Below are positions 1 to 64,000 of a DNA stretch of 64,000 nucleotides, piece by piece. Below the pieces are notes generated by a model. That model had not been told where the DNA came from. It saw only the letters and a program-made list of their open reading frames with translations, and searched no databases. How positions within the stretch are numbered: position 1 is the first letter of the stretch; each line of letters begins with the position of its first letter. The position numbers and the translations under genes are program-made. The stretch is from a virus: the IMG/VR virus record IMGVR_UViG_3300027659_003120, positions 27,817 through 91,816 of that record; one strand, written 5' to 3'.

Positions 1-462
1 GAAGACATAAGATATTATAAAGGTTTAAGAACGACTACACACTTTCACCCAAATGGAATTAAAGAATCATTTGAATCTATAATGGGTAAAAAAATTAACA
101 ATTTTGATGGAGGCATCAATGGTTGTTTTCAAATAACTACAGCAAATGATGTTCAGGTGTATCATTATGATTTACAAACTTGGGCTGCTATGATATACTT
201 GACGCCAAATGCTCCTATTGAAAGTGGAACTAGATTACATCGCTCAAAGATTAATGGCACAAGACATTCAAGTGAGCCCAATATAGATGATGCGTTTACT
301 GGTGGCTTCTTGGATTCTACAAAATTTGAGGTTACCGATTCGGCTGCTAATATATACAATAGACTAGTCATTATGGATGCAAAATGTATTCATTCAGCAG
401 GTGCATATTTTGGCGACAACAAATATAATGGTAGACTAACTCATTTATTCTTTTTTGATTAA
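1..462 (+). CDS. 2OG-Fe(II) oxygenase-like protein (DUF6445-type), 5' partial
   Basis: The frame is open from the first base, so the gene starts upstream; the first in-frame ATG (base 82) lies well inside it. The double-stranded beta-helix signature of phage 2OG-Fe(II) oxygenases is visible: an HYD iron-binding triad at bases 163-171, then WAAMIYLTPNAP, a distal histidine in CIHSAGAYFG and the 2-oxoglutarate-binding arginine in GRLTHLFFFD at the C-terminus. T4-like marine phages often carry this family; its substrate is not established. It lies 2 nt before a glycosyltransferase-methyltransferase fusion, so action on a glycan, protein or small molecule is possible but unproven. Confidence 0.75.
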   Translation, partial: EDIRYYKGLRTTTHFHPNGIKESFESIMGKKINNFDGGINGCFQITTANDVQVYHYDLQTWAAMIYLTPNAPIESGTRLHRSKINGTRHSSEPNIDDAFTGGFLDSTKFEVTDSAANIYNRLVIMDAKCIHSAGAYFGDNKYNGRLTHLFFFD

Positions 463-464
463 TT

Positions 465-1736
465 ATGAAAAATTTGAAATTTAGTATTATTACTCCATCA
501 CATGATCCAGGAAACATTCCTTACTTGTTAGAAGCATTTGAAAGTTTGTGTGAACAAACTCATGCCAATTGGGAATGGATATTAGCTATAAACAATAAAT
601 TTTTACCACAACTTGTTCCAAAGATAATCAAAGAACATCCAAAAGTAAAAATATATCATACTTATATTGAATCATCAAATATTGGTGCAATTAAGCATGA
701 ATCATTTTTCTTGGGTGAGGGTGATGTTTTAGTAGAACTAGACCATGATGATATGCTTACTTCTAATTGTTTGAAGAAATTAAACGAAGCATATCAAGAT
801 GATGATGTTGGATTTGTTTATAGTGATAATGCAACATTACATATGGAGAACAATTTTATTCCATTTAATAATTCATACGGCTGGACACATAGGCCGTTTG
901 AGTGGAAAGACAAAGAACTCATTGCAATGAATTCTTTCAAACCAACAAGCCATGCAATGTCTTATATTTGGTTTGCTCCAGACCATGTTAGGTCATGGAG
1001 AAAAGAACATTATGTCAATATTGGTGGACATAATCCTGATATGTTTGTTTGTGAAGACCATGAATTGTGTATTAGAACTTACCTAACTACAAAAATGGTT
1101 TTTATACCTGAACCACTTTATGTTTACAGAATAACAGGAAACAATACTTCTATAAACAAAAGAAATCCAGAAATTCAACAAAAGACTAAAGAACTACATG
1201 CTCAGTATGCACAAAAATTGGCAGAGAAAGATGCTAAGGATAGAAAATTATTATGTGTGGATATTGGTGGAGGTTTGAATCCTTATCCAAATTATTTATC
1301 TATTGATTTAAGAAAAGATGCGGATGTCATACATGACTTAAATGATGGTATACCTCTCAGAGATAACACGGTAGGTGTACTAAACGCAAGTCATATACTA
1401 GAACACTTGCACGATAAGACGAAAATAATGGCAGAAATACATCGTGTATTAGCACCGGGAGGATGGGCGTTCATTCAAGTTCCAAGTACCGATGGAAGAG
1501 GTGCATTTCAAGACCCAACACATGTTAGTTACTGGAACGAAAATTGCTTTTTATATTATACCGATGCATATTTGGCTAATTTTATAGATAACAAAGATAT
1601 CCGTTTTCAAGAATATCGTAGAGAGACATACTTTCCTAATGAATGGATGAAAAATCTAGGCGTATGTGTCACGGACGCTTGGTTAGTTGCAATTAAAGAT
1701 GATATGCCAAGATTACCTGGTCCATTAAAGATATAA
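465..1736 (+). CDS. Glycosyltransferase family 2 fused to SAM-dependent methyltransferase
   Basis: The N-terminal half is a GT-A family 2 glycosyltransferase: FSIITPSHDPGN start, acidic nucleotide-sugar/metal motif ELDHDD near residue 91 and a CEDHELCIRTY acceptor-side motif. From about residue 260 a class I methyltransferase fold follows: DIGGGLNPYP as motif I, HILEHLHD, then HRVLAPGGWAFIQVPS. Both domains look complete, so one chain may transfer a sugar and methylate it or its acceptor. It starts 2 nt after the oxygenase-like gene, and a late promoter overlaps its stop codon, so it closes a unit separate from the neck genes. The acceptor is unknown. Confidence 0.8.
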   Translation: MKNLKFSIITPSHDPGNIPYLLEAFESLCEQTHANWEWILAINNKFLPQLVPKIIKEHPKVKIYHTYIESSNIGAIKHESFFLGEGDVLVELDHDDMLTSNCLKKLNEAYQDDDVGFVYSDNATLHMENNFIPFNNSYGWTHRPFEWKDKELIAMNSFKPTSHAMSYIWFAPDHVRSWRKEHYVNIGGHNPDMFVCEDHELCIRTYLTTKMVFIPEPLYVYRITGNNTSINKRNPEIQQKTKELHAQYAQKLAEKDAKDRKLLCVDIGGGLNPYPNYLSIDLRKDADVIHDLNDGIPLRDNTVGVLNASHILEHLHDKTKIMAEIHRVLAPGGWAFIQVPSTDGRGAFQDPTHVSYWNENCFLYYTDAYLANFIDNKDIRFQEYRRETYFPNEWMKNLGVCVTDAWLVAIKDDMPRLPGPLKI

Positions 1737-1739
1737 ATA
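1732..1739 (+). promoter_or_regulatory. T4-type late promoter TATAAATA, upstream of gene 13
   Basis: Exact match to the T4 late -10 octamer recognised by gp55, overlapping the stop codon of the preceding gene and 24 nt before the gene 13 ATG. The expected start is about six bases after the octamer. It begins the neck-terminase-tail block. Confidence 0.75.
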
Positions 1740-1763
1740 GATAATAACTATTGGAAACTATAA

Positions 1764-2723
1764 ATGGCTAAACCCACAACTAGAGCAACATTCAAAGACT
1801 ACTGCTTACGCAGATTAGGTCATCCAGTGATTCAAATCAATGTAGACGATGACCAGGTTGAAGACCGCATAGATGATGCACTACAATTCTTTGAGGACTA
1901 TCATTTTGATGGTTGCGAAGAAATTTATATGAAACATAAAATCACACAAACTGACATTAACCGCAGGTATATTCCTTGCCCAGATGCAGTTATTTTTGTG
2001 ACCGGTATCATACCATTTGACCAGTCTTCTTCATCAATCAATATGTTTGATTTGCGTTACCAATTGCGGTTGCATGATTTATATGACTTCACATCCGTGT
2101 CATATGTTTCATATGAGATTACCATGCAACACATTCGTACTTTGAATTTATTGTTCTCCGGAACACCGATGTTCAGATTTAATCGTAAACAAAATAAAAT
2201 TTTCTTAGACATTGATTGGTCTAGAGATTTACTAGTTGGAGATTATGTAGTGGTTCAGTGTTATCGTGCTATGCGACCAGACACTGTTACTTTAACTGGC
2301 ACATTAGCAGGCAACACAGTTTCTAATATCATTGTTGGAACATCAACAATATTTGACCAAGAAGTAATTGAGAATGATTTTATTACTCTGTCAAGCGGAG
2401 AAGAAGTTCAAATTAGTAAAATAAATTCTCCAACAAATATACAAATTATTGGAACCGGGTTATCTTCAAATGTAACATCCAACACCGCAACTAAAACCGG
2501 CATTTCTGATGTATGGGATGATAGATTTCTTAAAAGATATGGTACAGCATTAATTAAAAAACAGTGGGGAGAAAATTTGAAAAAATTTGGAGGAATTCAG
2601 ATGCCTGGTGGCGTAACTCTAAATGGAAAAGAAATTTGGGACGAAGCAGACACTGAAATTAAATCTATAGAAGAAGAAATGTATAATTTTAATAGTTTAC
2701 CTAGTGAAATATTTACAGGTTAA
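1764..2723 (+). CDS. 13: Neck protein gp13 (head completion)
   Basis: Recognised as T4 gp13 family from its N-terminus (QINVDDDQVEDRIDDALQFF; FFEDYHFDG) and from its position just before gene 14. In T4, gp13 and gp14 form the neck that closes the filled head and joins it to the tail. At 319 residues it is close to the family size. Residues about 175-240 look like an inserted small beta domain (repeated TLTGTL, SNIIVGTST segments), also common in cyanophage homologues. The ATG has only a weak GGAAA upstream but follows a late promoter closely. Confidence 0.85.
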   Translation: MAKPTTRATFKDYCLRRLGHPVIQINVDDDQVEDRIDDALQFFEDYHFDGCEEIYMKHKITQTDINRRYIPCPDAVIFVTGIIPFDQSSSSINMFDLRYQLRLHDLYDFTSVSYVSYEITMQHIRTLNLLFSGTPMFRFNRKQNKIFLDIDWSRDLLVGDYVVVQCYRAMRPDTVTLTGTLAGNTVSNIIVGTSTIFDQEVIENDFITLSSGEEVQISKINSPTNIQIIGTGLSSNVTSNTATKTGISDVWDDRFLKRYGTALIKKQWGENLKKFGGIQMPGGVTLNGKEIWDEADTEIKSIEEEMYNFNSLPSEIFTG

Positions 2724-2735
2724 TCGGAGTTTAAA

Positions 2736-3641
2736 ATTCCTACTAATTTCTATTTTAACAATTTTCCTCAACATCAAATAACTAGTGAGCAATTACTAGT
2801 AGAGGACCTCGTCATAGAAGCCATGCAAATACATGGTATGGATGTTTTCTATCTTCCAAGAACAAGTAGAGATTCTGTTGATATGTTATATGGTGAAGAC
2901 ACTATAAAAGAATATCGCACTGCTCATGCTATAGAAATGTACCTTGAAAATGTTACAGGTATGGATGGCGAAGGTGATTTTATTTCTAAATTTGGTCTAG
3001 AAATTAGAGATGAATTAACTTTACTTTTAGCCAGAAGACGTTTCTCGGCTACAGTGCCTTTAACACGCCCGAGAGAAGGTGATTTAGTTTATATTCCTTT
3101 AGTAAAGAACTTTTTTGAAATTTCTTTTATTGAACATGAAAATGACCAAGCAATGTTCTATACTCTTGGTAGAGGGCGAGCTGGTAATGTATATGTTTAT
3201 GCATTGAAATTAAAACAATTTGTATTTAGTGAAGAAATAATATCTACCGGAATTGATGAAATTGATGACCAAATATTTAATAGTTATAAACGTGTTTCAT
3301 TACCATTAGCAAATACTGTTGTATTTCCAGCAGGTACCGGTTCATTTGTTCCTGGAGAAATTATTTACCAAGGCACTTCATTAGCCACAGCAAACGCACA
3401 AGCAATAGTGTATTCATATACCGCACACAGTTCAATAGATGTAATTAGAGTTCAAGGAACATTTACTACTGCTAATGTACGTGGAAATACAAGTAGTGCA
3501 TTAAGAAAAACTATTGGGTATAATGATGACTCTCAAGTTGGTAATAATATATTTGAAGATTTTGCTGATAATGTTAGAGTAGAAACAGAAGCAGATTCTA
3601 TTTTAGATTTCTCTGAAAATAATCCATTTGGAGAAGCTTAA
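2736..3641 (+). CDS. 14: Neck protein gp14, apparent ATT start
   Basis: T4 gp14 family: DVFYLPRT, LYGEDTI and GDFISKFGLEIRDELT are characteristic. The first in-frame ATG (base 2823) would remove about 29 conserved residues. The frame is open back to the gene 13 stop, and the conserved beginning TNFYFNNF is encoded there. No ATG, GTG or TTG exists in that stretch; the only plausible start is ATT at 2736, six bases after a clean GGAG (2726-2729). I therefore place the start at ATT, giving 301 residues. A sequencing or assembly error replacing ATG with ATT is the main alternative. Confidence 0.8.
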   Translation: MPTNFYFNNFPQHQITSEQLLVEDLVIEAMQIHGMDVFYLPRTSRDSVDMLYGEDTIKEYRTAHAIEMYLENVTGMDGEGDFISKFGLEIRDELTLLLARRRFSATVPLTRPREGDLVYIPLVKNFFEISFIEHENDQAMFYTLGRGRAGNVYVYALKLKQFVFSEEIISTGIDEIDDQIFNSYKRVSLPLANTVVFPAGTGSFVPGEIIYQGTSLATANAQAIVYSYTAHSSIDVIRVQGTFTTANVRGNTSSALRKTIGYNDDSQVGNNIFEDFADNVRVETEADSILDFSENNPFGEA

Positions 3642-3643
3642 AA

Positions 3644-4645
3644 ATGTTAAATAATTCTCATTTTTATAATAGAACAATACGAAAAGTTGTAGTAGGGTTT
3701 GGTACAATATTCAATGATATATTATTGGTTCGTTATAATAGAGCAGGAACTGTAGAGCATGAAAGAATTCGTGTGCCGCTTACATACAGCCCTAAAGAAA
3801 AATTTATTACTAGACTTACATCAGACCCAGATTTAACAAAATCTATAGCCACTTATGTACCAAGAATATCTTTTGATTTGGTTGGTCTAGCTTACGATTC
3901 TTCAAGAAAATTTAACACAATAAATAAAAACTTCTCTGTCAACACTGTTTCCGGTGCAGCAAGTTCTCAATATGCTCCAGTTCCGTATAATTTTGATTTT
4001 AATTTATCAATTTATGTCCGAAATACTGAAGATGGCACACAAATTTTAGAACAAATATTGCCGTATTTTACGCCAGATTTTACTGTAACATTAGATTACA
4101 TTTCAACTTTGGGGCGAAAATATGATATGCCAGTTATACTCAATAGTGTAACTCCAGAAATAGAGTATGAAGGAGATATGTCCAGCACTAGAATTGTTAT
4201 CTGGAACTTGACATTCACTGCTAAGGCTTATATTTTTCCTCCTGTAAATACTGCAGGATTAATTAAGCAAGCTAACACTAACATATTTACAGATACCAGA
4301 AGCACTCTATCACAAAAAGTTTATGTAGATTATGCAAACGGTTCTGGTGTTTTAGTTACTGGTGAAGGGTTTAGAGATATCGCAAATACGAAAACCGGAA
4401 CTATTGTTTATTTTGCTAATAATAGTTTAGGAATTTTAGTAGTTTCTGACATGAATGAGTTACTAGAAGAAAATGATGTTATTGTTGGAGATTATTCTAA
4501 TGCTAGATATACGATAGACACTGTTGATATGAATCCACTAAGGACTGTAGCAATAATAACAGTACCAGACCCAATCACCGCAAACGCATCTTCTAATTAT
4601 TCATATACAGAAACAATTACTGAATTTCCAAATTCTCTAACATGA
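3644..4645 (+). CDS. 15: Tail sheath stabilizer/completion protein gp15
   Basis: T4 gp15 family by start (NNSHFYNRTIRKVVVGFGT), the LVRYNRAG strand and gene order between 14 and 16. gp15 caps the contracted-sheath end of the tail and joins it to the neck. At 333 residues it is somewhat longer than T4 gp15; the extra sequence is a C-terminal beta-rich extension (about residues 215-333), possibly a small added domain. It overlaps gene 16 by ATGA, so translation is coupled. Confidence 0.85.
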   Translation: MLNNSHFYNRTIRKVVVGFGTIFNDILLVRYNRAGTVEHERIRVPLTYSPKEKFITRLTSDPDLTKSIATYVPRISFDLVGLAYDSSRKFNTINKNFSVNTVSGAASSQYAPVPYNFDFNLSIYVRNTEDGTQILEQILPYFTPDFTVTLDYISTLGRKYDMPVILNSVTPEIEYEGDMSSTRIVIWNLTFTAKAYIFPPVNTAGLIKQANTNIFTDTRSTLSQKVYVDYANGSGVLVTGEGFRDIANTKTGTIVYFANNSLGILVVSDMNELLEENDVIVGDYSNARYTIDTVDMNPLRTVAIITVPDPITANASSNYSYTETITEFPNSLT

Positions 4646-5028
4646 AAAAATTAAATGAAAATCTATCTAATATTTTCGGAGTCCGTCCATTAGAGGAAGG
4701 AGAGTCTTCTTTAGTTGAAATTATACCATCTGAAGTTGATTCTGATTTTGAATTTGCTAGAAATAACATTAGATTATTAGCAGAAAAAGGACAAGTTGCT
4801 GTAGACCATATTATTCAAGTAGCAAAAGCAACAGACCATCCTAGAGCTTATGAAGTTGTTGCAACTCTTATCAAAAGTATGTCTGAGGTAAACAAAGATT
4901 TGATTGAACTACAAAAAAGAAAAAAAGATTTATCACCAATTAAAGAACCAACTATTGTGAATGTAGAGAAGGCAGTGTTCGTTGGCTCTACACGAGAATT
5001 AATTAATCAAATTAAACAGGTACAGTAA
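4642..5028 (+). CDS. 16: Small terminase subunit gp16
   Basis: The 128-residue protein has the helical hairpin pattern of T4-like small terminases: DFEFARNNIRLLAEKGQVAV followed by a long amphipathic helix ending EVNKDLIELQKRKKDL. gp16 forms a ring that regulates the gp17 motor during DNA packaging. The start ATG overlaps the gene 15 stop (ATGA). Unlike T4, gene 17 does not follow directly: a Dps-like gene lies between. Confidence 0.85.
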   Translation: MKKLNENLSNIFGVRPLEEGESSLVEIIPSEVDSDFEFARNNIRLLAEKGQVAVDHIIQVAKATDHPRAYEVVATLIKSMSEVNKDLIELQKRKKDLSPIKEPTIVNVEKAVFVGSTRELINQIKQVQ

Positions 5029-5029
5029 A

Positions 5030-5467
5030 ATGGAAGAACTCATTCAACAATTAAAGGTAATATTAGCTACGAACTTTGCTTTATATTTAAAGACACATAA
5101 TTATCATTGGAACATAGAAGGTTCAAATTTTCCTCAATATCATACATTTTTAGATGTTCTGTATAATGCAATATTCCTTCAAAATGATCCTATAGCAGAA
5201 CACATTAGGTATCTTGATGCATATGCACCAGGTTCGTTTACTAGATTTCAAGAGCTATCTACTGTTAAAGACCAATACTTAATACCAACCCCCAATAAGA
5301 TGTTTGAAGAATTAAAAGAGGATAATGAAAAATACATCATAGAATTGAGGGCTGGCATTGAATTAGCAGACGATGCAGACGAGCCTGCAATTGGAAATTT
5401 TCTACAAGAGTTGTTAGGCGCACACCAAAAACATTCTTGGATGTTAAGAAGCATTCTTAAATCATGA
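5030..5467 (+). CDS. Dps-like ferritin (DNA starvation protein)
   Basis: A 145-residue four-helix ferritin-like protein. The intersubunit ferroxidase ligands of Dps are all present at the expected spacing: H26 (in HWN), H38, D42, D53 and E57, matching the H31/H43/D47/D58/E62 pattern of Listeria Dps. Dps dodecamers oxidise Fe(II) with peroxide, store iron and may bind DNA. It lies 1 nt after gene 16 and overlaps gene 17 by ATGA, so it would be made with the packaging motor late in infection. There is no obvious Lys-rich DNA-binding tail. It could protect the genome or host from oxidative damage, or be packaged; neither is shown. Confidence 0.88.
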   Translation: MEELIQQLKVILATNFALYLKTHNYHWNIEGSNFPQYHTFLDVLYNAIFLQNDPIAEHIRYLDAYAPGSFTRFQELSTVKDQYLIPTPNKMFEELKEDNEKYIIELRAGIELADDADEPAIGNFLQELLGAHQKHSWMLRSILKS

Positions 5468-7095
5468 TAGATGGTTATTTAGGTAATTCAAAACTAAAAA
5501 AACCTGGCATAGAAATAGAATATTCCCAGGAACAATTAATTGAAATTACAAAGTGCATTAAAGACCCAGTACATTTTATTAAAAACTATGTAAAGATTGT
5601 CAATGTAGACAGAGGTTTGATTTCATTTGATATGTGGCCATTTCAAGAAGAAATGATTCGTGGATTTCATAGTAATCGGTTCTCAATATGTAAAATGCCT
5701 CGGCAGATTGGAAAAACTACTACATCAGCAAGTTATATGCTTTGGTGTATATTATTTTCAGATGATTATAAGATAGCCATCTTAGCGAATAAAGGTGATT
5801 TGGCAAGAGAGATTTTAGGAAGAATAAAGTATGCTTACGAATATTTACCTATTTGGTTACAACAAGGTATTATTGAATGGAACAAAGGAAACATTATTCT
5901 TGAAAATGGTTCCATGATATCAGCATATGCTACAAGCGCAAGTGGTGTCCGTGGAGGTACTTATAATTTAGTTTTTCTTGATGAATTTGCTTTCGTTCCG
6001 CACAATATGGCACAAGAATTTTTTACGTCCACCTATCCGGTAATCTCTTCTGGTAAAAGCACAAAGGTTATTATAGTATCAACTCCTCATGGATTAAATC
6101 AATTTTACAAGATGTGGATAGATGCGGTTGAGCAAAGGTCTACTTACATACCTTTTGAGGTACACTGGTCTATGGTGCCAGGGCGTGATGAAAAATGGAA
6201 AGAAGAAACGATTAGAAACACAAGCGAAGAGCAATTTAGGCAGGAATTTGAATGCGAATTTTTAGGTTCTTCGGCTACATTGATACCGGGTTCTAAATTA
6301 AAATCTCTTGTTTTTAGTAAGCCACTATCGTCAAAAGAAGGTATTGATATATACGAAGAACCAAAATCTGGGCATACTTATATCGCTATTGTAGATTCGG
6401 CCGAAGGAGTTGCGAGAGATTATTCGGTGGTTTCAATAGTTGATGTAACAGAGATACCTTATAGACATGTTGCTAAGTACCGGGATAATAAGATATCTCC
6501 TCTTATCTTTCCTACAATGGTTTATAATATTGCCAATAAATATAACCGCGCTTATATACTAGTAGAGACTAATAATATTGGTCAGCAAGTTGTTGACATT
6601 TTACATTTTGATTTGGAATATGAAAATATATTTAGAATTGAAAGCCATGAGATAAAAGGACAACACATTTCAAGTGGGTTTAAAAAAGGCGCAGCTTATG
6701 GGGTTAAAACTTCCAAAACAGTAAAAAAGATTGGTTGCGCTAATTTAAAGACATTGATTGAGAGCGATAAGCTTTCTACTCCAGATTTTGACACTATCGC
6801 CGAACTAAATACATTCGTGAGGAATAAAGATTCTTATGCCGCAGAAGAAGGCAATAATGATGATATTGTAATGACTTTGGTACTTTTTTCATGGCTAACA
6901 GCACAAAGTTATTTTAAAGAAATCACAAATTCCGATGTTAGACAGAAATTGTTGGACGAAAGAAACATTCAAATGGATGAAGAAATGTTGCCTATGGGTA
7001 TTTTGAATGACGGGCTGGAAGAACAAAAACACTTTGATGGCGAAGACCTCTGGACTTTAACTAAGAACAGAGGGTATTTTTCGTCAACTTTATAA
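5464..7095 (+). CDS. 17: Large terminase subunit gp17 (packaging ATPase/nuclease)
   Basis: Complete two-domain terminase of 543 residues. The ATPase has Walker A PRQIGKTT (about residues 79-86) and Walker B LVFLDE (169-174). The RNase H-like nuclease keeps acidic residues at D311 (AIVDSAEG), E368 (ILVETNN) and D466/D467 (NNDDIVMTL), equivalent to the T4 gp17 catalytic triad. It cuts concatemeric DNA and drives it into proheads through the portal. It overlaps the Dps-like gene by ATGA. Confidence 0.95.
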   Translation: MIDGYLGNSKLKKPGIEIEYSQEQLIEITKCIKDPVHFIKNYVKIVNVDRGLISFDMWPFQEEMIRGFHSNRFSICKMPRQIGKTTTSASYMLWCILFSDDYKIAILANKGDLAREILGRIKYAYEYLPIWLQQGIIEWNKGNIILENGSMISAYATSASGVRGGTYNLVFLDEFAFVPHNMAQEFFTSTYPVISSGKSTKVIIVSTPHGLNQFYKMWIDAVEQRSTYIPFEVHWSMVPGRDEKWKEETIRNTSEEQFRQEFECEFLGSSATLIPGSKLKSLVFSKPLSSKEGIDIYEEPKSGHTYIAIVDSAEGVARDYSVVSIVDVTEIPYRHVAKYRDNKISPLIFPTMVYNIANKYNRAYILVETNNIGQQVVDILHFDLEYENIFRIESHEIKGQHISSGFKKGAAYGVKTSKTVKKIGCANLKTLIESDKLSTPDFDTIAELNTFVRNKDSYAAEEGNNDDIVMTLVLFSWLTAQSYFKEITNSDVRQKLLDERNIQMDEEMLPMGILNDGLEEQKHFDGEDLWTLTKNRGYFSSTL

Positions 7096-7098
7096 AAT

Positions 7099-7106
7099 CA
7101 TAAATA
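7099..7106 (+). promoter_or_regulatory. Variant late promoter CATAAATA, upstream of gene 18
   Basis: A one-base variant of the T4 late octamer, 3 nt after the gene 17 stop and 44 nt before the sheath gene. The same variant occurs at comparable positions before other late-type genes here, which supports real function. Confidence 0.55.
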
Positions 7107-7150
7107 GATAATACAATTTAGTTCTATAATAATAAAAAGGAGAACACAAA

Positions 7151-8833
7151 ATGGCTTTCCAATTATCACCAGGTGTTAATGTCTCTGAAATTGACTTGAC
7201 AACAGTGGTTCCTTCTGTTGCAACTACAATAGGAGGTTTAACCGGCGAATTTTTATGGGGACCGGCTAACGAAATCACTATCATTAACAATGAAGTACAA
7301 CTTGCAGAAAGATTTGGTAAACCTGATGCAAATACTGCTCAGACTTTTTTTACCGCAGCTAACTTTCTTTCTTATGGTTCGGATTTAAGAGTTGTTCGTT
7401 CTGTTGGCGCTAACGCTAAAAATGCTACTGCAAATAGTTCAGCAAACACAGTATTAATTGAAAACAATACTGATTATGAACAAAATCATTCATCAAATAC
7501 TACAACAAGTTTTCATGCAAAATGGGCTGGAGCTTTAGGAAATTCTATCAAAGTTTCTATGGCCGATTCCCTATCAAATACTACTTTATATTCAGCTTGG
7601 ACTTACTCTGGAGAGTTTGATTCTATACCAGCAACTTCAACTTTTGCTTCACGTACAAGTTCTGCTAATGATGAAATGCATATTATAGTTTTAGATGTTA
7701 CAGGTAAACTATCAGGCACAGCTGGAACAATTCTAGAAAAATTTGCATTCGTTTCTAAAGCATCTGATGCTAAAAATCCAGACGGTTCTTCTAATTACTA
7801 TGTAGATGTAATAAATTCTCGGTCAAAATATTTATGGTGGGGTGGGCATCTTGCAGCCAATTGGGGAACATCTTCTGCTGCTACAGTCAATTATGCAAAT
7901 ATGACGGCAAACACCACTGCAACATTATCGGGTGGAATAGACGTAACACCTACAGCAGGTAATATTAACACTTCCTCAGATAAATTTGCTAATCCAGATG
8001 CTGTAGATGTTTCATTAATAATGGCTGGACCTACTACTGGAACAACAATTCCTAATTATTTAATTGCTTTAGCTGAAAGTCGTAAAGATTGTGTAGTTTT
8101 TGTTTCTCCGCCAAAGAGTGATGTTGTATATGCTGGCGCTGGAGCAGAAGTCACAAACATAACAACAACAGCAGGAACATACACTAAATCTAGTTTTGCA
8201 GTTATGGATACAGGTTGGAAATATCAATTTGATAAGTATAATGATGTTTATCGTTGGGTACCTCTAAACGGTGATATTGCTGGACTATGCGCTAGAACAG
8301 ACAATGAAAGAGACCCATGGTTTTCACCTGCTGGATTAAATAGAGGTGTAATTAAAAATGTTGTTAAACTTGCGTGGAATCCAACAAAAGCTGAACGGGA
8401 TACTTTATATAAACTAGGCGTTAATCCTGTTGTTACTTTTCCTGGTGAAGGCACTATTCTATATGGTGATAAAACACTATTGAATAAACCAAGTGCATTT
8501 GATAGAATAAATGTTAGAAGATTGTTCATCGTATTAGAAAAATCTATTGCTAAAGCAGCAAGGTCTTCTTTGTTTGAATTCAATGATGAATTTACAAGAG
8601 CATCTTTCATTAATCTTGTAGAACCATTTTTGCGAGATGTGCAGGGTCGCAGAGGAATATATGATTTCCGTGTTGTATGTGATACAACAAATAACACAGG
8701 AGAAATTATTGACAAGAATCAATTTGTTGGTGACATATACATTAAACCGGCACGGTCTATCAATTACATTCAACTGAATTTCGTTGCAGTAAGAACTGGC
8801 GTAGCATTTGAAGAAATTGTTGGAAAATTTTAA
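7151..8833 (+). CDS. 18: Tail sheath protein gp18
   Basis: The 560-residue protein has the T4 gp18 start (FQLSPGVNVSEIDLTTVVPS) and the conserved C-terminal sheath core (FINLVEPFLRDVQGRRGIYD; KPARSINYIQLNFVAVRTG). Copies assemble around the gp19 tube and contract at infection. The variable centre (about residues 90-330) is rich in Ser, Thr and Asn, as usual for the exposed domains. A strong Shine-Dalgarno AAAAGGAG lies 9 nt before the ATG. Confidence 0.93.
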   Translation: MAFQLSPGVNVSEIDLTTVVPSVATTIGGLTGEFLWGPANEITIINNEVQLAERFGKPDANTAQTFFTAANFLSYGSDLRVVRSVGANAKNATANSSANTVLIENNTDYEQNHSSNTTTSFHAKWAGALGNSIKVSMADSLSNTTLYSAWTYSGEFDSIPATSTFASRTSSANDEMHIIVLDVTGKLSGTAGTILEKFAFVSKASDAKNPDGSSNYYVDVINSRSKYLWWGGHLAANWGTSSAATVNYANMTANTTATLSGGIDVTPTAGNINTSSDKFANPDAVDVSLIMAGPTTGTTIPNYLIALAESRKDCVVFVSPPKSDVVYAGAGAEVTNITTTAGTYTKSSFAVMDTGWKYQFDKYNDVYRWVPLNGDIAGLCARTDNERDPWFSPAGLNRGVIKNVVKLAWNPTKAERDTLYKLGVNPVVTFPGEGTILYGDKTLLNKPSAFDRINVRRLFIVLEKSIAKAARSSLFEFNDEFTRASFINLVEPFLRDVQGRRGIYDFRVVCDTTNNTGEIIDKNQFVGDIYIKPARSINYIQLNFVAVRTGVAFEEIVGKF

Positions 8834-8861
8834 TAAATATAGAGAGATAGGAGAAAAATAA

Positions 8862-9407
8862 ATGGCATTTAACATTAACGAATTCCGCTCTCAGATGCAG
8901 GGAGATGGAGCAAGACCAAATTTATTTGAAGTCACGCTTCCTTTTCCCGCATTCTCTTTGCCCGGAAATGCACAAACTAAATTGAGTTTTTTATGTAAAA
9001 CTGCTCAATTGCCAGGTTCATCATTAGGAACAATTCCAATCCAATATTTCGGACGAGAATTAAAATTTGCTGGAAATAGGTCATTTCAAGATTGGAGTAT
9101 CACCATCATTAATGATGAAGATTTCCTTATCAGAAATGCATTTGAGCGTTGGATGAATGGTATCAATAGTCACAATCTAAATATTCGTAACCCAATTGCG
9201 GCAACACAATTAGGATACAGTGTAGATGGTGAAGTTCGTCAATATGGAAAATCAGGTTCTGTTCTGAAGAAATACAAATTTATTGGATTATTCCCAACAG
9301 ACCTCTCAGCAATTGATGTTGATTGGGGTTCTAATGATGCAATTGAAGATTTTACTGTTAACCTTACCTATCAATGGTGGGAATCAGTAGAGGATGCAGT
9401 AGTCTAA
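8862..9407 (+). CDS. 19: Tail tube protein gp19
   Basis: The 181-residue protein has the gp19 pattern: NINEFRSQMQGDGARPNLFE at the start, CKTAQLPGSSLG, and a C-terminal beta core ending VNLTYQWWES. It polymerises into the inner tail tube surrounded by gp18. A GGAG-type ribosome site (ataggagaaaaataa) precedes the ATG, and a strong terminator follows the stop. Confidence 0.92.
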   Translation: MAFNINEFRSQMQGDGARPNLFEVTLPFPAFSLPGNAQTKLSFLCKTAQLPGSSLGTIPIQYFGRELKFAGNRSFQDWSITIINDEDFLIRNAFERWMNGINSHNLNIRNPIAATQLGYSVDGEVRQYGKSGSVLKKYKFIGLFPTDLSAIDVDWGSNDAIEDFTVNLTYQWWESVEDAVV

Positions 9408-9411
9408 GTAG

Positions 9412-9439
9412 GAGGGGAACTCACGTTTCCCTCTTTTTT
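9412..9439 (+). terminator. Rho-independent terminator after gene 19
   Basis: Nine-base-pair stem GAGGGGAAC / GTTTCCCTC (one G-T pair) with a 4-nt TCAC loop, directly followed by six T. It separates the tail sheath/tube unit from the head unit. Confidence 0.88.
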
Positions 9440-9459
9440 ATAATGTAAAGGAAATAACC

Positions 9460-11127
9460 TTGGCAATCAAGCTATTCGGTTTCACATTAGGTGAAAAAGA
9501 TATTGTTCAGAAACAAGCACCTGAACAATCTTCTTTTGCGCTTCCAACAGACACGTTGGATGACGGCGCAGTTACAATTACACAAAATTCTCATTACGGT
9601 ACCTATGTAGATTTAGAAGGTTCCGTTCGTAATGAATTGGAATTAATTACACGCTATCGTGAAATGGCAAATCATCCAGAGTGTGATATGGCAATCACTG
9701 AAATCGTTGATGAAGCAATTAGCCATGATGATAAAGGTAAAGTTGTTGACATTAAGATGGATGACTTAAAACAACCAGAAAGTATTAAGAAAAAAATAAG
9801 AGATGAATTTAAAAACATATTAGGTATGTTAAATTTTTCTAATTTATCAGATGATATTTTTAGACGCTGGTATGTTGACGGAAGAATTTACTTTCATATA
9901 ATTGTAAATGAAAAAAATCCTAAAGAAGGTATACAAGAATTAAGATACATTGACCCACGAAAAATTAGAAAAGTTCGTGAGATACAAAAAGGTAAAGATA
10001 TCAAAACAAATGCTGATATTATTAAATCGTTAGCAGAGTATTATGTTTATAATGATAAAATTAGTTCTACAAATAACTATTCAGCTGGTTCGGCTGGGTC
10101 TGTAAATTCCGGTTTAAAAATTGCTCCTGATTCCATTATAAATGTGACTTCTGGTATGATGGATGCAAAAAATACTTTTATCATTTCATACTTACATAAA
10201 GCAATAAAACCTTTAAATCAATTGCGTATGATTGAAGATGCAATTGTTATCTACCGAGTGTCAAGAGCACCAGAACGCAGAGTGTTTTATATAGATGTTG
10301 GCAATTTACCTAAAGGTAAAGCAGAACAATATCTACGTGATGTTATGATTAAGTATAAAAATAAAGTTGTGTATGATGCTCAAACTGGTGAATTGCGTGA
10401 TGACAGAAAACACATGTCAATGCTTGAAGATTTTTGGTTACCTCGTAGAGAAGGCGGTAAAGGCACAGAGATAACAACACTACCAGCCGGTCAAAATCTT
10501 GGTCAAATGGAAGATGTACAATACTTTCAAAAGAAATTATTACAATCATTAAATGTGCCATACTCTAGACTTGAACCTCAAGGCGGTGGATTAGTTGGAT
10601 TAGGAAGAACAACCGAAGTTACACGAGATGAATTAAAATTTAATAAATTTATTGTAAAGTTGCGTAATAAATTCTCTCAAATTTTTGACCATGCACTAAA
10701 AGTACAACTGTCTTTAAAAGGTATATGTTCTCAAGAAGAATGGGAAACTTTTAAAGAAGAAATATTTTATGATTACATAAAAGATAATAATTTTACAGAA
10801 TTACGAGATGCAGAATTACTAACTCAAAGATTGCAAACATTAACACTAATAGATCCATACGTTGGCAGATATTACTCACAAGAATGGGTAAATAAAAATG
10901 TTTTACATTTGACTGACGATGAATTAGAAGAAATGAAAAAACAAATAGATTCAGAGCCTGCGCCAGTTCAAGTTGGTCCTGACGGAAACCCAGTGGGTCA
11001 AGAACAAGCTACTCCGGAAGAATTTCCACCAGAAGATAATGTGACAGAAAAAGACACAACAGAATCCGAAACACCAGATTTAGATAATGTTGTACAAAAG
11101 TTTAGTAGAAAATTAATAAATAGATAA
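9460..11127 (+). CDS. 20: Portal vertex protein gp20, TTG start
   Basis: T4 gp20 portal family of 555 residues: YVDLEGSVRNELELITRYRE, MAITEIVDEAI, the FWLPRREGGKGTEI signature and SRLEPQGG. Twelve copies form the portal through which gp17 pumps DNA. The best start is TTG at 9460, giving MAIKLFGFTLGEK, with an AAAGGAA site about 15 nt upstream; no upstream ATG fits. The C-terminus (from about residue 500) is an acidic, Pro-rich tail, as in other far T4 relatives. Confidence 0.93.
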   Translation: MAIKLFGFTLGEKDIVQKQAPEQSSFALPTDTLDDGAVTITQNSHYGTYVDLEGSVRNELELITRYREMANHPECDMAITEIVDEAISHDDKGKVVDIKMDDLKQPESIKKKIRDEFKNILGMLNFSNLSDDIFRRWYVDGRIYFHIIVNEKNPKEGIQELRYIDPRKIRKVREIQKGKDIKTNADIIKSLAEYYVYNDKISSTNNYSAGSAGSVNSGLKIAPDSIINVTSGMMDAKNTFIISYLHKAIKPLNQLRMIEDAIVIYRVSRAPERRVFYIDVGNLPKGKAEQYLRDVMIKYKNKVVYDAQTGELRDDRKHMSMLEDFWLPRREGGKGTEITTLPAGQNLGQMEDVQYFQKKLLQSLNVPYSRLEPQGGGLVGLGRTTEVTRDELKFNKFIVKLRNKFSQIFDHALKVQLSLKGICSQEEWETFKEEIFYDYIKDNNFTELRDAELLTQRLQTLTLIDPYVGRYYSQEWVNKNVLHLTDDELEEMKKQIDSEPAPVQVGPDGNPVGQEQATPEEFPPEDNVTEKDTTESETPDLDNVVQKFSRKLINR

Positions 11128-11140
11128 TAAAAGGAATAAC

Positions 11141-11461
11141 ATGGACTCAAGACAATTTATAGATTTACTAGGAGCAGGAGAAAGTTCTGATGCTAAAGAC
11201 GCATTAGGAGAATTGATTTCGTCTACTGCATTTGAAGCATTAAATTCTAGAAAACAAGAAATTGCTTCTACACTTTTTGGCGGAAATCAACCAGAACCTG
11301 AAATGCAAGAAGAAGCTAATGAAGTAACGCCTGAACAAGGTAAAAAAATGATGGATAGTGATGACCCTAATGTGTATAATAAAATAAAGAAAATACCAAC
11401 ACCAATAGTTCCTAAGAAAAAAGTAACCGACCCAGAGCCTAATACAACAGTAACAAAATGA
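11141..11461 (+). CDS. Probable prohead core protein (gp67-like)
   Basis: A small acidic protein of 106 residues between portal and protease, where T4 has gene 67. The N-terminal pattern (short helix, then DAKDALGELISSTAFEALNSR and a helix ending ASTLFGG) resembles gp67-type core proteins, and the rest is a Glu/Pro-rich tail. In T4, gp67 is an internal core component degraded by gp21. The assignment rests on position and weak pattern. An AAAAGGA site precedes the ATG. Confidence 0.55.
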   Translation: MDSRQFIDLLGAGESSDAKDALGELISSTAFEALNSRKQEIASTLFGGNQPEPEMQEEANEVTPEQGKKMMDSDDPNVYNKIKKIPTPIVPKKKVTDPEPNTTVTK

Positions 11462-12165
11462 AATTATTATCTGAGTTTAAAAATTTAATTGAACTAGAAG
11501 AGAAACAAGATTTCTCTAAATTTGATGCACTTATTCGTGCTGGATTAGGTAATAAGGCGCAAATTCAAAGATTGCATACCATATTAGGAAAAATGTCGGA
11601 AGAAAAACCTAATTTTTCAGTAGCAGACCGAGCAATCATTCAAAACATTTTTAATAAAATGGTGGATTTAATTACAAATAATTCACAAATTTTTAGACAA
11701 ACTCGTAAAGCAGTTTCGGAAGAAATAGAAGAGCCAGAAATTATTAGTGAAGATGTACATAAAGAGCCACCTTTTATTTTATTACTGAAAAGAACTGCGG
11801 TAAGATTATATCCAGGTAATCTTAAAGTTGCAACATATCATAATCAAAAATTAGATAGAGATTTTGCAATACCATTTAAGACAACTGGTGCTGGAGATAT
11901 ACAATCAGAGGAAGTAGTTAACGAACAAGACATAGTAGAAAATGTAATGGACACTTTACATAAAATTGTAGATGGTAAATCTGCTCAGAAAGTTAAGTTC
12001 GCTACTGGCGAAACTCGTAAAGTTGACCAATATACAGCATCTGCAATAACACAAGTACATAAAGCACTTAATCCATTAAACAAAAAGAAATTTGCAGATA
12101 TGGTTCATAAATCACCTGGTCATTTTTCTAAAGCATCAGATTTTGCATTCAGTAAAGCAAAATGA
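11458..12165 (+). CDS. Uncharacterised prohead-region protein
   Basis: A 235-residue protein, coupled by ATGA overlap to the genes on both sides, between portal and prohead protease. It begins MKLLSEFKNLIELEE, with (L/I)xE sites that gp21 could cut. The middle (about residues 100-140) has a beta-rich segment PPFILLLKRTAVRLYPG and the C-terminus is Lys-rich. No family is recognised beyond its recurrence at this position in far T4-like phages; an internal core or scaffold role is inferred from context. Confidence 0.5.
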   Translation: MKLLSEFKNLIELEEKQDFSKFDALIRAGLGNKAQIQRLHTILGKMSEEKPNFSVADRAIIQNIFNKMVDLITNNSQIFRQTRKAVSEEIEEPEIISEDVHKEPPFILLLKRTAVRLYPGNLKVATYHNQKLDRDFAIPFKTTGAGDIQSEEVVNEQDIVENVMDTLHKIVDGKSAQKVKFATGETRKVDQYTASAITQVHKALNPLNKKKFADMVHKSPGHFSKASDFAFSKAK

Positions 12166-12593
12166 ATTTTATTAATTTATTAATTGAGCATAAATATAAT
12201 GAAGCAAAAGAAATAATTTATGCTCAATTGAATGAAATTTCTTCTAAGAAATTAGAGGAAATAAAACGCACTGTAGCAGCAGATATATATGAAGAAGTTG
12301 AAGTTGTAGATGAGGCTAATGTTCAAACTATAGGAAGAATTTCTAAAGTAAGAAGAAGAATAAGAAGAAATAAACAAGGAAGAATTGTACTTCAAAGAAA
12401 TATAAGAAAGTCTGCAATAAAAGGTTTTAGAATTTCTGGAAATACAGTTAAGCGTATATCTGCAATATCAAGAATAAAGAAATCTAGGAAATTAAAAAAG
12501 TATTGGAACACAAAAGGAAGAGCAAAGTTAACTAGAACATTACTAAGAAGAAAAATGTCTATGCGGCGCCGAACCTCAATAGGAATAAAATAA
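12162..12593 (+). CDS. Basic prohead core-like protein (gp68 position)
   Basis: A 143-residue two-part protein. Residues 1-50 form an amphipathic helical start, MNFINLLIEHKYNEAKEII, followed by an acidic EEVEVVDEAN linker. The remaining ~90 residues are extremely Arg/Lys-rich (VRRRIRRNKQGR, RTLLRRKMSMRRR). The order matches cyanophage proteins found between genes 20 and 21. The likely role is an internal head/core protein whose basic part may contact DNA once gp21 trims the N-terminus; LLIE gives a possible cut. Inferred, not shown. Confidence 0.6.
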   Translation: MNFINLLIEHKYNEAKEIIYAQLNEISSKKLEEIKRTVAADIYEEVEVVDEANVQTIGRISKVRRRIRRNKQGRIVLQRNIRKSAIKGFRISGNTVKRISAISRIKKSRKLKKYWNTKGRAKLTRTLLRRKMSMRRRTSIGIK

Positions 12594-12594
12594 A

Positions 12595-12963
12595 ATGGCA
12601 TTTGAAATAACAAACCAATTAAGAAGCCCTAGTATTATTAGGGTAGAAGGTGCTTCAACCGTAAATGTTAATATAAGTCAATTATCTACAAACACTGCAT
12701 TAGAAACTGTAGTGTCTGCTAATATCAAACGCATCGCTTGGTCAACCGGCGGTAGCATAGTCGTTGGTAGACATGACGCAAGTAATACCTTAATAACTTT
12801 AGCCACATTATTTAATAGTGGGCAAATAAATTTTGATGAATTAGGTACTACTTTAGCCAATACTAATACAGGTAATGTTACAGTTACTATTAATACTAGC
12901 GGTACTGTTATATTAGAGGTGTCTAAAAATACAACTTATTCAACAGATTTGGACAGAACATAA
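12595..12963 (+). CDS. Small beta-rich probable virion protein
   Basis: A 122-residue protein rich in Thr, Asn, Val and Ile with alternating hydrophobic strands (VNVNISQL; GNVTVTINTSGTVILEVS), the composition of phage capsid or decoration proteins. It lies 1 nt after the basic core-like protein and 1 nt before the protease gene, so it belongs to the head operon. Family not recognised. Confidence 0.55.
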   Translation: MAFEITNQLRSPSIIRVEGASTVNVNISQLSTNTALETVVSANIKRIAWSTGGSIVVGRHDASNTLITLATLFNSGQINFDELGTTLANTNTGNVTVTINTSGTVILEVSKNTTYSTDLDRT

Positions 12964-12964
12964 A

Positions 12965-13615
12965 ATGAAACTGATTACAGAAACTATAGAAAACGTCAAA
13001 TACTTATTTGAAAAAACCGAAAGTGGAAAGAAAAATCTTTTCATTGAAGGTGTATTTCTTGTTGGCGAACAAGCCAATAAAAATCGTAGAGTATATAAAA
13101 TGAATACTCTACGAGAAGAAGTTAATCGTTACACAAATGAATACATAACAACCAATCGGGCATTAGGTGAGTTAGGTCATCCAGATACTCCATCAATTAA
13201 TCTTGAGAGAGTATCACATAAAATAATTTCATTAAAAGAAAACGGAAATGTATTCATAGGAAAAGCGCAAATTTTAGAAACTCCATATGGCAACATTGTA
13301 AAAAACTTCATTGATTCTGGTGTCAGTCTTGGTGTTTCTTCTAGAGGTATGGGTTCTTTAATTCCAGGAGAAGATGGAATTAACATTGTAGGCGAAGATT
13401 TTCGTTTAGCAACTGCGGCGGACATTGTTGCGGACCCATCTGCACCAGGTGCTTTTATAAATGGTATCATGGAAAACAAAGAATGGTTATTCGTTGAAGG
13501 TCGTTTTGTAGAAATTGATATTGATAGAACGAAACGAGAGATTCAGAAAGCCCCAAGAAAAGAAGTTGAAAAAGTAGCCGCACGGCTCTTTGAAAATTTT
13601 CTATCAAAACTTTAA
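12965..13615 (+). CDS. 21: Prohead protease gp21
   Basis: T4 gp21-family serine protease of 216 residues (herpesvirus assemblin-like fold). The catalytic histidine lies in ELGHPD (H72), the serine in GVSLGVSSRG (S125/S126), with the downstream FRLATAADIVADPSAPGAF segment conserved. It digests the scaffold and trims capsid and internal proteins after (L/I)xE motifs before packaging. Because several proteins here carry such motifs at their N-termini, the enzyme also matters for interpreting possible packaged cargo. Confidence 0.92.
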   Translation: MKLITETIENVKYLFEKTESGKKNLFIEGVFLVGEQANKNRRVYKMNTLREEVNRYTNEYITTNRALGELGHPDTPSINLERVSHKIISLKENGNVFIGKAQILETPYGNIVKNFIDSGVSLGVSSRGMGSLIPGEDGINIVGEDFRLATAADIVADPSAPGAFINGIMENKEWLFVEGRFVEIDIDRTKREIQKAPRKEVEKVAARLFENFLSKL

Positions 13616-13619
13616 TTTT

Positions 13620-13627
13620 TATAAATA
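13620..13627 (+). promoter_or_regulatory. T4-type late promoter TATAAATA, upstream of gene 22
   Basis: Exact late octamer just after the gene 21 stop and 24 nt before the scaffold ATG. It would give genes 22 and 23 a dedicated late promoter, suited to the two most abundant head proteins. An AAAAGGAG ribosome site follows. Confidence 0.75.
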
Positions 13628-13651
13628 AATATACACAAAAGGAGATTCCTA

Positions 13652-14623
13652 ATGGCTACAAATAAACTTTTAGAGGCGGCTGCTGAAATTCTTGCATCAG
13701 GCAAGGGTAAAAATGCTATGCCTCCAGAAAAGCTACCTGCAGAAATACATGATGCCGGCGGTCCAACACCAGAAAATGCTAAACCGGATGATGATTCTCA
13801 CAAAATTACGCCGTCAACAAAAAGCGCAACCGCTCCTACAACTCATTCAACTAAAAAAGAAGAAGTTGAAGAAGAAGAATATGAATTAGATTTATCTGAA
13901 GATATTAATTCTTTATTCTCAGATGATGATACAATTTCTGAAGAATTTAAACAAAAAGTTACTACAATTTTTGAAGCTCGTGTCTATGACCGTGTTAAAC
14001 AAATTGAAGAAAACATTGAAGAACAATATGCGTCCATGCTAGAAGAAGCCGTGGAAACAGTTAAAGAAGACTTAACCGAAAAAGTAAATGATTACATTTC
14101 TTATGTGGTTGAGCAATGGATGTCCGATAATGAAATCGCAATAGAAAAAGGAATTCGTTCCGAATTAACTGAAGATTTTATTTCTGGACTCCGTAATTTA
14201 TTTGCAGAACACTATATTGATGTTCCTACAGATAAAGTAGATTTAGTTGATGAGTTGTCTAGTAAAGTTGATGAACTTGAAGATAAACTCAACGAAGAAG
14301 TAGAACGCTCAGTAGAATATCGTAAAGCTCTTACTGAAGCCTATAAAAATGAAGTTACCCGAGATGTGTGTGAAGGTTTAACAGATACACAAGTTGAAAA
14401 AATTAAAACACTCGCAGAGAGTGTGGATTTTTCTACAGAGGAAGAATACCAAGAAAAACTTGTAACTATCCGCGAAAATTATTTCCCATCTGGAGTAAAA
14501 AAGGCAGACGAAGCCCTACTTCACGAACAAGTAATTGACAATGGACAAGAAGAAATTAAACAGTCTAATGACCCATTCATTAATTCCATTGTTCAGTCAA
14601 TTTCAAAAACAAACAGATTTTAA
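13652..14623 (+). CDS. 22: Prohead core scaffold protein gp22
   Basis: Identified by position directly before the major capsid gene and by its scaffold character: 323 residues, strongly acidic, long helical/coiled-coil stretches (e.g. DLVDELSSKVDELEDKLNEE around residues 205-225). The C-terminus SIVQSISKTNRF resembles other gp22 ends that contact the capsid. Residues 40-75 are a disordered Pro/Thr/Lys linker. It forms the prohead core and is degraded by gp21. An AAAAGGAGA site lies close before the ATG. Confidence 0.88.
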   Translation: MATNKLLEAAAEILASGKGKNAMPPEKLPAEIHDAGGPTPENAKPDDDSHKITPSTKSATAPTTHSTKKEEVEEEEYELDLSEDINSLFSDDDTISEEFKQKVTTIFEARVYDRVKQIEENIEEQYASMLEEAVETVKEDLTEKVNDYISYVVEQWMSDNEIAIEKGIRSELTEDFISGLRNLFAEHYIDVPTDKVDLVDELSSKVDELEDKLNEEVERSVEYRKALTEAYKNEVTRDVCEGLTDTQVEKIKTLAESVDFSTEEEYQEKLVTIRENYFPSGVKKADEALLHEQVIDNGQEEIKQSNDPFINSIVQSISKTNRF

Positions 14624-14643
14624 TTAAACCAAGGAGACTCTAA

Positions 14644-15972
14644 ATGTATCTTTCCGAAGACCTACAAAAAAAATGGGCACCTGTTCTAGAACACAGTGAC
14701 CTTCCAAAAATTACTGATCCATACCGTCGTGCAGTTACTGCATTGGTGTTGGAAAATCAACAAACAGCTATGTTGAAAGAAGCTGGAATCAATGAAGTAG
14801 CAACTAATGCTGCAGGCACAGGTGGTTTTGGCGGTGGTGCTACTGCCACAGGCCCTGTTGCCGGTTTTGACCCAATTCTTATCAGTTTGGTTCGCCGTTC
14901 TTTACCTAATCTTATTGCATATGATGTTTGCGGTGTTCAGCCAATGACTGGACCTACAGGCATGATTTTTGCAATGCGTTCAATGTATGGTACTGACCGT
15001 GTGCCTTCAACAGGTACAGAAGCCTTCTACAACGAAGCTAATACAAACTTTTCTGCTGCTGGTGCTGCTCTTAACCAACAAACATTTGGATTAAAAGCAA
15101 GTACATCCGATCGTCTATATGGCGTTTTTGATGCTAACACATCTACAGGACTTGTAACAGCTTCTGGTGAAGGTGACGCATTCCAAGAAATGGGTTTCTC
15201 AATTGAGAAAGTTACTGTTACTGCTAAAACTCGTCAGTTAAAAGCAGAATACACAATGGAACTTGCACAAGACTTGAAAGCAGTTCACGGATTAGATGCA
15301 GAAACTGAATTAAGTAATATTCTTTCTACAGAAATTCTTGCTGAAATTAATCGTGAAATTTTACGCACAATTTACACTGTTGCTAAAGTTGGTTGCAAAG
15401 TTGGCACAACAACAGTTGGTACTTTTGACCTTGATACAGATTCCAATGGTCGTTGGATGGTTGAAAAAGTTAAAGGTCTTGCTTTCCAAATTGAACGTGA
15501 AGCAAATGCCATCGCTAAATTGACACGGCGCGGTAAAGGTAATGTGCTAATCTGTTCTTCTGATGTGGCTTCTGCTCTTGCAATGGCAGGCATTTTAGAT
15601 TACAGTTCTGGCATGGCAGCAGCAGTTAACTTAACTGTAGATGATACAGGTAATACTTTTGCTGGTACATTGTTCGGTAGAATTAAAGTGTATGTTGATC
15701 CTTATTTTGCAGTTGCTAGTTCGTCAGAATTCGCTGTACTAGGGTACAAAGGTACAAACGCATATGATGCAGGTTTGTTCTATTGCCCATACGTTCCATT
15801 ACAAATGGTTCGTGCAGTTGATACTACTACTTTTGCACCAAAAATTGGTTTCAAAACACGTTATGGCATTGTTGCTAATCCATTCGCAGAAGGTACCGCA
15901 CAAGGTGCTGGCGCATTGAATCCAGCTGCAAGCATGTACTACAGAGCATTCAAAATCTCTAATATCATGTAA
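14644..15972 (+). CDS. 23: Major capsid protein gp23
   Basis: T4 gp23 family, 442 residues: WAPVLEHSDLPKITDPYRRA start, PMTGPTGMIFAMRSMYG, QEMGFSIEKVTVTAKTRQLK and the C-terminal KTRYGIVANPFAEG are typical. It forms the hexameric capsid lattice. The N-terminal delta region should be cut by gp21. It is followed by two hairpins including a strong terminator. Confidence 0.96.
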   Translation: MYLSEDLQKKWAPVLEHSDLPKITDPYRRAVTALVLENQQTAMLKEAGINEVATNAAGTGGFGGGATATGPVAGFDPILISLVRRSLPNLIAYDVCGVQPMTGPTGMIFAMRSMYGTDRVPSTGTEAFYNEANTNFSAAGAALNQQTFGLKASTSDRLYGVFDANTSTGLVTASGEGDAFQEMGFSIEKVTVTAKTRQLKAEYTMELAQDLKAVHGLDAETELSNILSTEILAEINREILRTIYTVAKVGCKVGTTTVGTFDLDTDSNGRWMVEKVKGLAFQIEREANAIAKLTRRGKGNVLICSSDVASALAMAGILDYSSGMAAAVNLTVDDTGNTFAGTLFGRIKVYVDPYFAVASSSEFAVLGYKGTNAYDAGLFYCPYVPLQMVRAVDTTTFAPKIGFKTRYGIVANPFAEGTAQGAGALNPAASMYYRAFKISNIM

Positions 15973-16002
15973 GCTTAACCCTCCTTAAAGAGAGGGATTT
16001 TA

Positions 16003-16035
16003 AAAGAGGAGTTCTCACGGGCTCCTCTTTTTTTT
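16003..16035 (+). terminator. Rho-independent terminator after gene 23
   Basis: Stem AAAGAGGAG / CTCCTCTTT with a 10-nt loop, running into a tract of eight T. A weaker hairpin CCCTC / GAGGG (15979-15996) lies just upstream, so the end of the capsid transcript is doubly structured. Confidence 0.88.
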
Positions 16036-16038
16036 GTG

Positions 16039-16046
16039 TATAAATA
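16039..16046 (+). promoter_or_regulatory. T4-type late promoter TATAAATA, upstream of gene 3
   Basis: Exact late octamer 4 nt after the terminator T-tract and only 5 nt before the ATG of the next gene. T4 spacing would put the RNA start at or next to the A of that ATG, predicting a leaderless message. Confidence 0.7.
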
Positions 16047-16051
16047 TTCAT

Positions 16052-16588
16052 ATGGCAAATACAGCAATAATAACACCGTCAAATCAGAATTTTTTACACC
16101 CAAATAAGTTTCAATTAACTTTTTCTCGGGTACCAAATATTCAATATTTTTGTCAAGCAGTAACAGTGCCTGGTATTTCTATGGGCGAAATACCAGTGGC
16201 TACACCATTCGTTGAAAAATATTCTCCTGGTGAAAAAGCAATCTATGATATGCTTAATGTAACTTTTGCTATTGATGAAGAGATGCAATCTTGGATTGAA
16301 ATTCATAACTGGATTCGTGCTATGACTTTTCCAGAAAGTTATGAACAATATCAAGAATTACCAAGACTCGCAAGAAATATTGGTAATCCAAAAACACCAC
16401 AATTTTCTGATGCAACACTTACAGTATATTCGTCTGCATATACTCCTCTGTATAGGTTTAAATTTGTTGATGTATTTCCCACATCATTAGCATCATTTAT
16501 ACTAGCAACACAAGATTCACCGGATAGTATTTTAACATCCGATGCAACATTCAGATTTACCTACTATCATATTGACAAATTATTCTAA
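16052..16588 (+). CDS. 3: Tail tube terminator / tail completion protein gp3
   Basis: The 178-residue protein resembles T4 gp3: FQLTFSRVPNIQYF, VPGISMGEI, then FAIDEEMQSWIEIHNWI and a final FRFTYYHIDKLF strand, sharing the tube-protein fold of gp19. gp3 caps the tube and fixes tail length before neck attachment. I use the ATG at 16052 (MANTAIITPS); an ATG 18 nt upstream would overlap the late promoter. No Shine-Dalgarno precedes it, in line with a leaderless message. Confidence 0.82.
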   Translation: MANTAIITPSNQNFLHPNKFQLTFSRVPNIQYFCQAVTVPGISMGEIPVATPFVEKYSPGEKAIYDMLNVTFAIDEEMQSWIEIHNWIRAMTFPESYEQYQELPRLARNIGNPKTPQFSDATLTVYSSAYTPLYRFKFVDVFPTSLASFILATQDSPDSILTSDATFRFTYYHIDKLF

Positions 16589-16600
16589 ATGATGTATACT
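16572..16600 (+). promoter_or_regulatory. Sigma70-type promoter upstream of uvsY
   Basis: TTGACA, 17-nt spacer, TATACT. The -35 lies inside the end of gene 3 and the -10 falls 19 nt before the uvsY ATG, with an AGGAGG ribosome site between. It begins the recombination/replication zone served by host-type promoters. Confidence 0.7.
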
Positions 16601-16619
16601 CCATGTAGGAGGATTTAAT

Positions 16620-17054
16620 ATGACTAAAATTGATGATTTATTAAGTGAATGGGCTACAGACTCTAAAATAGACAGAACAGAGCCTGGAAAAGCACTAATT
16701 GATATTCCAAAACTTCACAGTAAGTATTTGAATATTCTATCAAGAAATAAGTTGCTATGTAAAGAATCTGAATTCAAATATTCCAAAATGAAAAAGATTA
16801 AATGGGAATATTACACAGGTAAAATGGGTGATGATGATTTAAAAAAATATGGTTGGAATGCATTTCCATTTACCATCAAATCAGAAATATCTATTTTTAT
16901 GGAATCAGATGATGACCTTAATAAACTTATAGCAAGTAAAATGATTTATGAAGAAGTTGTTAGTTGTTGCGAATTGATAATGAAAGAGTTGCATAGTAGA
17001 ACTTTTCAATTAAAAACATTTGTAGATTGGGAAAAATTTATTCAAGGTATCTAA
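16620..17054 (+). CDS. uvsY: Recombination mediator UvsY
   Basis: The 144-residue protein has the UvsY layout: DLLSEWATDSKID start, a central helix with KKIKWEYYTGKMGDDDLKKY, and a C-terminal helical bundle. UvsY loads UvsX onto gp32-coated single-stranded DNA. It sits directly before uvsW, as in cyanophages, and overlaps it by TAATG. A strong AGGAGG precedes the ATG. Confidence 0.85.
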   Translation: MTKIDDLLSEWATDSKIDRTEPGKALIDIPKLHSKYLNILSRNKLLCKESEFKYSKMKKIKWEYYTGKMGDDDLKKYGWNAFPFTIKSEISIFMESDDDLNKLIASKMIYEEVVSCCELIMKELHSRTFQLKTFVDWEKFIQGI

Positions 17055-18517
17055 TGGACAATATAATTATTAGTAAGGTGAACGAAGCTTATATAAAAAT
17101 AGATTGCGAAAAAAGTATTGCACAAGAACTTTCGGATCATTTTACTTTTTATGTTCCGGGGTACCAATTTGTACCCTCATATAAAAATAGGTTGTGGGAC
17201 GGAAAAATTAGGTTGATGGATTTACGAACTAATTTTTTGTATTATGGATTAATTCCATATATAAAAGCATTTTGTGAAACCAGAAATTATAATATATTTT
17301 TTGAACCTGATGTTAACCTCACTAATAATTTCTCTATTAAAGAATCCCTAGAATTTGTAGAAACATTAAATTTGCCATTAGTGCCAAGAGATTATCAATT
17401 AGAGGCATTTGTTCATGCGATACGGAATAAGCGAACACTTCTACTATCGCCAACAGCATCAGGAAAATCTTTAATAATCTATTTGATTCTGCGTAAAATT
17501 CAAAGCGAGACTAGCAAAAAAGGACTATTGATTGTTCCAACTACATCATTGGTGCAACAGATGTATTCTGATTTTCAATCTTATGGTTATGATTCGGAAC
17601 AATACTGCCATCAGCAATATGCAGGTAAAGATAAAACTACAGATAAATTTTTAACTATCAGTACATGGCAATCAGTATACACTAGAGATAAAGAATATTT
17701 TGAACAATTTGATTTTGTTTTTGGAGATGAGGCGCATCAATTCAAGGCAAAATCATTAGGCACTATTATGACAGGTTTAACTAATACTGAATTTCGTATT
17801 GGTTGTACAGGTACCCTGGATGGCACTCAAACTCATAAATTAGTATTAGAAGGATTATTTGGTCCTGTATTCAAAGTAACAACAACCAAAGAGTTGATTG
17901 ATAATAAACAATTGACAGATTTTAAAATCAAATGTTTAGTATTAAAATATCCAGAAGTTATTTGCAAATTATCCAAGTCTTGGGACTATCAAGCAGAAAT
18001 TGATTACATAGTTCAAAATACGCAAAGAAATACTTTTATTAAAAATCTAGCATTGTCACTAAAAGGAAATTCTCTAATACTTTTTCAATTGGTACAAAAG
18101 CAAGGTAAAGAATTATATAAAATTATTGATTCTGAAAAAAATAATCGCAAAGTTTTCTTTGTGTATGGTGCCACTGATGTTGAAACTAGAGAATCTATTC
18201 GTGCGATTACAGAAAAAGAAACAGATGCAATTATAGTTGCTTCATATGGAACTTTTGCTACCGGGATAAATATAAGAAATCTACATAATGTAGTCTTTGC
18301 TTCACCCTCAAAATCACGAATAAGAAATTTACAATCAATAGGTCGTGGTTTACGAATAGGTGAAAATAAAACTCAATGTATCTTATTTGATATATCTGAT
18401 GATTTCAGAGTAGGAAAACATACTAATTTTACTCTCAAACATTTAGTTGAGCGTTTAAAAATATATGACTCGGAAAACTTTGTATATAAATTATATAATA
18501 TAGATTTAAAAATATAA
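17054..18517 (+). CDS. uvsW: ATP-dependent helicase UvsW
   Basis: Superfamily 2 helicase of 487 residues. The N-terminal DNA-binding domain contains FVPSYKNRLWDGKIRL; the helicase core has Walker A SPTASGKS, DExH box GDEAHQ, GCTGTL as motif III and an arginine-finger motif QSIGRGLRIG. UvsW unwinds R-loops and branched DNA and helps switch T4 from origin- to recombination-dependent replication. The ATG overlaps the uvsY stop; a TTG 27 nt upstream would extend it into uvsY and is less likely. Confidence 0.92.
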   Translation: MDNIIISKVNEAYIKIDCEKSIAQELSDHFTFYVPGYQFVPSYKNRLWDGKIRLMDLRTNFLYYGLIPYIKAFCETRNYNIFFEPDVNLTNNFSIKESLEFVETLNLPLVPRDYQLEAFVHAIRNKRTLLLSPTASGKSLIIYLILRKIQSETSKKGLLIVPTTSLVQQMYSDFQSYGYDSEQYCHQQYAGKDKTTDKFLTISTWQSVYTRDKEYFEQFDFVFGDEAHQFKAKSLGTIMTGLTNTEFRIGCTGTLDGTQTHKLVLEGLFGPVFKVTTTKELIDNKQLTDFKIKCLVLKYPEVICKLSKSWDYQAEIDYIVQNTQRNTFIKNLALSLKGNSLILFQLVQKQGKELYKIIDSEKNNRKVFFVYGATDVETRESIRAITEKETDAIIVASYGTFATGINIRNLHNVVFASPSKSRIRNLQSIGRGLRIGENKTQCILFDISDDFRVGKHTNFTLKHLVERLKIYDSENFVYKLYNIDLKI

Positions 18518-18524
18518 AAAAAGC

Positions 18525-18553
18525 TTTACTTTTTTCTGAAAGTGTGTTATAAT
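18525..18553 (+). promoter_or_regulatory. Sigma70-type promoter TTTACT-N17-TATAAT
   Basis: TTTACT and TATAAT with a 17-nt spacer and a TGT before the -10 (extended -10 type), in the gap after uvsW. It would serve the next gene and possibly gene 55. Confidence 0.75.
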
Positions 18554-18582
18554 GATGTTGCTCACAATAGGAGATATAACAA

Positions 18583-19017
18583 ATGCAAGAAGAAATTAAA
18601 ATTATAAGATTAAATGATGGAGAGGATATTATATCTTCTTACCATGTAGATGAGTCTGATGAAGGCTTAATAGTCAATAATCCAATGACTCTCTTCTTTA
18701 AGAGGTTAGGCTCTACTCGGTCTGTTGTTATGATGGCACCATGGTTACCAATTGAACTAATATGTAATACATCTACAAGAATAAATAATAGTCAAATTTT
18801 AACTATAATGGAACCTAGGAAATCACTTATAGAATATTACCTTAATGCTGTGAATAATATCACAGAAAATATACGAATGAATGAAGACTCTATAGATGAA
18901 TCTTTACTGGACAATAATCATCAAGAAGATGATGATTTGGATGAAGAAGACTCTATAGAAGAGGATGTAGAAATACATAAGCTTCTAGAAGGTACATCTA
19001 AAGTAACATTACATTGA
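18583..19017 (+). CDS. Conserved small phage protein with acidic tail
   Basis: A 144-residue protein. Residues 1-60 are strand-rich (EIKIIRLNDGEDIISSYHV; GLIVNNPMTLFFKR), somewhat like an Sm/LSm-type barrel. The second half becomes strongly acidic (HQEDDDLDEEDSIEED). The family is known to me only as a conserved hypothetical of far T4-like phages between uvsW and gene 55. It has its own promoter and an AGGAG site. Function unknown; the Sm-like resemblance is weak. Confidence 0.6.
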   Translation: MQEEIKIIRLNDGEDIISSYHVDESDEGLIVNNPMTLFFKRLGSTRSVVMMAPWLPIELICNTSTRINNSQILTIMEPRKSLIEYYLNAVNNITENIRMNEDSIDESLLDNNHQEDDDLDEEDSIEEDVEIHKLLEGTSKVTLH

Positions 19018-19089
19018 TACTTAACGAACCCACAAGGCATTATACTATGAACAAAAAATCTTGTCAAGTCTTTTTTTAGGAAATATTGA

Positions 19090-19689
19090 ATGAAACCAAA
19101 ACACTATGTTAATAATACCGATTTTCTAAATGCTCTAATAGAGTATAAATTGGTATGCAAAAAAGCAGAGATGGAAAATACGACTGAACCTCTTATACCA
19201 AATTATATTGGTGAGTGTTTTCTTAAAATTGCTAACCATCTCTCACGAAAACCTAATTTTGTACTCTACTCATTTAGGGAAGAAATGGTAGGAGATGGAA
19301 TTGAAAATTGTATTATGTATTTTAGAAATTTTGATCCAATAAAATCTTCTAATCCATTTGCTTATTTTACCCAAATTATTTACTTTGCTTTTTTGCGTAG
19401 AATACAGAAAGAGAAGAAACAGATGTATGTAAAATATAAAGCAACTGAACAGTCTAGTATACTCCATGACGGTGAGTATTATGAAGACGTAGAAGGTAAT
19501 ATGAAACAATTTGCACTGTATGACAATCTATCCGAATTCATCCAAACATATGAGGCAAAAAGAAATGAGAAAAAAATAACAAAACTAAAAGTTCTTGATA
19601 AATTTTTAGAAGATAGTTTACCAGAAATTCTTAACGAATCGCTTGACAACACCCAAAAAACGGAGTATAATGATGCTAGTGCTACCTGA
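19090..19689 (+). CDS. 55: Late-transcription sigma factor gp55
   Basis: The 199-residue protein matches T4 gp55: an N-terminal helical region with ECFLKIANHLSRKPNF and a core-binding/-10-reading region NPFAYFTQIIYFAFLRRIQK followed by QMYVKYKA. gp55 directs host RNA polymerase to TATAAATA late promoters together with the sliding clamp gp45, also encoded here. A perfect sigma70 promoter for the next genes is embedded in its last codons. Confidence 0.88.
   Translation: MKPKHYVNNTDFLNALIEYKLVCKKAEMENTTEPLIPNYIGECFLKIANHLSRKPNFVLYSFREEMVGDGIENCIMYFRNFDPIKSSNPFAYFTQIIYFAFLRRIQKEKKQMYVKYKATEQSSILHDGEYYEDVEGNMKQFALYDNLSEFIQTYEAKRNEKKITKLKVLDKFLEDSLPEILNESLDNTQKTEYNDASAT
19643..19671 (+). promoter_or_regulatory. 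Perfect-consensus sigma70 promoter inside gene 55 end
   Basis: TTGACA, 17-nt spacer, TATAAT, identical to the sigma70 consensus. Its -10 overlaps the first start codon of the next gene, so the predicted RNA start (about 19678) lies inside that gene. It may mainly drive genes 47 and 46 and peptide deformylase. Confidence 0.75.
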
Positions 19690-20122
19690 AAACATATTAG
19701 GTAAACCTGTTGGTTTTACCTGCTCAACTTTTGATTTATTACATGCTGGACATATTTTGATGTTAGCAGAAGCCAAATCGGTATGTGAATACCTAATTGT
19801 AGGATTACAGTTGGACCCATCTATTGATAGACCAGAAAACAAAAATAAACCAGTGCAGTCTATAGTTGAAAGATATGTGCAATTATCAGCAGTGAAATTT
19901 GTGGATGAAATTATCGTCTATCAAAATGAAAAAGATTTGGAAGATTTATTAATGTTTTTACCAATTACAATTCGGATTATTGGAGAAGAATATCGTGATA
20001 AGAATTTCACAGGAAAAGAAATTTGTGAACAGCGAGGAATTAGAATTTTTTACAATGACAGAAAACATAGTTTTTCTACCACTGAATTGAGAAAGAGAAT
20101 TTCTAGCAAAAACACACTATGA
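19673..20122 (+). CDS. Cytidylyltransferase-like nucleotidyltransferase (TagD/RfaE-C type)
   Basis: A 149-residue nucleotidyltransferase with the HxGH motif in FDLLHAGH (about residues 20-27) and the C-terminal FSTTELRKRI, the ISTTxxR-like signature of glycerol-3-phosphate cytidylyltransferase and the HldE C-terminal domain. It would transfer CMP or AMP to a phosphorylated polyol or sugar. I place the start at ATG 19673, 7 nt after a GGAG; ATG 19670 is adjacent, and GTG 19679 would suit RNA from the embedded promoter. Placement beside recombination genes is unexpected, since other glycan genes lie 27 kb away. Confidence 0.82.
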   Translation: MLVLPENILGKPVGFTCSTFDLLHAGHILMLAEAKSVCEYLIVGLQLDPSIDRPENKNKPVQSIVERYVQLSAVKFVDEIIVYQNEKDLEDLLMFLPITIRIIGEEYRDKNFTGKEICEQRGIRIFYNDRKHSFSTTELRKRISSKNTL

Positions 20123-21189
20123 AAATTTGTTTAATTAATGATACACATGCTGGTGCAAGAGGTGATAGTTTATTGTTCAATGAATTCTTTTTTAAGTTTT
20201 GGGAAGGAACTTTCTTTCCGTACTTAAAAGAACATAACATTAAACAGATTATACATTTAGGTGATGTTGTAGACCGCAGAAAATATATTAATTACATTAT
20301 ATTAAATCAATGGCGAAAAAGATTCTTTGATGTATTAGAGCGTGAAAACATTCAGATGGATATAATTGTAGGTAACCACGATGTTACCTATAAGAATACC
20401 AATGAAATTAATGCAATGCATGAGTTGTTTAACAAATATAATAATGTTAATGTCTTTATTGAGCCAGTTGAAAGAATTTATGATGAATTGCAAATCGCCC
20501 TTGTTCCATGGATTAATTCCTCAAATCATGAAAGTACATTACAGTTCTTAGATAAAACTACATCTGAATTAGTATTTGGTCATTTTGAAATTTCTGGTTT
20601 TGAAATGGACCGAGGCAGCATTTGTCACAATGGATTGAACAAAAAAATATTTGATAGATTTGATATGGTTTTATCCGGTCATTTTCATCATAAATCTTCT
20701 GATGGCACAATTCATTATCTTGGCAACCAATATGAAATTTCTTGGGCAGACTTTAATGACCAAAGAGGATTTCATGTTTTTGATACCGAAACTAGAGAAC
20801 TAACTTTTATTCCAAATCCTCATAAAATATTTTATAAAATTAACTATGATGATTCTACCGAGTCTTTTGAACATTGGAAAAAATATGATTTTACACAACA
20901 CCAAAATTCTTTTATTAAAATTGTTGTAATTAATAAAACAAATGCATACTTATTTGATTATGTTTTGGAACAATTGAATAACGCTGGTGCTGCTGATGTT
21001 GCTGTGGTAGAAGATTTTTCTGATACCTCTATTGAAGATGCCGAAGAAATGGTGAATCAATCTGAAGATACCATTTCTATTCTTTCCAAATTTATTGATG
21101 GGTTAAGTGTTGATGTTGATTCAGATAAACTTAAAAAACTTATGCGTGAGTTATATGTTGAGTCTTTGAATGTTGAAATAATTGAATGA
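20119..21189 (+). CDS. 47: Recombination endonuclease subunit gp47 (Mre11/SbcD-like)
   Basis: Calcineurin-like nuclease of 356 residues with motifs in order: NDTHAG, HLGDVVDRR, IVGNHDVTYKN, then GHFEISG and SGHFHH near residue 190. With gp46 it forms the Mre11-Rad50-like complex that resects DNA ends for recombination and host DNA breakdown. It overlaps the preceding gene and gene 46 by ATGA. Confidence 0.93.
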   Translation: MKICLINDTHAGARGDSLLFNEFFFKFWEGTFFPYLKEHNIKQIIHLGDVVDRRKYINYIILNQWRKRFFDVLERENIQMDIIVGNHDVTYKNTNEINAMHELFNKYNNVNVFIEPVERIYDELQIALVPWINSSNHESTLQFLDKTTSELVFGHFEISGFEMDRGSICHNGLNKKIFDRFDMVLSGHFHHKSSDGTIHYLGNQYEISWADFNDQRGFHVFDTETRELTFIPNPHKIFYKINYDDSTESFEHWKKYDFTQHQNSFIKIVVINKTNAYLFDYVLEQLNNAGAADVAVVEDFSDTSIEDAEEMVNQSEDTISILSKFIDGLSVDVDSDKLKKLMRELYVESLNVEIIE

Positions 21190-22898
21190 TATTTTTTAAG
21201 TATATAAAGTTTCGTAATTTTCTAAGTACCGGTAATTATTTTACTGAAATTGCATTAGATAATTCTACCAACACATTAGTTGTTGGTACTAATGGTTCAG
21301 GTAAATCTACCTTACTTGATGCATTGTGTTTTGTGCTATTTGGTAAACCCTTTCGTGGAATCAATAAGCCACAGTTATGCAATTCTATCAATCAAAAAGA
21401 TTGTTTGGTTGAATGTGGTTTTGACATTGGTAATAAAAAATATAAAATCATTCGTGGCATAAAGCCTAATGTTTTTGAAATTTATATTGATGGTGAATTG
21501 TTAAATCAAGATGCTGCGTCCAGAGATTATCAAGAGCATTTAGAAAAATTTATTTTAAAATTAAATTACAAGTCGTTCACACAAATTGTTATATTAGGGT
21601 CTGCATCTTTTGTTCCATTTATGCAATTATCTTCTTCCGATAGAAGAGCGATTATTGAAGATTTACTAGATATTCAAATATTTTCCGTAATGAATGGAGT
21701 AGTTAAAGATAGATTATCTGTAAATAAAGATTCAATTATTCGTAATAAGAGTAAGAATGATATACTCTCTACGAAATATGATATCCAGAAAGAACACATA
21801 CAAAAGTTAAAACAAAATAATGAAGAACAAATTACAGTAAAAGAAAATGAAATTTCAAATGTTGTTGTGATAATAGAAAATGTACAATCTACAGTAAATA
21901 CATTGAGTTTGGAAGTGGTACAGTTGCACCAATTGATAACAGATAAATCTACAATAGAATCTAAAATAAAAAAACTACATCAATTTGAAACACAAATTGA
22001 AACTAATATATCAGATTTCGGAAAAAAGTTAAAGTTTTATGAATCAAATGATTCTTGCCCAACATGTAAACAAGTAATAGAACTGGATTTTAAGACTACA
22101 CAAATTACGGAACTCAATAGTAAAACACATAAATGTTCGGATGGATTAATTACATTAGAATCACAAATTTTGGAACAACAAGCCAAGTTAAATGATATAC
22201 AAAAAATATCATTGCAGATTCAATGTAGGCAAGTTGATATTGCTTCCAACACTATGTCTATCGTAGAATCTAATAAGTATATTGGTAAATTACAAAAAGA
22301 AATAAAACAACTTTCTGAAACAAAAGAAGATTTGTCTATTGAAACTAATAAGCTTGCTGATTTACAAAAACAGTTAGAGGAATTGAATAACGAAAAGAAA
22401 GTGTTTTTAGATGAAAGATTATACTTAGATGCTGCTGGGCTGTTATTAAAAGATACTGGTATTAAAACTAAAATTATCAAACAGTATTTACCTATCATAA
22501 ACAAATTAGTAAATAAGTATTTGGCGTCTTTAGATTTCTTTGTTAATTTTAATCTAAGTGAAACTTTTAGTGAAACTATTAAATCCCGGCACAGAGATGA
22601 ATTTTCTTATGAATCTTTTAGTGAAGGTGAAAAGCAACGAATTGATATGGCACTTATGTTAACGTGGCGGGCTGTTGCGAAACTTAAAAATTCCACTAAT
22701 ACAAATTTATTAATATTGGATGAAGTGTTTGATAGTAGCCTAGATAATAATGGCACCGAATATTTGATGACGATTTTACAAATGCTTGAGGATGTTAATC
22801 TGTTTGTAATTTCCCATAAAGGTGACATTCTACAAGATAAATTTAGGTCAATAATTAGGTTTGAGAAGGTTAATAATTTTTCAAGGATAGTAAAATGA
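21186..22898 (+). CDS. 46: Recombination endonuclease subunit gp46 (Rad50/SbcC-like)
   Basis: SMC-type ATPase of 570 residues: Walker A GTNGSGKST at residues 34-42, a coiled coil interrupted by a zinc hook CPTC (291-294), ABC signature FSEGEKQR and Walker B LLILDEVFDSSLD. It is the ATPase partner of gp47. Coupled by ATGA to genes 47 and def. Confidence 0.95.
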   Translation: MIFFKYIKFRNFLSTGNYFTEIALDNSTNTLVVGTNGSGKSTLLDALCFVLFGKPFRGINKPQLCNSINQKDCLVECGFDIGNKKYKIIRGIKPNVFEIYIDGELLNQDAASRDYQEHLEKFILKLNYKSFTQIVILGSASFVPFMQLSSSDRRAIIEDLLDIQIFSVMNGVVKDRLSVNKDSIIRNKSKNDILSTKYDIQKEHIQKLKQNNEEQITVKENEISNVVVIIENVQSTVNTLSLEVVQLHQLITDKSTIESKIKKLHQFETQIETNISDFGKKLKFYESNDSCPTCKQVIELDFKTTQITELNSKTHKCSDGLITLESQILEQQAKLNDIQKISLQIQCRQVDIASNTMSIVESNKYIGKLQKEIKQLSETKEDLSIETNKLADLQKQLEELNNEKKVFLDERLYLDAAGLLLKDTGIKTKIIKQYLPIINKLVNKYLASLDFFVNFNLSETFSETIKSRHRDEFSYESFSEGEKQRIDMALMLTWRAVAKLKNSTNTNLLILDEVFDSSLDNNGTEYLMTILQMLEDVNLFVISHKGDILQDKFRSIIRFEKVNNFSRIVK

Positions 22899-23488
22899 TA
22901 GAAGATGAGTACATAGTTTTAAATACGGACAAAACCGCTAAATCGCCAACAAGGATTACAGAAGAAAAAATCACACAGTTTCAAATTTTACCAGAAGGTA
23001 ATGTAGCATTAAATACTGTAATAGAAGAGTTTGATATAACTCAAATTTCTCAGCCAGAAATTCAAACTTTTATCAAACGATTAAAGTTTACAATGAAACA
23101 TTATCAGGGACTTGGTTTATCTGCCAATCAATGTGGTTATAAATTTAGAATGTTTATTATTGGTACTGATAGTTTTCAAATGACATGTATAAACCCAAAG
23201 ATTATTGAGACATTTGGTGAAATGAAACCTTTGCGAGAAGGATGCTTATCTTACCCTGCTTTATTTTTAAATGTTCCTAGGTATGAAAATATTCGTGTGG
23301 AGTATTATGATGAAGACACCCAAAAAAGAGATTTGTCTATTAATGGATTAACTGCTCAGTGCTTTCAACACGAATTAGAACATCTAAATGGTAAAACATT
23401 TACAGAGAATATTAAACCTCTTGCTCTATTAATGGCAAGAAAAAGACAAAAAAATACTATTAAGAAAATTATTAGGAGTACAAAATGA
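22895..23488 (+). CDS. def: Peptide deformylase
   Basis: All three deformylase motifs are present: GLGLSANQ (residues 72-79), EGCLS (115-119) and QHELEH (158-163), giving metal ligands C117, H159, H163 and catalytic E160. It removes the N-formyl group from nascent proteins. At 197 residues it has an N-terminal extension of about 35 residues before the usual start of the domain. Phage deformylases are known from marine cyanophages; here the same genome also encodes a tRNA(CAU) with initiator-type features. Confidence 0.93.
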   Translation: MIEDEYIVLNTDKTAKSPTRITEEKITQFQILPEGNVALNTVIEEFDITQISQPEIQTFIKRLKFTMKHYQGLGLSANQCGYKFRMFIIGTDSFQMTCINPKIIETFGEMKPLREGCLSYPALFLNVPRYENIRVEYYDEDTQKRDLSINGLTAQCFQHELEHLNGKTFTENIKPLALLMARKRQKNTIKKIIRSTK

Positions 23489-23856
23489 GTGATGTAAAAG
23501 TCCAAGAAACAACTGAGTATGAAAGTTGCCTTGATTTTGAAAGTGATGATATCAACGATGTTTCCAAATTCATGGATGGTCATGAAGAACAAAAAGAAGA
23601 ACTTCCTGTAGTTGAAGTTGATGATTCACTGCTTACCAGAGACCAATTCTTTAAGAAGTATTGGAAAGGTATGCCAACTTTTGACCAGAATGATAATCCT
23701 CCATGGAAACAAATTTATGTAAACTTCCGAAATGAAGGAGATTACAATGCATTTGCCAAGTTGATTGACCAAGCATTAACTGATAAGAGCAAAAGTATTT
23801 GGTATCCAAAACTTGACATTGAAGAAAACTCTTTGAATCGTTGGATTGTAGAATGA
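23485..23856 (+). CDS. Conserved hypothetical protein preceding a glycosyltransferase
   Basis: A 123-residue protein with an acidic, probably disordered first 50 residues and a conserved C-terminal block: FKKYWKGMPTFDQND, WKQIYVNFRNEGDYNAFAKL and SIWYPKLD. It is coupled by ATGA overlap to def and to the glycosyltransferase downstream. Similar proteins accompany that glycosyltransferase in T4-like marine phages, which suggests a joint role; the function is unknown. Confidence 0.6.
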   Translation: MSDVKVQETTEYESCLDFESDDINDVSKFMDGHEEQKEELPVVEVDDSLLTRDQFFKKYWKGMPTFDQNDNPPWKQIYVNFRNEGDYNAFAKLIDQALTDKSKSIWYPKLDIEENSLNRWIVE

Positions 23857-24755
23857 CTAATCCTAAGTATCCAGTTTATATTATATCTAAAGGTCGGCAT
23901 GAATCTATGTTGACTTCTCGGTCACTTGCTCGTATGAAGATTCCTCATTACATTGCAATTGAACCACAGGACTTAGAGAATTATGAAAAAGCATTGGATG
24001 AATTTAATATTCGCCCATATGTAACATTATTAGTTGCGCCATTCAGCAATCACGGAGATGGTCCAGGTCGTGCTAGAAATTGGTGTTGGGACCATGCGAT
24101 TGAAATTGGTACAGAAAAACATTGGGTACTAGATGACAACATTTCTGATTTCTACCGATTGAATCAGAACAAACGATATCGTGTTGAGTCTGGTGTTATT
24201 TTCAGAGCAGCCGAAGATTTTGTTGACCGCTTTGAGAATGTGCCAATCTCGGGCTTTCAGTATAGATTCTTCATTGCGCCAAACTCTAAGTATCCACCTT
24301 TCGTAACAAACACACGAATCTATTCCTGTTTGTTAATCTCTAATGATTGTAAACATCGTTGGCGTGGTCGTTACAATGAAGACACCGATATTTGTCTCCG
24401 TGTATTGAAAGATGGAGATTGCACTATTCAATTCAATGCATTCTTGCAAGGCAAAGCAGCAACACAAACAGTTAAAGGTGGTAACACCGAAGAGTTTTAC
24501 CATAAAGAATTTGCGGATGATGAAAACTTCAAGAAGACTGGTTATAACAGTAGCGGCACAATTAACAAATCACAGATGCTTGCTGATATGCATCCTGATG
24601 TTGCAAGAGTTGTTTGGCGTTATGGTCGTTGGCATCATTATGTAGACTACAATCCATTCAAAGTCAACAAACTAAAAATGAAGTCCAACATCGTAATTCC
24701 AGAAGGCAACAATGAATATGGAATGAAGTTGATTCATAACTGGAAAGCAGATTAA
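23853..24755 (+). CDS. GT-A glycosyltransferase, TET-associated (TAGT)-like
   Basis: A 300-residue protein beginning YPVYIISKGRHESMLTSRSL, then HYIAIEPQDLENYEKAL, GPGRARNWCWDHA and an acidic HWVLDDNISD (DDN as probable metal/sugar-nucleotide motif) with a later NEDTDICLR. This layout fits the TET/JBP-associated glycosyltransferase family suggested to act on modified DNA bases in phages. No TET/JBP oxygenase or base-modifying partner is evident nearby, so DNA as substrate is only a possibility. Start at ATG 23853 (ATGA overlap). It runs directly into a methyltransferase gene. Confidence 0.68.
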   Translation: MTNPKYPVYIISKGRHESMLTSRSLARMKIPHYIAIEPQDLENYEKALDEFNIRPYVTLLVAPFSNHGDGPGRARNWCWDHAIEIGTEKHWVLDDNISDFYRLNQNKRYRVESGVIFRAAEDFVDRFENVPISGFQYRFFIAPNSKYPPFVTNTRIYSCLLISNDCKHRWRGRYNEDTDICLRVLKDGDCTIQFNAFLQGKAATQTVKGGNTEEFYHKEFADDENFKKTGYNSSGTINKSQMLADMHPDVARVVWRYGRWHHYVDYNPFKVNKLKMKSNIVIPEGNNEYGMKLIHNWKAD

Positions 24756-25600
24756 TGAGTATCGTTGATGAAATAGGTAAAGAGAGTCTAAAGCGATATC
24801 TTGAAAACTGTGCTAAGGTTGCAGATATAGATATTGATGCAGCATTCAAAGTTACTTTGAATTGTATGAAGGCGCATGATGGTGCAATCATACCAGATGA
24901 TGAAATGCGTCAAATGAAAGACCTTGAGAACAGATGGTATGCATCATTGGAAACAGGAACTCCTGACTATTCTGTTTACACTGATGCTTATTATTTCTGT
25001 GAAGTTTGGATGTGCTGGTCAAAATATTCCAGAAGATATCTCAAAGAAATCAATGCACCAAAGTCTATGTTTGGTAAAAGTATAGTTGAATATATAGGTA
25101 ATGTAGACAATGTGGTTGACTTAGGTTGCGGTTTCGGTTATACTACAGTTGGTATGAAAGAAATGTTTCCTAATTCCAATGTTTATGGTACAAATCTAAA
25201 AGATAGTTACCAGTACAAGATGGCAACAGAGTTGGGCGACAAACATAATTTTAAAATCATTGAGAATCTTACACAAGTTGAAAAGCCAGGAACAAGCTTG
25301 TTTTTTGCTTCCGAATACTTTGAGCATTTTGACCGACCGATTGAGCATTTGATTGATGTAATTGAACAAGGCTCACCAACTTATATGTTGATTGCTAACA
25401 CATTCAACGGAAAAGCCATCGGTCACTTCAATCAATACAAAGATGGTACCGAAGTGTATGATGGAAAACATATGGGAAGATTGTTCGCAAAAACACTCAG
25501 GAAATATGGTTATAAAACAGTTAATACCGCTTGTTGGAATAGTAGACCAGCTTTTTGGCAGAGAGAAAGTAGTTGTTTTTTAACAACAGATATCAAATAA
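24755..25600 (+). CDS. SAM-dependent methyltransferase
   Basis: A 281-residue class I methyltransferase with motif I NVVDLGCGFGYTTVG at about residues 120-134 and an acidic ASEYFEHFDRP segment where motif IV/V falls. An N-terminal helical region of about 110 residues may hold the substrate. It overlaps the glycosyltransferase by TAATG, so the pair is co-made and may act on the same target. No typical DNA-methylase NPPY/DPPY motif is seen, so DNA methylation is not indicated directly. Confidence 0.75.
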   Translation: MSIVDEIGKESLKRYLENCAKVADIDIDAAFKVTLNCMKAHDGAIIPDDEMRQMKDLENRWYASLETGTPDYSVYTDAYYFCEVWMCWSKYSRRYLKEINAPKSMFGKSIVEYIGNVDNVVDLGCGFGYTTVGMKEMFPNSNVYGTNLKDSYQYKMATELGDKHNFKIIENLTQVEKPGTSLFFASEYFEHFDRPIEHLIDVIEQGSPTYMLIANTFNGKAIGHFNQYKDGTEVYDGKHMGRLFAKTLRKYGYKTVNTACWNSRPAFWQRESSCFLTTDIK

Positions 25601-25603
25601 TAC

Positions 25604-25631
25604 TTGACAATCCCTGTGGTTGTGTTACAAT
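25604..25631 (+). promoter_or_regulatory. Sigma70-type promoter TTGACA-N16-TACAAT
   Basis: Consensus -35, 16-nt spacer and TACAAT -10, with the recurring GTGT just before the -10. It sits in the short gap before the metallopeptidase-VWA gene. Confidence 0.72.
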
Positions 25632-25656
25632 TCATTTATGAAATTTAGGAACACCT

Positions 25657-27936
25657 ATGGAATTCACTCAAGAATCTAAGACTCAACTAGCCAAACTGAT
25701 GGCTACCGAGAATGTTACTGTAGAACACCGTAAGGTGCAAACTGCAACATTCAACCTAACTACCCGAATACTTACTCTTCCTATATGGAAAGATATGTCT
25801 GGTGATATGTATGACTTGCTGACAGGTCATGAAGTTGGTCACGCACTAGAAACACCAGAAGAAGGTTGGCATAATGCTTTAACTGGAACAGGGAAATTCA
25901 ATAAAAATTACAAAAACTTCTTGAATGTTGTAGAAGATTCTCGCATTGAAAAGAAAATGAAACGGCGTTTTCCTGGATTAAAACCAGCATTCATTCGTGC
26001 GTATAAACAATTAATAGAACAAGATTTTTTTGGCATTAAGAATTATGATATTAATGGATTGTCTTTTATTGACAGGCTGAACCTCTATACTAAAGCAGGA
26101 GTTTCATTAGGTATTAATTTTACTGATATAGAATTAAATTTGTTATCTGGCGTAGAAGCCTGTGAAACCTGGAATGATGTTCTAGAAATTACTGAATCTA
26201 TTTACGAATATTCTAAGGATGAACAACAACAAAATCAAAAAGAAAAATATTACACATTGCAAAACACCGATTTTGATGAATCCGATGAAGATTCAGACTC
26301 TGATTTTAAAGATGATTATGTTGAAACAGATGAGGATTTGGACGACAATAATGAATCTGAAGAAGATGGTGTAGATGAAGACGAATCGGAAGAAGATTCA
26401 TCAGACAATTATAATGAATTTTTACGGGAAAAAGAATCAAAATCCACAACAAGTGAAAATTTTGTACCGTCATGCGAAACTGATGAGTTCTTTAGAAAAA
26501 ACGAAGCCAAATTACTTTCTGAAAAATCTAAAGAATATGTTTATTTAAATATTCCTACTCCTAATTTATCTGAGATTATTACACCACATAAAATAGTACA
26601 TGATTTAATGCAAAAGTTTTGGAAAGACTATTATCATTTTAGACCATTATCTAATAGTTTTGGTATTATGCAAGATAAACTATTGAAGGAATTTAAAAGC
26701 AAAAACGAACAATATGTGTCTCTACTTGCAAAAGAATTTGAAATGCTTAAGGCTGCTAGAAAATTTGCTAAACAAAAAATTAGCGAAACTGGTGATATTG
26801 ATGTTAATCGTATTTGCCGATACAAAATTGATGATAACATTTTTAAAAAATCAACATATGTACCTAACGGAAAATCACATGGGTTAATATTATTATTGGA
26901 CCGTTCTGGTTCTATGTCTAGTAATTTACATGCATCTATTGAACAGGTTATGGTATTAGCTATGTTTTGCCGCAAAGTGAATATTCCTTTTGTATTTTAT
27001 GGTTTCGGCAATGAAGATAGTGGATTTGGGTATGACCACAATAGAAGCCCAGGTTCCTCTTTTTCTACTAATTCAAATGAAATACGAATGTCTAATGTTT
27101 ATCTAAGAGAATATTTAAATTCTCAAATGACTGCTACCGAATTTAATTGCGCCTTGAAAAACTTAATTACTTTATCTGAGGCATTCGGTTCAAACAAACG
27201 TGGATTAGCTATTCCTTGCCCAAGAAGTGAGCATTTATCTAATACTCCTATGACCGAAGCATTGGTTGCATTAAGACCAATTTTAATGCAATTTAAGAAA
27301 AAACACAATATTGATATAGTTAATACTGTTATTATGCATGACGGCGATGCAGATTCTATCCGTACTTATCATACAACTAACACCAATTCTAAAGGAGAAA
27401 AATATCAAACTTATGCTCAATTTAGTACGATTCGTGATAATATTGTATTGAGAGATAAAAATAATAAATTTGAAGATATACTCATTGAAGATAAACGAGA
27501 GTGTGAAATAAAAAAATCAATATTTAAATGGTATCGTAAAAGTACAGGCACTAAAATAATTGGTTTTTTTATTGCGGGAACTGGTAGTAGTTTGCGTAAT
27601 GGAATACAAAATCGTTATTATGATGCTGATGGTAAAAGTTTTGCAGAACATAGATGGGTTGCAAATGATATGACTGCTTATGCTAAAACTAAAGAAAAAG
27701 TTAGAGAGTTGGCATCAAGAGTTAGAGTGGAAAAATTTCTAGAATCTAATAATGAAGGATATAATAAGTTTTTCATTATACCTGGCGGAGAAGATTTGCT
27801 TGTTGAAAATGAATCTCTTCAAATAACTGGTACAGTAACAGCAAGTAAGTTAAAAAGTGCATTCATTAAAATGAATAAAAGAAGACAAATCAGTAGAGTT
27901 TTGGTCAATAGATTTATAAAAGAAATTGCCGTATGA
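25657..27936 (+). CDS. CobT-like protein: HExxH metallopeptidase-like domain plus VWA domain
   Basis: A 759-residue protein. Near the start is a zincin motif HEVGH (H58, E59, H62) followed by VVEDSRIEKKMKRR, whose E93 is a likely third ligand. Residues 200-260 are an Asp/Glu/Ser-rich linker. From about residue 405 a von Willebrand A domain begins, with an intact MIDAS DRSGS at 415-419. VWA proteins paired with MoxR/CobS-type ATPases act in metal insertion or protein remodelling; the next gene is such an ATPase. Cyanophage homologues have been annotated as CobT or peptidase. Substrate unknown. Confidence 0.8.
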   Translation: MEFTQESKTQLAKLMATENVTVEHRKVQTATFNLTTRILTLPIWKDMSGDMYDLLTGHEVGHALETPEEGWHNALTGTGKFNKNYKNFLNVVEDSRIEKKMKRRFPGLKPAFIRAYKQLIEQDFFGIKNYDINGLSFIDRLNLYTKAGVSLGINFTDIELNLLSGVEACETWNDVLEITESIYEYSKDEQQQNQKEKYYTLQNTDFDESDEDSDSDFKDDYVETDEDLDDNNESEEDGVDEDESEEDSSDNYNEFLREKESKSTTSENFVPSCETDEFFRKNEAKLLSEKSKEYVYLNIPTPNLSEIITPHKIVHDLMQKFWKDYYHFRPLSNSFGIMQDKLLKEFKSKNEQYVSLLAKEFEMLKAARKFAKQKISETGDIDVNRICRYKIDDNIFKKSTYVPNGKSHGLILLLDRSGSMSSNLHASIEQVMVLAMFCRKVNIPFVFYGFGNEDSGFGYDHNRSPGSSFSTNSNEIRMSNVYLREYLNSQMTATEFNCALKNLITLSEAFGSNKRGLAIPCPRSEHLSNTPMTEALVALRPILMQFKKKHNIDIVNTVIMHDGDADSIRTYHTTNTNSKGEKYQTYAQFSTIRDNIVLRDKNNKFEDILIEDKRECEIKKSIFKWYRKSTGTKIIGFFIAGTGSSLRNGIQNRYYDADGKSFAEHRWVANDMTAYAKTKEKVRELASRVRVEKFLESNNEGYNKFFIIPGGEDLLVENESLQITGTVTASKLKSAFIKMNKRRQISRVLVNRFIKEIAV

Positions 27937-27970
27937 ACTTTTAATATGTTGTATATTTACAACAATATAC

Positions 27971-27999
27971 TTGACAGAATAATTTTTCCGTGTTATAAT
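27971..27999 (+). promoter_or_regulatory. Consensus sigma70 promoter upstream of the CobS-like ATPase gene
   Basis: TTGACA, 17-nt spacer, TATAAT preceded by GTGT; a perfect hexamer pair in the gap between the CobT-like and CobS-like genes, so the two can also be expressed separately. Confidence 0.82.
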
Positions 28000-28032
28000 G
28001 ATATATTGATTAGTTGAAAAGGAATTTAAATT

Positions 28033-29187
28033 ATGCGTACTCCAAATATTACTTCTCGCCAAAAATTTATTACTCTTGCATTGTCAACTGGTAAGAATAC
28101 TCTTACCCGACAAGAAATTAAATTTATTTGTGATGAAAATAAATTAGGATATCCTCAATGGTTTTTGAATGATACTGCTTACCGAAAATCTCGTGGTGTT
28201 TATTCCGTAAGTAATTTACAGAATACTTCCCAAACAGTCAATCTATCTGCTCAAGTTATACCTATGAAAAAAGTAGAAAGTGAACCTATTATTAAAAATA
28301 AGATTTCTAATATTACTACAGATTTAGAAATTGGTGATTTGATTCCTAAAGTGTATAAGAATTATGTTCCTTTTGGAAATTTTGAAGACTTGTTATCTGT
28401 TGTTCAGAGTAAACAATTTTTTCCAATTTTTATTACTGGTCAATCTGGTAATGGAAAAACAATGTCGGTTGAACAAGCTTGCGCTAAAGCACAAAGAAAA
28501 TTTGTATGTGTCAGCATGACGCCAGAAACCGATGAGGGCGACCTTTTAGGTAATTATGTTCTAATAAATGGACAAATGGAATGGCGTGATGGTCCTGTAA
28601 CTACAGCGGCTCGTCAGGGTGCGGTATTGTGTATTGACGAAATTGATTACGGCGCACAAAATCTATCTTGTTTGCAAAGAATTTTAGAAGGCAAACCTTT
28701 TCTGCTAAAGAAAAAAGGTGAATTGATTTATCCTGAGAATGGTTTTACTGTTGTTGCTACAGCAAACACAAAGGGTAAAGGTTCTGAAGATGGGCGATAT
28801 ATGTTTACTAATGTATTGAATGAGGCTTTCCTAGAACGATTTTTGAATACATATGAGCAAGAATTTCCTCCTGTAGCAATTGAGAAAAGAATTATCAAAA
28901 AAGAATTGACTTCGGTTGGGCGCACCGACGATTCTTTTGCTGACAAACTAGTTGTTTGGGCTGATGTAATACGAAAAACATTCCTTGAAGGTGGTATTGA
29001 CGAAATCATTTCTACCCGTAGACTTGTGCATATTTGTAAAACATATGGTGTATATGGTGATAAAATGAAATCTATTTCATTATGTCTAAATCGTTTTGAT
29101 ATGGATACCAAATTGTCTTTCCTAGATTTATATTCAAAACTAGAGAATCCAACAGTTGAACCAATTATGCCAATAATGCAAGAATAA
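28033..29187 (+). CDS. CobS/MoxR-like AAA+ ATPase
   Basis: A 384-residue AAA+ protein: Walker A GQSGNGKT (136-143), MTPETDEGDLLG loop, Walker B VLCIDEID (198-205), sensor-1-type VVATANTKGKG and an arginine-rich end typical of the MoxR/CobS branch. The first 60 residues look like a small helical DNA- or protein-binding domain (LTRQEIKFICDENKLGYPQW). Far T4-like phages carry this 'cobS' gene. With no cobaltochelatase large subunit (CobN) in view, a remodelling role with the adjacent VWA protein is more likely than cobalamin synthesis. Confidence 0.85.
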   Translation: MRTPNITSRQKFITLALSTGKNTLTRQEIKFICDENKLGYPQWFLNDTAYRKSRGVYSVSNLQNTSQTVNLSAQVIPMKKVESEPIIKNKISNITTDLEIGDLIPKVYKNYVPFGNFEDLLSVVQSKQFFPIFITGQSGNGKTMSVEQACAKAQRKFVCVSMTPETDEGDLLGNYVLINGQMEWRDGPVTTAARQGAVLCIDEIDYGAQNLSCLQRILEGKPFLLKKKGELIYPENGFTVVATANTKGKGSEDGRYMFTNVLNEAFLERFLNTYEQEFPPVAIEKRIIKKELTSVGRTDDSFADKLVVWADVIRKTFLEGGIDEIISTRRLVHICKTYGVYGDKMKSISLCLNRFDMDTKLSFLDLYSKLENPTVEPIMPIMQE

Positions 29188-29211
29188 TTTAATCATTTAC
29201 CATAAAAAGTA

Positions 29212-29240
29212 TTGACATATGTTTGTTTTTTTGCTATAAT
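29212..29240 (+). promoter_or_regulatory. Consensus sigma70 promoter upstream of small HTH gene
   Basis: TTGACA, 17-nt spacer, TATAAT; followed by a leader of roughly 57 nt containing a hairpin. Confidence 0.82.
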
Positions 29241-29247
29241 GATGAAT

Positions 29248-29270
29248 CTTGAGAAACACCACCTCTCAAG
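29248..29270 (+). promoter_or_regulatory. Leader hairpin upstream of small HTH gene
   Basis: Perfect 7-bp inverted repeat CTTGAGA / TCTCAAG with a 9-nt loop lying at the predicted RNA start. As DNA it could be an operator for a dimeric regulator; as RNA it could be a 5' stabilising hairpin. A T7 tract lies 22 nt further on, too far for a standard terminator. Confidence 0.45.
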
Positions 29271-29304
29271 TGTCTTCTAAAGTGTGGTTTTTTTATGGAT
29301 TTTT

Positions 29305-29586
29305 ATGTCTAAATTGAATGTTAAAGAAAAAATGCTTGCTGTTTTGAGCAAGTCTGAAGGTTACAATACCTTCACTGTGTCTCAAGCACAAGCCCGTTTC
29401 GGTATCACAAATGTGGCCGCACGGATTAATGAGTTGCGGGATGAAGGTAATGCTATTTACACCAACAGAAAAACTCTTTCTAATGGTCGCAAAATTTCTT
29501 TCTATCGCCTCGGTACTCCTACAAAGAGTATGGTTGCAGAAGGAATTAAATCCCTGCGTTCTAAAGGTCAGAACATTTTTGCCTAA
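29305..29586 (+). CDS. Small winged-helix/HTH protein
   Basis: A 93-residue basic protein: LNVKEKMLAVLSKSEGYNTF then a helix-turn-helix-like TVSQAQARFGITNVAARINE and a wing-like RKISFYRLG. It resembles small HTH proteins common in T4-like cyanophages and could bind DNA as a regulator. ATG 29305 (MSKLNVKEK) is preferred over the in-frame ATG 21 nt upstream, which would add hydrophobic MVFLWIF. It has its own promoter and terminator, so it is a single-gene unit. Confidence 0.72.
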   Translation: MSKLNVKEKMLAVLSKSEGYNTFTVSQAQARFGITNVAARINELRDEGNAIYTNRKTLSNGRKISFYRLGTPTKSMVAEGIKSLRSKGQNIFA

Positions 29587-29604
29587 TTTTTAGGTAACTT
29601 TTGT

Positions 29605-29643
29605 ATAAGTTGTGATATATAATAGTATCACAACTTATTTTTT
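29605..29643 (+). terminator. Rho-independent terminator with TATAAT in its loop
   Basis: Perfect 13-bp inverted repeat ATAAGTTGTGATA / TATCACAACTTAT, 8-nt loop TATAATAG, then six T. The stem is AT-rich but long. The loop carries a -10-like hexamer; no good -35 lies 17 nt upstream, so I call it a terminator. Confidence 0.75.
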
Positions 29644-29654
29644 ATGGATTAATT

Positions 29655-30470
29655 ATGGAAATAAAAATAAAATCGGAAGATATGAAGAAGAATAAACTCT
29701 TTGTGGCTACACCAATGTATGGTGGTATGGCACATGGAATGTATATGAAATCTTCTTTAGACCTTCAAGGAATAATGTCTAAGTATGGAGTGGAAACTAG
29801 ATTCTCATTTCTATTTAATGAATCATTAATAACAAGAGCAAGAAATTATTTAGTAGATGAATTTCTGCGTTCAGAATGTACTCATTTACTATTCATAGAT
29901 TCGGATATACATTACAACCCAGAAGATGTGGTTGCACTTTTGGCATTAGATAAAGATGTTATTGGTGGACCTTATCCTAAAAAATCTATCAACTGGAACA
30001 ATGTGGCACTCGGAGCCCGTAATCATCCAAATATGGCTCCACATGAATTAGAAGGTCTCGTTGGCGATTATGTATTTAATGTTGTTAAAGGCACTCAACA
30101 ATTCACAGTGACTGAGCCTCTTGAAGTGATGGAAATTGGCACAGGCTATATGATGATTAAACGTAGTGTTTTTTCTGTTATGGAAACTGCATATCCACAA
30201 TTGAGGTACAAACCAGACCATGTCGGTCAAGCACATTTTGATGGCAGTCGTTATATCCATGCATATTTTGATACGATTATTGACACATTAGATAGTGCAA
30301 CTGGCGGTGGCTCTGACCGGTATCTTTCAGAGGATTATATGTTCTGTCAATTGTGGCGCAAAACTGGTGGGTCTATTTTTCTATGCCCATGGATGAAAAC
30401 ACAACATATTGGCACATATCCATTTTCTGGCAATCTTTCTAAAATTGCAGAGTTAACTGGTAAATTGTAA
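29655..30470 (+). CDS. GT-A type glycosyltransferase-like protein
   Basis: A 271-residue protein: LFVATPMYGGMAHGMYMKS start, RARNYLVDEFLRSECTHLLF and the DxD motif in FIDSDIHYNPEDV (about residues 87-89), followed by GGPYPKKSINW. This is a glycosyltransferase family frequent in far T4-like phages, with unknown acceptor. It is set apart from the large glycan cassette and lies among replication genes. The start ATG follows the terminator closely with no strong Shine-Dalgarno. Confidence 0.72.
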   Translation: MEIKIKSEDMKKNKLFVATPMYGGMAHGMYMKSSLDLQGIMSKYGVETRFSFLFNESLITRARNYLVDEFLRSECTHLLFIDSDIHYNPEDVVALLALDKDVIGGPYPKKSINWNNVALGARNHPNMAPHELEGLVGDYVFNVVKGTQQFTVTEPLEVMEIGTGYMMIKRSVFSVMETAYPQLRYKPDHVGQAHFDGSRYIHAYFDTIIDTLDSATGGGSDRYLSEDYMFCQLWRKTGGSIFLCPWMKTQHIGTYPFSGNLSKIAELTGKL

Positions 30471-30803
30471 ATGAACTTGGTTAAAATGTCTCAAAATTCT
30501 TCCACTGGTGGTCGTAAATTTGACGGCGATAAATTAGAATATGGATTAATTCCTCCATTAGCCCTGCAGGAAATGGTAAGAGTTTTAACTTTTGGATGCA
30601 AAAAATATGAAAGAGATAATTGGAAAAAAGTTCCTGAATCTAAACGAAGATATTTTGATGCATTAGAACGACACCTCTGGGCATGGAAAATGGGTGAACA
30701 ACTAGACCCAGAATCTGGTATGCATCACCTAGCACATGCTATGTGTTGTTTATCATTTTTATTTGAGCATGATGTTAAGTATTCTCTTGACAAAGCTGAA
30801 TAA
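30471..30803 (+). CDS. dATP/dGTP diphosphohydrolase-like protein (DUF5664-type)
   Basis: A 110-residue protein with the pattern RKFDGDKLEYGLIPPLAL, LTFGCKKYERDNWKK, RRYFDALERHLWAW and MHHLAHAMCCLSF typical of the small all-alpha family named dATP/dGTP diphosphohydrolase N-terminal domain; conserved E and H/D residues suit metal binding. It may hydrolyse dNTPs and shift nucleotide pools toward the phage. ATG 30471 lies directly at the preceding stop; an internal ATG at 30486 (MSQNSSTGG) is an alternative start. Confidence 0.75.
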   Translation: MNLVKMSQNSSTGGRKFDGDKLEYGLIPPLALQEMVRVLTFGCKKYERDNWKKVPESKRRYFDALERHLWAWKMGEQLDPESGMHHLAHAMCCLSFLFEHDVKYSLDKAE

Positions 30804-30815
30804 ATGTTGTATAAT
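30787..30815 (+). promoter_or_regulatory. Consensus sigma70 promoter upstream of gene 45
   Basis: TTGACA, 17-nt spacer, TATAAT. The -35 lies inside the end of the preceding gene; the -10 ends 20 nt before the sliding clamp ATG. Confidence 0.8.
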
Positions 30816-30835
30816 TAAATTTTTGAAAGTATATT

Positions 30836-31519
30836 ATGAAATTGTCTAAAGACACACTAACGGTATTAAAAAACTTTGCGACTATCAATGATGGCATTAT
30901 GTTTCGCAAAGGTAGTGTATTGCGTACTTGTGATGCACAAAAGCAAGTATTGGCTGAAACTACAATCGCAGAAACGATTGATGAAGATTTTGGTATCTAT
31001 GACTTGAATAAATTTCTTGCAGTTCTAGGATTGCATGAAGATAATTCACAACTTCAAATTGATATGGCAACTAAATCGGCTATCATCAATGACACCACTG
31101 GTCGTAGTAAAATCACATATCGTATTTGTGATTCAGTTATGATTAAAAATGTATTAGACAAATCTGTTAAGATGCCAGAACCAGAGGTAACTTTCACACT
31201 GAAACAAGAAGACCTTGAATTTATTTTGCGTTCTGCATCTATTCTTGCTACTCCTCACATTGCAGTAACGTCTGATGGAAATAAAGTTTTTGTATCTGCT
31301 CTTGATGACAAAAATACATCTACACATACCAATCAACTTGAGGTTGGAAATGGTAATCAAAAGAAATATAAAATGGTGTTCAAGACTGAGAACATGAAAA
31401 TGATTTCTGGTGTATATGAAGTTTCTATTTCATTTAAGGGTATTGCACATTTTAAAAATACTAAAAAACCATTACAGTATTGGATTGCTACAGAACTCGG
31501 CTCAACAAACGAAGGTTGA
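30836..31519 (+). CDS. 45: DNA polymerase sliding clamp gp45
   Basis: Clamp protein of 227 residues: MKLSKDTLTVLKNFATINDG start, IYDLNKFLAVLGLH, and a C-terminal beta domain ending PLQYWIATE, as in T4 gp45. The trimeric ring tethers gp43 and also acts as coactivator of gp55 late transcription. It is followed by the clamp loader genes. Confidence 0.92.
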   Translation: MKLSKDTLTVLKNFATINDGIMFRKGSVLRTCDAQKQVLAETTIAETIDEDFGIYDLNKFLAVLGLHEDNSQLQIDMATKSAIINDTTGRSKITYRICDSVMIKNVLDKSVKMPEPEVTFTLKQEDLEFILRSASILATPHIAVTSDGNKVFVSALDDKNTSTHTNQLEVGNGNQKKYKMVFKTENMKMISGVYEVSISFKGIAHFKNTKKPLQYWIATELGSTNEG

Positions 31520-31548
31520 TTTTTTGATTTTTTTATTATGGAGTTTTT

Positions 31549-32481
31549 ATGCAACATTTATTGTGGACAGAATCACATCGTCCAAAAACAATTGAGGAGT
31601 GTATTTTACCTGAACGATTGAAAAAGCCGTTTCAGGAATATGTTAATACAAAGAAGATTCCACACTTGCTATTATCCGGTGGTGCAGGTGTAGGAAAAAC
31701 AACAGTTGCGAAAGCAATGTGTAATCAGATTGATGCAGATTACATTATGATTAATGGTTCCGATGAATCGGGCATTGATGTTTTTCGTACTAAGATTAAG
31801 GACTTTGCATCGTCAATGTCCTTCACTGGCGGGCGTAAGGTTATTATCATTGATGAGGCTGATTATTTAAATCCAAACTCAACACAACCTGCATTGCGTA
31901 ATGCAATGGAAGAGTTTGCATCAAACTGTTCTTTTATTTTTACTTGCAATTTTAAAAATCGTATCATTGACCCATTACATAGCCGCTGTGCTGTGGTTGA
32001 CTTTACTCTGAGAAATGAAGACAAGACAAAAATGGCGACTCAGTTTTTCAAGCGAATTCAATTAATATTACAAAGTGAAAAAGTTGAGTATGAAGATATG
32101 GTAATCGCTGAATTAATCAAAAAACATTTTCCCGACTTTCGGCGAATACTAAATGAGTTACAACGATACTCACAATTTGGTAAGATTGATGTGGGCATTC
32201 TTACTCACATAGGTGAAGTATCAATTGCAGAAATCATTAAGCACCTAAAGAACAAAGATTTTGGTGCAATTCGTAAGTGGGTTGCTACTGCTGATTTTGA
32301 TGCAGCAACCCTATATCGTAAACTATATGACAACCTTTATGATGTATTACAACCTCAGAGCATACCTCAAGCAGTTATCATTCTAGCAGATTATCAGTAT
32401 AAGCAAGCATTTGTTGCCGATGTTGAAATCAATACTGTCGCATGTCTAACAGAAATTATGGTAAGTGTAGAGTTCAAATGA
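31549..32481 (+). CDS. 44: Clamp loader ATPase subunit gp44
   Basis: AAA+ clamp loader of 310 residues: LWTESHRPKTIEECILP start, Walker A GGAGVGKTT (44-52), Walker B VIIIDEADYL and the SRC sensor LHSRCAVVDF. Four gp44 and one gp62 load gp45. It overlaps the next small gene by ATGA. Confidence 0.94.
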   Translation: MQHLLWTESHRPKTIEECILPERLKKPFQEYVNTKKIPHLLLSGGAGVGKTTVAKAMCNQIDADYIMINGSDESGIDVFRTKIKDFASSMSFTGGRKVIIIDEADYLNPNSTQPALRNAMEEFASNCSFIFTCNFKNRIIDPLHSRCAVVDFTLRNEDKTKMATQFFKRIQLILQSEKVEYEDMVIAELIKKHFPDFRRILNELQRYSQFGKIDVGILTHIGEVSIAEIIKHLKNKDFGAIRKWVATADFDAATLYRKLYDNLYDVLQPQSIPQAVIILADYQYKQAFVADVEINTVACLTEIMVSVEFK

Positions 32482-32663
32482 AAGATTATGAAGTACATCC
32501 TATTGGAACATTTACTGAGATTAAATTCTCAAGGGCGTTAGTTGATGCAATTGAACAGATTACACAACAGTATGGAAATGGTATTGTGCCCAATTCTGTT
32601 TTCAATGCATACTGTAAATTAAAAACACATTATGATGTTCAACTTGAATCGGAAAATATATGA
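32478..32663 (+). CDS. Small conserved hypothetical protein
   Basis: A 61-residue protein (KDYEVHPIGTFTEIKFSRAL at the start) overlapping gene 44 and the GIY-YIG gene by ATGA at both ends, so it is probably translated. I prefer the ATG at 32478 to one 36 nt upstream inside gene 44. Function unknown. Confidence 0.55.
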   Translation: MKDYEVHPIGTFTEIKFSRALVDAIEQITQQYGNGIVPNSVFNAYCKLKTHYDVQLESENI

Positions 32664-33145
32664 TTAGAAATGTTTTTGGTGATTATCAAATCACGGGCAA
32701 AGATTATGCCATAATAATCTTGAGAGAATTAATATTATCACAGTTTATTTCAATAACACCTAATCTTAAAACAGATAAGGGTGTTAATAGTGATAGATAT
32801 ATTAATGTAGCAGGATTTTATTTTATATACAACAATGAAGAATTGGTTTATATCGGTTACACAAATCATAGTATTCATGGAAGAATTGGTAGATTTTTTG
32901 CAGGTGTTAGGGGCACCGAAAGGTATGATGAAAACCATCCCGCAGCCTATAAGTTTGTTGCAAAGTATGGATGTAAATGTGAAAACGTGTTTTTAAAAAT
33001 TATTCCTGTTGATTATAATTCATTATTGTCCGATATTACTATGACCGATATAGAAGATGAATTGATTCAATCTATGAAGCCCACATTAAATAATGAAATT
33101 TATAGAAATAGAGATGTGTTATCACATTCTTTTGAGTTGCAATGA
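32660..33145 (+). CDS. GIY-YIG nuclease domain protein
   Basis: A 161-residue protein with a GIY-YIG domain: GFYFIYNN (residues 52-59; F in place of I), VYIGYT (63-68), R75 in the following helix and a C-terminal E within IEDELIQSMKPTLNN. The family includes phage free-standing homing endonucleases and repair nucleases. No intron or second DNA-binding module is evident. The insertion between genes 44 and 62, normally adjacent, fits a homing-type invader now coupled by overlapping codons. Confidence 0.8.
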   Translation: MIRNVFGDYQITGKDYAIIILRELILSQFISITPNLKTDKGVNSDRYINVAGFYFIYNNEELVYIGYTNHSIHGRIGRFFAGVRGTERYDENHPAAYKFVAKYGCKCENVFLKIIPVDYNSLLSDITMTDIEDELIQSMKPTLNNEIYRNRDVLSHSFELQ

Positions 33146-33429
33146 ATAAATTATTAAAGCCAACATTTGATTGGATTCGTGATGATTTTAAATCTAACTC
33201 TTTTCGCTTTTGTATTGAGCTTTTGGCTTGGGCTATTAGCATCGGTTGCGCCATTACTATGGCAGCAACAGTCCCTAATCCGCCTCTGCTTATCTTGTAT
33301 CCTATTTGGATTACTGGTTGCGCTCTCTACGCTTGGGCTGCTTTTACTAGGAAATCCTTTGGCATGTTGGCTAACTATATGCTATTAGTTACGATTGATA
33401 GTGTAGGATTGATTAGAATGCTAACATGA
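33142..33429 (+). CDS. Small membrane protein
   Basis: A 95-residue protein with a short charged N-terminus and about three predicted membrane segments (FCIELLAWAISIGCAITMAA; LLILYPIWITGCALYAWAAF; FGMLANYMLLVTIDSVGL). It overlaps genes on both sides by ATGA and so belongs to the clamp-loader operon. Function unknown. Confidence 0.6.
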   Translation: MNKLLKPTFDWIRDDFKSNSFRFCIELLAWAISIGCAITMAATVPNPPLLILYPIWITGCALYAWAAFTRKSFGMLANYMLLVTIDSVGLIRMLT

Positions 33430-33812
33430 GTAATCCATTTGAATATGTAAATCAAATTCTGCAGGGTAAAAAGCAGTTAATTGTTGATGGTGCGACCGAG
33501 AAATTATATGAGCCATTTCTCGTAAATCGGGCGCTTTCCTACCACAAAGACTGTATTATGTATGCTAATGAGATGAATCGTAGGCATTTCATAGATAAAA
33601 AACTACAGAATGATTTTTTGATAAATACTATTAGGTCCTATAAAAGACCTTTCAATAAGTGGATTAAGGCTGAAAAAAGTGAAGATATAGCATGTATAAA
33701 GACCTATTTTGGTCTCTCGGATGCTAAAGCACGGGAAGCATTAAAACTCCTTAATGAAGAGCAAATCCTAGAATTAAAAGAAAAAACCGATATTGGCGGA
33801 TTAAGGAAATGA
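33426..33812 (+). CDS. 62: Clamp loader small subunit gp62
   Basis: The 128-residue protein matches gp62 in size and pattern: NPFEYVNQILQGKKQLI, YEPFLVNRALSYHKDC and NEMNRRHFIDKKLQND. It completes the gp44/62 loader. It is separated from gene 44 by three small genes, unlike T4. regA follows after 1 nt. Confidence 0.85.
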   Translation: MSNPFEYVNQILQGKKQLIVDGATEKLYEPFLVNRALSYHKDCIMYANEMNRRHFIDKKLQNDFLINTIRSYKRPFNKWIKAEKSEDIACIKTYFGLSDAKAREALKLLNEEQILELKEKTDIGGLRK

Positions 33813-33813
33813 A

Positions 33814-34209
33814 ATGGTTAATTTATCAACCTTTATTGAGGTGTCACTAAAAGAACAAGATGATTTCTTGAAAGTGCGGGAAACATTAACCAGAATTGGT
33901 GTGTCTTCTCGTAGAGAAAAGATTTTATATCAGTCGTGTCATATTTTACATAAAAGAGGCCAATATTATATTGTCCATTTCAAAGAGCTATTTGCTTTGG
34001 ATGGTAAAGACTCAAGTATAGTAGATAATGATATAGAAAGACGAAATGCCATAGCAAAGCTTTTAGAAGAATGGGAATTGGTAAAAATTGTTAATCCAGA
34101 AATTATGATAGATAAAATTGCACCAATACATCAAATTAAAATTATATCATTTCGTGAAAAAGACCAGTGGGAATTAGTAAGTAAGTATAACATCGGAAAA
34201 AAACTTTAA
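33814..34209 (+). CDS. regA: Translational repressor RegA
   Basis: The 131-residue protein has the RegA outline: FIEVSLKEQDDFLKVRETLT, RIGVSSRREKILYQSCHILH and RGQYYIVHFKELFALDGK. RegA binds start regions of early mRNAs, including clamp and loader genes, and lowers their translation. Gene order 62-regA is as in T4. Confidence 0.9.
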   Translation: MVNLSTFIEVSLKEQDDFLKVRETLTRIGVSSRREKILYQSCHILHKRGQYYIVHFKELFALDGKDSSIVDNDIERRNAIAKLLEEWELVKIVNPEIMIDKIAPIHQIKIISFREKDQWELVSKYNIGKKL

Positions 34210-34412
34210 TGGTTGTTGAATATATTATGAGAATAATTAAAGAAAAAATTGTAGAACTAAAAAATATATACTCTGGAGAGATTGTTTTCTCTAGTAATTT
34301 GTATGAAAAAAGAGTTGATGGCACAATGACATTTATTCAAGTTTATAAATCGGAAGATCCGCAAAGAAAATATCTTGTAAATTCTGCTGCGTTTGTAAAA
34401 GTGCATAAATAA
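34209..34412 (+). CDS. Small conserved hypothetical protein
   Basis: A 67-residue, beta-rich protein (KEKIVELKNIYSGEIVFSSN; EDPQRKYLVNSAAF) overlapping regA by TAATG. Similar short proteins follow regA in far T4-like phages. A variant late promoter covers its last codons. Function unknown. Confidence 0.55.
   Translation: MVVEYIMRIIKEKIVELKNIYSGEIVFSSNLYEKRVDGTMTFIQVYKSEDPQRKYLVNSAAFVKVHK
34404..34411 (+). promoter_or_regulatory. Variant late promoter CATAAATA upstream of putative small RNA
   Basis: The same late-promoter variant seen before gene 18 and the two late units near 55 and 61 kb. T4 spacing puts the RNA start at about 34417, the beginning of the structured non-coding stretch. Confidence 0.5.
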
Positions 34413-34416
34413 AAGT

Positions 34417-34536
34417 ACCCACCTTAGGGCTGTTTGATGCTACGGTATAAGGCGTCCGTGTAATTACACCTTCAGTACGTTAATCTGGACCAGTATAAGG
34501 TAAGCTGGAGTTATGCCTTCGGGATAACATTTTTTT
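34417..34536 (+). ncRNA. Candidate structured small RNA (novel)
   Basis: About 120 nt without a supported ORF, bracketed by a CATAAATA late promoter and a UUCG-loop terminator. It contains two similar hairpins, ACGG-TATAAGGCGT-CCGT (34442-34459) and CCAG-TATAAGGTAAG-CTGG (34490-34508), both displaying GTATAAGG at the same place. A palindrome GTGTAATTACAC (34458-34469) lies between them. Upstream CCTTA and internal ACCTT are complementary to the TAAGG loops, so pseudoknots or alternative folds are possible. It is not a tRNA. It could instead be a structured leader for the downstream gene and hsp20. Confidence 0.5.
34510..34536 (+). terminator. Rho-independent terminator with UUCG tetraloop
   Basis: Stem GTTAT-CC / GG-ATAAC with one bulged G, closed by a C(TTCG)G tetraloop and followed by a run of seven T. 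It ends the candidate small RNA. Confidence 0.82.
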
Positions 34537-34564
34537 AACTTGCTTTTTAAAGGAGAAAACAACT

Positions 34565-34780
34565 ATGTTGTTATACGCAAACATGGCTATTGATGCGATT
34601 CAAAATGCCAAAAATACCTTTCTTGACAACTCTGTTAAGGAAGAATCTATTAAAAAACCACTCAAAGCATTTGTTGAATCTCAAAGAGTATTCACTAAAC
34701 AAATAGCTAAGTCTTTTTCTGATATAACTACAGCATACTCATCATATGATTATGCTAGTATCTTTAAACCGACTAAGTAA
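34565..34780 (+). CDS. Small helical hypothetical protein
   Basis: A 71-residue, mainly helical protein (AIDAIQNAKNTFLDNSVKEE; PLKAFVESQRVFTKQIAKSF) with a good AAAGGAG site. It resembles short phasin-like amphipathic proteins only in general character. It lies between the terminator and hsp20, with which it probably shares a message. Function unknown. Confidence 0.6.
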   Translation: MLLYANMAIDAIQNAKNTFLDNSVKEESIKKPLKAFVESQRVFTKQIAKSFSDITTAYSSYDYASIFKPTK

Positions 34781-34799
34781 TTTTTTAAAGGAGAACTAT

Positions 34800-35249
34800 A
34801 TGACATTGCATAAATTTACACACCTGTATCCTTCGGTTGTTGGATTTGATAGACTTTTAGATACCTTTGATAATATGTTATCTGAAAAACCTACAACATT
34901 TCCACCACATAATATTATTAAAATTGATGACAATAATTATTCTGTTGAACTAGCAGTTGCTGGTTTCAATGAAGATGAAATTAGTGTTGAAATTTTAAAA
35001 GGTAATTTGACCATCAGTGGCACAAAAAGAAAAACTGAAGGAGAAACAAATTATCTATATCATGGAATTGGCGTTCGTTCATTTCAAAAGAATGTTAGAT
35101 TAGCTGATACTGTAGAGGTTGCAGGAGCAATTTTAGATAATGGTATTCTTACTGTGAAACTTGTTAATATTACACCGATTGAAAAACAACCGGTAAAAAT
35201 TGCAATTAAAACAGTAGGTAAAACTCAACTTTTGCAAGAAAGAGTTTAA
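34800..35249 (+). CDS. Small heat-shock protein Hsp20
   Basis: A 149-residue alpha-crystallin-domain protein: VELAVAGFNEDEISVEI, LTISGTKR, GVRSFQKNVRLADTVEV and the C-terminal NGILTVKL. Hsp20 proteins hold unfolding proteins, and hsp20 genes are common in T4-like cyanophages, perhaps aiding capsid or replication protein folding. ATG 34800 is chosen because AAAGGAG lies 6 nt before it. Confidence 0.88.
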   Translation: MTLHKFTHLYPSVVGFDRLLDTFDNMLSEKPTTFPPHNIIKIDDNNYSVELAVAGFNEDEISVEILKGNLTISGTKRKTEGETNYLYHGIGVRSFQKNVRLADTVEVAGAILDNGILTVKLVNITPIEKQPVKIAIKTVGKTQLLQERV

Positions 35250-35256
35250 AAAACAC

Positions 35257-35285
35257 TTGACTTTTCTGCCTATTTGTGCTATAAT
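35257..35285 (+). promoter_or_regulatory. Sigma70-type promoter TTGACT-N17-TATAAT
   Basis: Near-consensus promoter in the gap after hsp20, with GTGC before the -10, driving the phosphoesterase gene 26 nt downstream. Confidence 0.78.
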
Positions 35286-35310
35286 ACAGCATTAATAGGT
35301 AGATTATATT

Positions 35311-36210
35311 ATGAAAATTGCTCTCGCTTCCGACGTACACCTTGAGTTTGGTCAACTTGAAATTAAAAACACCGAGAATGCCGATGTGCTTATTCTATCG
35401 GGCGATATCTGTGTTGCTAAGGACTTGAATGACCGGGCTGATATTAACATCCTTGGTGAATCACACAAGTCTAATAGATACCATGCGTTTTTTCAAAAGT
35501 GCTCCGAAGAATTTAAGAATGTGATATACATTGCAGGAAATCATGAGCATTATCACGGTGATTTTGCTGTGTCTATCCCACGAATTCGTGAGAAACTTGC
35601 ATACTTGCCTAACATTCATTTTCTTGATAAAGAGTTTATTGCATTTGATGATGTAACTTTCATTGGTGGTACTCTTTGGACAGATATGAACGAAGAAGAC
35701 CCAAACACACTATACTCAATCAAGAGACATATGAATGATTACCAAATCATTAAGAACTCTAACCGAGAAGTGAGTATTAAGTCGCCAATCTTTGAAATTA
35801 ATGATGATGGTTCTACCGATTATACAAAAATTTTAAGTTATCACCGTCAAACTCGTGCAGCAACATTCTGCCCAGAAGATTCTGTTGAAGACCATAAGGC
35901 AATGTTGAACTTTATCCATGAAACTGCTGTAGGTGTACAAGAAAAGTTTGTTGTTGTGGGTCACCACTCGCCATCTAAACTTTCTACAAAACCTCAATAT
36001 GAGGATGATGTGATAGTTAATGGCGCTTACTCTTCTGATTTGTCGGAGTTCATTCTGGACCATCCGCAGATTAAGGTATGGACACATGGTCACACTCACC
36101 ATAAGTTTGACTATATGCTTGGCTCTACTCGTATTATCTGCAACCCTCGTGGTTACATTAATTACGAACCAGATGCTGATTTTTTTGAATTACAATATTT
36201 TGAGGTATAA
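35311..36210 (+). CDS. Calcineurin-like metallophosphoesterase
   Basis: A 299-residue enzyme with all metallophosphoesterase motifs: SDVHLEFG, LSGDIC, IAGNHEHYHG, VVGHHSPS and THGHTHHKFDY. The binuclear metal site appears intact. The substrate (nucleotide, protein phosphate or cyclic nucleotide) cannot be told from sequence; it is distinct from the gp47 nuclease. Its own promoter suggests early expression. Confidence 0.85.
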   Translation: MKIALASDVHLEFGQLEIKNTENADVLILSGDICVAKDLNDRADINILGESHKSNRYHAFFQKCSEEFKNVIYIAGNHEHYHGDFAVSIPRIREKLAYLPNIHFLDKEFIAFDDVTFIGGTLWTDMNEEDPNTLYSIKRHMNDYQIIKNSNREVSIKSPIFEINDDGSTDYTKILSYHRQTRAATFCPEDSVEDHKAMLNFIHETAVGVQEKFVVVGHHSPSKLSTKPQYEDDVIVNGAYSSDLSEFILDHPQIKVWTHGHTHHKFDYMLGSTRIICNPRGYINYEPDADFFELQYFEV

Positions 36211-36212
36211 CA

Positions 36213-36404
36213 ATGAAGAAAACTATAGGTTCAACTTTTAAAATAAATAGAGGAGTAAAACGCCAAATGGCAACAATTCTAGATGATACGGAAAGACATG
36301 CGTTTAAAAATTTAATGATACAAGCACAAATACAGGGCGAAACAGTAATTGCTGTAGAAAAGAAAAAGAAAAAAGTTAGCGGCCATGAGATATCTATATC
36401 CTAG
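36213..36404 (+). CDS. Small basic hypothetical protein
   Basis: A 63-residue protein (KRQMATILDDTERHAFKNLM; Lys-rich VEKKKKKVSGHE near the end) starting 2 nt after the phosphoesterase stop and overlapping the next gene by 20 nt. Coding is suggested by fit and spacing only. Confidence 0.5.
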   Translation: MKKTIGSTFKINRGVKRQMATILDDTERHAFKNLMIQAQIQGETVIAVEKKKKKVSGHEISIS

Positions 36405-37179
36405 TACTCTTGCAAATTTTTGGTACAATACATCAATGATGTTAGATGAAAGATATGCTACCGAAAATGGTTGTGTCATTTTAGGAATTTATTGTACTGT
36501 CGGAAAACAAAATTTACGTCTTCAACATAATATTGATGTAGGAGAAAAATTGATTATATATCAAACTGAACCTCTAGTTGATGGTCATTGGCATTCTCCA
36601 AAAAAATTGATTGATATTTTAAAACAAGCTGATGAAATTTGGGAATATGATATAAACAATTATTATTATTTACGGACACTTGGATTTACCAATGTTTTTT
36701 TCAGACCATTTCTTTATACTAAAGTAATGGAAAATATTCAAGAAAAAGAGCCGGAGATTGATGTTTTGTTTTATGGAACAATGAATCCCCATAGACAAGA
36801 ATTGTTGCAAAAAATTGATATTTTTGATAAGGACATAAAATTCGTCTGTCTTTATTTTATTGATGGAATTCAATTAGATGATTATATTTCAAAAAGTAAA
36901 ATTGTTTTAGACTTAAATACTTGGGAAAATGGATATCAAAAACAATCTAGAATATCACATCTTTTAAATAATAAAAAATGCGTTTTATCTGAGAAAAGTT
37001 TATTTAATTTTTATGGAAAAGGAATTGTAGAATTTAATATTGACATTTTTGATTTTGAAAATAAAATAAAATTTCTTCTACGAGATAACAATTGGAAAAA
37101 ACAAGGACAACTTGGTTATGAAATATTTAAAAATATGAACATACAAACCTTTGAAAATTTATATAATGAACAAGTTTGA
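36385..37179 (+). CDS. Glycosyltransferase-like protein (CgeB/GT-B type)
   Basis: A 264-residue protein with GT-B-like features: DVLFYGTMNPHRQELLQKI near the middle, then SKIVLDLNTWENGYQKQSRI and LLNNKKCVLSEKS, similar to the C-terminal domain of CgeB-type glycosyltransferases. The N-terminal half is less clear. Codon use is more AT-rich (many AAA, ATA, TTA) than its neighbours, which may reflect recent acquisition. Substrate unknown. Confidence 0.6.
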   Translation: MRYLYPSTLANFWYNTSMMLDERYATENGCVILGIYCTVGKQNLRLQHNIDVGEKLIIYQTEPLVDGHWHSPKKLIDILKQADEIWEYDINNYYYLRTLGFTNVFFRPFLYTKVMENIQEKEPEIDVLFYGTMNPHRQELLQKIDIFDKDIKFVCLYFIDGIQLDDYISKSKIVLDLNTWENGYQKQSRISHLLNNKKCVLSEKSLFNFYGKGIVEFNIDIFDFENKIKFLLRDNNWKKQGQLGYEIFKNMNIQTFENLYNEQV

Positions 37180-37609
37180 TAATGTTCATATGCGAGTTGC
37201 CGAAGTTTACTCTGAAGTATCTTCGGCTCGTAGATTGCAAGTTGGTTGTGTTATTGTAAAAAATAATACGATTATCGGTATTGGTTATAATGGAATGCCT
37301 TCTGGCTGGGATAATAACTGTGAGGATGAGATTGGCGAGGTGATAAATGGTGCCAACAAAATTGTTGAGATTAGATTGAAAACTAAACCTGAGGTATTAC
37401 ATGCAGAAAGTAATGCTCTGGCTAAAGTTGCTCGTAGTACAAATTCTAGTGAAGGTGCAACGCTATATGTCACACATGCGCCCTGCTTAGAGTGTTCTAA
37501 ATTGATTTATCAATCTGGTGTTAATAGTGTATTTTATCGTAATGAATATAGAGATTCTGCTGGCATTAATTTTTTAAATAAATGCGAAGTGCATGTGAAT
37601 AAAATATAA
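37166..37609 (+). CDS. dCMP deaminase
   Basis: A 147-residue cytidine/deoxycytidylate deaminase with zinc motif HAE (H79, E81) and PCLEC (C107, C110). It supplies dUMP for dTTP synthesis from dCMP. ATG 37166 (MNKFDNVHMR) overlaps the end of the preceding gene; a TTG 15 nt earlier is less likely. No thymidylate synthase is in this window. Confidence 0.88.
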   Translation: MNKFDNVHMRVAEVYSEVSSARRLQVGCVIVKNNTIIGIGYNGMPSGWDNNCEDEIGEVINGANKIVEIRLKTKPEVLHAESNALAKVARSTNSSEGATLYVTHAPCLECSKLIYQSGVNSVFYRNEYRDSAGINFLNKCEVHVNKI

Positions 37610-37638
37610 AAAAAATTCTTTCAACAAACTAAATAAGT

Positions 37639-37712
37639 TGCGGGTTAGTAAAATGGTATTACGGAGGACTCATAATCCTCAGTTCTCAGTTCAACTCTGG
37701 GGCCCGCTACCA
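37639..37712 (+). tRNA. tRNA with CAU anticodon, initiator-like acceptor stem
   Basis: 74 nt including encoded CCA. Acceptor TGCGGGT / GCCCGCT (U1-U72 mismatch, U7-G66 wobble), D-arm GTAA-AATGGTA-TTAC, anticodon arm GAGGA-CTCATAA-TCCTC with anticodon CAT at 37671-37673, 4-nt variable loop, T-arm CTCAG-TTCAACT-CTGGG, discriminator A. The mismatched 1-72 pair with G2-C71, C3-G70 and G4-C69 equals the formylation determinants of bacterial initiator tRNA. Against this, the anticodon stem lacks three full G-C pairs and the 11-24 pair is U-A, elongator type. An elongator Met or lysidine-modified Ile role remains possible. Confidence 0.9.
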
Positions 37713-37723
37713 TAAAAAATATT

Positions 37724-38068
37724 ATGTATAATGATGTGTGTAAATTTATAGATGCTTGCGACCAAATTCCAAGCAACGAAACTATAAGTCTCTATAATTC
37801 TTTAATTATTGAAGAATTTTTAGAATTTAAACAAGCAAGACTGGAAAATGACACTATAGAAGAACTTGATGCCTGTATGGATTTAATATGGGTAATATTA
37901 GGATTCTGTAAGATGAAAGGTTTTGATGTGGATGGTGCTTGGGCTGAAGTAGCAAGAAGTAATTTGGCTAAAATTGATTCTGCAACAGGTAAAGTTATTA
38001 AACGACCAGATGGTAAAGTTTTAAAGCCTGACGGGTGGACTGCACCAAATCTTGCATCTTTTATTTAA
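37724..38068 (+). CDS. MazG-like nucleotide pyrophosphohydrolase
   Basis: A 114-residue all-alpha NTP pyrophosphohydrolase: IIEEFLEFKQ (ExxE part) and ELDACMDLIWVILG (ExxD part) form the metal site. MazG-type enzymes hydrolyse (d)NTPs to monophosphates or, as proposed in cyanophages, influence (p)ppGpp. It starts 11 nt after the tRNA, and a second MazG-like gene follows. Confidence 0.8.
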   Translation: MYNDVCKFIDACDQIPSNETISLYNSLIIEEFLEFKQARLENDTIEELDACMDLIWVILGFCKMKGFDVDGAWAEVARSNLAKIDSATGKVIKRPDGKVLKPDGWTAPNLASFI

Positions 38069-38080
38069 ATGTGTTATAAT
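38052..38080 (+). promoter_or_regulatory. Sigma70-type promoter TTGCAT-N17-TATAAT
   Basis: TTGCAT and TATAAT with a 17-nt spacer and GTGT before the -10, straddling the end of the first MazG-like gene. It would drive the second MazG-like gene and perhaps DNA polymerase. Confidence 0.72.
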
Positions 38081-38104
38081 GAAAACATGCCAGAGACAAC
38101 AATA

Positions 38105-38386
38105 ATGAATGAAGATACAAGAGAAATTCTTTTGATTTTGCAAGAGGAATGTGCTGAAGTTACTCAAGCAATCAGTAAATGTTTTCGGTTTGGAGCTGAC
38201 CAAATTAAACCAGGTAAAGAAAACACAAACATTCACTGCGTTCAAGAAGAGTTAGGTGATTTGTTAGCAATGATTGAATTGTTGGTAGATAAAAATATTG
38301 GAGTGACGAATGATGGGTTGACTAGAGCGAAAACTGATAAATTTTTAAAATTAAAACAATGGTCTAATATAGTAATTAACAAATAA
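38105..38386 (+). CDS. Second MazG-like nucleotide pyrophosphohydrolase
   Basis: A 93-residue protein with EEECAEVTQAISKCFRFG and EELGDLLAMIELLVDKN, the ExxE and ExxD pairs of a MazG-type single domain. It differs from the preceding MazG-like protein in sequence, so this is not a simple duplication. ATG 38105 is preferred since the predicted RNA start is near 38087, where another ATG lies. Confidence 0.78.
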   Translation: MNEDTREILLILQEECAEVTQAISKCFRFGADQIKPGKENTNIHCVQEELGDLLAMIELLVDKNIGVTNDGLTRAKTDKFLKLKQWSNIVINK

Positions 38387-38394
38387 GGAATAGT

Positions 38395-38622
38395 ATGAAT
38401 ACATCTAAACTCGCCATGCAGGTCGCCACAGAAAATAACTTAAAGGGTTGTGCTTACAAGTACGATTTATTTTTGAGGGAGTATGATAATAAGGTAGAGT
38501 TGCTTGGATTAGTTGATGACCCAACTGTGAATTTTGAAGATTTTAGGGAGCGTGAAATGCTAATTCCAAAAAAATGGGTAACATTAAAGGTCCTCAGTGC
38601 AAAATATAAAGTACGAGTATGA
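38395..38622 (+). CDS. Small conserved hypothetical protein
   Basis: A 75-residue protein (AMQVATENNLKGCAYKYDLF; FREREMLIPKKWVTLKVL) with an AAGGA site, overlapping gene 43 by ATGA. Its link to the polymerase gene suggests a replication-time role. Function unknown. Confidence 0.55.
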   Translation: MNTSKLAMQVATENNLKGCAYKYDLFLREYDNKVELLGLVDDPTVNFEDFREREMLIPKKWVTLKVLSAKYKVRV

Positions 38623-41153
38623 ATGATTTTTACACTAGTGTAATTTGTGTTGGTAACAACATTTTTTATCGTGGTGTAAAAAACAATAGGTCTGTAAAGC
38701 TTAAAATTGCTTACAAGCCTACTATATTTTTACCTGTCAATAAACCCACAGAATGGAAAAATTTACAGAATGAATATTTAGATAAACTTACTTTAGAATC
38801 AATTCGTGAATGTAGAGATTATGTTGAACGATATAAAGATGTAGATAACTTTAAAATTTATGGAAATACCCGTTATGAATATGCCTATATTGCTGATGAA
38901 TTCAAAGGTGCAATTGAATGGGATCAAACCAAGATTAACATTGCCATTATTGACATTGAAGTCGGTTCAGACAATGGCTTTCCTGACCCATACAAAGCAA
39001 ATGAACCAATCACAGCCATCGCAGTAAAAACTGTTGGTGGTAATATGAAAGTATATGGTTGCGGTGATTTTAATAATTCTCGTGATGATGTTGTATACTT
39101 CAAATGTAAAGATGAACATGACCTATGTAAACGATTTTTAGAAGATTGGCAATTGAACACGCCAGATATCATTACAGGCTGGAATACAAGGTTCTTTGAT
39201 ATTCCATATTTAATTAATCGGTTTACTAAAATTCTCGGTGAAAGTGAAATGAAAACTTTATCACCATGGGGATATATCACTGAACGAAAGATGGTAGTTC
39301 GTGGTCGTGAAATGATAGAATATGATATCTACGGAATATCTTCATTAGATTATATTGAATTGTACAGATGGTATGCTCCAGGTGGTAAGTCACAAGATTC
39401 TTATCGGTTAGATAATATTGCTCAAGTTGAACTTGGTGAAGGTAAAATTTCTTATGATGAATTTGAAAACTTGCACCAATTATACAGATTGAACTATCAA
39501 AAATTTATTGAATATAACATTAAAGACGTAGAGTTAATTTTAAAACTTGAAGATAAATTAAAACTGATTGAACTAGCATTAACATTGGCATATGATACTA
39601 AATCTAACTTCAATGATGTGTTTGCACAGACACGAATGTGGGATGCAATAATTTATAATTATTTATTTGAAAGAAAAATTATTGTTCCGCCAAAGACAAT
39701 TCAGAAAAAAGATTCTGCATTTGAAGGTGCTTATGTAAAAGAGCCTCAAATTGGTGTGCATGATTATGTTGCTAGTTTTGACTTGAATTCTTTGTACCCA
39801 CTTTTAATGGTACAATATAATATTTCACCCGAAACAGTAATTGATGTTCCTGATTATGATGATGATATGAGAAGAATTATTTCATCTGGTGTTTCTGTTG
39901 AAACCATGCTAAGTAAAAAAATTGATACTAGCACGTTTAATAACTACACACTTACACCAAACGGTCAATTCTTTCGTACGGATAAACAAGGTTTCTTACC
40001 TAAGATGCTGGAAGAAATGTATATAGACCGAAGTAAGTTTAAAAAGATGATGATTCAGTCTAAGAAAGAATATGAAATTGAAACTGACCCAACTAAAAGA
40101 AGAGATTTAGAAAAACGAATTGCTAGGTATGATAACCTACAACTCGCTAAAAAAGTCTCCTTAAATTCAGCTTATGGTGCAATGGGTTCTCAATATTTTA
40201 GATTTTTTGATTTAAGATTAGCATTAGGTGTCACTCAAGCCGGTCAACTTTCTATTCGCTGGATTGAAGATAAGTTAAATGGTTATATGAATAGATTATT
40301 GAAAACAAATGGTGTAGATTATGTTATCGCCTCGGATACAGATTCAATTTATCTCCGTCTTGGTGAATTGGTTGATAAGGTGTATTCTAAAAAGACGAAT
40401 GTTAATCAACTTATCTCCTTCATGGACCGTGTATGTGAAGATAAGTTACAACCATATATTGACGAAAGTTATCAGGAACTCGCTTCGTATGTTAATGCGT
40501 TTGCCCAAAAAATGCAAATGAAACGTGAAGGGCTTTCCGATAAAGGAATTTGGACAGCTAAGAAACGATACATCTTGAATGTGTATAATAATGAAGGTGT
40601 TCAATATTCGGTACCGCAGATGAAAGTCATGGGTCTTGAAATGATAAAGTCTTCCACTCCTTCTGCTATCCGAGATAAAATGAAAGAGACTATCAAATTA
40701 ATGGTAACAGGCACCGAAGATGAAGTGCAAGATTATATTGCAGATTTTCGCAAAGAATTTAAAAAACTGCCAATTGAAGAGATATCTTTTCCTCGCTCTG
40801 TAAATGGTCTAAAAACTTATACAGACAATATACTGATATACACTAAAGGCACTCCAATTCATGTAAAAGGTTCTTTGCTATACAACTATCTTTTAAATAA
40901 ACATAAATTAACAAATAAATATCCAATAATTAAAGAGGGTGAGAAACTTAAATTTACTTACTTAATTCAACCAAACCCAATCAATGATACTGTGATTTCA
41001 TACCCAAACAGATTACCTTCTGAATTTGGACTTGATGACTATATAAATTATGATTTACAGTTTGAAAAAGCATTTCTTGACCCAATAAAAATTATCCTCA
41101 ACTGTATGAATTGGCAAGCAGAAAAAACCAATTCACTATCTAACTTCTTCTAA
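38619..41153 (+). CDS. 43: DNA polymerase gp43 (family B)
   Basis: Complete replicative polymerase of 844 residues. Exonuclease motif I is DIE at 112-114, with YNIKDVELI as Exo III. Polymerase motif A DLNSLYP is at 388-394, motif B KVSLNSAYGAMGS near 515, and motif C DTDS at 573-576. It is slightly shorter than T4 gp43 (898 residues), as in far T4 relatives. No intein or intron is evident. Confidence 0.97.
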   Translation: MNDFYTSVICVGNNIFYRGVKNNRSVKLKIAYKPTIFLPVNKPTEWKNLQNEYLDKLTLESIRECRDYVERYKDVDNFKIYGNTRYEYAYIADEFKGAIEWDQTKINIAIIDIEVGSDNGFPDPYKANEPITAIAVKTVGGNMKVYGCGDFNNSRDDVVYFKCKDEHDLCKRFLEDWQLNTPDIITGWNTRFFDIPYLINRFTKILGESEMKTLSPWGYITERKMVVRGREMIEYDIYGISSLDYIELYRWYAPGGKSQDSYRLDNIAQVELGEGKISYDEFENLHQLYRLNYQKFIEYNIKDVELILKLEDKLKLIELALTLAYDTKSNFNDVFAQTRMWDAIIYNYLFERKIIVPPKTIQKKDSAFEGAYVKEPQIGVHDYVASFDLNSLYPLLMVQYNISPETVIDVPDYDDDMRRIISSGVSVETMLSKKIDTSTFNNYTLTPNGQFFRTDKQGFLPKMLEEMYIDRSKFKKMMIQSKKEYEIETDPTKRRDLEKRIARYDNLQLAKKVSLNSAYGAMGSQYFRFFDLRLALGVTQAGQLSIRWIEDKLNGYMNRLLKTNGVDYVIASDTDSIYLRLGELVDKVYSKKTNVNQLISFMDRVCEDKLQPYIDESYQELASYVNAFAQKMQMKREGLSDKGIWTAKKRYILNVYNNEGVQYSVPQMKVMGLEMIKSSTPSAIRDKMKETIKLMVTGTEDEVQDYIADFRKEFKKLPIEEISFPRSVNGLKTYTDNILIYTKGTPIHVKGSLLYNYLLNKHKLTNKYPIIKEGEKLKFTYLIQPNPINDTVISYPNRLPSEFGLDDYINYDLQFEKAFLDPIKIILNCMNWQAEKTNSLSNFF

Positions 41154-41161
41154 GGAATATT

Positions 41162-42226
41162 ATGTCTCTACTTGATAAAATTAAAAATAATTCTACTATT
41201 AAAAACAGTGCAATTTTATCTATTTCAAAGTTTTTCACTCAAAAGGATATGATACCGACTTCTATCCCAATGATTAATGTTGCGTTATCTGGAAAATTAA
41301 ATGGAGGTTTTACTCCTGGTATTACTATGTTTGCTGGACCATCTAAGCATTTTAAAACTGCGTTCAGTCTGCTAATGGCTAAATCTTATTTGGAAAAATA
41401 TCCAGAGTCTGTTATTATATTTTATGATTCTGAATTTGGTACACCACAATCTTATTTTGATACTTTTGATATTGATACAAATAGAGTTTTACATACTCCT
41501 TTAACAAATATTGAAGAACTTAAATTTGATATAATGAAACAACTTGAAGGCATTGAAAGAAACGAAAGGGTTATGATTATCATTGATTCAATTGGTAATT
41601 TAGCATCAAAGAAAGAAGTTGAAGATGCCCTTGATGGCAAATCTGTAGCAGATATGAGCCGAGCGAAACAAGTTAAAAGCTTATTTCGTATGGTAACGCC
41701 ACACCTAAACTTAAAAGATATTCCTATGGTTGTAGTGAATCATACATATAAAGAAATAGGAATGTTCCCTAAAGATATTGTTGGTGGTGGAACAGGAAGT
41801 TATTATTCAGCAGATAATATTTTTATTATTGGGCGCCAACAAGAGAAAGAAGGAACAGAAATTGTTGGATATAATTTCATCATTAATGTAGAGAAATCTA
41901 GAAATGTTAGAGAGAAATCTAAAATTCCAGTTTGTGTTTTATTTGAAGGTGGAATAAGTAAATGGTCTGGGTTACTTGAGAATGCATTAGAATCTGGTCA
42001 TGTTATTAAACCAACAAATGGATGGTATAGTAAAGTAGATAAAAATACTGGAGAAATTGGAACTAAGAAAAGATTATCCGACACTATGTCTGAAGAATTT
42101 TGGTCCGACATCCTTCTTAAAGAGGATTTTAATGAATTTGTAAGGAAAAAATATGAAATCGCTTATGGTAATATTATGGGAGATATTATGGGAGAAAATG
42201 ATGTTTTGGAATCTGAAAAAGCATAA
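41162..42226 (+). CDS. uvsX: RecA-like recombinase UvsX
   Basis: UvsX of 354 residues with the phage-type P-loop GPSKHFKT (59-66), VIIFYDSEFG, MIIIDSIGNLASKKE as Walker B and the loop-2 VVNHTYKEIG. It performs strand exchange with UvsY. The last codons contain a perfect 12-bp tandem repeat (42171-42194) encoding NIMGDIMGEN that also supplies a GGGAG for the next gene. Confidence 0.94.
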   Translation: MSLLDKIKNNSTIKNSAILSISKFFTQKDMIPTSIPMINVALSGKLNGGFTPGITMFAGPSKHFKTAFSLLMAKSYLEKYPESVIIFYDSEFGTPQSYFDTFDIDTNRVLHTPLTNIEELKFDIMKQLEGIERNERVMIIIDSIGNLASKKEVEDALDGKSVADMSRAKQVKSLFRMVTPHLNLKDIPMVVVNHTYKEIGMFPKDIVGGGTGSYYSADNIFIIGRQQEKEGTEIVGYNFIINVEKSRNVREKSKIPVCVLFEGGISKWSGLLENALESGHVIKPTNGWYSKVDKNTGEIGTKKRLSDTMSEEFWSDILLKEDFNEFVRKKYEIAYGNIMGDIMGENDVLESEKA

Positions 42227-42539
42227 AAAATTCAAAGAAAATATAGATTATAAATTTCATAATTTTCCAGACACAGATTTAACTGGCATAGAAATTCTTC
42301 GGACTGAATATAAAGGCATCGTATATTATTATACCTATGCTAGTGTTTCGGAAGATATTAATATGGCTAATTTGAAATTTGGATATCATGTAGTAAATAC
42401 AATGAAATATGATAAAAATGACTTGAATAATGATGCAAAGTTTGTTACAATGTTAGGTGACATACTTACTGAACTAATTTTAACGGAAGAAAAACTTGAA
42501 CCGACTAGAACTTTCTATTCTGAAAAATCTGATATATGA
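42198..42539 (+). CDS. Conserved hypothetical protein between uvsX and 41
   Basis: A protein of about 113 residues (TGIEILRTEYKGIVYYYTYA; LKFGYHVVNTMKY), overlapping uvsX by 29 nt and gene 41 by 44 nt. Two tandem ATGs (42198 and 42201) follow GGGAG; the second has the better spacing. Similar small proteins lie at this place in other far T4-like phages. Function unknown, probably replication-linked. Confidence 0.6.
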   Translation: MMFWNLKKHKKFKENIDYKFHNFPDTDLTGIEILRTEYKGIVYYYTYASVSEDINMANLKFGYHVVNTMKYDKNDLNNDAKFVTMLGDILTELILTEEKLEPTRTFYSEKSDI

Positions 42540-43896
42540 TGAGGAATATACTAGAAGAGTATTACCTTTTATAGAATCAGAATATTTTTCTGACCAAAAC
42601 GAGAGAAATGTCTACATTGAAATAAAATCATTTGTAGAACAATATAAGAATTTACCAACATACGAATCTTTAGTAATTAATTTTACAGAAAGTAAAAAAT
42701 TAACCGAAGAACAGGTTCGCAATTCAATTGAAATTCTAAAATCATTAAAAGACAATAAAAATGAACCAACAAACATTGAATGGCTAACTGAAAATACAGA
42801 AAAGTTTTGCCAAGATAAAGCACTATATAATGCAATCATGGAATCAGTTACGATTCTAGATGACAAGAGCAGCAAAAAAGCAAAAGGTGAAATACCAAAA
42901 ATTCTTTCTGATGCGCTAGGCGTGTCTTTTGATAGAAATGTTGGTCACGATTATATAAGTGATTATGAAAGCCGATTTGAATTCTATCATAGAAAAGAAG
43001 AAAGAATTCCTTTTGATTTAGATTATTTCAATCGTATCACTAATGGTGGGTTACCTAATAAAACTCTTAACATTGCTCTAGCAGGTACTGGTGTTGGTAA
43101 AAGTTTGTTTATGTGCCATGTAGCCGCAGGATGTATTTCTCAAGGCACAGATGTTTTGTATATCACATTAGAAATGGCAGAAGAAAAAATTGCAGAACGA
43201 ATTGATGCAAATCTTCTAAATTTAAAACTAGATGATTTACATTTAATATCTAAAGAAGATTATAATCGTAAATTTATAAATCTAAAAAGCAAAACACAAG
43301 GTAAATTAATCATCAAAGAATATCCAACTGCTAGTGCTGGTTCTATGCATTTTCGTTCTTTACTAAATGAATTGCAATTGAAAAAAAACTTTCGCCCAAA
43401 AATTATCTTTATTGATTATTTAAATATATGTTGCTCTTCTAGATTGAAGCAGGGCGCTAATGTAAATTCATACACTTATATTAAAGCAATTGCAGAAGAA
43501 TTGCGAGGCCTTGCGGTAGAATTTAATGTGCCAGTTGTTTCAGCTACACAAACTACAAGGTCTGGTTTTTCTAATTCTGATGTAGATTTAACAGATACTT
43601 CCGAATCTTTTGGTTTACCTGCTACCGCTGACTTTATGTTTGCATTAATTAATACCGAAGAATTGGAGCAACTGAACCAGATTATGGTAAAACAGTTGAA
43701 AAATAGATATAATGACCCTAGTATTAATAAAAAGTTTGTAATTGGTGTTGACCGCTCAAAGATGAGATTATATGATGTTGAGATTGATGCACAGAAAATT
43801 GTAGATTCCGGTCAAGTTCCTGATGATAAACCATTAAATACTTTCGGAAATCGTGAGAGAAAATTCAACTCTAAGTTTGAGGGTGTGCGTGTATAA
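42496..43896 (+). CDS. 41: Replicative DNA helicase gp41, TTG start
   Basis: DnaB-family helicase of 466 residues: N-terminal SILKNLIYDEEYTRRVLPFI aligns with the T4 gp41 start, Walker A GTGVGKS (197-203), VLYITLEMAEE, Walker B KIIFIDYLN and SATQTTRSGFS. It moves on the lagging strand ahead of the fork. The only start keeping the conserved N-terminus is TTG at 42496, preceded by GGAAG. The primase gene 61 is not in this window. Confidence 0.93.
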   Translation: MNRLELSILKNLIYDEEYTRRVLPFIESEYFSDQNERNVYIEIKSFVEQYKNLPTYESLVINFTESKKLTEEQVRNSIEILKSLKDNKNEPTNIEWLTENTEKFCQDKALYNAIMESVTILDDKSSKKAKGEIPKILSDALGVSFDRNVGHDYISDYESRFEFYHRKEERIPFDLDYFNRITNGGLPNKTLNIALAGTGVGKSLFMCHVAAGCISQGTDVLYITLEMAEEKIAERIDANLLNLKLDDLHLISKEDYNRKFINLKSKTQGKLIIKEYPTASAGSMHFRSLLNELQLKKNFRPKIIFIDYLNICCSSRLKQGANVNSYTYIKAIAEELRGLAVEFNVPVVSATQTTRSGFSNSDVDLTDTSESFGLPATADFMFALINTEELEQLNQIMVKQLKNRYNDPSINKKFVIGVDRSKMRLYDVEIDAQKIVDSGQVPDDKPLNTFGNRERKFNSKFEGVRV

Positions 43897-43909
43897 GTAA
43901 TTTTTTCTA

Positions 43910-43917
43910 TATAAATA
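43910..43917 (+). promoter_or_regulatory. T4-type late promoter TATAAATA after gene 41
   Basis: Exact late octamer 25 nt before the next ATG, with GGAG between. It marks a return from replication genes to late expression. A one-base variant TATAAATC (44984-44991) before the following gene is weaker. Confidence 0.75.
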
Positions 43918-43941
43918 TATGATTAATTGACGGAGAGTAAT

Positions 43942-44967
43942 ATGGCAGACTTGGGTAGCAAATCAACCGATGGTAGATTATCGTTCGTCAAGTATGTGAC
44001 GGATAATAAGCGATACGCTGAGGTTGAATACGAAATTGAAAAAGGTGCTGACGCCACAGTATTCACAAAAAGAGGTACTGAATTGGTTGCGCTACCTAAA
44101 GCATTAAGAGCCGGCACGAAGATAAGCATAATTGATACAAAGATGTACGACATTGAGGGCAAAAAACTCGCTTCAATAAAAACAGGCTCAGTCAAAGGCT
44201 TTGTTGCAATTAATAGAATCAGAAAACCCACAGCCGGCAACGGCACACAGTATGAAGACGAAGTTGTAGATGCCATTAATAATTTTATTCTAGAGTTCGG
44301 TTGCCCTATCAATATCAAATTAAGAGGTGACACTACTGTATATAAAGAAATTGCATATGCAGTTAAAGTTGATTCTGCATTGAAGAGCAAAGGTGGCGTC
44401 AAAGGTGATCCTAAAGCAGATATTATTTTATGTAAAGATATCAAGAATCCAATGGGCTCAGGATCAATCTATGTGTCACATAAAAAGGAAGGTGGTCCAG
44501 AAGCGTTTCAACAGTACGGCGGTTTGTCGGAGCAAGCCGGTGCTGATATTGCCAATCATCCGTTAGTGCAAAAGTTTTTAGGTAAAGTCGTGGAAGTTCT
44601 AGCAGGATCAAATCAATTGCCCACCCCCGTTATGGCGTCATTCAAAAACGACAATCTTGCAAATATGTCCATATATGGACCAGATTATGGTAAAAAATTC
44701 TCGCTACAGCATACACAAGTGATCGGGCAAGGTAAACCTAAATTCACTCAGAAAGGCAATAATCATGAACTAGACTTTACTAGTCATATGAGTTTATCTG
44801 GTGATCTATCTCACTTTAAGGCAGGATATTTGCCAGTTTTCGGTGCAACATTTCGTGCGGGACGTGGATTTGTTTTTAAGGGCAAGCGATACAACGGCGC
44901 TCGTGTCGCTATCTATCCATACAAACTGATGGCTACTCGTGGTGGTTTAGTAATGTTCAAACTCTAG
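43942..44967 (+). CDS. Late protein with possible PD-(D/E)xK nuclease-like core
   Basis: A 341-residue protein of no family I can name. Residues about 115-185 have an arrangement seen in PD-(D/E)xK enzymes: a helix with E (TQYEDEVVDAINNFI), then GDPKADIIL and a strand ending in SHKKEGGPEAFQQYGG, giving D...(x)xK geometry. The C-terminal region (LSHFKAGYLPVFGATFRAGR) is basic and aromatic. Transcription from a late promoter suggests virion or late-stage use. ATG 43942 follows CGGAGAG; a TTG 15 nt upstream would include the ribosome site. Nuclease activity is inference. Confidence 0.55.
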   Translation: MADLGSKSTDGRLSFVKYVTDNKRYAEVEYEIEKGADATVFTKRGTELVALPKALRAGTKISIIDTKMYDIEGKKLASIKTGSVKGFVAINRIRKPTAGNGTQYEDEVVDAINNFILEFGCPINIKLRGDTTVYKEIAYAVKVDSALKSKGGVKGDPKADIILCKDIKNPMGSGSIYVSHKKEGGPEAFQQYGGLSEQAGADIANHPLVQKFLGKVVEVLAGSNQLPTPVMASFKNDNLANMSIYGPDYGKKFSLQHTQVIGQGKPKFTQKGNNHELDFTSHMSLSGDLSHFKAGYLPVFGATFRAGRGFVFKGKRYNGARVAIYPYKLMATRGGLVMFKL

Positions 44968-45005
44968 GATGTTATATCTAAACTATAAATCAGAAACAAA
45001 GAAAT

Positions 45006-46241
45006 ATGAAATTTAAAGACTTTTTAATTGAGGGCGCAAAAAAAGAAGGTGCCAATCTTCATTTGGAACATATTGAGGACCAAGTTTTAAACCGCGGTGT
45101 CGCTGGCGCTAGAGAAGCAATTAATTTTTTGCGTTCTTTGCGTGATATGCTTGCTGGGCACTCAGAAACCAAAGTAAATGTTACCACTAAATGGGATGGT
45201 GCACCTGCGGTTTTTTGTGGAATTAATCCAGACAACGGTAAGTTTTTTGTAGGCACCAAAGGTGTTTTCAATGCAAATCCTAAACTTAACTATACTGAAG
45301 ATGATATTGATAACAATCATTCATCGCCGGGTTTAAATGCTAAATTAAAAGTTGCATTAAGGTATTTACCGAAATTGGGTATCACTGGAATATTACAGGG
45401 TGATATGATGTTCTCTAAGGGTGATATAAAAAAACAAACTATAGATGCACAATCCTATATTACTTTTCAACCTAACACTATTGTATATGCTGTTCCGTCA
45501 AATACAAAATTATCACAATCAATGTTAGCAGCACAAATGGGAATTGTTTTTCACACTTCATATACTGGCAAAAGATTTTCAGATATGAAGGCATCATTTA
45601 ACATTGATATTAATAATTTAAAAACAACTAAAGATGTTTGGTTTCGTGATGCATATTTTATTGACGCATCTGGTACAGCATCATTTACTGAAAAAGAAAC
45701 AAAAGATATTACATACATATTATCTCAAGCAGGCACTATTTTTCAGAAAATTAATCATTTAACTTTGAATAAAATTGCTACTTCAGAAAGTATTTTAGTT
45801 CAAATTAAAACTTTCAACAATACGAAAGTTCGTGAAGGTGAAGCAATCAAAGATACATATAAACATACTCAAGAATTAGTAAGATGGGTAGAATCTAGAT
45901 TCAATAAAGAAATTTTAGATGCTAAAAAAGAAGAAACTAAACTAAAACGCCAATCTGAAAAAAATGAGATTATGCGTTTTTATAGAAATAATGGAAACGA
46001 ATTAAAAAATATATTTGATTTAATGAACATGCTTGTAGATTCAAAAAACATGATTGTTAAAAAATTACAAGGAATGAAACAGGTAACTGATACATTCTTA
46101 AAAACTGATACCGGGTTTAAAGTTACAAATCCAGAAGGTTTTGTGGCTGTAGATAAATTAACTGGCGGAGCTGTAAAGTTGATTGATAGACTAGAATTTG
46201 CCTATGCCAATTTTACTGCCGCTAAAGCTTGGACAAAATAA
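45006..46241 (+). CDS. Ligase-like nucleotidyltransferase domain protein (DUF6267-type)
   Basis: A 411-residue protein conserved in far T4-like phages. It has KWDG (62-65) within TTKWDGAPAVFCG, matching the KxDG lysine motif of ATP-grasp-unrelated DNA/RNA ligases and capping enzymes, a motif III-like GILQGDMMF (128-136) and a beta strand ITFQPNTIVYAVP where motif IV may fall. Motif V/VI are not clear. The first ten residues, MKFKDFLIEG, resemble the T4 capsid-targeting sequence with an LIE/G site for gp21. It may be a packaged enzyme; activity is unproven. Confidence 0.65.
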   Translation: MKFKDFLIEGAKKEGANLHLEHIEDQVLNRGVAGAREAINFLRSLRDMLAGHSETKVNVTTKWDGAPAVFCGINPDNGKFFVGTKGVFNANPKLNYTEDDIDNNHSSPGLNAKLKVALRYLPKLGITGILQGDMMFSKGDIKKQTIDAQSYITFQPNTIVYAVPSNTKLSQSMLAAQMGIVFHTSYTGKRFSDMKASFNIDINNLKTTKDVWFRDAYFIDASGTASFTEKETKDITYILSQAGTIFQKINHLTLNKIATSESILVQIKTFNNTKVREGEAIKDTYKHTQELVRWVESRFNKEILDAKKEETKLKRQSEKNEIMRFYRNNGNELKNIFDLMNMLVDSKNMIVKKLQGMKQVTDTFLKTDTGFKVTNPEGFVAVDKLTGGAVKLIDRLEFAYANFTAAKAWTK

Positions 46242-46522
46242 TGGCTGATAAAAAATATGATTTAACCGAGATTATGAAAGAGTATGGTGATGCCGATTTT
46301 GGTTTTACCGCTACAGATGAAGAAGAGTATAATTCCGTCATTGCAGAAAAAGAAGAAACTGTAGAAGAATATAAACAAAGATTGCACGAAGTTGAAAAAT
46401 TAGTTTTGCCGTTTCTAACTAAACTATTAAAAACTGCTGACCAACCAATTATAAAATGGCCAAATCGCAAACCAATGATAGAAGCGCAAATACAAAAGAT
46501 ATTGAATTTGACAAGAGGTTGA
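46241..46522 (+). CDS. Conserved hypothetical protein
   Basis: A 93-residue protein with an acidic N-terminus and a conserved helical C-terminus (YKQRLHEVEKLVLPFLTKLL; IIKWPNRKPMIEAQIQKIL). It starts in a TAATG overlap with the ligase-like gene. It recurs in far T4-like phages; function unknown. Confidence 0.65.
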   Translation: MADKKYDLTEIMKEYGDADFGFTATDEEEYNSVIAEKEETVEEYKQRLHEVEKLVLPFLTKLLKTADQPIIKWPNRKPMIEAQIQKILNLTRG

Positions 46523-46558
46523 CAATAATTTAAATATATATAATGTAAGGAGTATATT

Positions 46559-47401
46559 ATGAAAGATTTGATAATCGGATGTAGCACTGGCTATAATTGG
46601 AATACCCTAAAGTATTGGGTTAATTCTATCAATAAAACTGGTTTTGAGGGTGACAAAGTACTCATCCTCATGAACTGCGACTTAGAAACTGCAACAAAAG
46701 TTAATAATGCAGGATTCAAAGTTATAGGTTTTAATCAAGACGCAAATGGTAATTTAATTTATCAACATGGTAAAATACCAGTACATGTTGAAAGATTTTT
46801 ACACATCTATGAACACCTATGTCAAAATGAATATCGGTATGTAATTACAACTGATGTTAAAGATGTAATATTTCAGAAAAATCCATTCACCGAATTACAT
46901 AAACACATTCTCGGGCAAAGACAAAATCTTGCGTTTGCTTCCGAAAGCATTCGGTATAAAGATGAGCCGTGGGGAAATCAAAATTTACTTGAGACATATG
47001 GCAATTACATTTATGAAAAATTTAAAGACATAGAAATATATAATGTTGGTGTTTTAGCTGGTCGTGGATTTGCTATGCGAGATTTAGCAATCAACATTTT
47101 CACTGCTGCTATAAATCGCCCAATTCCTATTTGTGACCAATCAACATTTAATTTTATGATTTCGCAAGAGCCATATAAAAGCACAGCCAGATATTGTAAA
47201 TCTGAGGATGCTTGGGCTTGTCAATTAGGAGTAACCGCAGACCCAAGTAAAATTGAATCGTTCAAACCATTCTTACTTGAACCAATTCCTCGTATGGAAA
47301 ATAATAAGGTAGTAACATCTACAGGAAAAGAATTCACTATCGTTCACCAGTATGATAGAGTTCCTGAGTGGCGTAAAATCATTGAGGACACTTATGCTTG
47401 A
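46559..47401 (+). CDS. Glycosyltransferase-like protein, first gene of glycan cassette
   Basis: A 280-residue protein with GT-A-like features: KDLIIGCSTGYNWNTLKYWV, VLILMNCD and TTDVKDVIFQKNPF, where DVKD provides a DxD-like site. AAGGAG precedes the ATG. TTGACA and TATAAT occur upstream but only 14 nt apart, so a promoter is doubtful. It overlaps the next gene by 8 nt. The acceptor is probably a surface glycan; inferred from context. Confidence 0.65.
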   Translation: MKDLIIGCSTGYNWNTLKYWVNSINKTGFEGDKVLILMNCDLETATKVNNAGFKVIGFNQDANGNLIYQHGKIPVHVERFLHIYEHLCQNEYRYVITTDVKDVIFQKNPFTELHKHILGQRQNLAFASESIRYKDEPWGNQNLLETYGNYIYEKFKDIEIYNVGVLAGRGFAMRDLAINIFTAAINRPIPICDQSTFNFMISQEPYKSTARYCKSEDAWACQLGVTADPSKIESFKPFLLEPIPRMENNKVVTSTGKEFTIVHQYDRVPEWRKIIEDTYA

Positions 47402-48080
47402 TGGTATTTTTTTTGTTTCTTCGGCATTAAATGTAAAACAACTATCTGTCTTTAGTAATGATGAGCGGTATCATCAAACGGTAAATACGATTAATTCTAT
47501 TGACAAATACTGCCCAAATAATGTAAAATATATGTTTGATACATCATATCAAATTCCAGATGAAAATTACATAGAAGGTATAAAAAAACTAGGAGTTAAT
47601 TTTGCATGGGTTGGTTATAATGATACTGTACAAAGACTATCCGAACAAGGTTCAAGAAGTTTAGCAGAGACCATAGGTTTTGATATGATTCTTAATGAAT
47701 TTTTATTAAATAGGGTAGAAAGTAAAAGAGTTTATAAAATATCAGGTCGGTATCAATTAAATGATAACTTCACATTAAACCGAGAAGATTTTAAAGATTC
47801 TTTTGTTTTTTTACCTACTGTAAATTCTTGGATGCCTAAACACCATCAAGAATTTGCAGAAGTTGATAGAATATTTGAACTCAGATTATGGCATATGGAC
47901 TATAATTTACTTGACACATTCAAAAAAGAAGTGTATAATATACTAAATGATATGGTAAAATATAATATTGATGTTGAACATTCTTATTATAAGAACCTTA
48001 ACAAGTATAAATGGACAACAATTAACCCTATAGGATTAGAAGGTGTGATAGCACCAACAGGAGCAATTATTAATGAGTAA
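47394..48080 (+). CDS. Glycan-cassette protein, possible WavE-like sugar transferase
   Basis: A 228-residue protein (IFFVSSALNVKQLSVFSNDE; NTINSIDKYCPNNVKYMFDT; KISGRYQLNDNF). The KISGRY motif appears in WavE-type LPS proteins and related glycosyltransferases, but the similarity is faint. ATG 47394 overlaps the preceding stop; it also overlaps the dehydratase gene by 8 nt. Membership in a surface-sugar operon is the strongest evidence. Confidence 0.5.
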   Translation: MLDGIFFVSSALNVKQLSVFSNDERYHQTVNTINSIDKYCPNNVKYMFDTSYQIPDENYIEGIKKLGVNFAWVGYNDTVQRLSEQGSRSLAETIGFDMILNEFLLNRVESKRVYKISGRYQLNDNFTLNREDFKDSFVFLPTVNSWMPKHHQEFAEVDRIFELRLWHMDYNLLDTFKKEVYNILNDMVKYNIDVEHSYYKNLNKYKWTTINPIGLEGVIAPTGAIINE

Positions 48081-49107
48081 AAATGTTTTGATTACCGGTG
48101 GGTGTGGCTTCATTGCACACCACGTTATTGATTTGTTAATTGAAAAAACAGATTGGAATATTACAACTTTGGATAGATTAGATTACTCTGGTAATTTGAA
48201 TCGTCTACATGAAGTCTTGGAAAAATATGATACACAAACCCGTAAGAGAGTTAATATTGTATTTCATGATTTGAAAGCAGAGATTAATCCTCTTGTAAAC
48301 AACTTCATCAACAAGTTAGGCAAGATTGATACGATTCTTCATCTAGCTGCATCATCACACGTTGATAGGTCTATCACACATCCAATGGAATTCATTCAAG
48401 ACAATACCATTGGTACTGCACATTTACTAGAGTATGCACGAAGACTTGACAACTTGGAAACATTCTTGTATTTCAGTACAGATGAAATTTTTGGTTCAGC
48501 ACCACCTGGTGTAGCATATGGTGAGAGGGCTAGGTATAATTCAACTAATCCATATTCAGCATCTAAAGCAGCCGCAGAAGAATTCTGTGTTGCATATGAA
48601 AACACATATAAGATGCCTATGATGATTACACACACAATGAATGTATTTGGTGAGCGCCAAACTCCAGAAAAGTTTATTCCGTTATGTATTGACCGTGTTC
48701 GTAAAGGTAAAAAGATTTTCATTCACTCAAATGCTGCTCGTACAGAAGCGGGAAGTAGATTCTACATTCATGCGGCCGATGTAGCTGAAGCATTGATGTT
48801 TTTGATTACAACAAAGCCAGCTTGCCCAACAGACTATGGTGATGCTAAATGTGCTAAGTTTAACATTGTTGGCAAAGAAGAAGTTGACAATCTAACCCTA
48901 GCTAAACTTGTAGCACAAGCACAAGACAAAGAGTTGATTTATGAAATGCTTGATTTTCATAAATCACGCCCAGGTCACGATTTACGGTATGCACTAGATG
49001 GTACTTTGATGCGTAATCTTGGTTGGGAACCTAAGATTGCATTCAGTGAACGAATAAAACAAGTAAGTGATTGGTATTTACAAAACACAAGGTGGTTAGA
49101 ATTATGA
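48073..49107 (+). CDS. NAD-dependent nucleotide-sugar dehydratase (RmlB-like)
   Basis: Extended short-chain dehydrogenase of 344 residues: Rossmann GGCGFIAHH (8-16), HLAASSHVDRSI, FSTDEIFG and catalytic YSASK. The closest pattern is dTDP-glucose 4,6-dehydratase (RmlB). It would make a 4-keto-6-deoxy sugar nucleotide, the usual substrate for C-methyltransferases such as the next gene's product. Confidence 0.88.
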   Translation: MSKNVLITGGCGFIAHHVIDLLIEKTDWNITTLDRLDYSGNLNRLHEVLEKYDTQTRKRVNIVFHDLKAEINPLVNNFINKLGKIDTILHLAASSHVDRSITHPMEFIQDNTIGTAHLLEYARRLDNLETFLYFSTDEIFGSAPPGVAYGERARYNSTNPYSASKAAAEEFCVAYENTYKMPMMITHTMNVFGERQTPEKFIPLCIDRVRKGKKIFIHSNAARTEAGSRFYIHAADVAEALMFLITTKPACPTDYGDAKCAKFNIVGKEEVDNLTLAKLVAQAQDKELIYEMLDFHKSRPGHDLRYALDGTLMRNLGWEPKIAFSERIKQVSDWYLQNTRWLEL

Positions 49108-50315
49108 ATATAGATTATGAAACAATTGATGAATGTATTGCGTGTGGCAGTGTTGATTTGGTGCCCGTATTAGATTTAGGTAATCAACCTCTTGCAAATT
49201 CATATAAGAAAAACCCTGATGATACTGAATCATATTTTCCACTTGCAATCAATAGGTGTAAACAATGTTGCCATGTTCAGTTAAGTGTAAGAGTTAACCC
49301 TGACCTGTTATTTAAAGATTATGCTTATGTTTCTGGCACAACAAAAACACAATTAGACTATTTTAAATGGTTTGCAGAATTTGCAATTGAAAAATACGGA
49401 ACAACACCAACTAAAGTTTTGGATATTGGTTGTAACGACGGAAGTCAATTGAATGCATTTCAAGACATTGGTTCAGAAACATATGGTGTTGACCCTGCTG
49501 AAAACTTATTTCCAACATCATCTCAAAGACACAAAGTTTTATGTGGATTTTTTACAGGTAAAGAATTTGGACGAGAAAAATTTGATGTAATAACATGCCA
49601 AAATGCATTTGCACATAACTTTAATCAATTAGAATTGCTGCAAAATATTAAAACCGTTATGCATAAAGATAGTATTCTTTTTGCAACCACATCTCAGTGT
49701 GATATGATTTTAAATGGTGAATATGATACGATTTATCACGAACATCTTTCATTCTATAACATAAAATCTGTAGATGCTTTATGTAAACGAGCAGGATTAA
49801 ATTTAATTGATGTTATTAAAAATCCTATTCATGGAATGAGTTATATCTTTGTTATTTCAAAATTTAAAACAGCACAGAGAACTATAGATAATTTAATTGA
49901 ATTAGAAACTATTAAAGGACTTTATGATGAGAAAACATATAATCTATATGAAGCGCAGTGTCTTAACAATGTTACAAGATTTGCAAATTTTATTAAAAAA
50001 TTACGAGAAGACGGAAAAACTATTATTGGCTTTGGTGCACCAGCCAAAGGTAACACACTTATGAATTTTGCTGGCATTGGACCAGATTTTATTATTGATG
50101 AGAATCCATTAAAGCAAGGATTGTTTTGCCCTGGTATTAATGTGCCGATATATGGCTCATCATATTTGGATAATTATAAAGATAAAACTGGATTAATTTT
50201 TATACCTTTAGCATGGAATTTCTATAAAGAGATAAAGAGTAAAATTTTAAAAATGCGACCAAACGGAGCAGATACTTTTGTGAGACATTTTCCTAAATTT
50301 GAAGTGGAATCTTAA
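49104..50315 (+). CDS. Sugar C-methyltransferase (NovU/TylCIII-like)
   Basis: A 403-residue protein with the three-part build of nucleotide-sugar C-methyltransferases: N-terminal zinc site CIACGSVDLVPVLDLG plus CKQCCH, central SAM domain with VLDIGCNDGSQL, and C-terminal Rossmann-like domain IIGFGAPAKGNTLMNF. It probably methylates the 4-keto-6-deoxy sugar from the preceding dehydratase. ATGA overlap upstream, TAATG downstream. Confidence 0.85.
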   Translation: MNIDYETIDECIACGSVDLVPVLDLGNQPLANSYKKNPDDTESYFPLAINRCKQCCHVQLSVRVNPDLLFKDYAYVSGTTKTQLDYFKWFAEFAIEKYGTTPTKVLDIGCNDGSQLNAFQDIGSETYGVDPAENLFPTSSQRHKVLCGFFTGKEFGREKFDVITCQNAFAHNFNQLELLQNIKTVMHKDSILFATTSQCDMILNGEYDTIYHEHLSFYNIKSVDALCKRAGLNLIDVIKNPIHGMSYIFVISKFKTAQRTIDNLIELETIKGLYDEKTYNLYEAQCLNNVTRFANFIKKLREDGKTIIGFGAPAKGNTLMNFAGIGPDFIIDENPLKQGLFCPGINVPIYGSSYLDNYKDKTGLIFIPLAWNFYKEIKSKILKMRPNGADTFVRHFPKFEVES

Positions 50316-51007
50316 TGAAAATTGGTTTTGGTTTCTATGGTATCACTGATGGTACAGATGAGAGAACCGGTTATAGTAGAAACTATAAACATTGTTGGAA
50401 TGGTATACAAAAACATCTTATCCAACCTTTCGTAGATAGAGGAAATGAAGCTGTAATTTATGCATCTACATATCCTTTTACTACTAAAGAGTCAGAATTA
50501 GAATTTATATCCACAGTAAAACCTAAAAAAATATTATATTCCGATTTTGCAACATCTGATGCATTTACATCTAAATCTGCACTGCATGATGCATTTGTTG
50601 GTGAAGATTTAGATGTTGTTATATTCACCAGATTTGATATTCATTTTACAAAAATAATAGCAAATGAAGATATAGATTTCACTAAATTTAATTTTTTGTT
50701 TCCAGAAGATGAAAATTGGTGGAGGTCTCACCGATTTGCTTGTGATTGTTTTTATATTTGGAATCACAAATATAGCAATTCAGTGAAAGATGCTATGCGA
50801 GAAACATATGGATGGCCAAGAGGTACATTCTATCCTGATACTCACGGTCTAATTAATTTTTTAGATAAAAAAATACCACCAACAGAATTACATTTTATTT
50901 CAAAAATATGCGAGATAAGTAATGTTAATACATTTTATACATTGTGCAGAAAAGATGTGCCAGAACATCCGTGTAAGCATCCTGAAGTGAAAGCAAAATA
51001 TGGCTAA
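50315..51007 (+). CDS. Uncharacterised glycan-cassette protein
   Basis: A 230-residue protein: MKIGFGFYGITDGTDERTGY start, LDVVIFTRFDIHF with an FDIH acidic site, and DENWWRSHRFACDCFYIWNH. The layout recalls small glycosyltransferases, but I cannot name the family. It is coupled by TAATG upstream and an 8-nt overlap downstream. Confidence 0.55.
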   Translation: MKIGFGFYGITDGTDERTGYSRNYKHCWNGIQKHLIQPFVDRGNEAVIYASTYPFTTKESELEFISTVKPKKILYSDFATSDAFTSKSALHDAFVGEDLDVVIFTRFDIHFTKIIANEDIDFTKFNFLFPEDENWWRSHRFACDCFYIWNHKYSNSVKDAMRETYGWPRGTFYPDTHGLINFLDKKIPPTELHFISKICEISNVNTFYTLCRKDVPEHPCKHPEVKAKYG

Positions 51008-51731
51008 TTTAATTATATGCCCGGTCGGTATGAAAATGCCACATGACCCTCGGTGGAAAGAAGAAGAACATTGGCGTTGGACTAGCAATGACCGAAATTA
51101 TGAAACTCTTGCTGTAGTTTATAATGACTTTACACCAGAAGCAAACTCATATGATAACTTAATTAAGTTAAAGGGCCATAAATGGCAGATTATTCGTGAT
51201 ATTGCTAAAGATATTCCTAAAGGTAAATATAATTACATCGGATGTGTTGATGATGATTTGATTACCGATTATCATAGTTTTAATAATGGTCTTAAATTGG
51301 CTGAACAATTTAATTTTCCATACTGGCAATTATCTATGCCAGCAGATTCAAGTTTAATTTATCAACCACTGTTTAATGACCAAACTTGTATATTTTCTGA
51401 AACTAATTTTATTGAAATGGGTTCTTGTTTTTTCACTGAAGAAAAGTTTAGATTTTTAATTGAATTTATTAGTCATTGGGATTTAGAAATTGCATGGGGT
51501 ATAGATAAAACTTTTTACGATTTATTTCAGTGCCCGGCTGTTGTAGTTCACACAGGAATGATACATCAACCTTTTCGTGATAGTTATTACGATAAACAAA
51601 AAGCCATGGATGAAATGAATGATTATCTCTATAATAAGTATCCTAGTATATTAAAAGAACACTATGGTAGAGAATCTAATTTTATTGATAGACAAAATAC
51701 TTTAAGAAAGTTTGCATTAAAAAATGATTAA
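51000..51731 (+). CDS. GT-A type glycosyltransferase-like protein (DUF707-like)
   Basis: A 243-residue protein with a central VDDDLITDYHSF metal/nucleotide motif (DDD near residues 84-86), preceded by YETLAVVYNDFTPEANSYDN and followed by MGSCFFTEEKFRF and WGIDKTFYDLF, the order seen in DUF707-type putative transferases. 8-nt overlaps on both sides. Confidence 0.62.
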   Translation: MANLIICPVGMKMPHDPRWKEEEHWRWTSNDRNYETLAVVYNDFTPEANSYDNLIKLKGHKWQIIRDIAKDIPKGKYNYIGCVDDDLITDYHSFNNGLKLAEQFNFPYWQLSMPADSSLIYQPLFNDQTCIFSETNFIEMGSCFFTEEKFRFLIEFISHWDLEIAWGIDKTFYDLFQCPAVVVHTGMIHQPFRDSYYDKQKAMDEMNDYLYNKYPSILKEHYGRESNFIDRQNTLRKFALKND

Positions 51732-52272
51732 ATTAATAATCCTTGATGTTGATGGTGTAATGACAGATGGGCGTAAATACTACGACCGAGATGGTGTTGT
51801 TAGGTTAAAAACATTCTGCGATAAAGATTGGACTGCAATCAAAAGATTTAGAGCTATTGGTATAAATGTTATTTTCTTAACTGGTGACCCCTTTAATGTT
51901 ACAATAGGAGAAAATAGAAACATTGATGTAATTGTAAACCGAGCAAGTGGAAATTCTGAAATTATTCATAAAGATAAATCTGAATATTTGCCTAAAATAT
52001 GTGAAGATTATAAAGTTAGCCCAGATGAAATTGCATTTATAGGTGATGATATATTTGATGTTCAATTAATGCGATTGGTTGGGTTATCATTTTGCCCATG
52101 GGATGCACCAAAAATTGTTAGAAGTTATGCTCAAATACTTAGCGGCAATGGTGGTGAAAATTTAATAGCAGAGATGTATGATTATATGGAAGAAAAAAAG
52201 ATTATTGTGACTGGTTATTTTCCCGACCATTTACAAAAAGTTTATGAAATAGATTTGAAAGAGAAATTCTAA
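51724..52272 (+). CDS. KdsC-like HAD sugar phosphatase
   Basis: A 182-residue C0-type HAD phosphatase: DVDGVMTDG (catalytic D8 and D10), FLTGD as motif II, K128-region HKDKSEYL and GDDIFDVQLM as motif IV. KdsC-type enzymes remove phosphate from Kdo-8-P or similar sugar phosphates. Here it may dephosphorylate a bis-phosphorylated sugar made by the adjacent PfkB kinase. A C-terminal stretch of about 25 residues extends beyond the usual core. Confidence 0.82.
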   Translation: MIKLIILDVDGVMTDGRKYYDRDGVVRLKTFCDKDWTAIKRFRAIGINVIFLTGDPFNVTIGENRNIDVIVNRASGNSEIIHKDKSEYLPKICEDYKVSPDEIAFIGDDIFDVQLMRLVGLSFCPWDAPKIVRSYAQILSGNGGENLIAEMYDYMEEKKIIVTGYFPDHLQKVYEIDLKEKF

Positions 52273-52940
52273 TGTTTGATATAACTCTATATGGGCATTT
52301 GACAAATGACACGATTATTGATAATGAAACAGAAACTATGTCACTAGGTGGTATTGCTAATTGTTGGAGAACTTTAATTGATTTAGATTCAAAATTGCAA
52401 ATAGGCTTAATGCCAACCGCCATAGGAACATCTGAAATTATAATTAATAGAACAAATTCTACAAGAACTTCTAAATCAAGTTTAAATGAAACTGCATTTA
52501 CACCAGAAATAAAACTATCTAAAATACACCATGTAATGTATCTTAATGAACTTCCAGATACTACTTTCATATCAAAATTGAATGGTATTTTAAGTGCTGA
52601 TTTATGTGTAGGAAAAGAAGTTGATTATGAATTATTAAAATATTTTGATTATATTTTTGTATCTAATGATGAACATGATGTAAATAAAATTAAAAAATAT
52701 AGTAAAGGTGCTGTTATTGCACATGAGCCTGAAGGAAGTATATATTGGTCAAGTGCAAATGATTTTGCTAAATCTTATACAATTGATAAAAAAGATTTTG
52801 TTGATAATGCAAATGTATTAGGTGCTGGTGATATGTTTGCTTCTTGTTTTTTGTATGCTATACTTAGTAATAGACTCCATATTGCAATAGAATTCGCACA
52901 CATTACCACGGCTGATTTAATAAGGAAATATAATGAATGA
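52272..52940 (+). CDS. PfkB-family sugar kinase
   Basis: A short (222-residue) ribokinase-like protein: SLGGIANCWRTL near the start corresponds to the substrate-site GGxxN, and NVLGAGDMFASCF gives the GAGD anion hole and catalytic aspartate. About 80 residues shorter than typical, with the central lid reduced. Coupled by TAATG to the phosphatase and 8-nt overlap to the methyltransferase. Likely phosphorylates a sugar phosphate in the cassette's nucleotide-sugar pathway. Confidence 0.78.
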   Translation: MFDITLYGHLTNDTIIDNETETMSLGGIANCWRTLIDLDSKLQIGLMPTAIGTSEIIINRTNSTRTSKSSLNETAFTPEIKLSKIHHVMYLNELPDTTFISKLNGILSADLCVGKEVDYELLKYFDYIFVSNDEHDVNKIKKYSKGAVIAHEPEGSIYWSSANDFAKSYTIDKKDFVDNANVLGAGDMFASCFLYAILSNRLHIAIEFAHITTADLIRKYNE

Positions 52941-53682
52941 TTTAAAACAATTGTACCTTGATATGGTACGCAAATGTGTTGCTGGCATGATTTATCGTGA
53001 TCCGAGCATGGCTCCATGGAATAATGGTATATTTGATGAAGAAGCCCGTACAAACGGTGGCGATTGGCCAAGTCAAGCGCATACAATGATTGGCGACACT
53101 CGTCTACGCAACATTGAAACTCTAGCAAACAAAATTTTTGAAGACAACATTTCTGGTCACTTTATTGAAACTGGAGTATGGCGTGGTGGCGCTTGTATTT
53201 TTATGAATGCAATATTTGAAGCTAATAATGTTTCTGATAGAAAAGTTTTTGTGTGTGATTCGTTTGAAGGACTACCACCACCTGATCCTAAGTATTCCGC
53301 TGATAATGGTGACAATCATCACACACTTCACTCAATCTTAGCTGTGTCCCTTGAACAGGTTAAAACAAATTTTGAACGATATAATTTATGGAATGACCGT
53401 GTATTTTTGGTTAAAGGATTTTTCCGGGACACAATGCCCGCACTAGTTAATGAAATTGATAAGATTGCATTGCTTCGTTTGGATGGTGACATGTATGAGT
53501 CCACAATTGATGTATTGAACTACATGTATCCTAAAGTTTCCATTGGTGGTTATATTATTGTTGATGATTGGAAATTACCAAACTGCCGCGCCGCTATTGA
53601 AGATTACACTAAGGCAAATAATTTTACTCCAAATACCATTGTAATTGATGGATCATCAGTATATTGGAAAAAAGAACAATGA
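52933..53682 (+). CDS. TylF/MycF-like sugar O-methyltransferase
   Basis: A 249-residue TylF-family enzyme: ETGVWRGGACIFMNAIF as SAM site, CDSFEGLPPPD, LRLDGDMYESTID with the metal-binding DGD, and IIVDDWKLPNC. The family methylates sugar hydroxyls with Mg2+. It probably decorates the glycan made by this cassette. Confidence 0.88.
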   Translation: MNDLKQLYLDMVRKCVAGMIYRDPSMAPWNNGIFDEEARTNGGDWPSQAHTMIGDTRLRNIETLANKIFEDNISGHFIETGVWRGGACIFMNAIFEANNVSDRKVFVCDSFEGLPPPDPKYSADNGDNHHTLHSILAVSLEQVKTNFERYNLWNDRVFLVKGFFRDTMPALVNEIDKIALLRLDGDMYESTIDVLNYMYPKVSIGGYIIVDDWKLPNCRAAIEDYTKANNFTPNTIVIDGSSVYWKKEQ

Positions 53683-54839
53683 AAAAATATAATTTACTTT
53701 TGCCTATTGCAGGCAAAGCACAACGATTTATTGATGCTGGTTACACTATGCCTAAACCTTTAATCTTAGCGAAAGGCAAGCATGTTATAGATTGGTCATT
53801 AGACTCTATTGATACTACAGAGTGTAACTTAATTTTCATAGTAAGATTAGACCACATTTACAACTTCAGTATTGATACGATTCTAAAACAAAAATTTGGA
53901 AAAGATATTGTTATTGTTATTGTAGATAAAGTAACACGAGGTGCATTAGAGACTTGCACTTTAGCGGAAAAATATATTGATAATGAACTTCCTCTTTACA
54001 TCTATACACCAGATGTTTATTTTTCTCCTAAGTTTAACCCAAACTGCATTAAAGAAGATACTGATGGTTTCTTATTAACTTTTCAGGCAAACAGCCCTGA
54101 CCACAGTTATGCAGATACCGACTCGCAAGGTATTGTTTCTCGTGTGGTAGAAAAAGAAGTTATTAGTGAACATGCTAATGTTGGTTTGTATTATTTTAAA
54201 ACAGGCAAATTATTTTTAAAATACGGGCAAGAAGCAATAGATAGAAATATGCTAGTTAAAAATGAATTTTACATAGCACCAATTTACAATTTAATGATTC
54301 GTGATAATCTAAAAATTACAGCATGTGATACAGAAAAAATGCACATCTTAGGTACACCAGATACTTTTGAATTTTTCTGCGATAGAGTTTTGCCTAGATT
54401 TGGTATGGATAAACCAATTGTTTTGGCTTGCGACCACTCTGGGTTTGAGTTAAAAGAAATTGCTAAAAAAATATTTGAAAATAATTTAACTAGTTATATT
54501 GATGTTGGCACTTATGTAAATAAGTCATGTGATTATTTTGATTATGTAAGTCAATCAGCAAAACTTATACGAGATAATGATTGCGATTTTGGCATCTCTT
54601 TCTGTCGGTCTGGTCAGGGTGTCAATATATCTGCGAATAAATGTGAGGGTATAATTTCTGCTTTATGTTTTGATGAATATACTGCTGAAATGGCAGTAAA
54701 ACATAACTGTGCAAATCATTTTGCGGTACCATCAAAATATGTAGATGAGAACATGTTAGAAAAAATGATTTCTATTTGGACAGAAACCTCATTTGATGGT
54801 GGCAGACATTTTACTAGATTAAATAAGGTACTAAAATGA
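53679..54839 (+). CDS. Sugar nucleotidyltransferase fused to RpiB-like isomerase
   Basis: Two domains in 386 residues. Residues 1-240 are a nucleotidyltransferase (LLLPIAGKAQRFIDAGYTMP, KPLIL, acidic TPDVYF and NVGLYYF), similar to NDP-sugar pyrophosphorylases. Residues 246-386 are a RpiB/LacAB isomerase: ACDHSGFELK (D252, H253), FCRSGQGVNISANK with C309, HNCANHFAVP and GGRHFTRL. The usual CGTGIG is changed to CRSGQG. One chain could isomerise a ketose/aldose phosphate and activate the sugar. Start ATG 53679 (ATGA overlap). Confidence 0.85.
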   Translation: MKKYNLLLPIAGKAQRFIDAGYTMPKPLILAKGKHVIDWSLDSIDTTECNLIFIVRLDHIYNFSIDTILKQKFGKDIVIVIVDKVTRGALETCTLAEKYIDNELPLYIYTPDVYFSPKFNPNCIKEDTDGFLLTFQANSPDHSYADTDSQGIVSRVVEKEVISEHANVGLYYFKTGKLFLKYGQEAIDRNMLVKNEFYIAPIYNLMIRDNLKITACDTEKMHILGTPDTFEFFCDRVLPRFGMDKPIVLACDHSGFELKEIAKKIFENNLTSYIDVGTYVNKSCDYFDYVSQSAKLIRDNDCDFGISFCRSGQGVNISANKCEGIISALCFDEYTAEMAVKHNCANHFAVPSKYVDENMLEKMISIWTETSFDGGRHFTRLNKVLK

Positions 54840-55288
54840 CAATGTATATTGCACACAGAGGAAATTTAGAGGGTCGCTTATCTGAACACGAGAATGACCC
54901 AAATTATATTGACAATGCAATAAATCAGGGATACACGGTTGAAGTTGATTTGTGGTATTTTGATGGTATTCTTAAACTGGGGCACGATGAAAAATTTCAT
55001 TCTGTGCCATCAGAGTGGCTATTTTACAGAAATACTTCTATTTTAAATCATTGTAAAAATTCTGCCGCTTTTGATTATTGCTTAAATAATAATTTACATG
55101 CATTTTGGCATACGGAAGAAGATTATGTTCAAACTACTCTTGGATATACTGTTGGATATCCAGGAAGAGAATCTGTAGGCAGTAAATTTATACTTGGTGT
55201 GCCAGAAAGAGTTTATGAATTAGATGATATTAAGCATAGAATTACATTTGGAGTAATGTCAGACTATGTAAAACTGCTAAATACATAA
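54836..55288 (+). CDS. Glycerophosphodiester phosphodiesterase-like protein
   Basis: A 150-residue protein of the PI-PLC-like TIM-barrel class: IAHRGN (catalytic His), SEHENDPNYIDNAI, GYTVEVDLW and LGHDE match GDPD motifs I-III. It is much shorter than full GDPD (about 240 residues), so the C-terminal barrel half is reduced. It ends the coupled glycan operon by ATGA overlap and might release or trim a glycerophosphoryl group; this is uncertain. Confidence 0.72.
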   Translation: MTMYIAHRGNLEGRLSEHENDPNYIDNAINQGYTVEVDLWYFDGILKLGHDEKFHSVPSEWLFYRNTSILNHCKNSAAFDYCLNNNLHAFWHTEEDYVQTTLGYTVGYPGRESVGSKFILGVPERVYELDDIKHRITFGVMSDYVKLLNT

Positions 55289-55291
55289 ATA
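55284..55291 (+). promoter_or_regulatory. Variant late promoter CATAAATA upstream of NadR-like gene
   Basis: The octamer overlaps the stop of the preceding gene and lies 35 nt before the NadR-like ATG, with a GAGGCGGG ribosome site between. It separates the glycan operon from the following late genes. Confidence 0.55.
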
Positions 55292-55326
55292 TATTGTAAC
55301 TTAACTTGCTGTAGAGGCGGGAAAAT

Positions 55327-57483
55327 ATGGATTTTAAGCGGTTCTTATCGGAACAAAAGGAAAAGCATGCCGTCCTTGCATTTGGGCGCATGAATCCACC
55401 AACGGTTGGTCACGCCAAACTTGTTGATAAAGTAAAAGATATTGCAAATGAAGTTGGTGGCAAATCTTTTATTGTATTGTCGCACACACAAGATGCGGCC
55501 AAAAATCCACTCAGTCCTGAACAAAAAGTAAAACACGCACAAAGATATTTTCCTGGCGTCAATATTACAACCTCAGATAAATCTCACCCAAATTTTTTAT
55601 CCCAAGCGTCTAAAATTTATAGTGCTGGTTATACACATCTTATCATGGTCGCTGGCTCTGATAGAATTGCAGAATATAAAACAATTCTTAATAAATATAA
55701 TGGCGTAAAAGGCACTCACGGTTATTTTAAATTCAGAGATATTCAAGTTCATTCAGCAGGTGAACGAGACCCAGACGCTGAAGGCGTTTCTGGTATGTCA
55801 GCATCTAAAATGCGAGGCCATGCTGAAAAAGGTAACTTCAAAGAATTCAAAAAAGGAATTCCTTCTCATGTACAACCAGAACACGCTAAAGAATTGTATA
55901 ATGATGTGCGTAAAGGTATGCAAATCAAAGAAGAAAATGAATTCAAAGAATCAGATTTGAGTAGATTCAGTAAGTATATAATAAAGGCAACTAAAACCGA
56001 ACCTAAAATTGTTCGCAAAACAAATCCGTCTGGAAGAACTACAGATCATGTTGAGTACGAAGTTCATGGCACATTATCATCACATAGAAAATCTTTTAAA
56101 TCTAAAAAAGAAGCAGAAGAATATTTTAAAACTGTTAAAGAAGAAGATGTTAATGAAGAATTTGAACAATTATTAAATGAAGGCGTACACGACAAAGCAA
56201 TCTTCAAAGCAGTATTTTTATCTGGCGGACCAGGTTCAGGTAAAGATTATGTGCTAAACAATACCTTAGCTGGTCATGGTCTAACCGAAATTAATTCAGA
56301 TAAAGCATTTGAATTTCTAATGGATAAAAAGAAATTAGATAAAAAAATGCCAGACTCCGAGAAAGAAGTTCGTGACATAGAACGAGGTAAAGCAAAAAAT
56401 ATGATTGAATTGCGACAAAGATTTGCACTCTCTGGGCGTAATGGACTTATTATCAATGGCACAGGTGATGACCCCAAAAAATATGCTAAACTAAAAAAAG
56501 AATTAGAAGAATTAGGTTATGAGACTTCTATGATAGCTGTAGTTACAAAAGATGAAATATCAGCACAACGCAACATAGAAAGAGGGCAACGAGGAGGTCG
56601 TACTGTACCTGAAACTACTCGCAAAGAAAAATGGGATGCAGTAAACAACTCAAGGCCTGAAATGGCTAAATTGTTTGGTCAGAATTATATTGAATTTGAT
56701 AATTCTGAAGATTTGCGAACCGCACCACCGGAAGTAACGGAAGTAAAAAAGAAAGAAATACTACAAATCTTTAAAAAAATTCAAGAATTTATTAAGAGAC
56801 CACCAAAAAATCCAGCAGCATCTTCTTGGGTTGCAGGAGAACTTTCAAAGAAAGATACTTTGCCTGTTCCTAGAAAGGGTACTGAAAAACTGCAACCAGC
56901 GGATTCAAGTCTTGCTCAAGATGCACAGAAACTTGGATTACAATATTATGGTTTTGGTAGGTATGGAAAAAATGGTAAAGTAACACATCATTCAGTTCAT
57001 GGTAAATTAGTTCAAGACCCAACACATATGGAACAAGAAAAAAGTGCCAAAAAAGCAGCAGATATTAAACTTGCAGCATCAAGCGGTAGTAATACAAAGA
57101 ATAAAAAAGTAACTGAAGAATTTTCACAATCATTAAGAAAAAAAGTTAAACATTCAGACGGAAATACATACACTGCACACAGCGATAAACCAAGAATTTA
57201 TGTTATAAGAAATAATGCTGCTAAAGATGCTCATCGGTTAAATGGTGAGATAGTACAAACATCAAATGGATATATGGTTAAATTAAAGGAGAATGCGGAT
57301 GATGAAATTAATCAAGAGTTTTTTCAAGAAGACTTACCCACCAGAATTGCCACAAACGAACATTGTGGAGACTCCAGTTATCACACCAGTGATAATGCCG
57401 GAACCACCGATAGTGCTACAAGAATTGAAGGTAAACTCAGTTTCTCAAAACTCAAAGAACAGTGGAAAAAAAAGAACAGTTAA
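55327..57483 (+). CDS. NadR-like fusion: NMN adenylyltransferase-type domain plus P-loop kinase
   Basis: A 718-residue protein. After MDFKRFLSEQ (capsid-targeting-like) comes a nucleotidyltransferase: AFGRMNPPTVGHAKLV (TxGH, 26-29) and GVSGMSASKMR near residue 157. A disordered Lys/Glu linker leads to a kinase domain with GGPGSGKD (300-307) and ERGQRGGRTVPETTR, as in zeta-toxin/AAA_33 kinases. The C-terminal 240 residues contain small basic repeats (SVHGKLV; RKKVKHSDG). NMNAT plus kinase recalls NadR (NMN adenylyltransferase with ribosylnicotinamide kinase). The substrates are inferred. Confidence 0.75.
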   Translation: MDFKRFLSEQKEKHAVLAFGRMNPPTVGHAKLVDKVKDIANEVGGKSFIVLSHTQDAAKNPLSPEQKVKHAQRYFPGVNITTSDKSHPNFLSQASKIYSAGYTHLIMVAGSDRIAEYKTILNKYNGVKGTHGYFKFRDIQVHSAGERDPDAEGVSGMSASKMRGHAEKGNFKEFKKGIPSHVQPEHAKELYNDVRKGMQIKEENEFKESDLSRFSKYIIKATKTEPKIVRKTNPSGRTTDHVEYEVHGTLSSHRKSFKSKKEAEEYFKTVKEEDVNEEFEQLLNEGVHDKAIFKAVFLSGGPGSGKDYVLNNTLAGHGLTEINSDKAFEFLMDKKKLDKKMPDSEKEVRDIERGKAKNMIELRQRFALSGRNGLIINGTGDDPKKYAKLKKELEELGYETSMIAVVTKDEISAQRNIERGQRGGRTVPETTRKEKWDAVNNSRPEMAKLFGQNYIEFDNSEDLRTAPPEVTEVKKKEILQIFKKIQEFIKRPPKNPAASSWVAGELSKKDTLPVPRKGTEKLQPADSSLAQDAQKLGLQYYGFGRYGKNGKVTHHSVHGKLVQDPTHMEQEKSAKKAADIKLAASSGSNTKNKKVTEEFSQSLRKKVKHSDGNTYTAHSDKPRIYVIRNNAAKDAHRLNGEIVQTSNGYMVKLKENADDEINQEFFQEDLPTRIATNEHCGDSSYHTSDNAGTTDSATRIEGKLSFSKLKEQWKKKNS

Positions 57484-57492
57484 GAGTGTAAA

Positions 57493-57882
57493 ATGAAATC
57501 GTATAAACAATTTTTAGAGGCGTGTTGGACTGGGTACAAACAGGTTGGTATGAAGAAAAAAGGTAACCGTATGGTGCCAAATTGTGTACCAAAAAACGAA
57601 GAAGTTGAGTTGGACGAAACGCAAGCATGGACACGCAAAGAAGGTAAGAATCCGGAAGGCGGGCTGAATCGTAAAGGTATTGCATCTTATCGTGCTGCAA
57701 ATCCTGGTTCTAAATTATCTATGGCAGTTACTACACCACCATCTCAATTGAAAGCCGGCTCAAAAGCAGCTAATCGTAGAAAATCATTCTGTGCTAGAAT
57801 GGGCGGAATGCCAGGTCCCATGAAAGATGAGAAGGGTGAACCAACTCGTAAAGCATTATCACTAAGAAAATGGAATTGTTAA
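57493..57882 (+). CDS. DUF6321-type basic virion-associated protein
   Basis: A 129-residue protein with TRKEGKNPEGGLNRKGIASY, GSKLSMAVTTPPSQLKAGSK and a final RRKSFCARMGGM...LRKWNC, a highly conserved DUF6321 pattern in cyanophages. It starts MKSYKQFLEA, nearly identical in form to the T4 internal-protein capsid-targeting sequence. The basic, Cys/Trp-ended domain may bind nucleic acid. Function unknown. Confidence 0.75.
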   Translation: MKSYKQFLEACWTGYKQVGMKKKGNRMVPNCVPKNEEVELDETQAWTRKEGKNPEGGLNRKGIASYRAANPGSKLSMAVTTPPSQLKAGSKAANRRKSFCARMGGMPGPMKDEKGEPTRKALSLRKWNC

Positions 57883-57902
57883 CAAAATAATAGGAGAAAC
57901 AA

Positions 57903-58667
57903 ATGTTCGGAGATAAAATCACACAGTCGGTTGCTGAGGCTGTAAAACAAATTTTAGCAACAGAGAAATTACATCCTAATCAACAAAAATTAGATGTACA
58001 TGAACCTGAAAAAGATAAATTGACAAGAAAAGATTTTGAGATGCTTCGGTCTAATAAGAAACCAAAGAATGAAGCATTTAATCCACTCAAGCATATCGTG
58101 AATCCATCACCTGCTGTTAAGACCGCTGCTAAGGATGTTAAGCGTGGTAGTTATGCTGACCGTGCTGCATTGATGAAGGCTGGCGGTGTTAAAGATGACC
58201 GCGGTCCTCGTGGCGTGACAAAAGAAGAAGTTGAAGAATTAGATTTATACGAAGATGAGGATCGTTTAAAATCTAGAATTGAAAAAGAAAAAGGACATGT
58301 TAAAAGCCTTGCTGCACGAGCTAAGACCACTACCGGAACAGATGGTAAAAAAACAATGATGTTTCCTGATCCGGAATCAAGCTATGCTCATGAAGAAAGA
58401 TTGCAAAAAATTGCAAAGATGGAAGCCAGACTAGGAAAAATACAAAAAAAGAAAAGTGTGACAAAAGAAGAAGTTGAAGAAGCTGTAGAAAGTCCATTCA
58501 CATCTTACAAAAAACCTAGAGAAATAGAATCACGTGGCGGTTCTGGCATCAAACAAGGAACTCGGTACGGTGGCGGAAAACAAAAAGATGTACCTACTCA
58601 AGATGAAGCACCAAAAACAAAAAAGCCTAAAGGTATGATGAATTTCAAAGAAATGTTCGGAGAGTAA
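57903..58667 (+). CDS. Low-complexity, probable virion protein
   Basis: A 254-residue Lys/Glu-rich protein with two repeats of the block VTKEEVEE, suggesting internal duplication of short acidic segments separated by basic stretches. The start MFGDKITQSVAEAVKQILA is helical. The C-terminal NFKEMFGE echoes the first residues. An AATAGGAG site precedes the ATG. No family recognised; the composition is typical of internal or accessory head proteins. Confidence 0.5.
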   Translation: MFGDKITQSVAEAVKQILATEKLHPNQQKLDVHEPEKDKLTRKDFEMLRSNKKPKNEAFNPLKHIVNPSPAVKTAAKDVKRGSYADRAALMKAGGVKDDRGPRGVTKEEVEELDLYEDEDRLKSRIEKEKGHVKSLAARAKTTTGTDGKKTMMFPDPESSYAHEERLQKIAKMEARLGKIQKKKSVTKEEVEEAVESPFTSYKKPREIESRGGSGIKQGTRYGGGKQKDVPTQDEAPKTKKPKGMMNFKEMFGE

Positions 58668-58668
58668 A

Positions 58669-61600
58669 ATGAAAATACAGTCAAATGCTATGGATAGAAT
58701 TAGACAATTGCAAAACAGAACTTTACGAGAAACTGTTGGTTTGCAAGAAGCAATGCATCCAGATGATCCTAAAAAAAATATGCCGCTAGGTGGAGGAAGT
58801 GGTGGCGGTGTTCCGTTCAACACAGTATTTGATCCTAAAAATCCATCAAAAATACCTGGAAGTTTTAAAGCTAAGGCGGATGCAGCGGCCAGTAAAACAA
58901 AACCTGAAACATTAGGTAGCGCACCTAGTGGAAGAAATTATGGTCTAATTCAAACAACTCAAGCTGAAAAAGATGCAGCATGGAAAAAATCGCAAGACCT
59001 CAAAGCACAAAAGGCCGCAGCGGGTGGCGGTGGCGCTGGAAAACCACCTTCTGGTGGTAACTCATCAGGAAGAGATAACATGCCTCCTGATTCCGACAAA
59101 TTTGATAAAGCAGTACCTGCTGCCGCAATTTCTACGGGCGCGGCTGGAGCAATTGCCATCGCCGCTCAACAGTTATCAAAAGACGATAAACCAGCATCAG
59201 CGCCAAAGCCAGCAGCAGCAGCAAAAGATACAGCAGGACCAAAAGGCGTGCCATTGCCAGACAATGACCCTAGATGGAAATTACCAATTCCGCCACCACC
59301 GCCAGTAGTAGCAAAGACAGAACCAGCGCCAGCATCAGCGCCAAAGCCAGCAGCACCTGCCACTAATGCCAGAGCTAATTTTGCAGCCATCGATCCAAGA
59401 AGAGATGCCATGGCAGCTAATGTTGAACCAGTAAAAGCGAAACAAGTTAGACCTGATAATGGTGATAGTGGAAGTCCTGGAAGTGTTGCTGGCAAAAAAA
59501 TTGACGCCAATATTCCACAATATAAACAACCAACAACACCGCCAGCAGCAAAGACAGAACCAGCGCCAGCGCCAGCAAAGACAGACAGAAATACTTATGC
59601 ATCCAGCGATTCAAGAATAGCCTCCATGGCAGTTGATGTTAAACCAGTAAAAGCAACACCACCGCCAGTAACAGTAAAAAAAGAACCAGCTCCAGTAGTA
59701 GTAAAAAAAGAACCAGCTCCAGTAGTAGTAAAAAAAGAACCAGCTCCAGTAGTAGTAAAAAAAGAACCAGCGCCAGTAGTAGTAAAAAAAGAACCACCGC
59801 CAACACCGCCAGCAGCGAAAACACCACCGCCAACACCGCCAGATAATATTAGTCCCGATGTTGATATTAGTCCCGAGGCAAAAGCCGCAGGTGAAAGGAA
59901 GGGCGTTAACCCAGAAATGTTAAGGGCTCAGGTAGTCGCAGCAAATAAAGAAAAAAAAGAAAAAGAAGAAAGAGAAAAATTATCCGGAGCAATCTACTCC
60001 GACGAATCTGTACAATCTAAAGCAAGAAGTGCATCTTTTGTTTTTGAAAGAATTAGAAATATAACAGAAGGTCGCCCATCTCAGCGTCATCCACTAGAGG
60101 GGCATGATTACCACAAAAAATCTAATGATGAATTAATTTATATTGCTAAAGATGCACATAAAGCGGCTGAAGCAATGAAGGGCCATAATACTAAAGCAGA
60201 AAACAAATATCGTGACCAAGCAAACGATTCTGCTACTGTTCGGTACTATCGTCAAAAAAGTGGTATGCCGGACTGGTATAAAAAGAAATATGGTCACTTA
60301 AAGGAAGAAAATGTACCTGTGCCACCAGAAACAAAAGTAGTAAAAAAAGAACCAGAAACAAAAGTAGTAACACAAAAGAAACTACAAACCGGAGGTTCAG
60401 CTGGTGGTAGTAGATATCCGTGGAATTACGAAAGTGTTAATCATGTGACGGAAGCAAAAGAAAAGACAGAGTATGATTACGAAGGTGACATGGCTCGTGG
60501 TCAATTGCAAAGCATTATCAGCAATGCACAGAGAGTACATGACATGCTAGAAGATAATGACAATCTTGCTGAGTGGGTACAATCAAAGATTACTCTTGCT
60601 GAAGATTACATTTCAACAGTTGCTAATTACATGATGAGCGAAGTTGATGAAGAAGTGCAAATTGATGAACTATCTTCCGAGCTTCTAGGACGCTATAAAA
60701 AATCTGCTGGTGCTCAAGCATCCGCTGCTGATAAATCTGGTGACTATGCTAAAGCTAACAAACGGTTTAGTGGCATTATGAAAGCAACCAAAAAGCAATT
60801 TGCTAACGATACTAAACCTGTATCCGAATCTGATGCCGCATATGGTGCTTCTCTTAGAGCAAAAGAAGAAAAACGTAAGATGAGTAACATTAGTGGTGCA
60901 GATAAATCTAAGTTATCATCAATTGTTTCTAGGTTGAATAGAGAAAAGAAGAAACTACCTCAGGGCGCTAACGATACTAAGCAAGTTGTGGCGGAAGTTA
61001 GCAATAATACACTAAAAAGTTATCAACAAAAAGTAAGTTCTGACTCTATGAAACATAAAGCAGACCCAACAAAACGTAGTCCAGAAAAAGCCAACCGCAG
61101 TGTTGCAGGATTTGCTAAAGCGCAGAATCGTTCAGAGCAAGGTGTGGCGGAAGCAGTTGAATCACATCAAGGAGAGTGGATTGATGAAGCAGGTCCTGGT
61201 CTATGGGCAAACATTCATGCAAAGCGCCAACGAATTAAGCAAGGTTCAAAAGAGCGTATGAGAAATCCTGGCGAAAAAGGTGCACCAGAATCTGGTGCAT
61301 TAGAAAAAGCAAGAGGCACGAATGAAGAAGTAAAAGGTGAATATGAACGCAAAGTTGACAAATATCTGAAAAAGAAATATACACCAGATGATAACAAACC
61401 ACCATTTGATGCACCATATGCTAAAATGCCAAAGGCTGATAAATCTGGTGCAGTGCATTCACCAATGTCAAGAGCAAAACATCTTGCTAAGATGGCAGGT
61501 AGAAAACAAGCAGGTATTAAAGAGAATTCACATGATGGACAAGATAATATTAATACACCCGCTAAAAGGTCTTTATCTAAAACCGCAGGAATGGTTAAAA

Positions 61601-61692
61601 GTATTTTAAAGGGTGCAAAATCTAAAAATAAAAATTTAGATAAATTTGAAAGCGATCCAGAATTATCTTCACAAATAGTCAAACAAGAATAA
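58669..61692 (+). CDS. Large Pro/Ala/Lys-rich repeat protein, probable virion protein
   Basis: A 1007-residue protein. Residues about 60-425 are disordered, Pro/Ala-rich and include tandem VKKEPAPVV repeats. Residues 430-1007 contain helical, Lys/Glu-rich blocks with recurring basic segments (RSPEKANRSVAGFAKAQNRS, KSYQQKVSSDSMKHKADPTK) and VTEA/EEV acidic links like the smaller upstream proteins. The long flexible chain with many xxE sites could be cut by gp21. No enzymatic domain is seen. Probably structural or internal; inference. Confidence 0.5.
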   Translation: MKIQSNAMDRIRQLQNRTLRETVGLQEAMHPDDPKKNMPLGGGSGGGVPFNTVFDPKNPSKIPGSFKAKADAAASKTKPETLGSAPSGRNYGLIQTTQAEKDAAWKKSQDLKAQKAAAGGGGAGKPPSGGNSSGRDNMPPDSDKFDKAVPAAAISTGAAGAIAIAAQQLSKDDKPASAPKPAAAAKDTAGPKGVPLPDNDPRWKLPIPPPPPVVAKTEPAPASAPKPAAPATNARANFAAIDPRRDAMAANVEPVKAKQVRPDNGDSGSPGSVAGKKIDANIPQYKQPTTPPAAKTEPAPAPAKTDRNTYASSDSRIASMAVDVKPVKATPPPVTVKKEPAPVVVKKEPAPVVVKKEPAPVVVKKEPAPVVVKKEPPPTPPAAKTPPPTPPDNISPDVDISPEAKAAGERKGVNPEMLRAQVVAANKEKKEKEEREKLSGAIYSDESVQSKARSASFVFERIRNITEGRPSQRHPLEGHDYHKKSNDELIYIAKDAHKAAEAMKGHNTKAENKYRDQANDSATVRYYRQKSGMPDWYKKKYGHLKEENVPVPPETKVVKKEPETKVVTQKKLQTGGSAGGSRYPWNYESVNHVTEAKEKTEYDYEGDMARGQLQSIISNAQRVHDMLEDNDNLAEWVQSKITLAEDYISTVANYMMSEVDEEVQIDELSSELLGRYKKSAGAQASAADKSGDYAKANKRFSGIMKATKKQFANDTKPVSESDAAYGASLRAKEEKRKMSNISGADKSKLSSIVSRLNREKKKLPQGANDTKQVVAEVSNNTLKSYQQKVSSDSMKHKADPTKRSPEKANRSVAGFAKAQNRSEQGVAEAVESHQGEWIDEAGPGLWANIHAKRQRIKQGSKERMRNPGEKGAPESGALEKARGTNEEVKGEYERKVDKYLKKKYTPDDNKPPFDAPYAKMPKADKSGAVHSPMSRAKHLAKMAGRKQAGIKENSHDGQDNINTPAKRSLSKTAGMVKSILKGAKSKNKNLDKFESDPELSSQIVKQE
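59674..59802 (+). repeat. 27-bp tandem repeat (VKKEPAPVV units)
   Basis: Four nearly identical in-frame 27-bp units (differing at one GCT/GCG codon) plus a partial fifth, each starting GTAAAAAAAGAACC. The surrounding sequence has degenerate Pro-Ala repeats. Each unit includes an A7 run, so copy number and frame may vary by slippage. Confidence 0.9.
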
Positions 61693-61694
61693 TT

Positions 61695-61702
61695 CATAAA
61701 TA
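61695..61702 (+). promoter_or_regulatory. Variant late promoter CATAAATA upstream of structural gene
   Basis: The octamer lies just after the preceding stop and 26 nt before the structural protein ATG, which has an AAGGAG site. Same layout as before gene 18. Confidence 0.58.
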
Positions 61703-61728
61703 TAACAATAAACAATAAGGAGATTAAA

Positions 61729-62340
61729 ATGGCTTTATGGACTAATTCAGATGCAGCCAACGGTGCACCAAAAATAATTGGTGTTGCTGGTGTAAATAAC
61801 GCAAGTGGCTCAGATATGTATGGTAATACACAAATTGCAGCATTTAATACGGGTTTACGGGAAACTGCCGGTGTTTTCGGTGTAAGTACAATTGAACAAA
61901 CGGTATCAGAAACTTCAAATACACACCCACAACATGCGGGCTGGGTTTTGGTTACCAGAGGTACAGGACCAATTATTAGTGTTACAGCAAATACTTCTGC
62001 TGTTACAACTAATGGCGCACTAACTTTAACTGGCGGCGGAACTGGTGCTACACAGGCTAATGTTTATATTTCGGTTAATGCTCAAGGATATGTTGTAAAT
62101 TCAGCAATCCAAATTAATCCAGTTAATGATTTTATTGGTGGTAATTACTTAACTGTTCCAACACATGCAGCGGCAGGAAATGCAGTATTTACCTTCACTC
62201 TAGGTGGTCGTGCTGGTCGTAGTCAAACTGAAACTTTAGTTGCTATGGGCAGTTTAGGTAATGTTAATGCTACAGGTATTGCTCCCGCAGTATTCGTTGC
62301 AGATAATGCTGCTGACAATGCAATTTTCCCAAATAGTTAA
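61729..62340 (+). CDS. Probable virion structural protein
   Basis: A 203-residue, Gly/Ala/Thr/Asn-rich beta protein (GWVLVTRGTGPIISVTANTS; LTLTGGGTGATQANVYISVN), typical of virion surface or decoration proteins in far T4-like phages. The N-terminus ALWTNSDAANGAPKII is conserved among such proteins in my recollection. It has a dedicated late promoter and a strong ribosome site, suggesting high expression. Exact role unknown. Confidence 0.7.
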   Translation: MALWTNSDAANGAPKIIGVAGVNNASGSDMYGNTQIAAFNTGLRETAGVFGVSTIEQTVSETSNTHPQHAGWVLVTRGTGPIISVTANTSAVTTNGALTLTGGGTGATQANVYISVNAQGYVVNSAIQINPVNDFIGGNYLTVPTHAAAGNAVFTFTLGGRAGRSQTETLVAMGSLGNVNATGIAPAVFVADNAADNAIFPNS

Positions 62341-62765
62341 TGTTAAACTTTACATCATTTTTGACTGAGGAAATAGAATTTGGTCAAGCAGTACAAGCAC
62401 ATGAACCCACAGGTAAAGAATCTTTATCTGTGGAAAATCCAATGTTTGTTGCAAAGATAAATTCAAATTTTAAAATAGAATTAAATGATGTTTTTTTGTC
62501 TCCAGAGTCTGGATTTCAAAAAATTCGTAAGGTATTGCATAAATTTGGTTTAGATATGCCAGCAATGTATGATATGGAACCAGATGGCGATGAGATTGTA
62601 TTAGATGTTGCTCAATTTGGTGATGCATCTTTAGGCACAGGATTACTTTACATATTATATCTTTTAGGTGATGAAGGATATTATCATTTTTATTCTGAAA
62701 TTACAAATGAATCGGGAATAGAAGAATTGATTTCTTCTGGTCTTGAGGAGGAAGACGAAGATTAA
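62340..62765 (+). CDS. Conserved hypothetical late protein with capsid-targeting-like start
   Basis: A 141-residue acidic protein starting MLNFTSFLTEE, which resembles the internal-protein targeting signal with an LTE site. The remainder has KINSNFKIELNDVFLSPESG, a DMEPDGDEIVLDV strand pair and a Glu-rich tail. It overlaps the structural gene by TAATG. Family recurring in far T4-like phages; function unknown. Confidence 0.6.
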   Translation: MLNFTSFLTEEIEFGQAVQAHEPTGKESLSVENPMFVAKINSNFKIELNDVFLSPESGFQKIRKVLHKFGLDMPAMYDMEPDGDEIVLDVAQFGDASLGTGLLYILYLLGDEGYYHFYSEITNESGIEELISSGLEEEDED

Positions 62766-62767
62766 TA

Positions 62768-63160
62768 ATGTATTTTGATGATTTGAACAGTGAGAATTAT
62801 ATGCTATATGCAGTTAAAGCTTACGATAAACCAAATTGTATTATGAGTGAATTTAAAGAAGATATGAAAAGATTTAATTATCTTAAAAAATTATTTCATA
62901 GATATCGTGAATTTGGTGAACTGCGTGAGAGACTTGTAATAAATCATTTAGTTGTTATGTATAATGTTTTTGGTGTAGAAGAAACAACAAGATTATTATT
63001 TTATAAGACTAAAGTTGAATATTACCCGGCACTTAAAACTTATCTGTTATTTTTAAATTATATGCCAACTTGTATCAAAGGAATTAAAGGAAAAGATATT
63101 TTATCATCCAATATTCCAGTTGATATGAGAATAGCAGATTTACTTAGAGAAATAAAATGA
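62768..63160 (+). CDS. Conserved hypothetical protein
   Basis: A 130-residue helical protein: MSEFKEDMKRFNYLKKLFHR, YREFGELRERLVINHLVVMY and VFGVEETTRLLFYK are strongly conserved-looking segments known from far T4-like phages. It begins 2 nt after the previous stop and overlaps the next gene by ATGA. Function unknown; late operon context. Confidence 0.65.
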   Translation: MYFDDLNSENYMLYAVKAYDKPNCIMSEFKEDMKRFNYLKKLFHRYREFGELRERLVINHLVVMYNVFGVEETTRLLFYKTKVEYYPALKTYLLFLNYMPTCIKGIKGKDILSSNIPVDMRIADLLREIK

Positions 63161-63510
63161 ATGAACATATTTTTAAGGATATCAAGGAAGATGTTCCTTC
63201 TAACTCATCGGGTGCTGGGGCTATAGCGGGCCTTGGTGTACCTAATCCAAATTTACCTAATCAAGCAGAGCCCGGCGTAAAGAAACGCAAAAAATTTGCA
63301 GGGTCTACTGTATTTCCAGTATCAACTAAATCTTTTGTTATGGCTAAAATGATGAAACGAAAAGGTGTTCGTTTTGAATCATACCTTGGTGACCCAGATA
63401 TCGCTAAAGAAATTGCTGAGTATGCAAATAAAAATTGGAAAGAAGCAATAGTTCTTGAGGATGAGCAAACCGGAGCAATGTGTTATCTGAGATACGGTAG
63501 GGGAAATTAA
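63157..63510 (+). CDS. Conserved hypothetical virion-type protein
   Basis: A 117-residue protein: NSSGAGAIAGLGVPNPNLPN near the start (flexible Gly/Asn/Pro region), a basic KKRKKFAGSTVFPV and a C-terminal helical part. Similar proteins sit in the late region of far T4-like phages. TAATG overlap with the following membrane protein. Function unknown. Confidence 0.6.
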   Translation: MNEHIFKDIKEDVPSNSSGAGAIAGLGVPNPNLPNQAEPGVKKRKKFAGSTVFPVSTKSFVMAKMMKRKGVRFESYLGDPDIAKEIAEYANKNWKEAIVLEDEQTGAMCYLRYGRGN

Positions 63511-64000
63511 TGTGGCTGCTTAATTTTCTTCCGAATTATGTTTTTCACATATTATTCTTAATAGGATTAATTGGCTCAATAGCGGTTTTATTTCCGTTAC
63601 CAATTCTCTATAAATCTTCAATACAGATTATATCTATAGCAATACTCACCTTTGCTATTTACATGGAAGGTGCTATATCCAATCAAGCAGAATGGAAAGC
63701 AAAAGTTGCAGCCCTTCAAGTTGAAGTAGCAAAAAAAGAAACTATTTCCGCTACAATAACAACCGAGGTTATCACTAAATATGTTGATAGAGTAAAAATT
63801 GTGAAGGAAAAAGGCAATGTTATTATTAAAGAAATACCAACTTATATTACTAAAACTGACGATTCTAAGTGTATTGTGCCTAATGGTTTTGTCGTGCTCC
63901 ACGACAGTGCCAGTAGAAATGAAGTTCCCGACACCGCCAGAATTGTTGATGAAAGAGCCTCCAAAATTAAAATCTCTGGAGTCGCAGAAACTGTAGGAGA
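63510..64000 (+). CDS. Membrane protein resembling an inner-membrane spanin, 3' partial
   Basis: The frame starts in a TAATG overlap and is open to the window end. It encodes about two membrane segments (NYVFHILFLIGLIGSIAVLF; IIISIAILTF-like stretch), then a charged, coiled-coil-prone EAKKETISATITTEVITKY-like region and a C-terminal domain with VPNGFVVLHDSASRNEVPD. The VPNGFVxLHD pattern and TM-coiled-coil layout resemble Rz-like spanins or associated lysis proteins of Gram-negative phages. Any Rz1-like partner would lie beyond the window. Confidence 0.6.
   Translation, partial: MWLLNFLPNYVFHILFLIGLIGSIAVLFPLPILYKSSIQIISIAILTFAIYMEGAISNQAEWKAKVAALQVEVAKKETISATITTEVITKYVDRVKIVKEKGNVIIKEIPTYITKTDDSKCIVPNGFVVLHDSASRNEVPDTARIVDERASKIKISGVAETVG

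What the first reader, a model, noticed from the sequence alone, without database searches (positions are those of the whole stretch)
45006..62765. Several late proteins start with a T4-like capsid-targeting sequence
T4 internal proteins are packaged through a start of the form MKTYQEFIAE that gp21 then removes after (L/I)xE. Similar starts occur here: MKFKDFLIEG (ligase-like, 45006), MDFKRFLSEQ (NadR-like, 55327), MKSYKQFLEA (DUF6321, 57493), MLNFTSFLTEE (62340), and in the head operon MNFINLLIEH (12162). They occur on otherwise unrelated proteins and most follow late promoters. This suggests a cargo set, including enzymes, packed in the head and injected with DNA.
Basis: partly seen in the sequence, partly recalled or inferred. 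Interest (0 to 1): 0.7.

Follow-up and report, generated by a model that had tools for sequence, protein, structure and literature searches.

The report
T4-type packaging tag on phage enzymes
Several enzymes of this aquatic T4-like phage start with the same short address label that phage T4 uses to load proteins into its head; relatives of one of them that carry the label have already been found by mass spectrometry in purified virus particles, so the phage probably brings ready-made enzymes into its host along with its DNA.

Summary
Three window proteins carry a full T4-type capsid-targeting sequence (CTS): 45006 (DUF6267, ligase-like), 55327 (NMNAT-like cytidylyltransferase plus P-loop kinase) and 62340. 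57493 has the targeting half, but its Glu is one residue early. 12162 is not supported. In metagenomic relatives fetched with the domain alone, 54 of 68 DUF6267 and 48 of 60 cytidylyltransferase N-termini fit the motif (shuffles about 0.5). The consensus F-x-[EQDS]-[FY]-[LI]-x-E equals T4 YQEFIAE at the four positions shown in T4 to drive targeting and cutting. A profile trained only on these aquatic tags ranks T4 ipII, ipIII and gp61.1 highest in T4 and finds none in T7, lambda, N4 or SPO1. In four cyanophages with published virion proteomics, the detected cytidylyltransferase/NMNAT carries the tag (4/4); in S-CREM2 the detected SAM hydrolase and APH-like kinase do too. Late promoters head all three tagged operons, and an S77 prohead protease is present. 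Not shown: packaging in this phage, removal of the tag, injection, and what the enzymes do. Best reading: the T4 CTS mechanism, used here for a broad set of enzymes.

The parts
45006..45032 (+). CTS of 45006: MKFKDFLIE|G, predicted cut after Glu9
   Evidence: score 16.3, null P about 0.0002; tag kept in 54 of 68 distinct DUF6267 homologue starts
45006..46241 (+). DUF6267 protein, 411 aa, ligase-like (KWDG motif)
   Evidence: PF19782 E 5e-113, domain from residue 17; invariant K62, D64, G65, D133, E377, G378, K391; weak fold matches to DNA/RNA ligases, best E 0.14
55327..55353 (+). CTS of 55327: MDFKRFLSE|Q
   Evidence: score 15.1, null P about 0.0002; tag kept in 48 of 60 distinct homologue starts
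55327..57483 (+). NMNAT-like cytidylyltransferase plus P-loop (polynucleotide/nucleotide-kinase-like) kinase, 718 aa
   Evidence: phrog_3041 E 3e-65, Zeta_toxin/AAA_33; fold matches 4gp6 polynucleotide kinase E 2e-6 and 8aih nicotinate nucleotide adenylyltransferase E 3e-5
56161..56184 (+). internal tag-like site FEQLLNE|G between the two enzyme domains
   Evidence: conserved LxEG(V)(H/Y)D before the kinase in fused relatives and at the start of stand-alone kinases
57493..57882 (+). DUF6321 protein; start MKSYKQFLEAC has the targeting half of the tag, Glu one residue early
   Evidence: PF19846 E 4e-23; score 3.5; family tagged elsewhere
62340..62369 (+). CTS of 62340: MLNFTSFLTE|E
   Evidence: score 18.3; homologous family has 16 tagged members with 14 distinct tags
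62340..62765 (+). tagged protein of unknown fold, 141 aa
   Evidence: no Pfam or PHROG match; family found
43910..43917 (+). late promoter TATAAATA heading the operon of 45006
55284..55291 (+). late promoter CATAAATA heading the operon of 55327 and 57493
61695..61702 (+). late promoter CATAAATA heading the operon of 62340
12965..13615 (+). gp21-type S77 prohead protease, predicted to remove the tags
   Evidence: PF03420 E 5.5e-34; phrog_207 E 2e-72
13652..14623 (+). gp22-type scaffold, predicted docking partner of the tags and protease substrate
   Evidence: phrog_237 E 3.5e-76; 9 [LIVMF]xE[AGSQ] sites against 2.5 expected
   Evidence: score 4.2; aromatic at -3 not kept in relatives; no profile match to T4 gp67

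Best explanation
The first 9-10 residues of 45006, 55327 and 62340 are a T4-type capsid-targeting sequence. Made late, each protein binds through this short helix to the gp22-type core of the growing prohead and is enclosed when the shell forms. The S77 protease then cuts after the Glu of (L/I)-x-E, and in 55327 probably also at LNE|G between its two enzyme domains. The freed enzymes stay with the DNA and enter the next host at infection. Shown here: the tag, its conservation on unrelated proteins, its identity with the T4 tag at the functionally mapped positions, the protease and scaffold genes, the late promoters. Shown by others for orthologues: detection in purified virions. Inferred: binding to gp22, cutting, ejection, and an early role in host take-over or counter-defence.
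For: Domain-only searches: 54/68 DUF6267 and 48/60 cytidylyltransferase starts fit the motif, shuffles about 0.5. Consensus matches T4 IPIII at residues 4, 7, 8 and 10, mapped in T4 to targeting and processing (PMC9026906). Aquatic-trained profile ranks T4 gp61.1, ipII and ipIII first of 274 T4 ORFs and finds none at score 9 or more among 426 ORFs of T7, lambda, N4 and SPO1. Outside the training families 210 tagged ORFs in 83 families, about 4 expected. Constraint is on amino acids, not codons. Virion-detected cytidylyltransferase/NMNAT is tagged in S-SM1, S-SZBM1, S-CREM2 and S-SCSM1. In S-CREM2, 5 of 28 detected non-structural proteins are tagged against 2-3 of 146 undetected ORFs, P 0.001-0.003. 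S77 protease in all 13 tagged T4-like phages searched, T4 included. Late promoters.
Against: No proteomics of this phage and none known for DUF6267 or 62340. SSZBM1_191 is tagged but absent from the S-SZBM1 virion list, and many detected proteins have no tag, as expected of structural ones. Cutting and ejection are untested. The profile has some false positives. Loci are related, so counts are not fully independent.
Confidence: 0.83

Rival explanations
1. The tag docks proteins on the prohead core only during assembly (core components or assembly factors); they are degraded or expelled at maturation and do not reach the next host.
For: T4 core proteins gp22, gp67 and gp68 are cut up and mostly leave the head.
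Against: Tagged orthologues are detected in CsCl-purified mature virions. The bodies are conserved enzymes, not scaffold, and cut sites are not enriched in them, unlike gp22.
Confidence: 0.09
2. The enzymes seen in cyanophage virions are carry-over from lysates, and the shared N-terminus has another role.
For: The S-CREM2 and S-SCSM1 authors raise carry-over themselves.
Against: Carry-over should not prefer tagged proteins. In S-CREM2 three of the four detected non-lysis enzymes carry the tag at their annotated start, and the fourth (Cas9-like) has FASFMAEA at residues 19-26.
Confidence: 0.04
3. The common start is a nucleotide-level translation signal or a chance amphipathic N-terminus.
For: Starts of AT-rich genes are compositionally biased; a few chance matches occur.
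Against: Composition-keeping shuffles give about 5 matches against 490 observed; synonymous codons vary freely at the fixed positions; T4 internal proteins are recovered.
Confidence: 0.02
4. The motif is genuine CTS in relatives but only fossil in this phage.
For: 57493 has lost the canonical Glu position; some cyanophage DUF6267 homologues have lost the tag.
Against: 45006, 55327 and 62340 keep every key position, and the protease, scaffold and late promoters are present.
Confidence: 0.02

Closest known systems
T4 internal proteins IPI, IPII, IPIII and their capsid-targeting sequence (PMC9026906, PMC3012670)
   Same: Same consensus and spacing, same key positions (aromatics at residues 4 and 7, Leu/Ile at 8, Glu at 10), late expression, S77 protease and gp22-type core
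   Different: Cargo here is enzymes (ligase-like, NMNAT-like plus kinase) and unknown families instead of small basic IPs; possible internal cut site between fused enzymes
T4 Alt, a packaged and ejected ADP-ribosyltransferase (PMC9026906)
   Same: An enzyme packaged through a short gp21-cleaved propeptide and injected to modify the host
   Different: Different enzymes; several per genome sharing one consensus
Virion-associated cytidylyltransferase/NMNAT, SAM hydrolase and kinases of cyanophages (S-SM1, S-SZBM1, S-SCSM1, S-CREM2)
   Same: Orthologues of the window's 55327 detected in virions and, as found here, tagged
   Different: Reported without a packaging signal; DUF6267 and the fused kinase have not been reported in virions
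P1 DarB capsid-targeting signal; SPN3US and other giant-phage propeptides (PMC9024508, PMC5694885)
   Same: N-terminal signals or propeptides that direct proteins into the head
   Different: P1 needs more than 9 and at most 30 residues with no shared consensus; SPN3US propeptides are mostly long

Membership tests
T4-type CTS cargo protein | N-terminal 10-19 residue signal with aromatic-x2-aromatic-[LI]-x-E | tested here: met
   45006, 55327, 62340; not met by 12162; 57493 partly
T4-type CTS cargo protein | Signal is separable and found on unrelated proteins | tested here: met
   83 families outside the two training families; untagged homologues start at the domain
T4-type CTS cargo protein | Phage encodes a gp21-type S77 prohead protease and gp22-type core | tested here: met
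T4-type CTS cargo protein | Late expression with head genes | tested here: met
   NATAAATA promoters at 43910, 55284, 61695; expression itself not measured
T4-type CTS cargo protein | Present in mature virions | tested here: inconclusive
   published proteomics for tagged cytidylyltransferase orthologues in four phages; none for this phage, DUF6267 or 62340
T4-type CTS cargo protein | Signal removed after Glu by the protease | not testable with these tools
   needs N-terminal peptides
T4-type CTS cargo protein | Ejected into the host | not testable with these tools
   needs infection experiment
DUF6267 (PF19782) | Full-length profile match above cut-off | tested here: met
   45006: 378.6 bits against cut-off 27, profile 1-376 of 376
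ATP-dependent nucleic-acid ligase superfamily (for DUF6267) | KxDG, acidic motif III, EG motif IV, Lys motif V in order, and ligase fold | tested here: inconclusive
   motif residues invariant in 44 sequences, but best ligase fold match only E 0.14 and no sequence match in the PDB
NMNAT/cytidylyltransferase (55327, N-terminal half) | HxGH-type nucleotidyltransferase fold | tested here: met
   conserved FGRMNPPTVGH core; fold matches to nicotinate nucleotide adenylyltransferase E 3e-5; PF01467 just below cut-off; substrate untested

The most novel reading that the evidence does not exclude
Aquatic T4-like phages run a general enzyme-delivery programme: one short CTS consensus moves freely among dozens of protein families (ligase-like, NMNAT-like, polynucleotide-kinase-like, SAM hydrolase, APH-like and RimK-like enzymes, many unknowns), some carried as fusions that the prohead protease splits at internal copies of the tag, so that each virion brings a set of enzymes that act before any phage gene is expressed.
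Probability: 0.55. Interest if true: 0.82.

Novelty: new member of a known kind. Interest (0 to 1): 0.66.

Why it matters
It offers a sequence-readable rule for which proteins the T4-like phages of oceans and lakes carry in their heads. Virion proteomics has repeatedly found enzymes in cyanophage particles without knowing whether they are cargo or contaminants; the tag separates the two and predicts new cargo (DUF6267, the fused kinase, DUF6321, the 62340 family, T4 gp61.1). If right, injected enzymes such as an NMNAT-like protein, a ligase-like protein and a SAM hydrolase would act in the first minutes of infection, when restriction and other defences strike. It can be tested on mass-spectrometry data that already exist.

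Tried and rejected
12162 as a gp67 homologue: profile comparison with T4 gp67 gives probability 1%, so only its position in the head operon suggests a core protein. 58669 (1007 aa) as a protease-cut polyprotein: 6 candidate sites against 3.7 expected, not significant; cut sites are enriched only in gp22. PDB sequence searches with the DUF6267 and cytidylyltransferase alignments: no meaningful match. The first relative search used the tag itself as a search pattern, so its loci were left out of the conservation counts (they are in the repertoire, where they swell the DUF6267 family). The internal-Met null is contaminated by true tags behind mis-called starts, so it is conservative. The S-SM1 list of 41 virion proteins lies in a supplement that could not be read; only what the main text states is used. 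No paper in the held library describes a capsid-targeting sequence in cyanophages (one search finds one review, which names cyanophages only in its references) or mentions DUF6267; subscription journals and preprints are not covered.
Full report
Setting. The window is 27817-91816 of a 91.8-kb virus record of a T4-like myovirus. Head genes run gp16 4642, gp17 5464, gp18 7151, gp19 8862, gp20 9460, gp21 12965, gp22 13652, gp23 14644 (gp16, gp21 and gp22 by profile match; the others by order and reading of the sequence). Relatives of the finding's proteins occur in marine and freshwater Kyanoviridae (Melnitz, HTVC008M, C48C1, cyanophages) and in Stenotrophomonas phage DLP6.

Observation. All five starts exist as described. 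45006 is DUF6267 with the domain beginning at residue 17. 55327 is an NMNAT-like nucleotidyltransferase followed by a P-loop kinase. 57493 carries DUF6321 from residue 51. 62340 and 12162 have no family above cut-off. One PHROG, phrog_455, holds DUF6267 and the cytidylyltransferase in a single chain, so the two best tagged enzymes of the window are fused in other phages and presumably work together.

The tag is conserved as a pattern on unrelated bodies. To avoid bias, relatives were fetched with alignments of the domains without their N-termini, and their starts were read back to the preceding stop. 54 of 68 distinct DUF6267 starts and 48 of 60 distinct cytidylyltransferase starts fit M-x(1-5)-[FYWL]-x2-[FYLIVM]-[LIVFM]-x-E; shuffling the same residues gives 0.5 and 0.6 on average and never more than 5. 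The consensus is the same in both families: F at -6, F/Y at -3, L/I at -2, E at 0, often A or S after it. Homologues without the tag start directly at the domain (MATKTDK|NVHLEH; MKTI|VFAFGRMNPP), so the tag is a separable piece. In the DUF6267 model residues 1-17 have confidence below 50 while the body is well predicted.

It is the T4 tag. Published dissection of IPIII MKTYQEFIAE found residues 4 and 7 mainly responsible for targeting and 8 and 10 for processing (PMC9026906). These are positions -6, -3, -2 and 0 of the aquatic consensus. A profile built only from aquatic tags gave its three best scores among 274 called T4 ORFs to gp61.1, ipII and ipIII. In T7, lambda, N4 and SPO1, none of which has an S77 protease, no ORF of 426 reached a score of 9. 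In the aquatic genomes and loci, 210 tagged ORFs in 83 families lie outside the two training families, against about 4 expected from shuffles; 23 of these families have several members with distinct tags. They include DUF6321, the family of 62340 (16 members, 14 tags), a RimK-like ATP-grasp enzyme, a protein-kinase-like protein and DUF5824. Codon use at the fixed positions is free, so the constraint is on the protein.

Link to virions. S-SM1 virions contain the cytidylyltransferase T4-GC190 (PMC3037559); it starts MKKFSAFLNEA. S-SZBM1 virions contain a cytidylyltransferase (PMC9146016) starting MRFRQFIIEA, while its untagged DUF6267 neighbour does not appear in the passages read. S-SCSM1 virions contain an NMNAT (PMC9602691); the NMNAT-like gene of that genome starts MKSFLQFLKEA. 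In S-CREM2 (PMC10665884, Table 3) the detected cytidylyltransferase (MKNFSSFLTEA), SAM hydrolase (MKDFDSFLEE), APH/ChoK-like kinase (MKRFDAFLTEE), ORF13 (MKDLHSFLTEQ) and ORF136 (MQTFSMFFSED) are tagged, and the Cas9-like protein has FASFMAEA at residues 19-26. Tags occur in 5 of 28 detected non-structural proteins against 2-3 of 146 undetected ORFs (P 0.001-0.003; 0.006-0.012 without the cytidylyltransferase). The S-CRM01 kinase annotated PKN8 starts MISFDQFLSEKK; PMC10665884 cites a protein kinase in S-CRM01 virions, taken here to be this one. S-CBWM1, which lacks an S77 protease, has only a weak, untagged NMNAT candidate. The S-CREM2 and S-SCSM1 authors could not exclude carry-over; the preference for tagged proteins argues against it.

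Internal sites. In fused relatives the kinase domain is preceded by LxEG (FEQLLNEGVHD in the window, 56161-56184). This aligns with the start of stand-alone kinases (MIPFILKEGLYDPGIF in HTVC008M; MKTFAELQEGVYDPNIF in Melnitz), and in several fusions it still includes a methionine (MIEDLITEGVYD). The simplest reading is a tag swallowed by gene fusion and kept as a protease site. The phage's own protease preference is consistent: gp22, expected to be cut up, has 9 such sites against 2.5 expected, the most significant excess in the contig.

Expression. Between 19 and 64 kb only three NATAAATA octamers lie close upstream of genes, and they head the operons of 45006, 55327 and 62340.

What is not shown. 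No proteomics exists for this phage; tag removal and ejection rest on the T4 precedent; DUF6267 and 62340 have no virion data. 57493 keeps the targeting half but has Glu one residue early, so packaging without efficient cutting is possible. 12162 is not supported. One tagged protein, SSZBM1_191, was not in the virion list.

Likely function of the cargo (inference). 55327 resembles nicotinate nucleotide adenylyltransferase and polynucleotide or nucleotide kinases in its fold. DUF6267 has KWDG, GD, EG and Lys motifs in ligase order with only weak fold support. Two uses fit: repair of RNA ends cut by host nucleases (kinase plus ligase), or restoration of NAD by an NMNAT-like enzyme. I cannot choose between them; each about 0.3.

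Verdict. A T4-type capsid-targeting sequence on enzymes is very likely. The mechanism is known; its use for this cargo and its breadth in aquatic T4-like phages appear unreported in the papers that could be searched.

Noticed in passing
L085: 8696-11039 (contig IMGVR_UViG_3300023179_000021): The DUF6267 gene of this relative is broken at its KWDG motif by what looks like a split intein (first half ends ..KWDG|CIREDTILKTNYGEMTIKEL..; second half begins ..GLIHN|SPAVICG) with a separate endonuclease-like ORF (9178-9907) between the halves. Inteins favour active sites, which fits KWDG being catalytic.
   Followed up: partly
phage T4 NC_000866: 18966-19130 (gp61.1): The 54-residue hypothetical protein gp61.1 (MKTFKEFIKED..) has the best tag score in the T4 genome, above ipII and ipIII; it is predicted to be a packaged internal protein.
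   Followed up: partly
46559-55288: A block of sugar-nucleotide and glycan genes (epimerase/dehydratase, methyltransferases, KdsC-like phosphatase, PfkB-like kinase, nucleotidyltransferase) lies between the two tagged enzymes, which are nearly adjacent in Melnitz, C48C1 and DLP6. Names are from reading the sequence, not from a search.
   Followed up: no
53664-54839: The sugar nucleotidyltransferase appears fused to an RpiB/LacA-like isomerase domain at its C-terminus (VLACDHSGFELK..SFCRSGQGVNISANK), an unusual pairing; by eye only.
   Followed up: no
58669-61692: A 1007-residue low-complexity protein (KKEPAPVVV repeats) with short modules shared with other phages (phrog_26930, phrog_16028) and several VxEA-type sites; no significant excess of cut sites.
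   Followed up: partly
12162-12593: Conserved protein between gp20 and gp21: acidic helical start, an EA pair at 51-52 (VVDE|A in the window) that is invariant in three phages, then a strongly basic, highly conserved tail; possibly a protease-released DNA-binding head peptide.
   Followed up: partly
S-CREM2 OR473000: 7704-13331: A run of virion-detected genes (Cas9-like protein, ORF13, APH-like kinase, ORF15) carries the tag or variants of it; a similar run in S-CRM01 (99847-104425) is tagged as well.
   Followed up: partly
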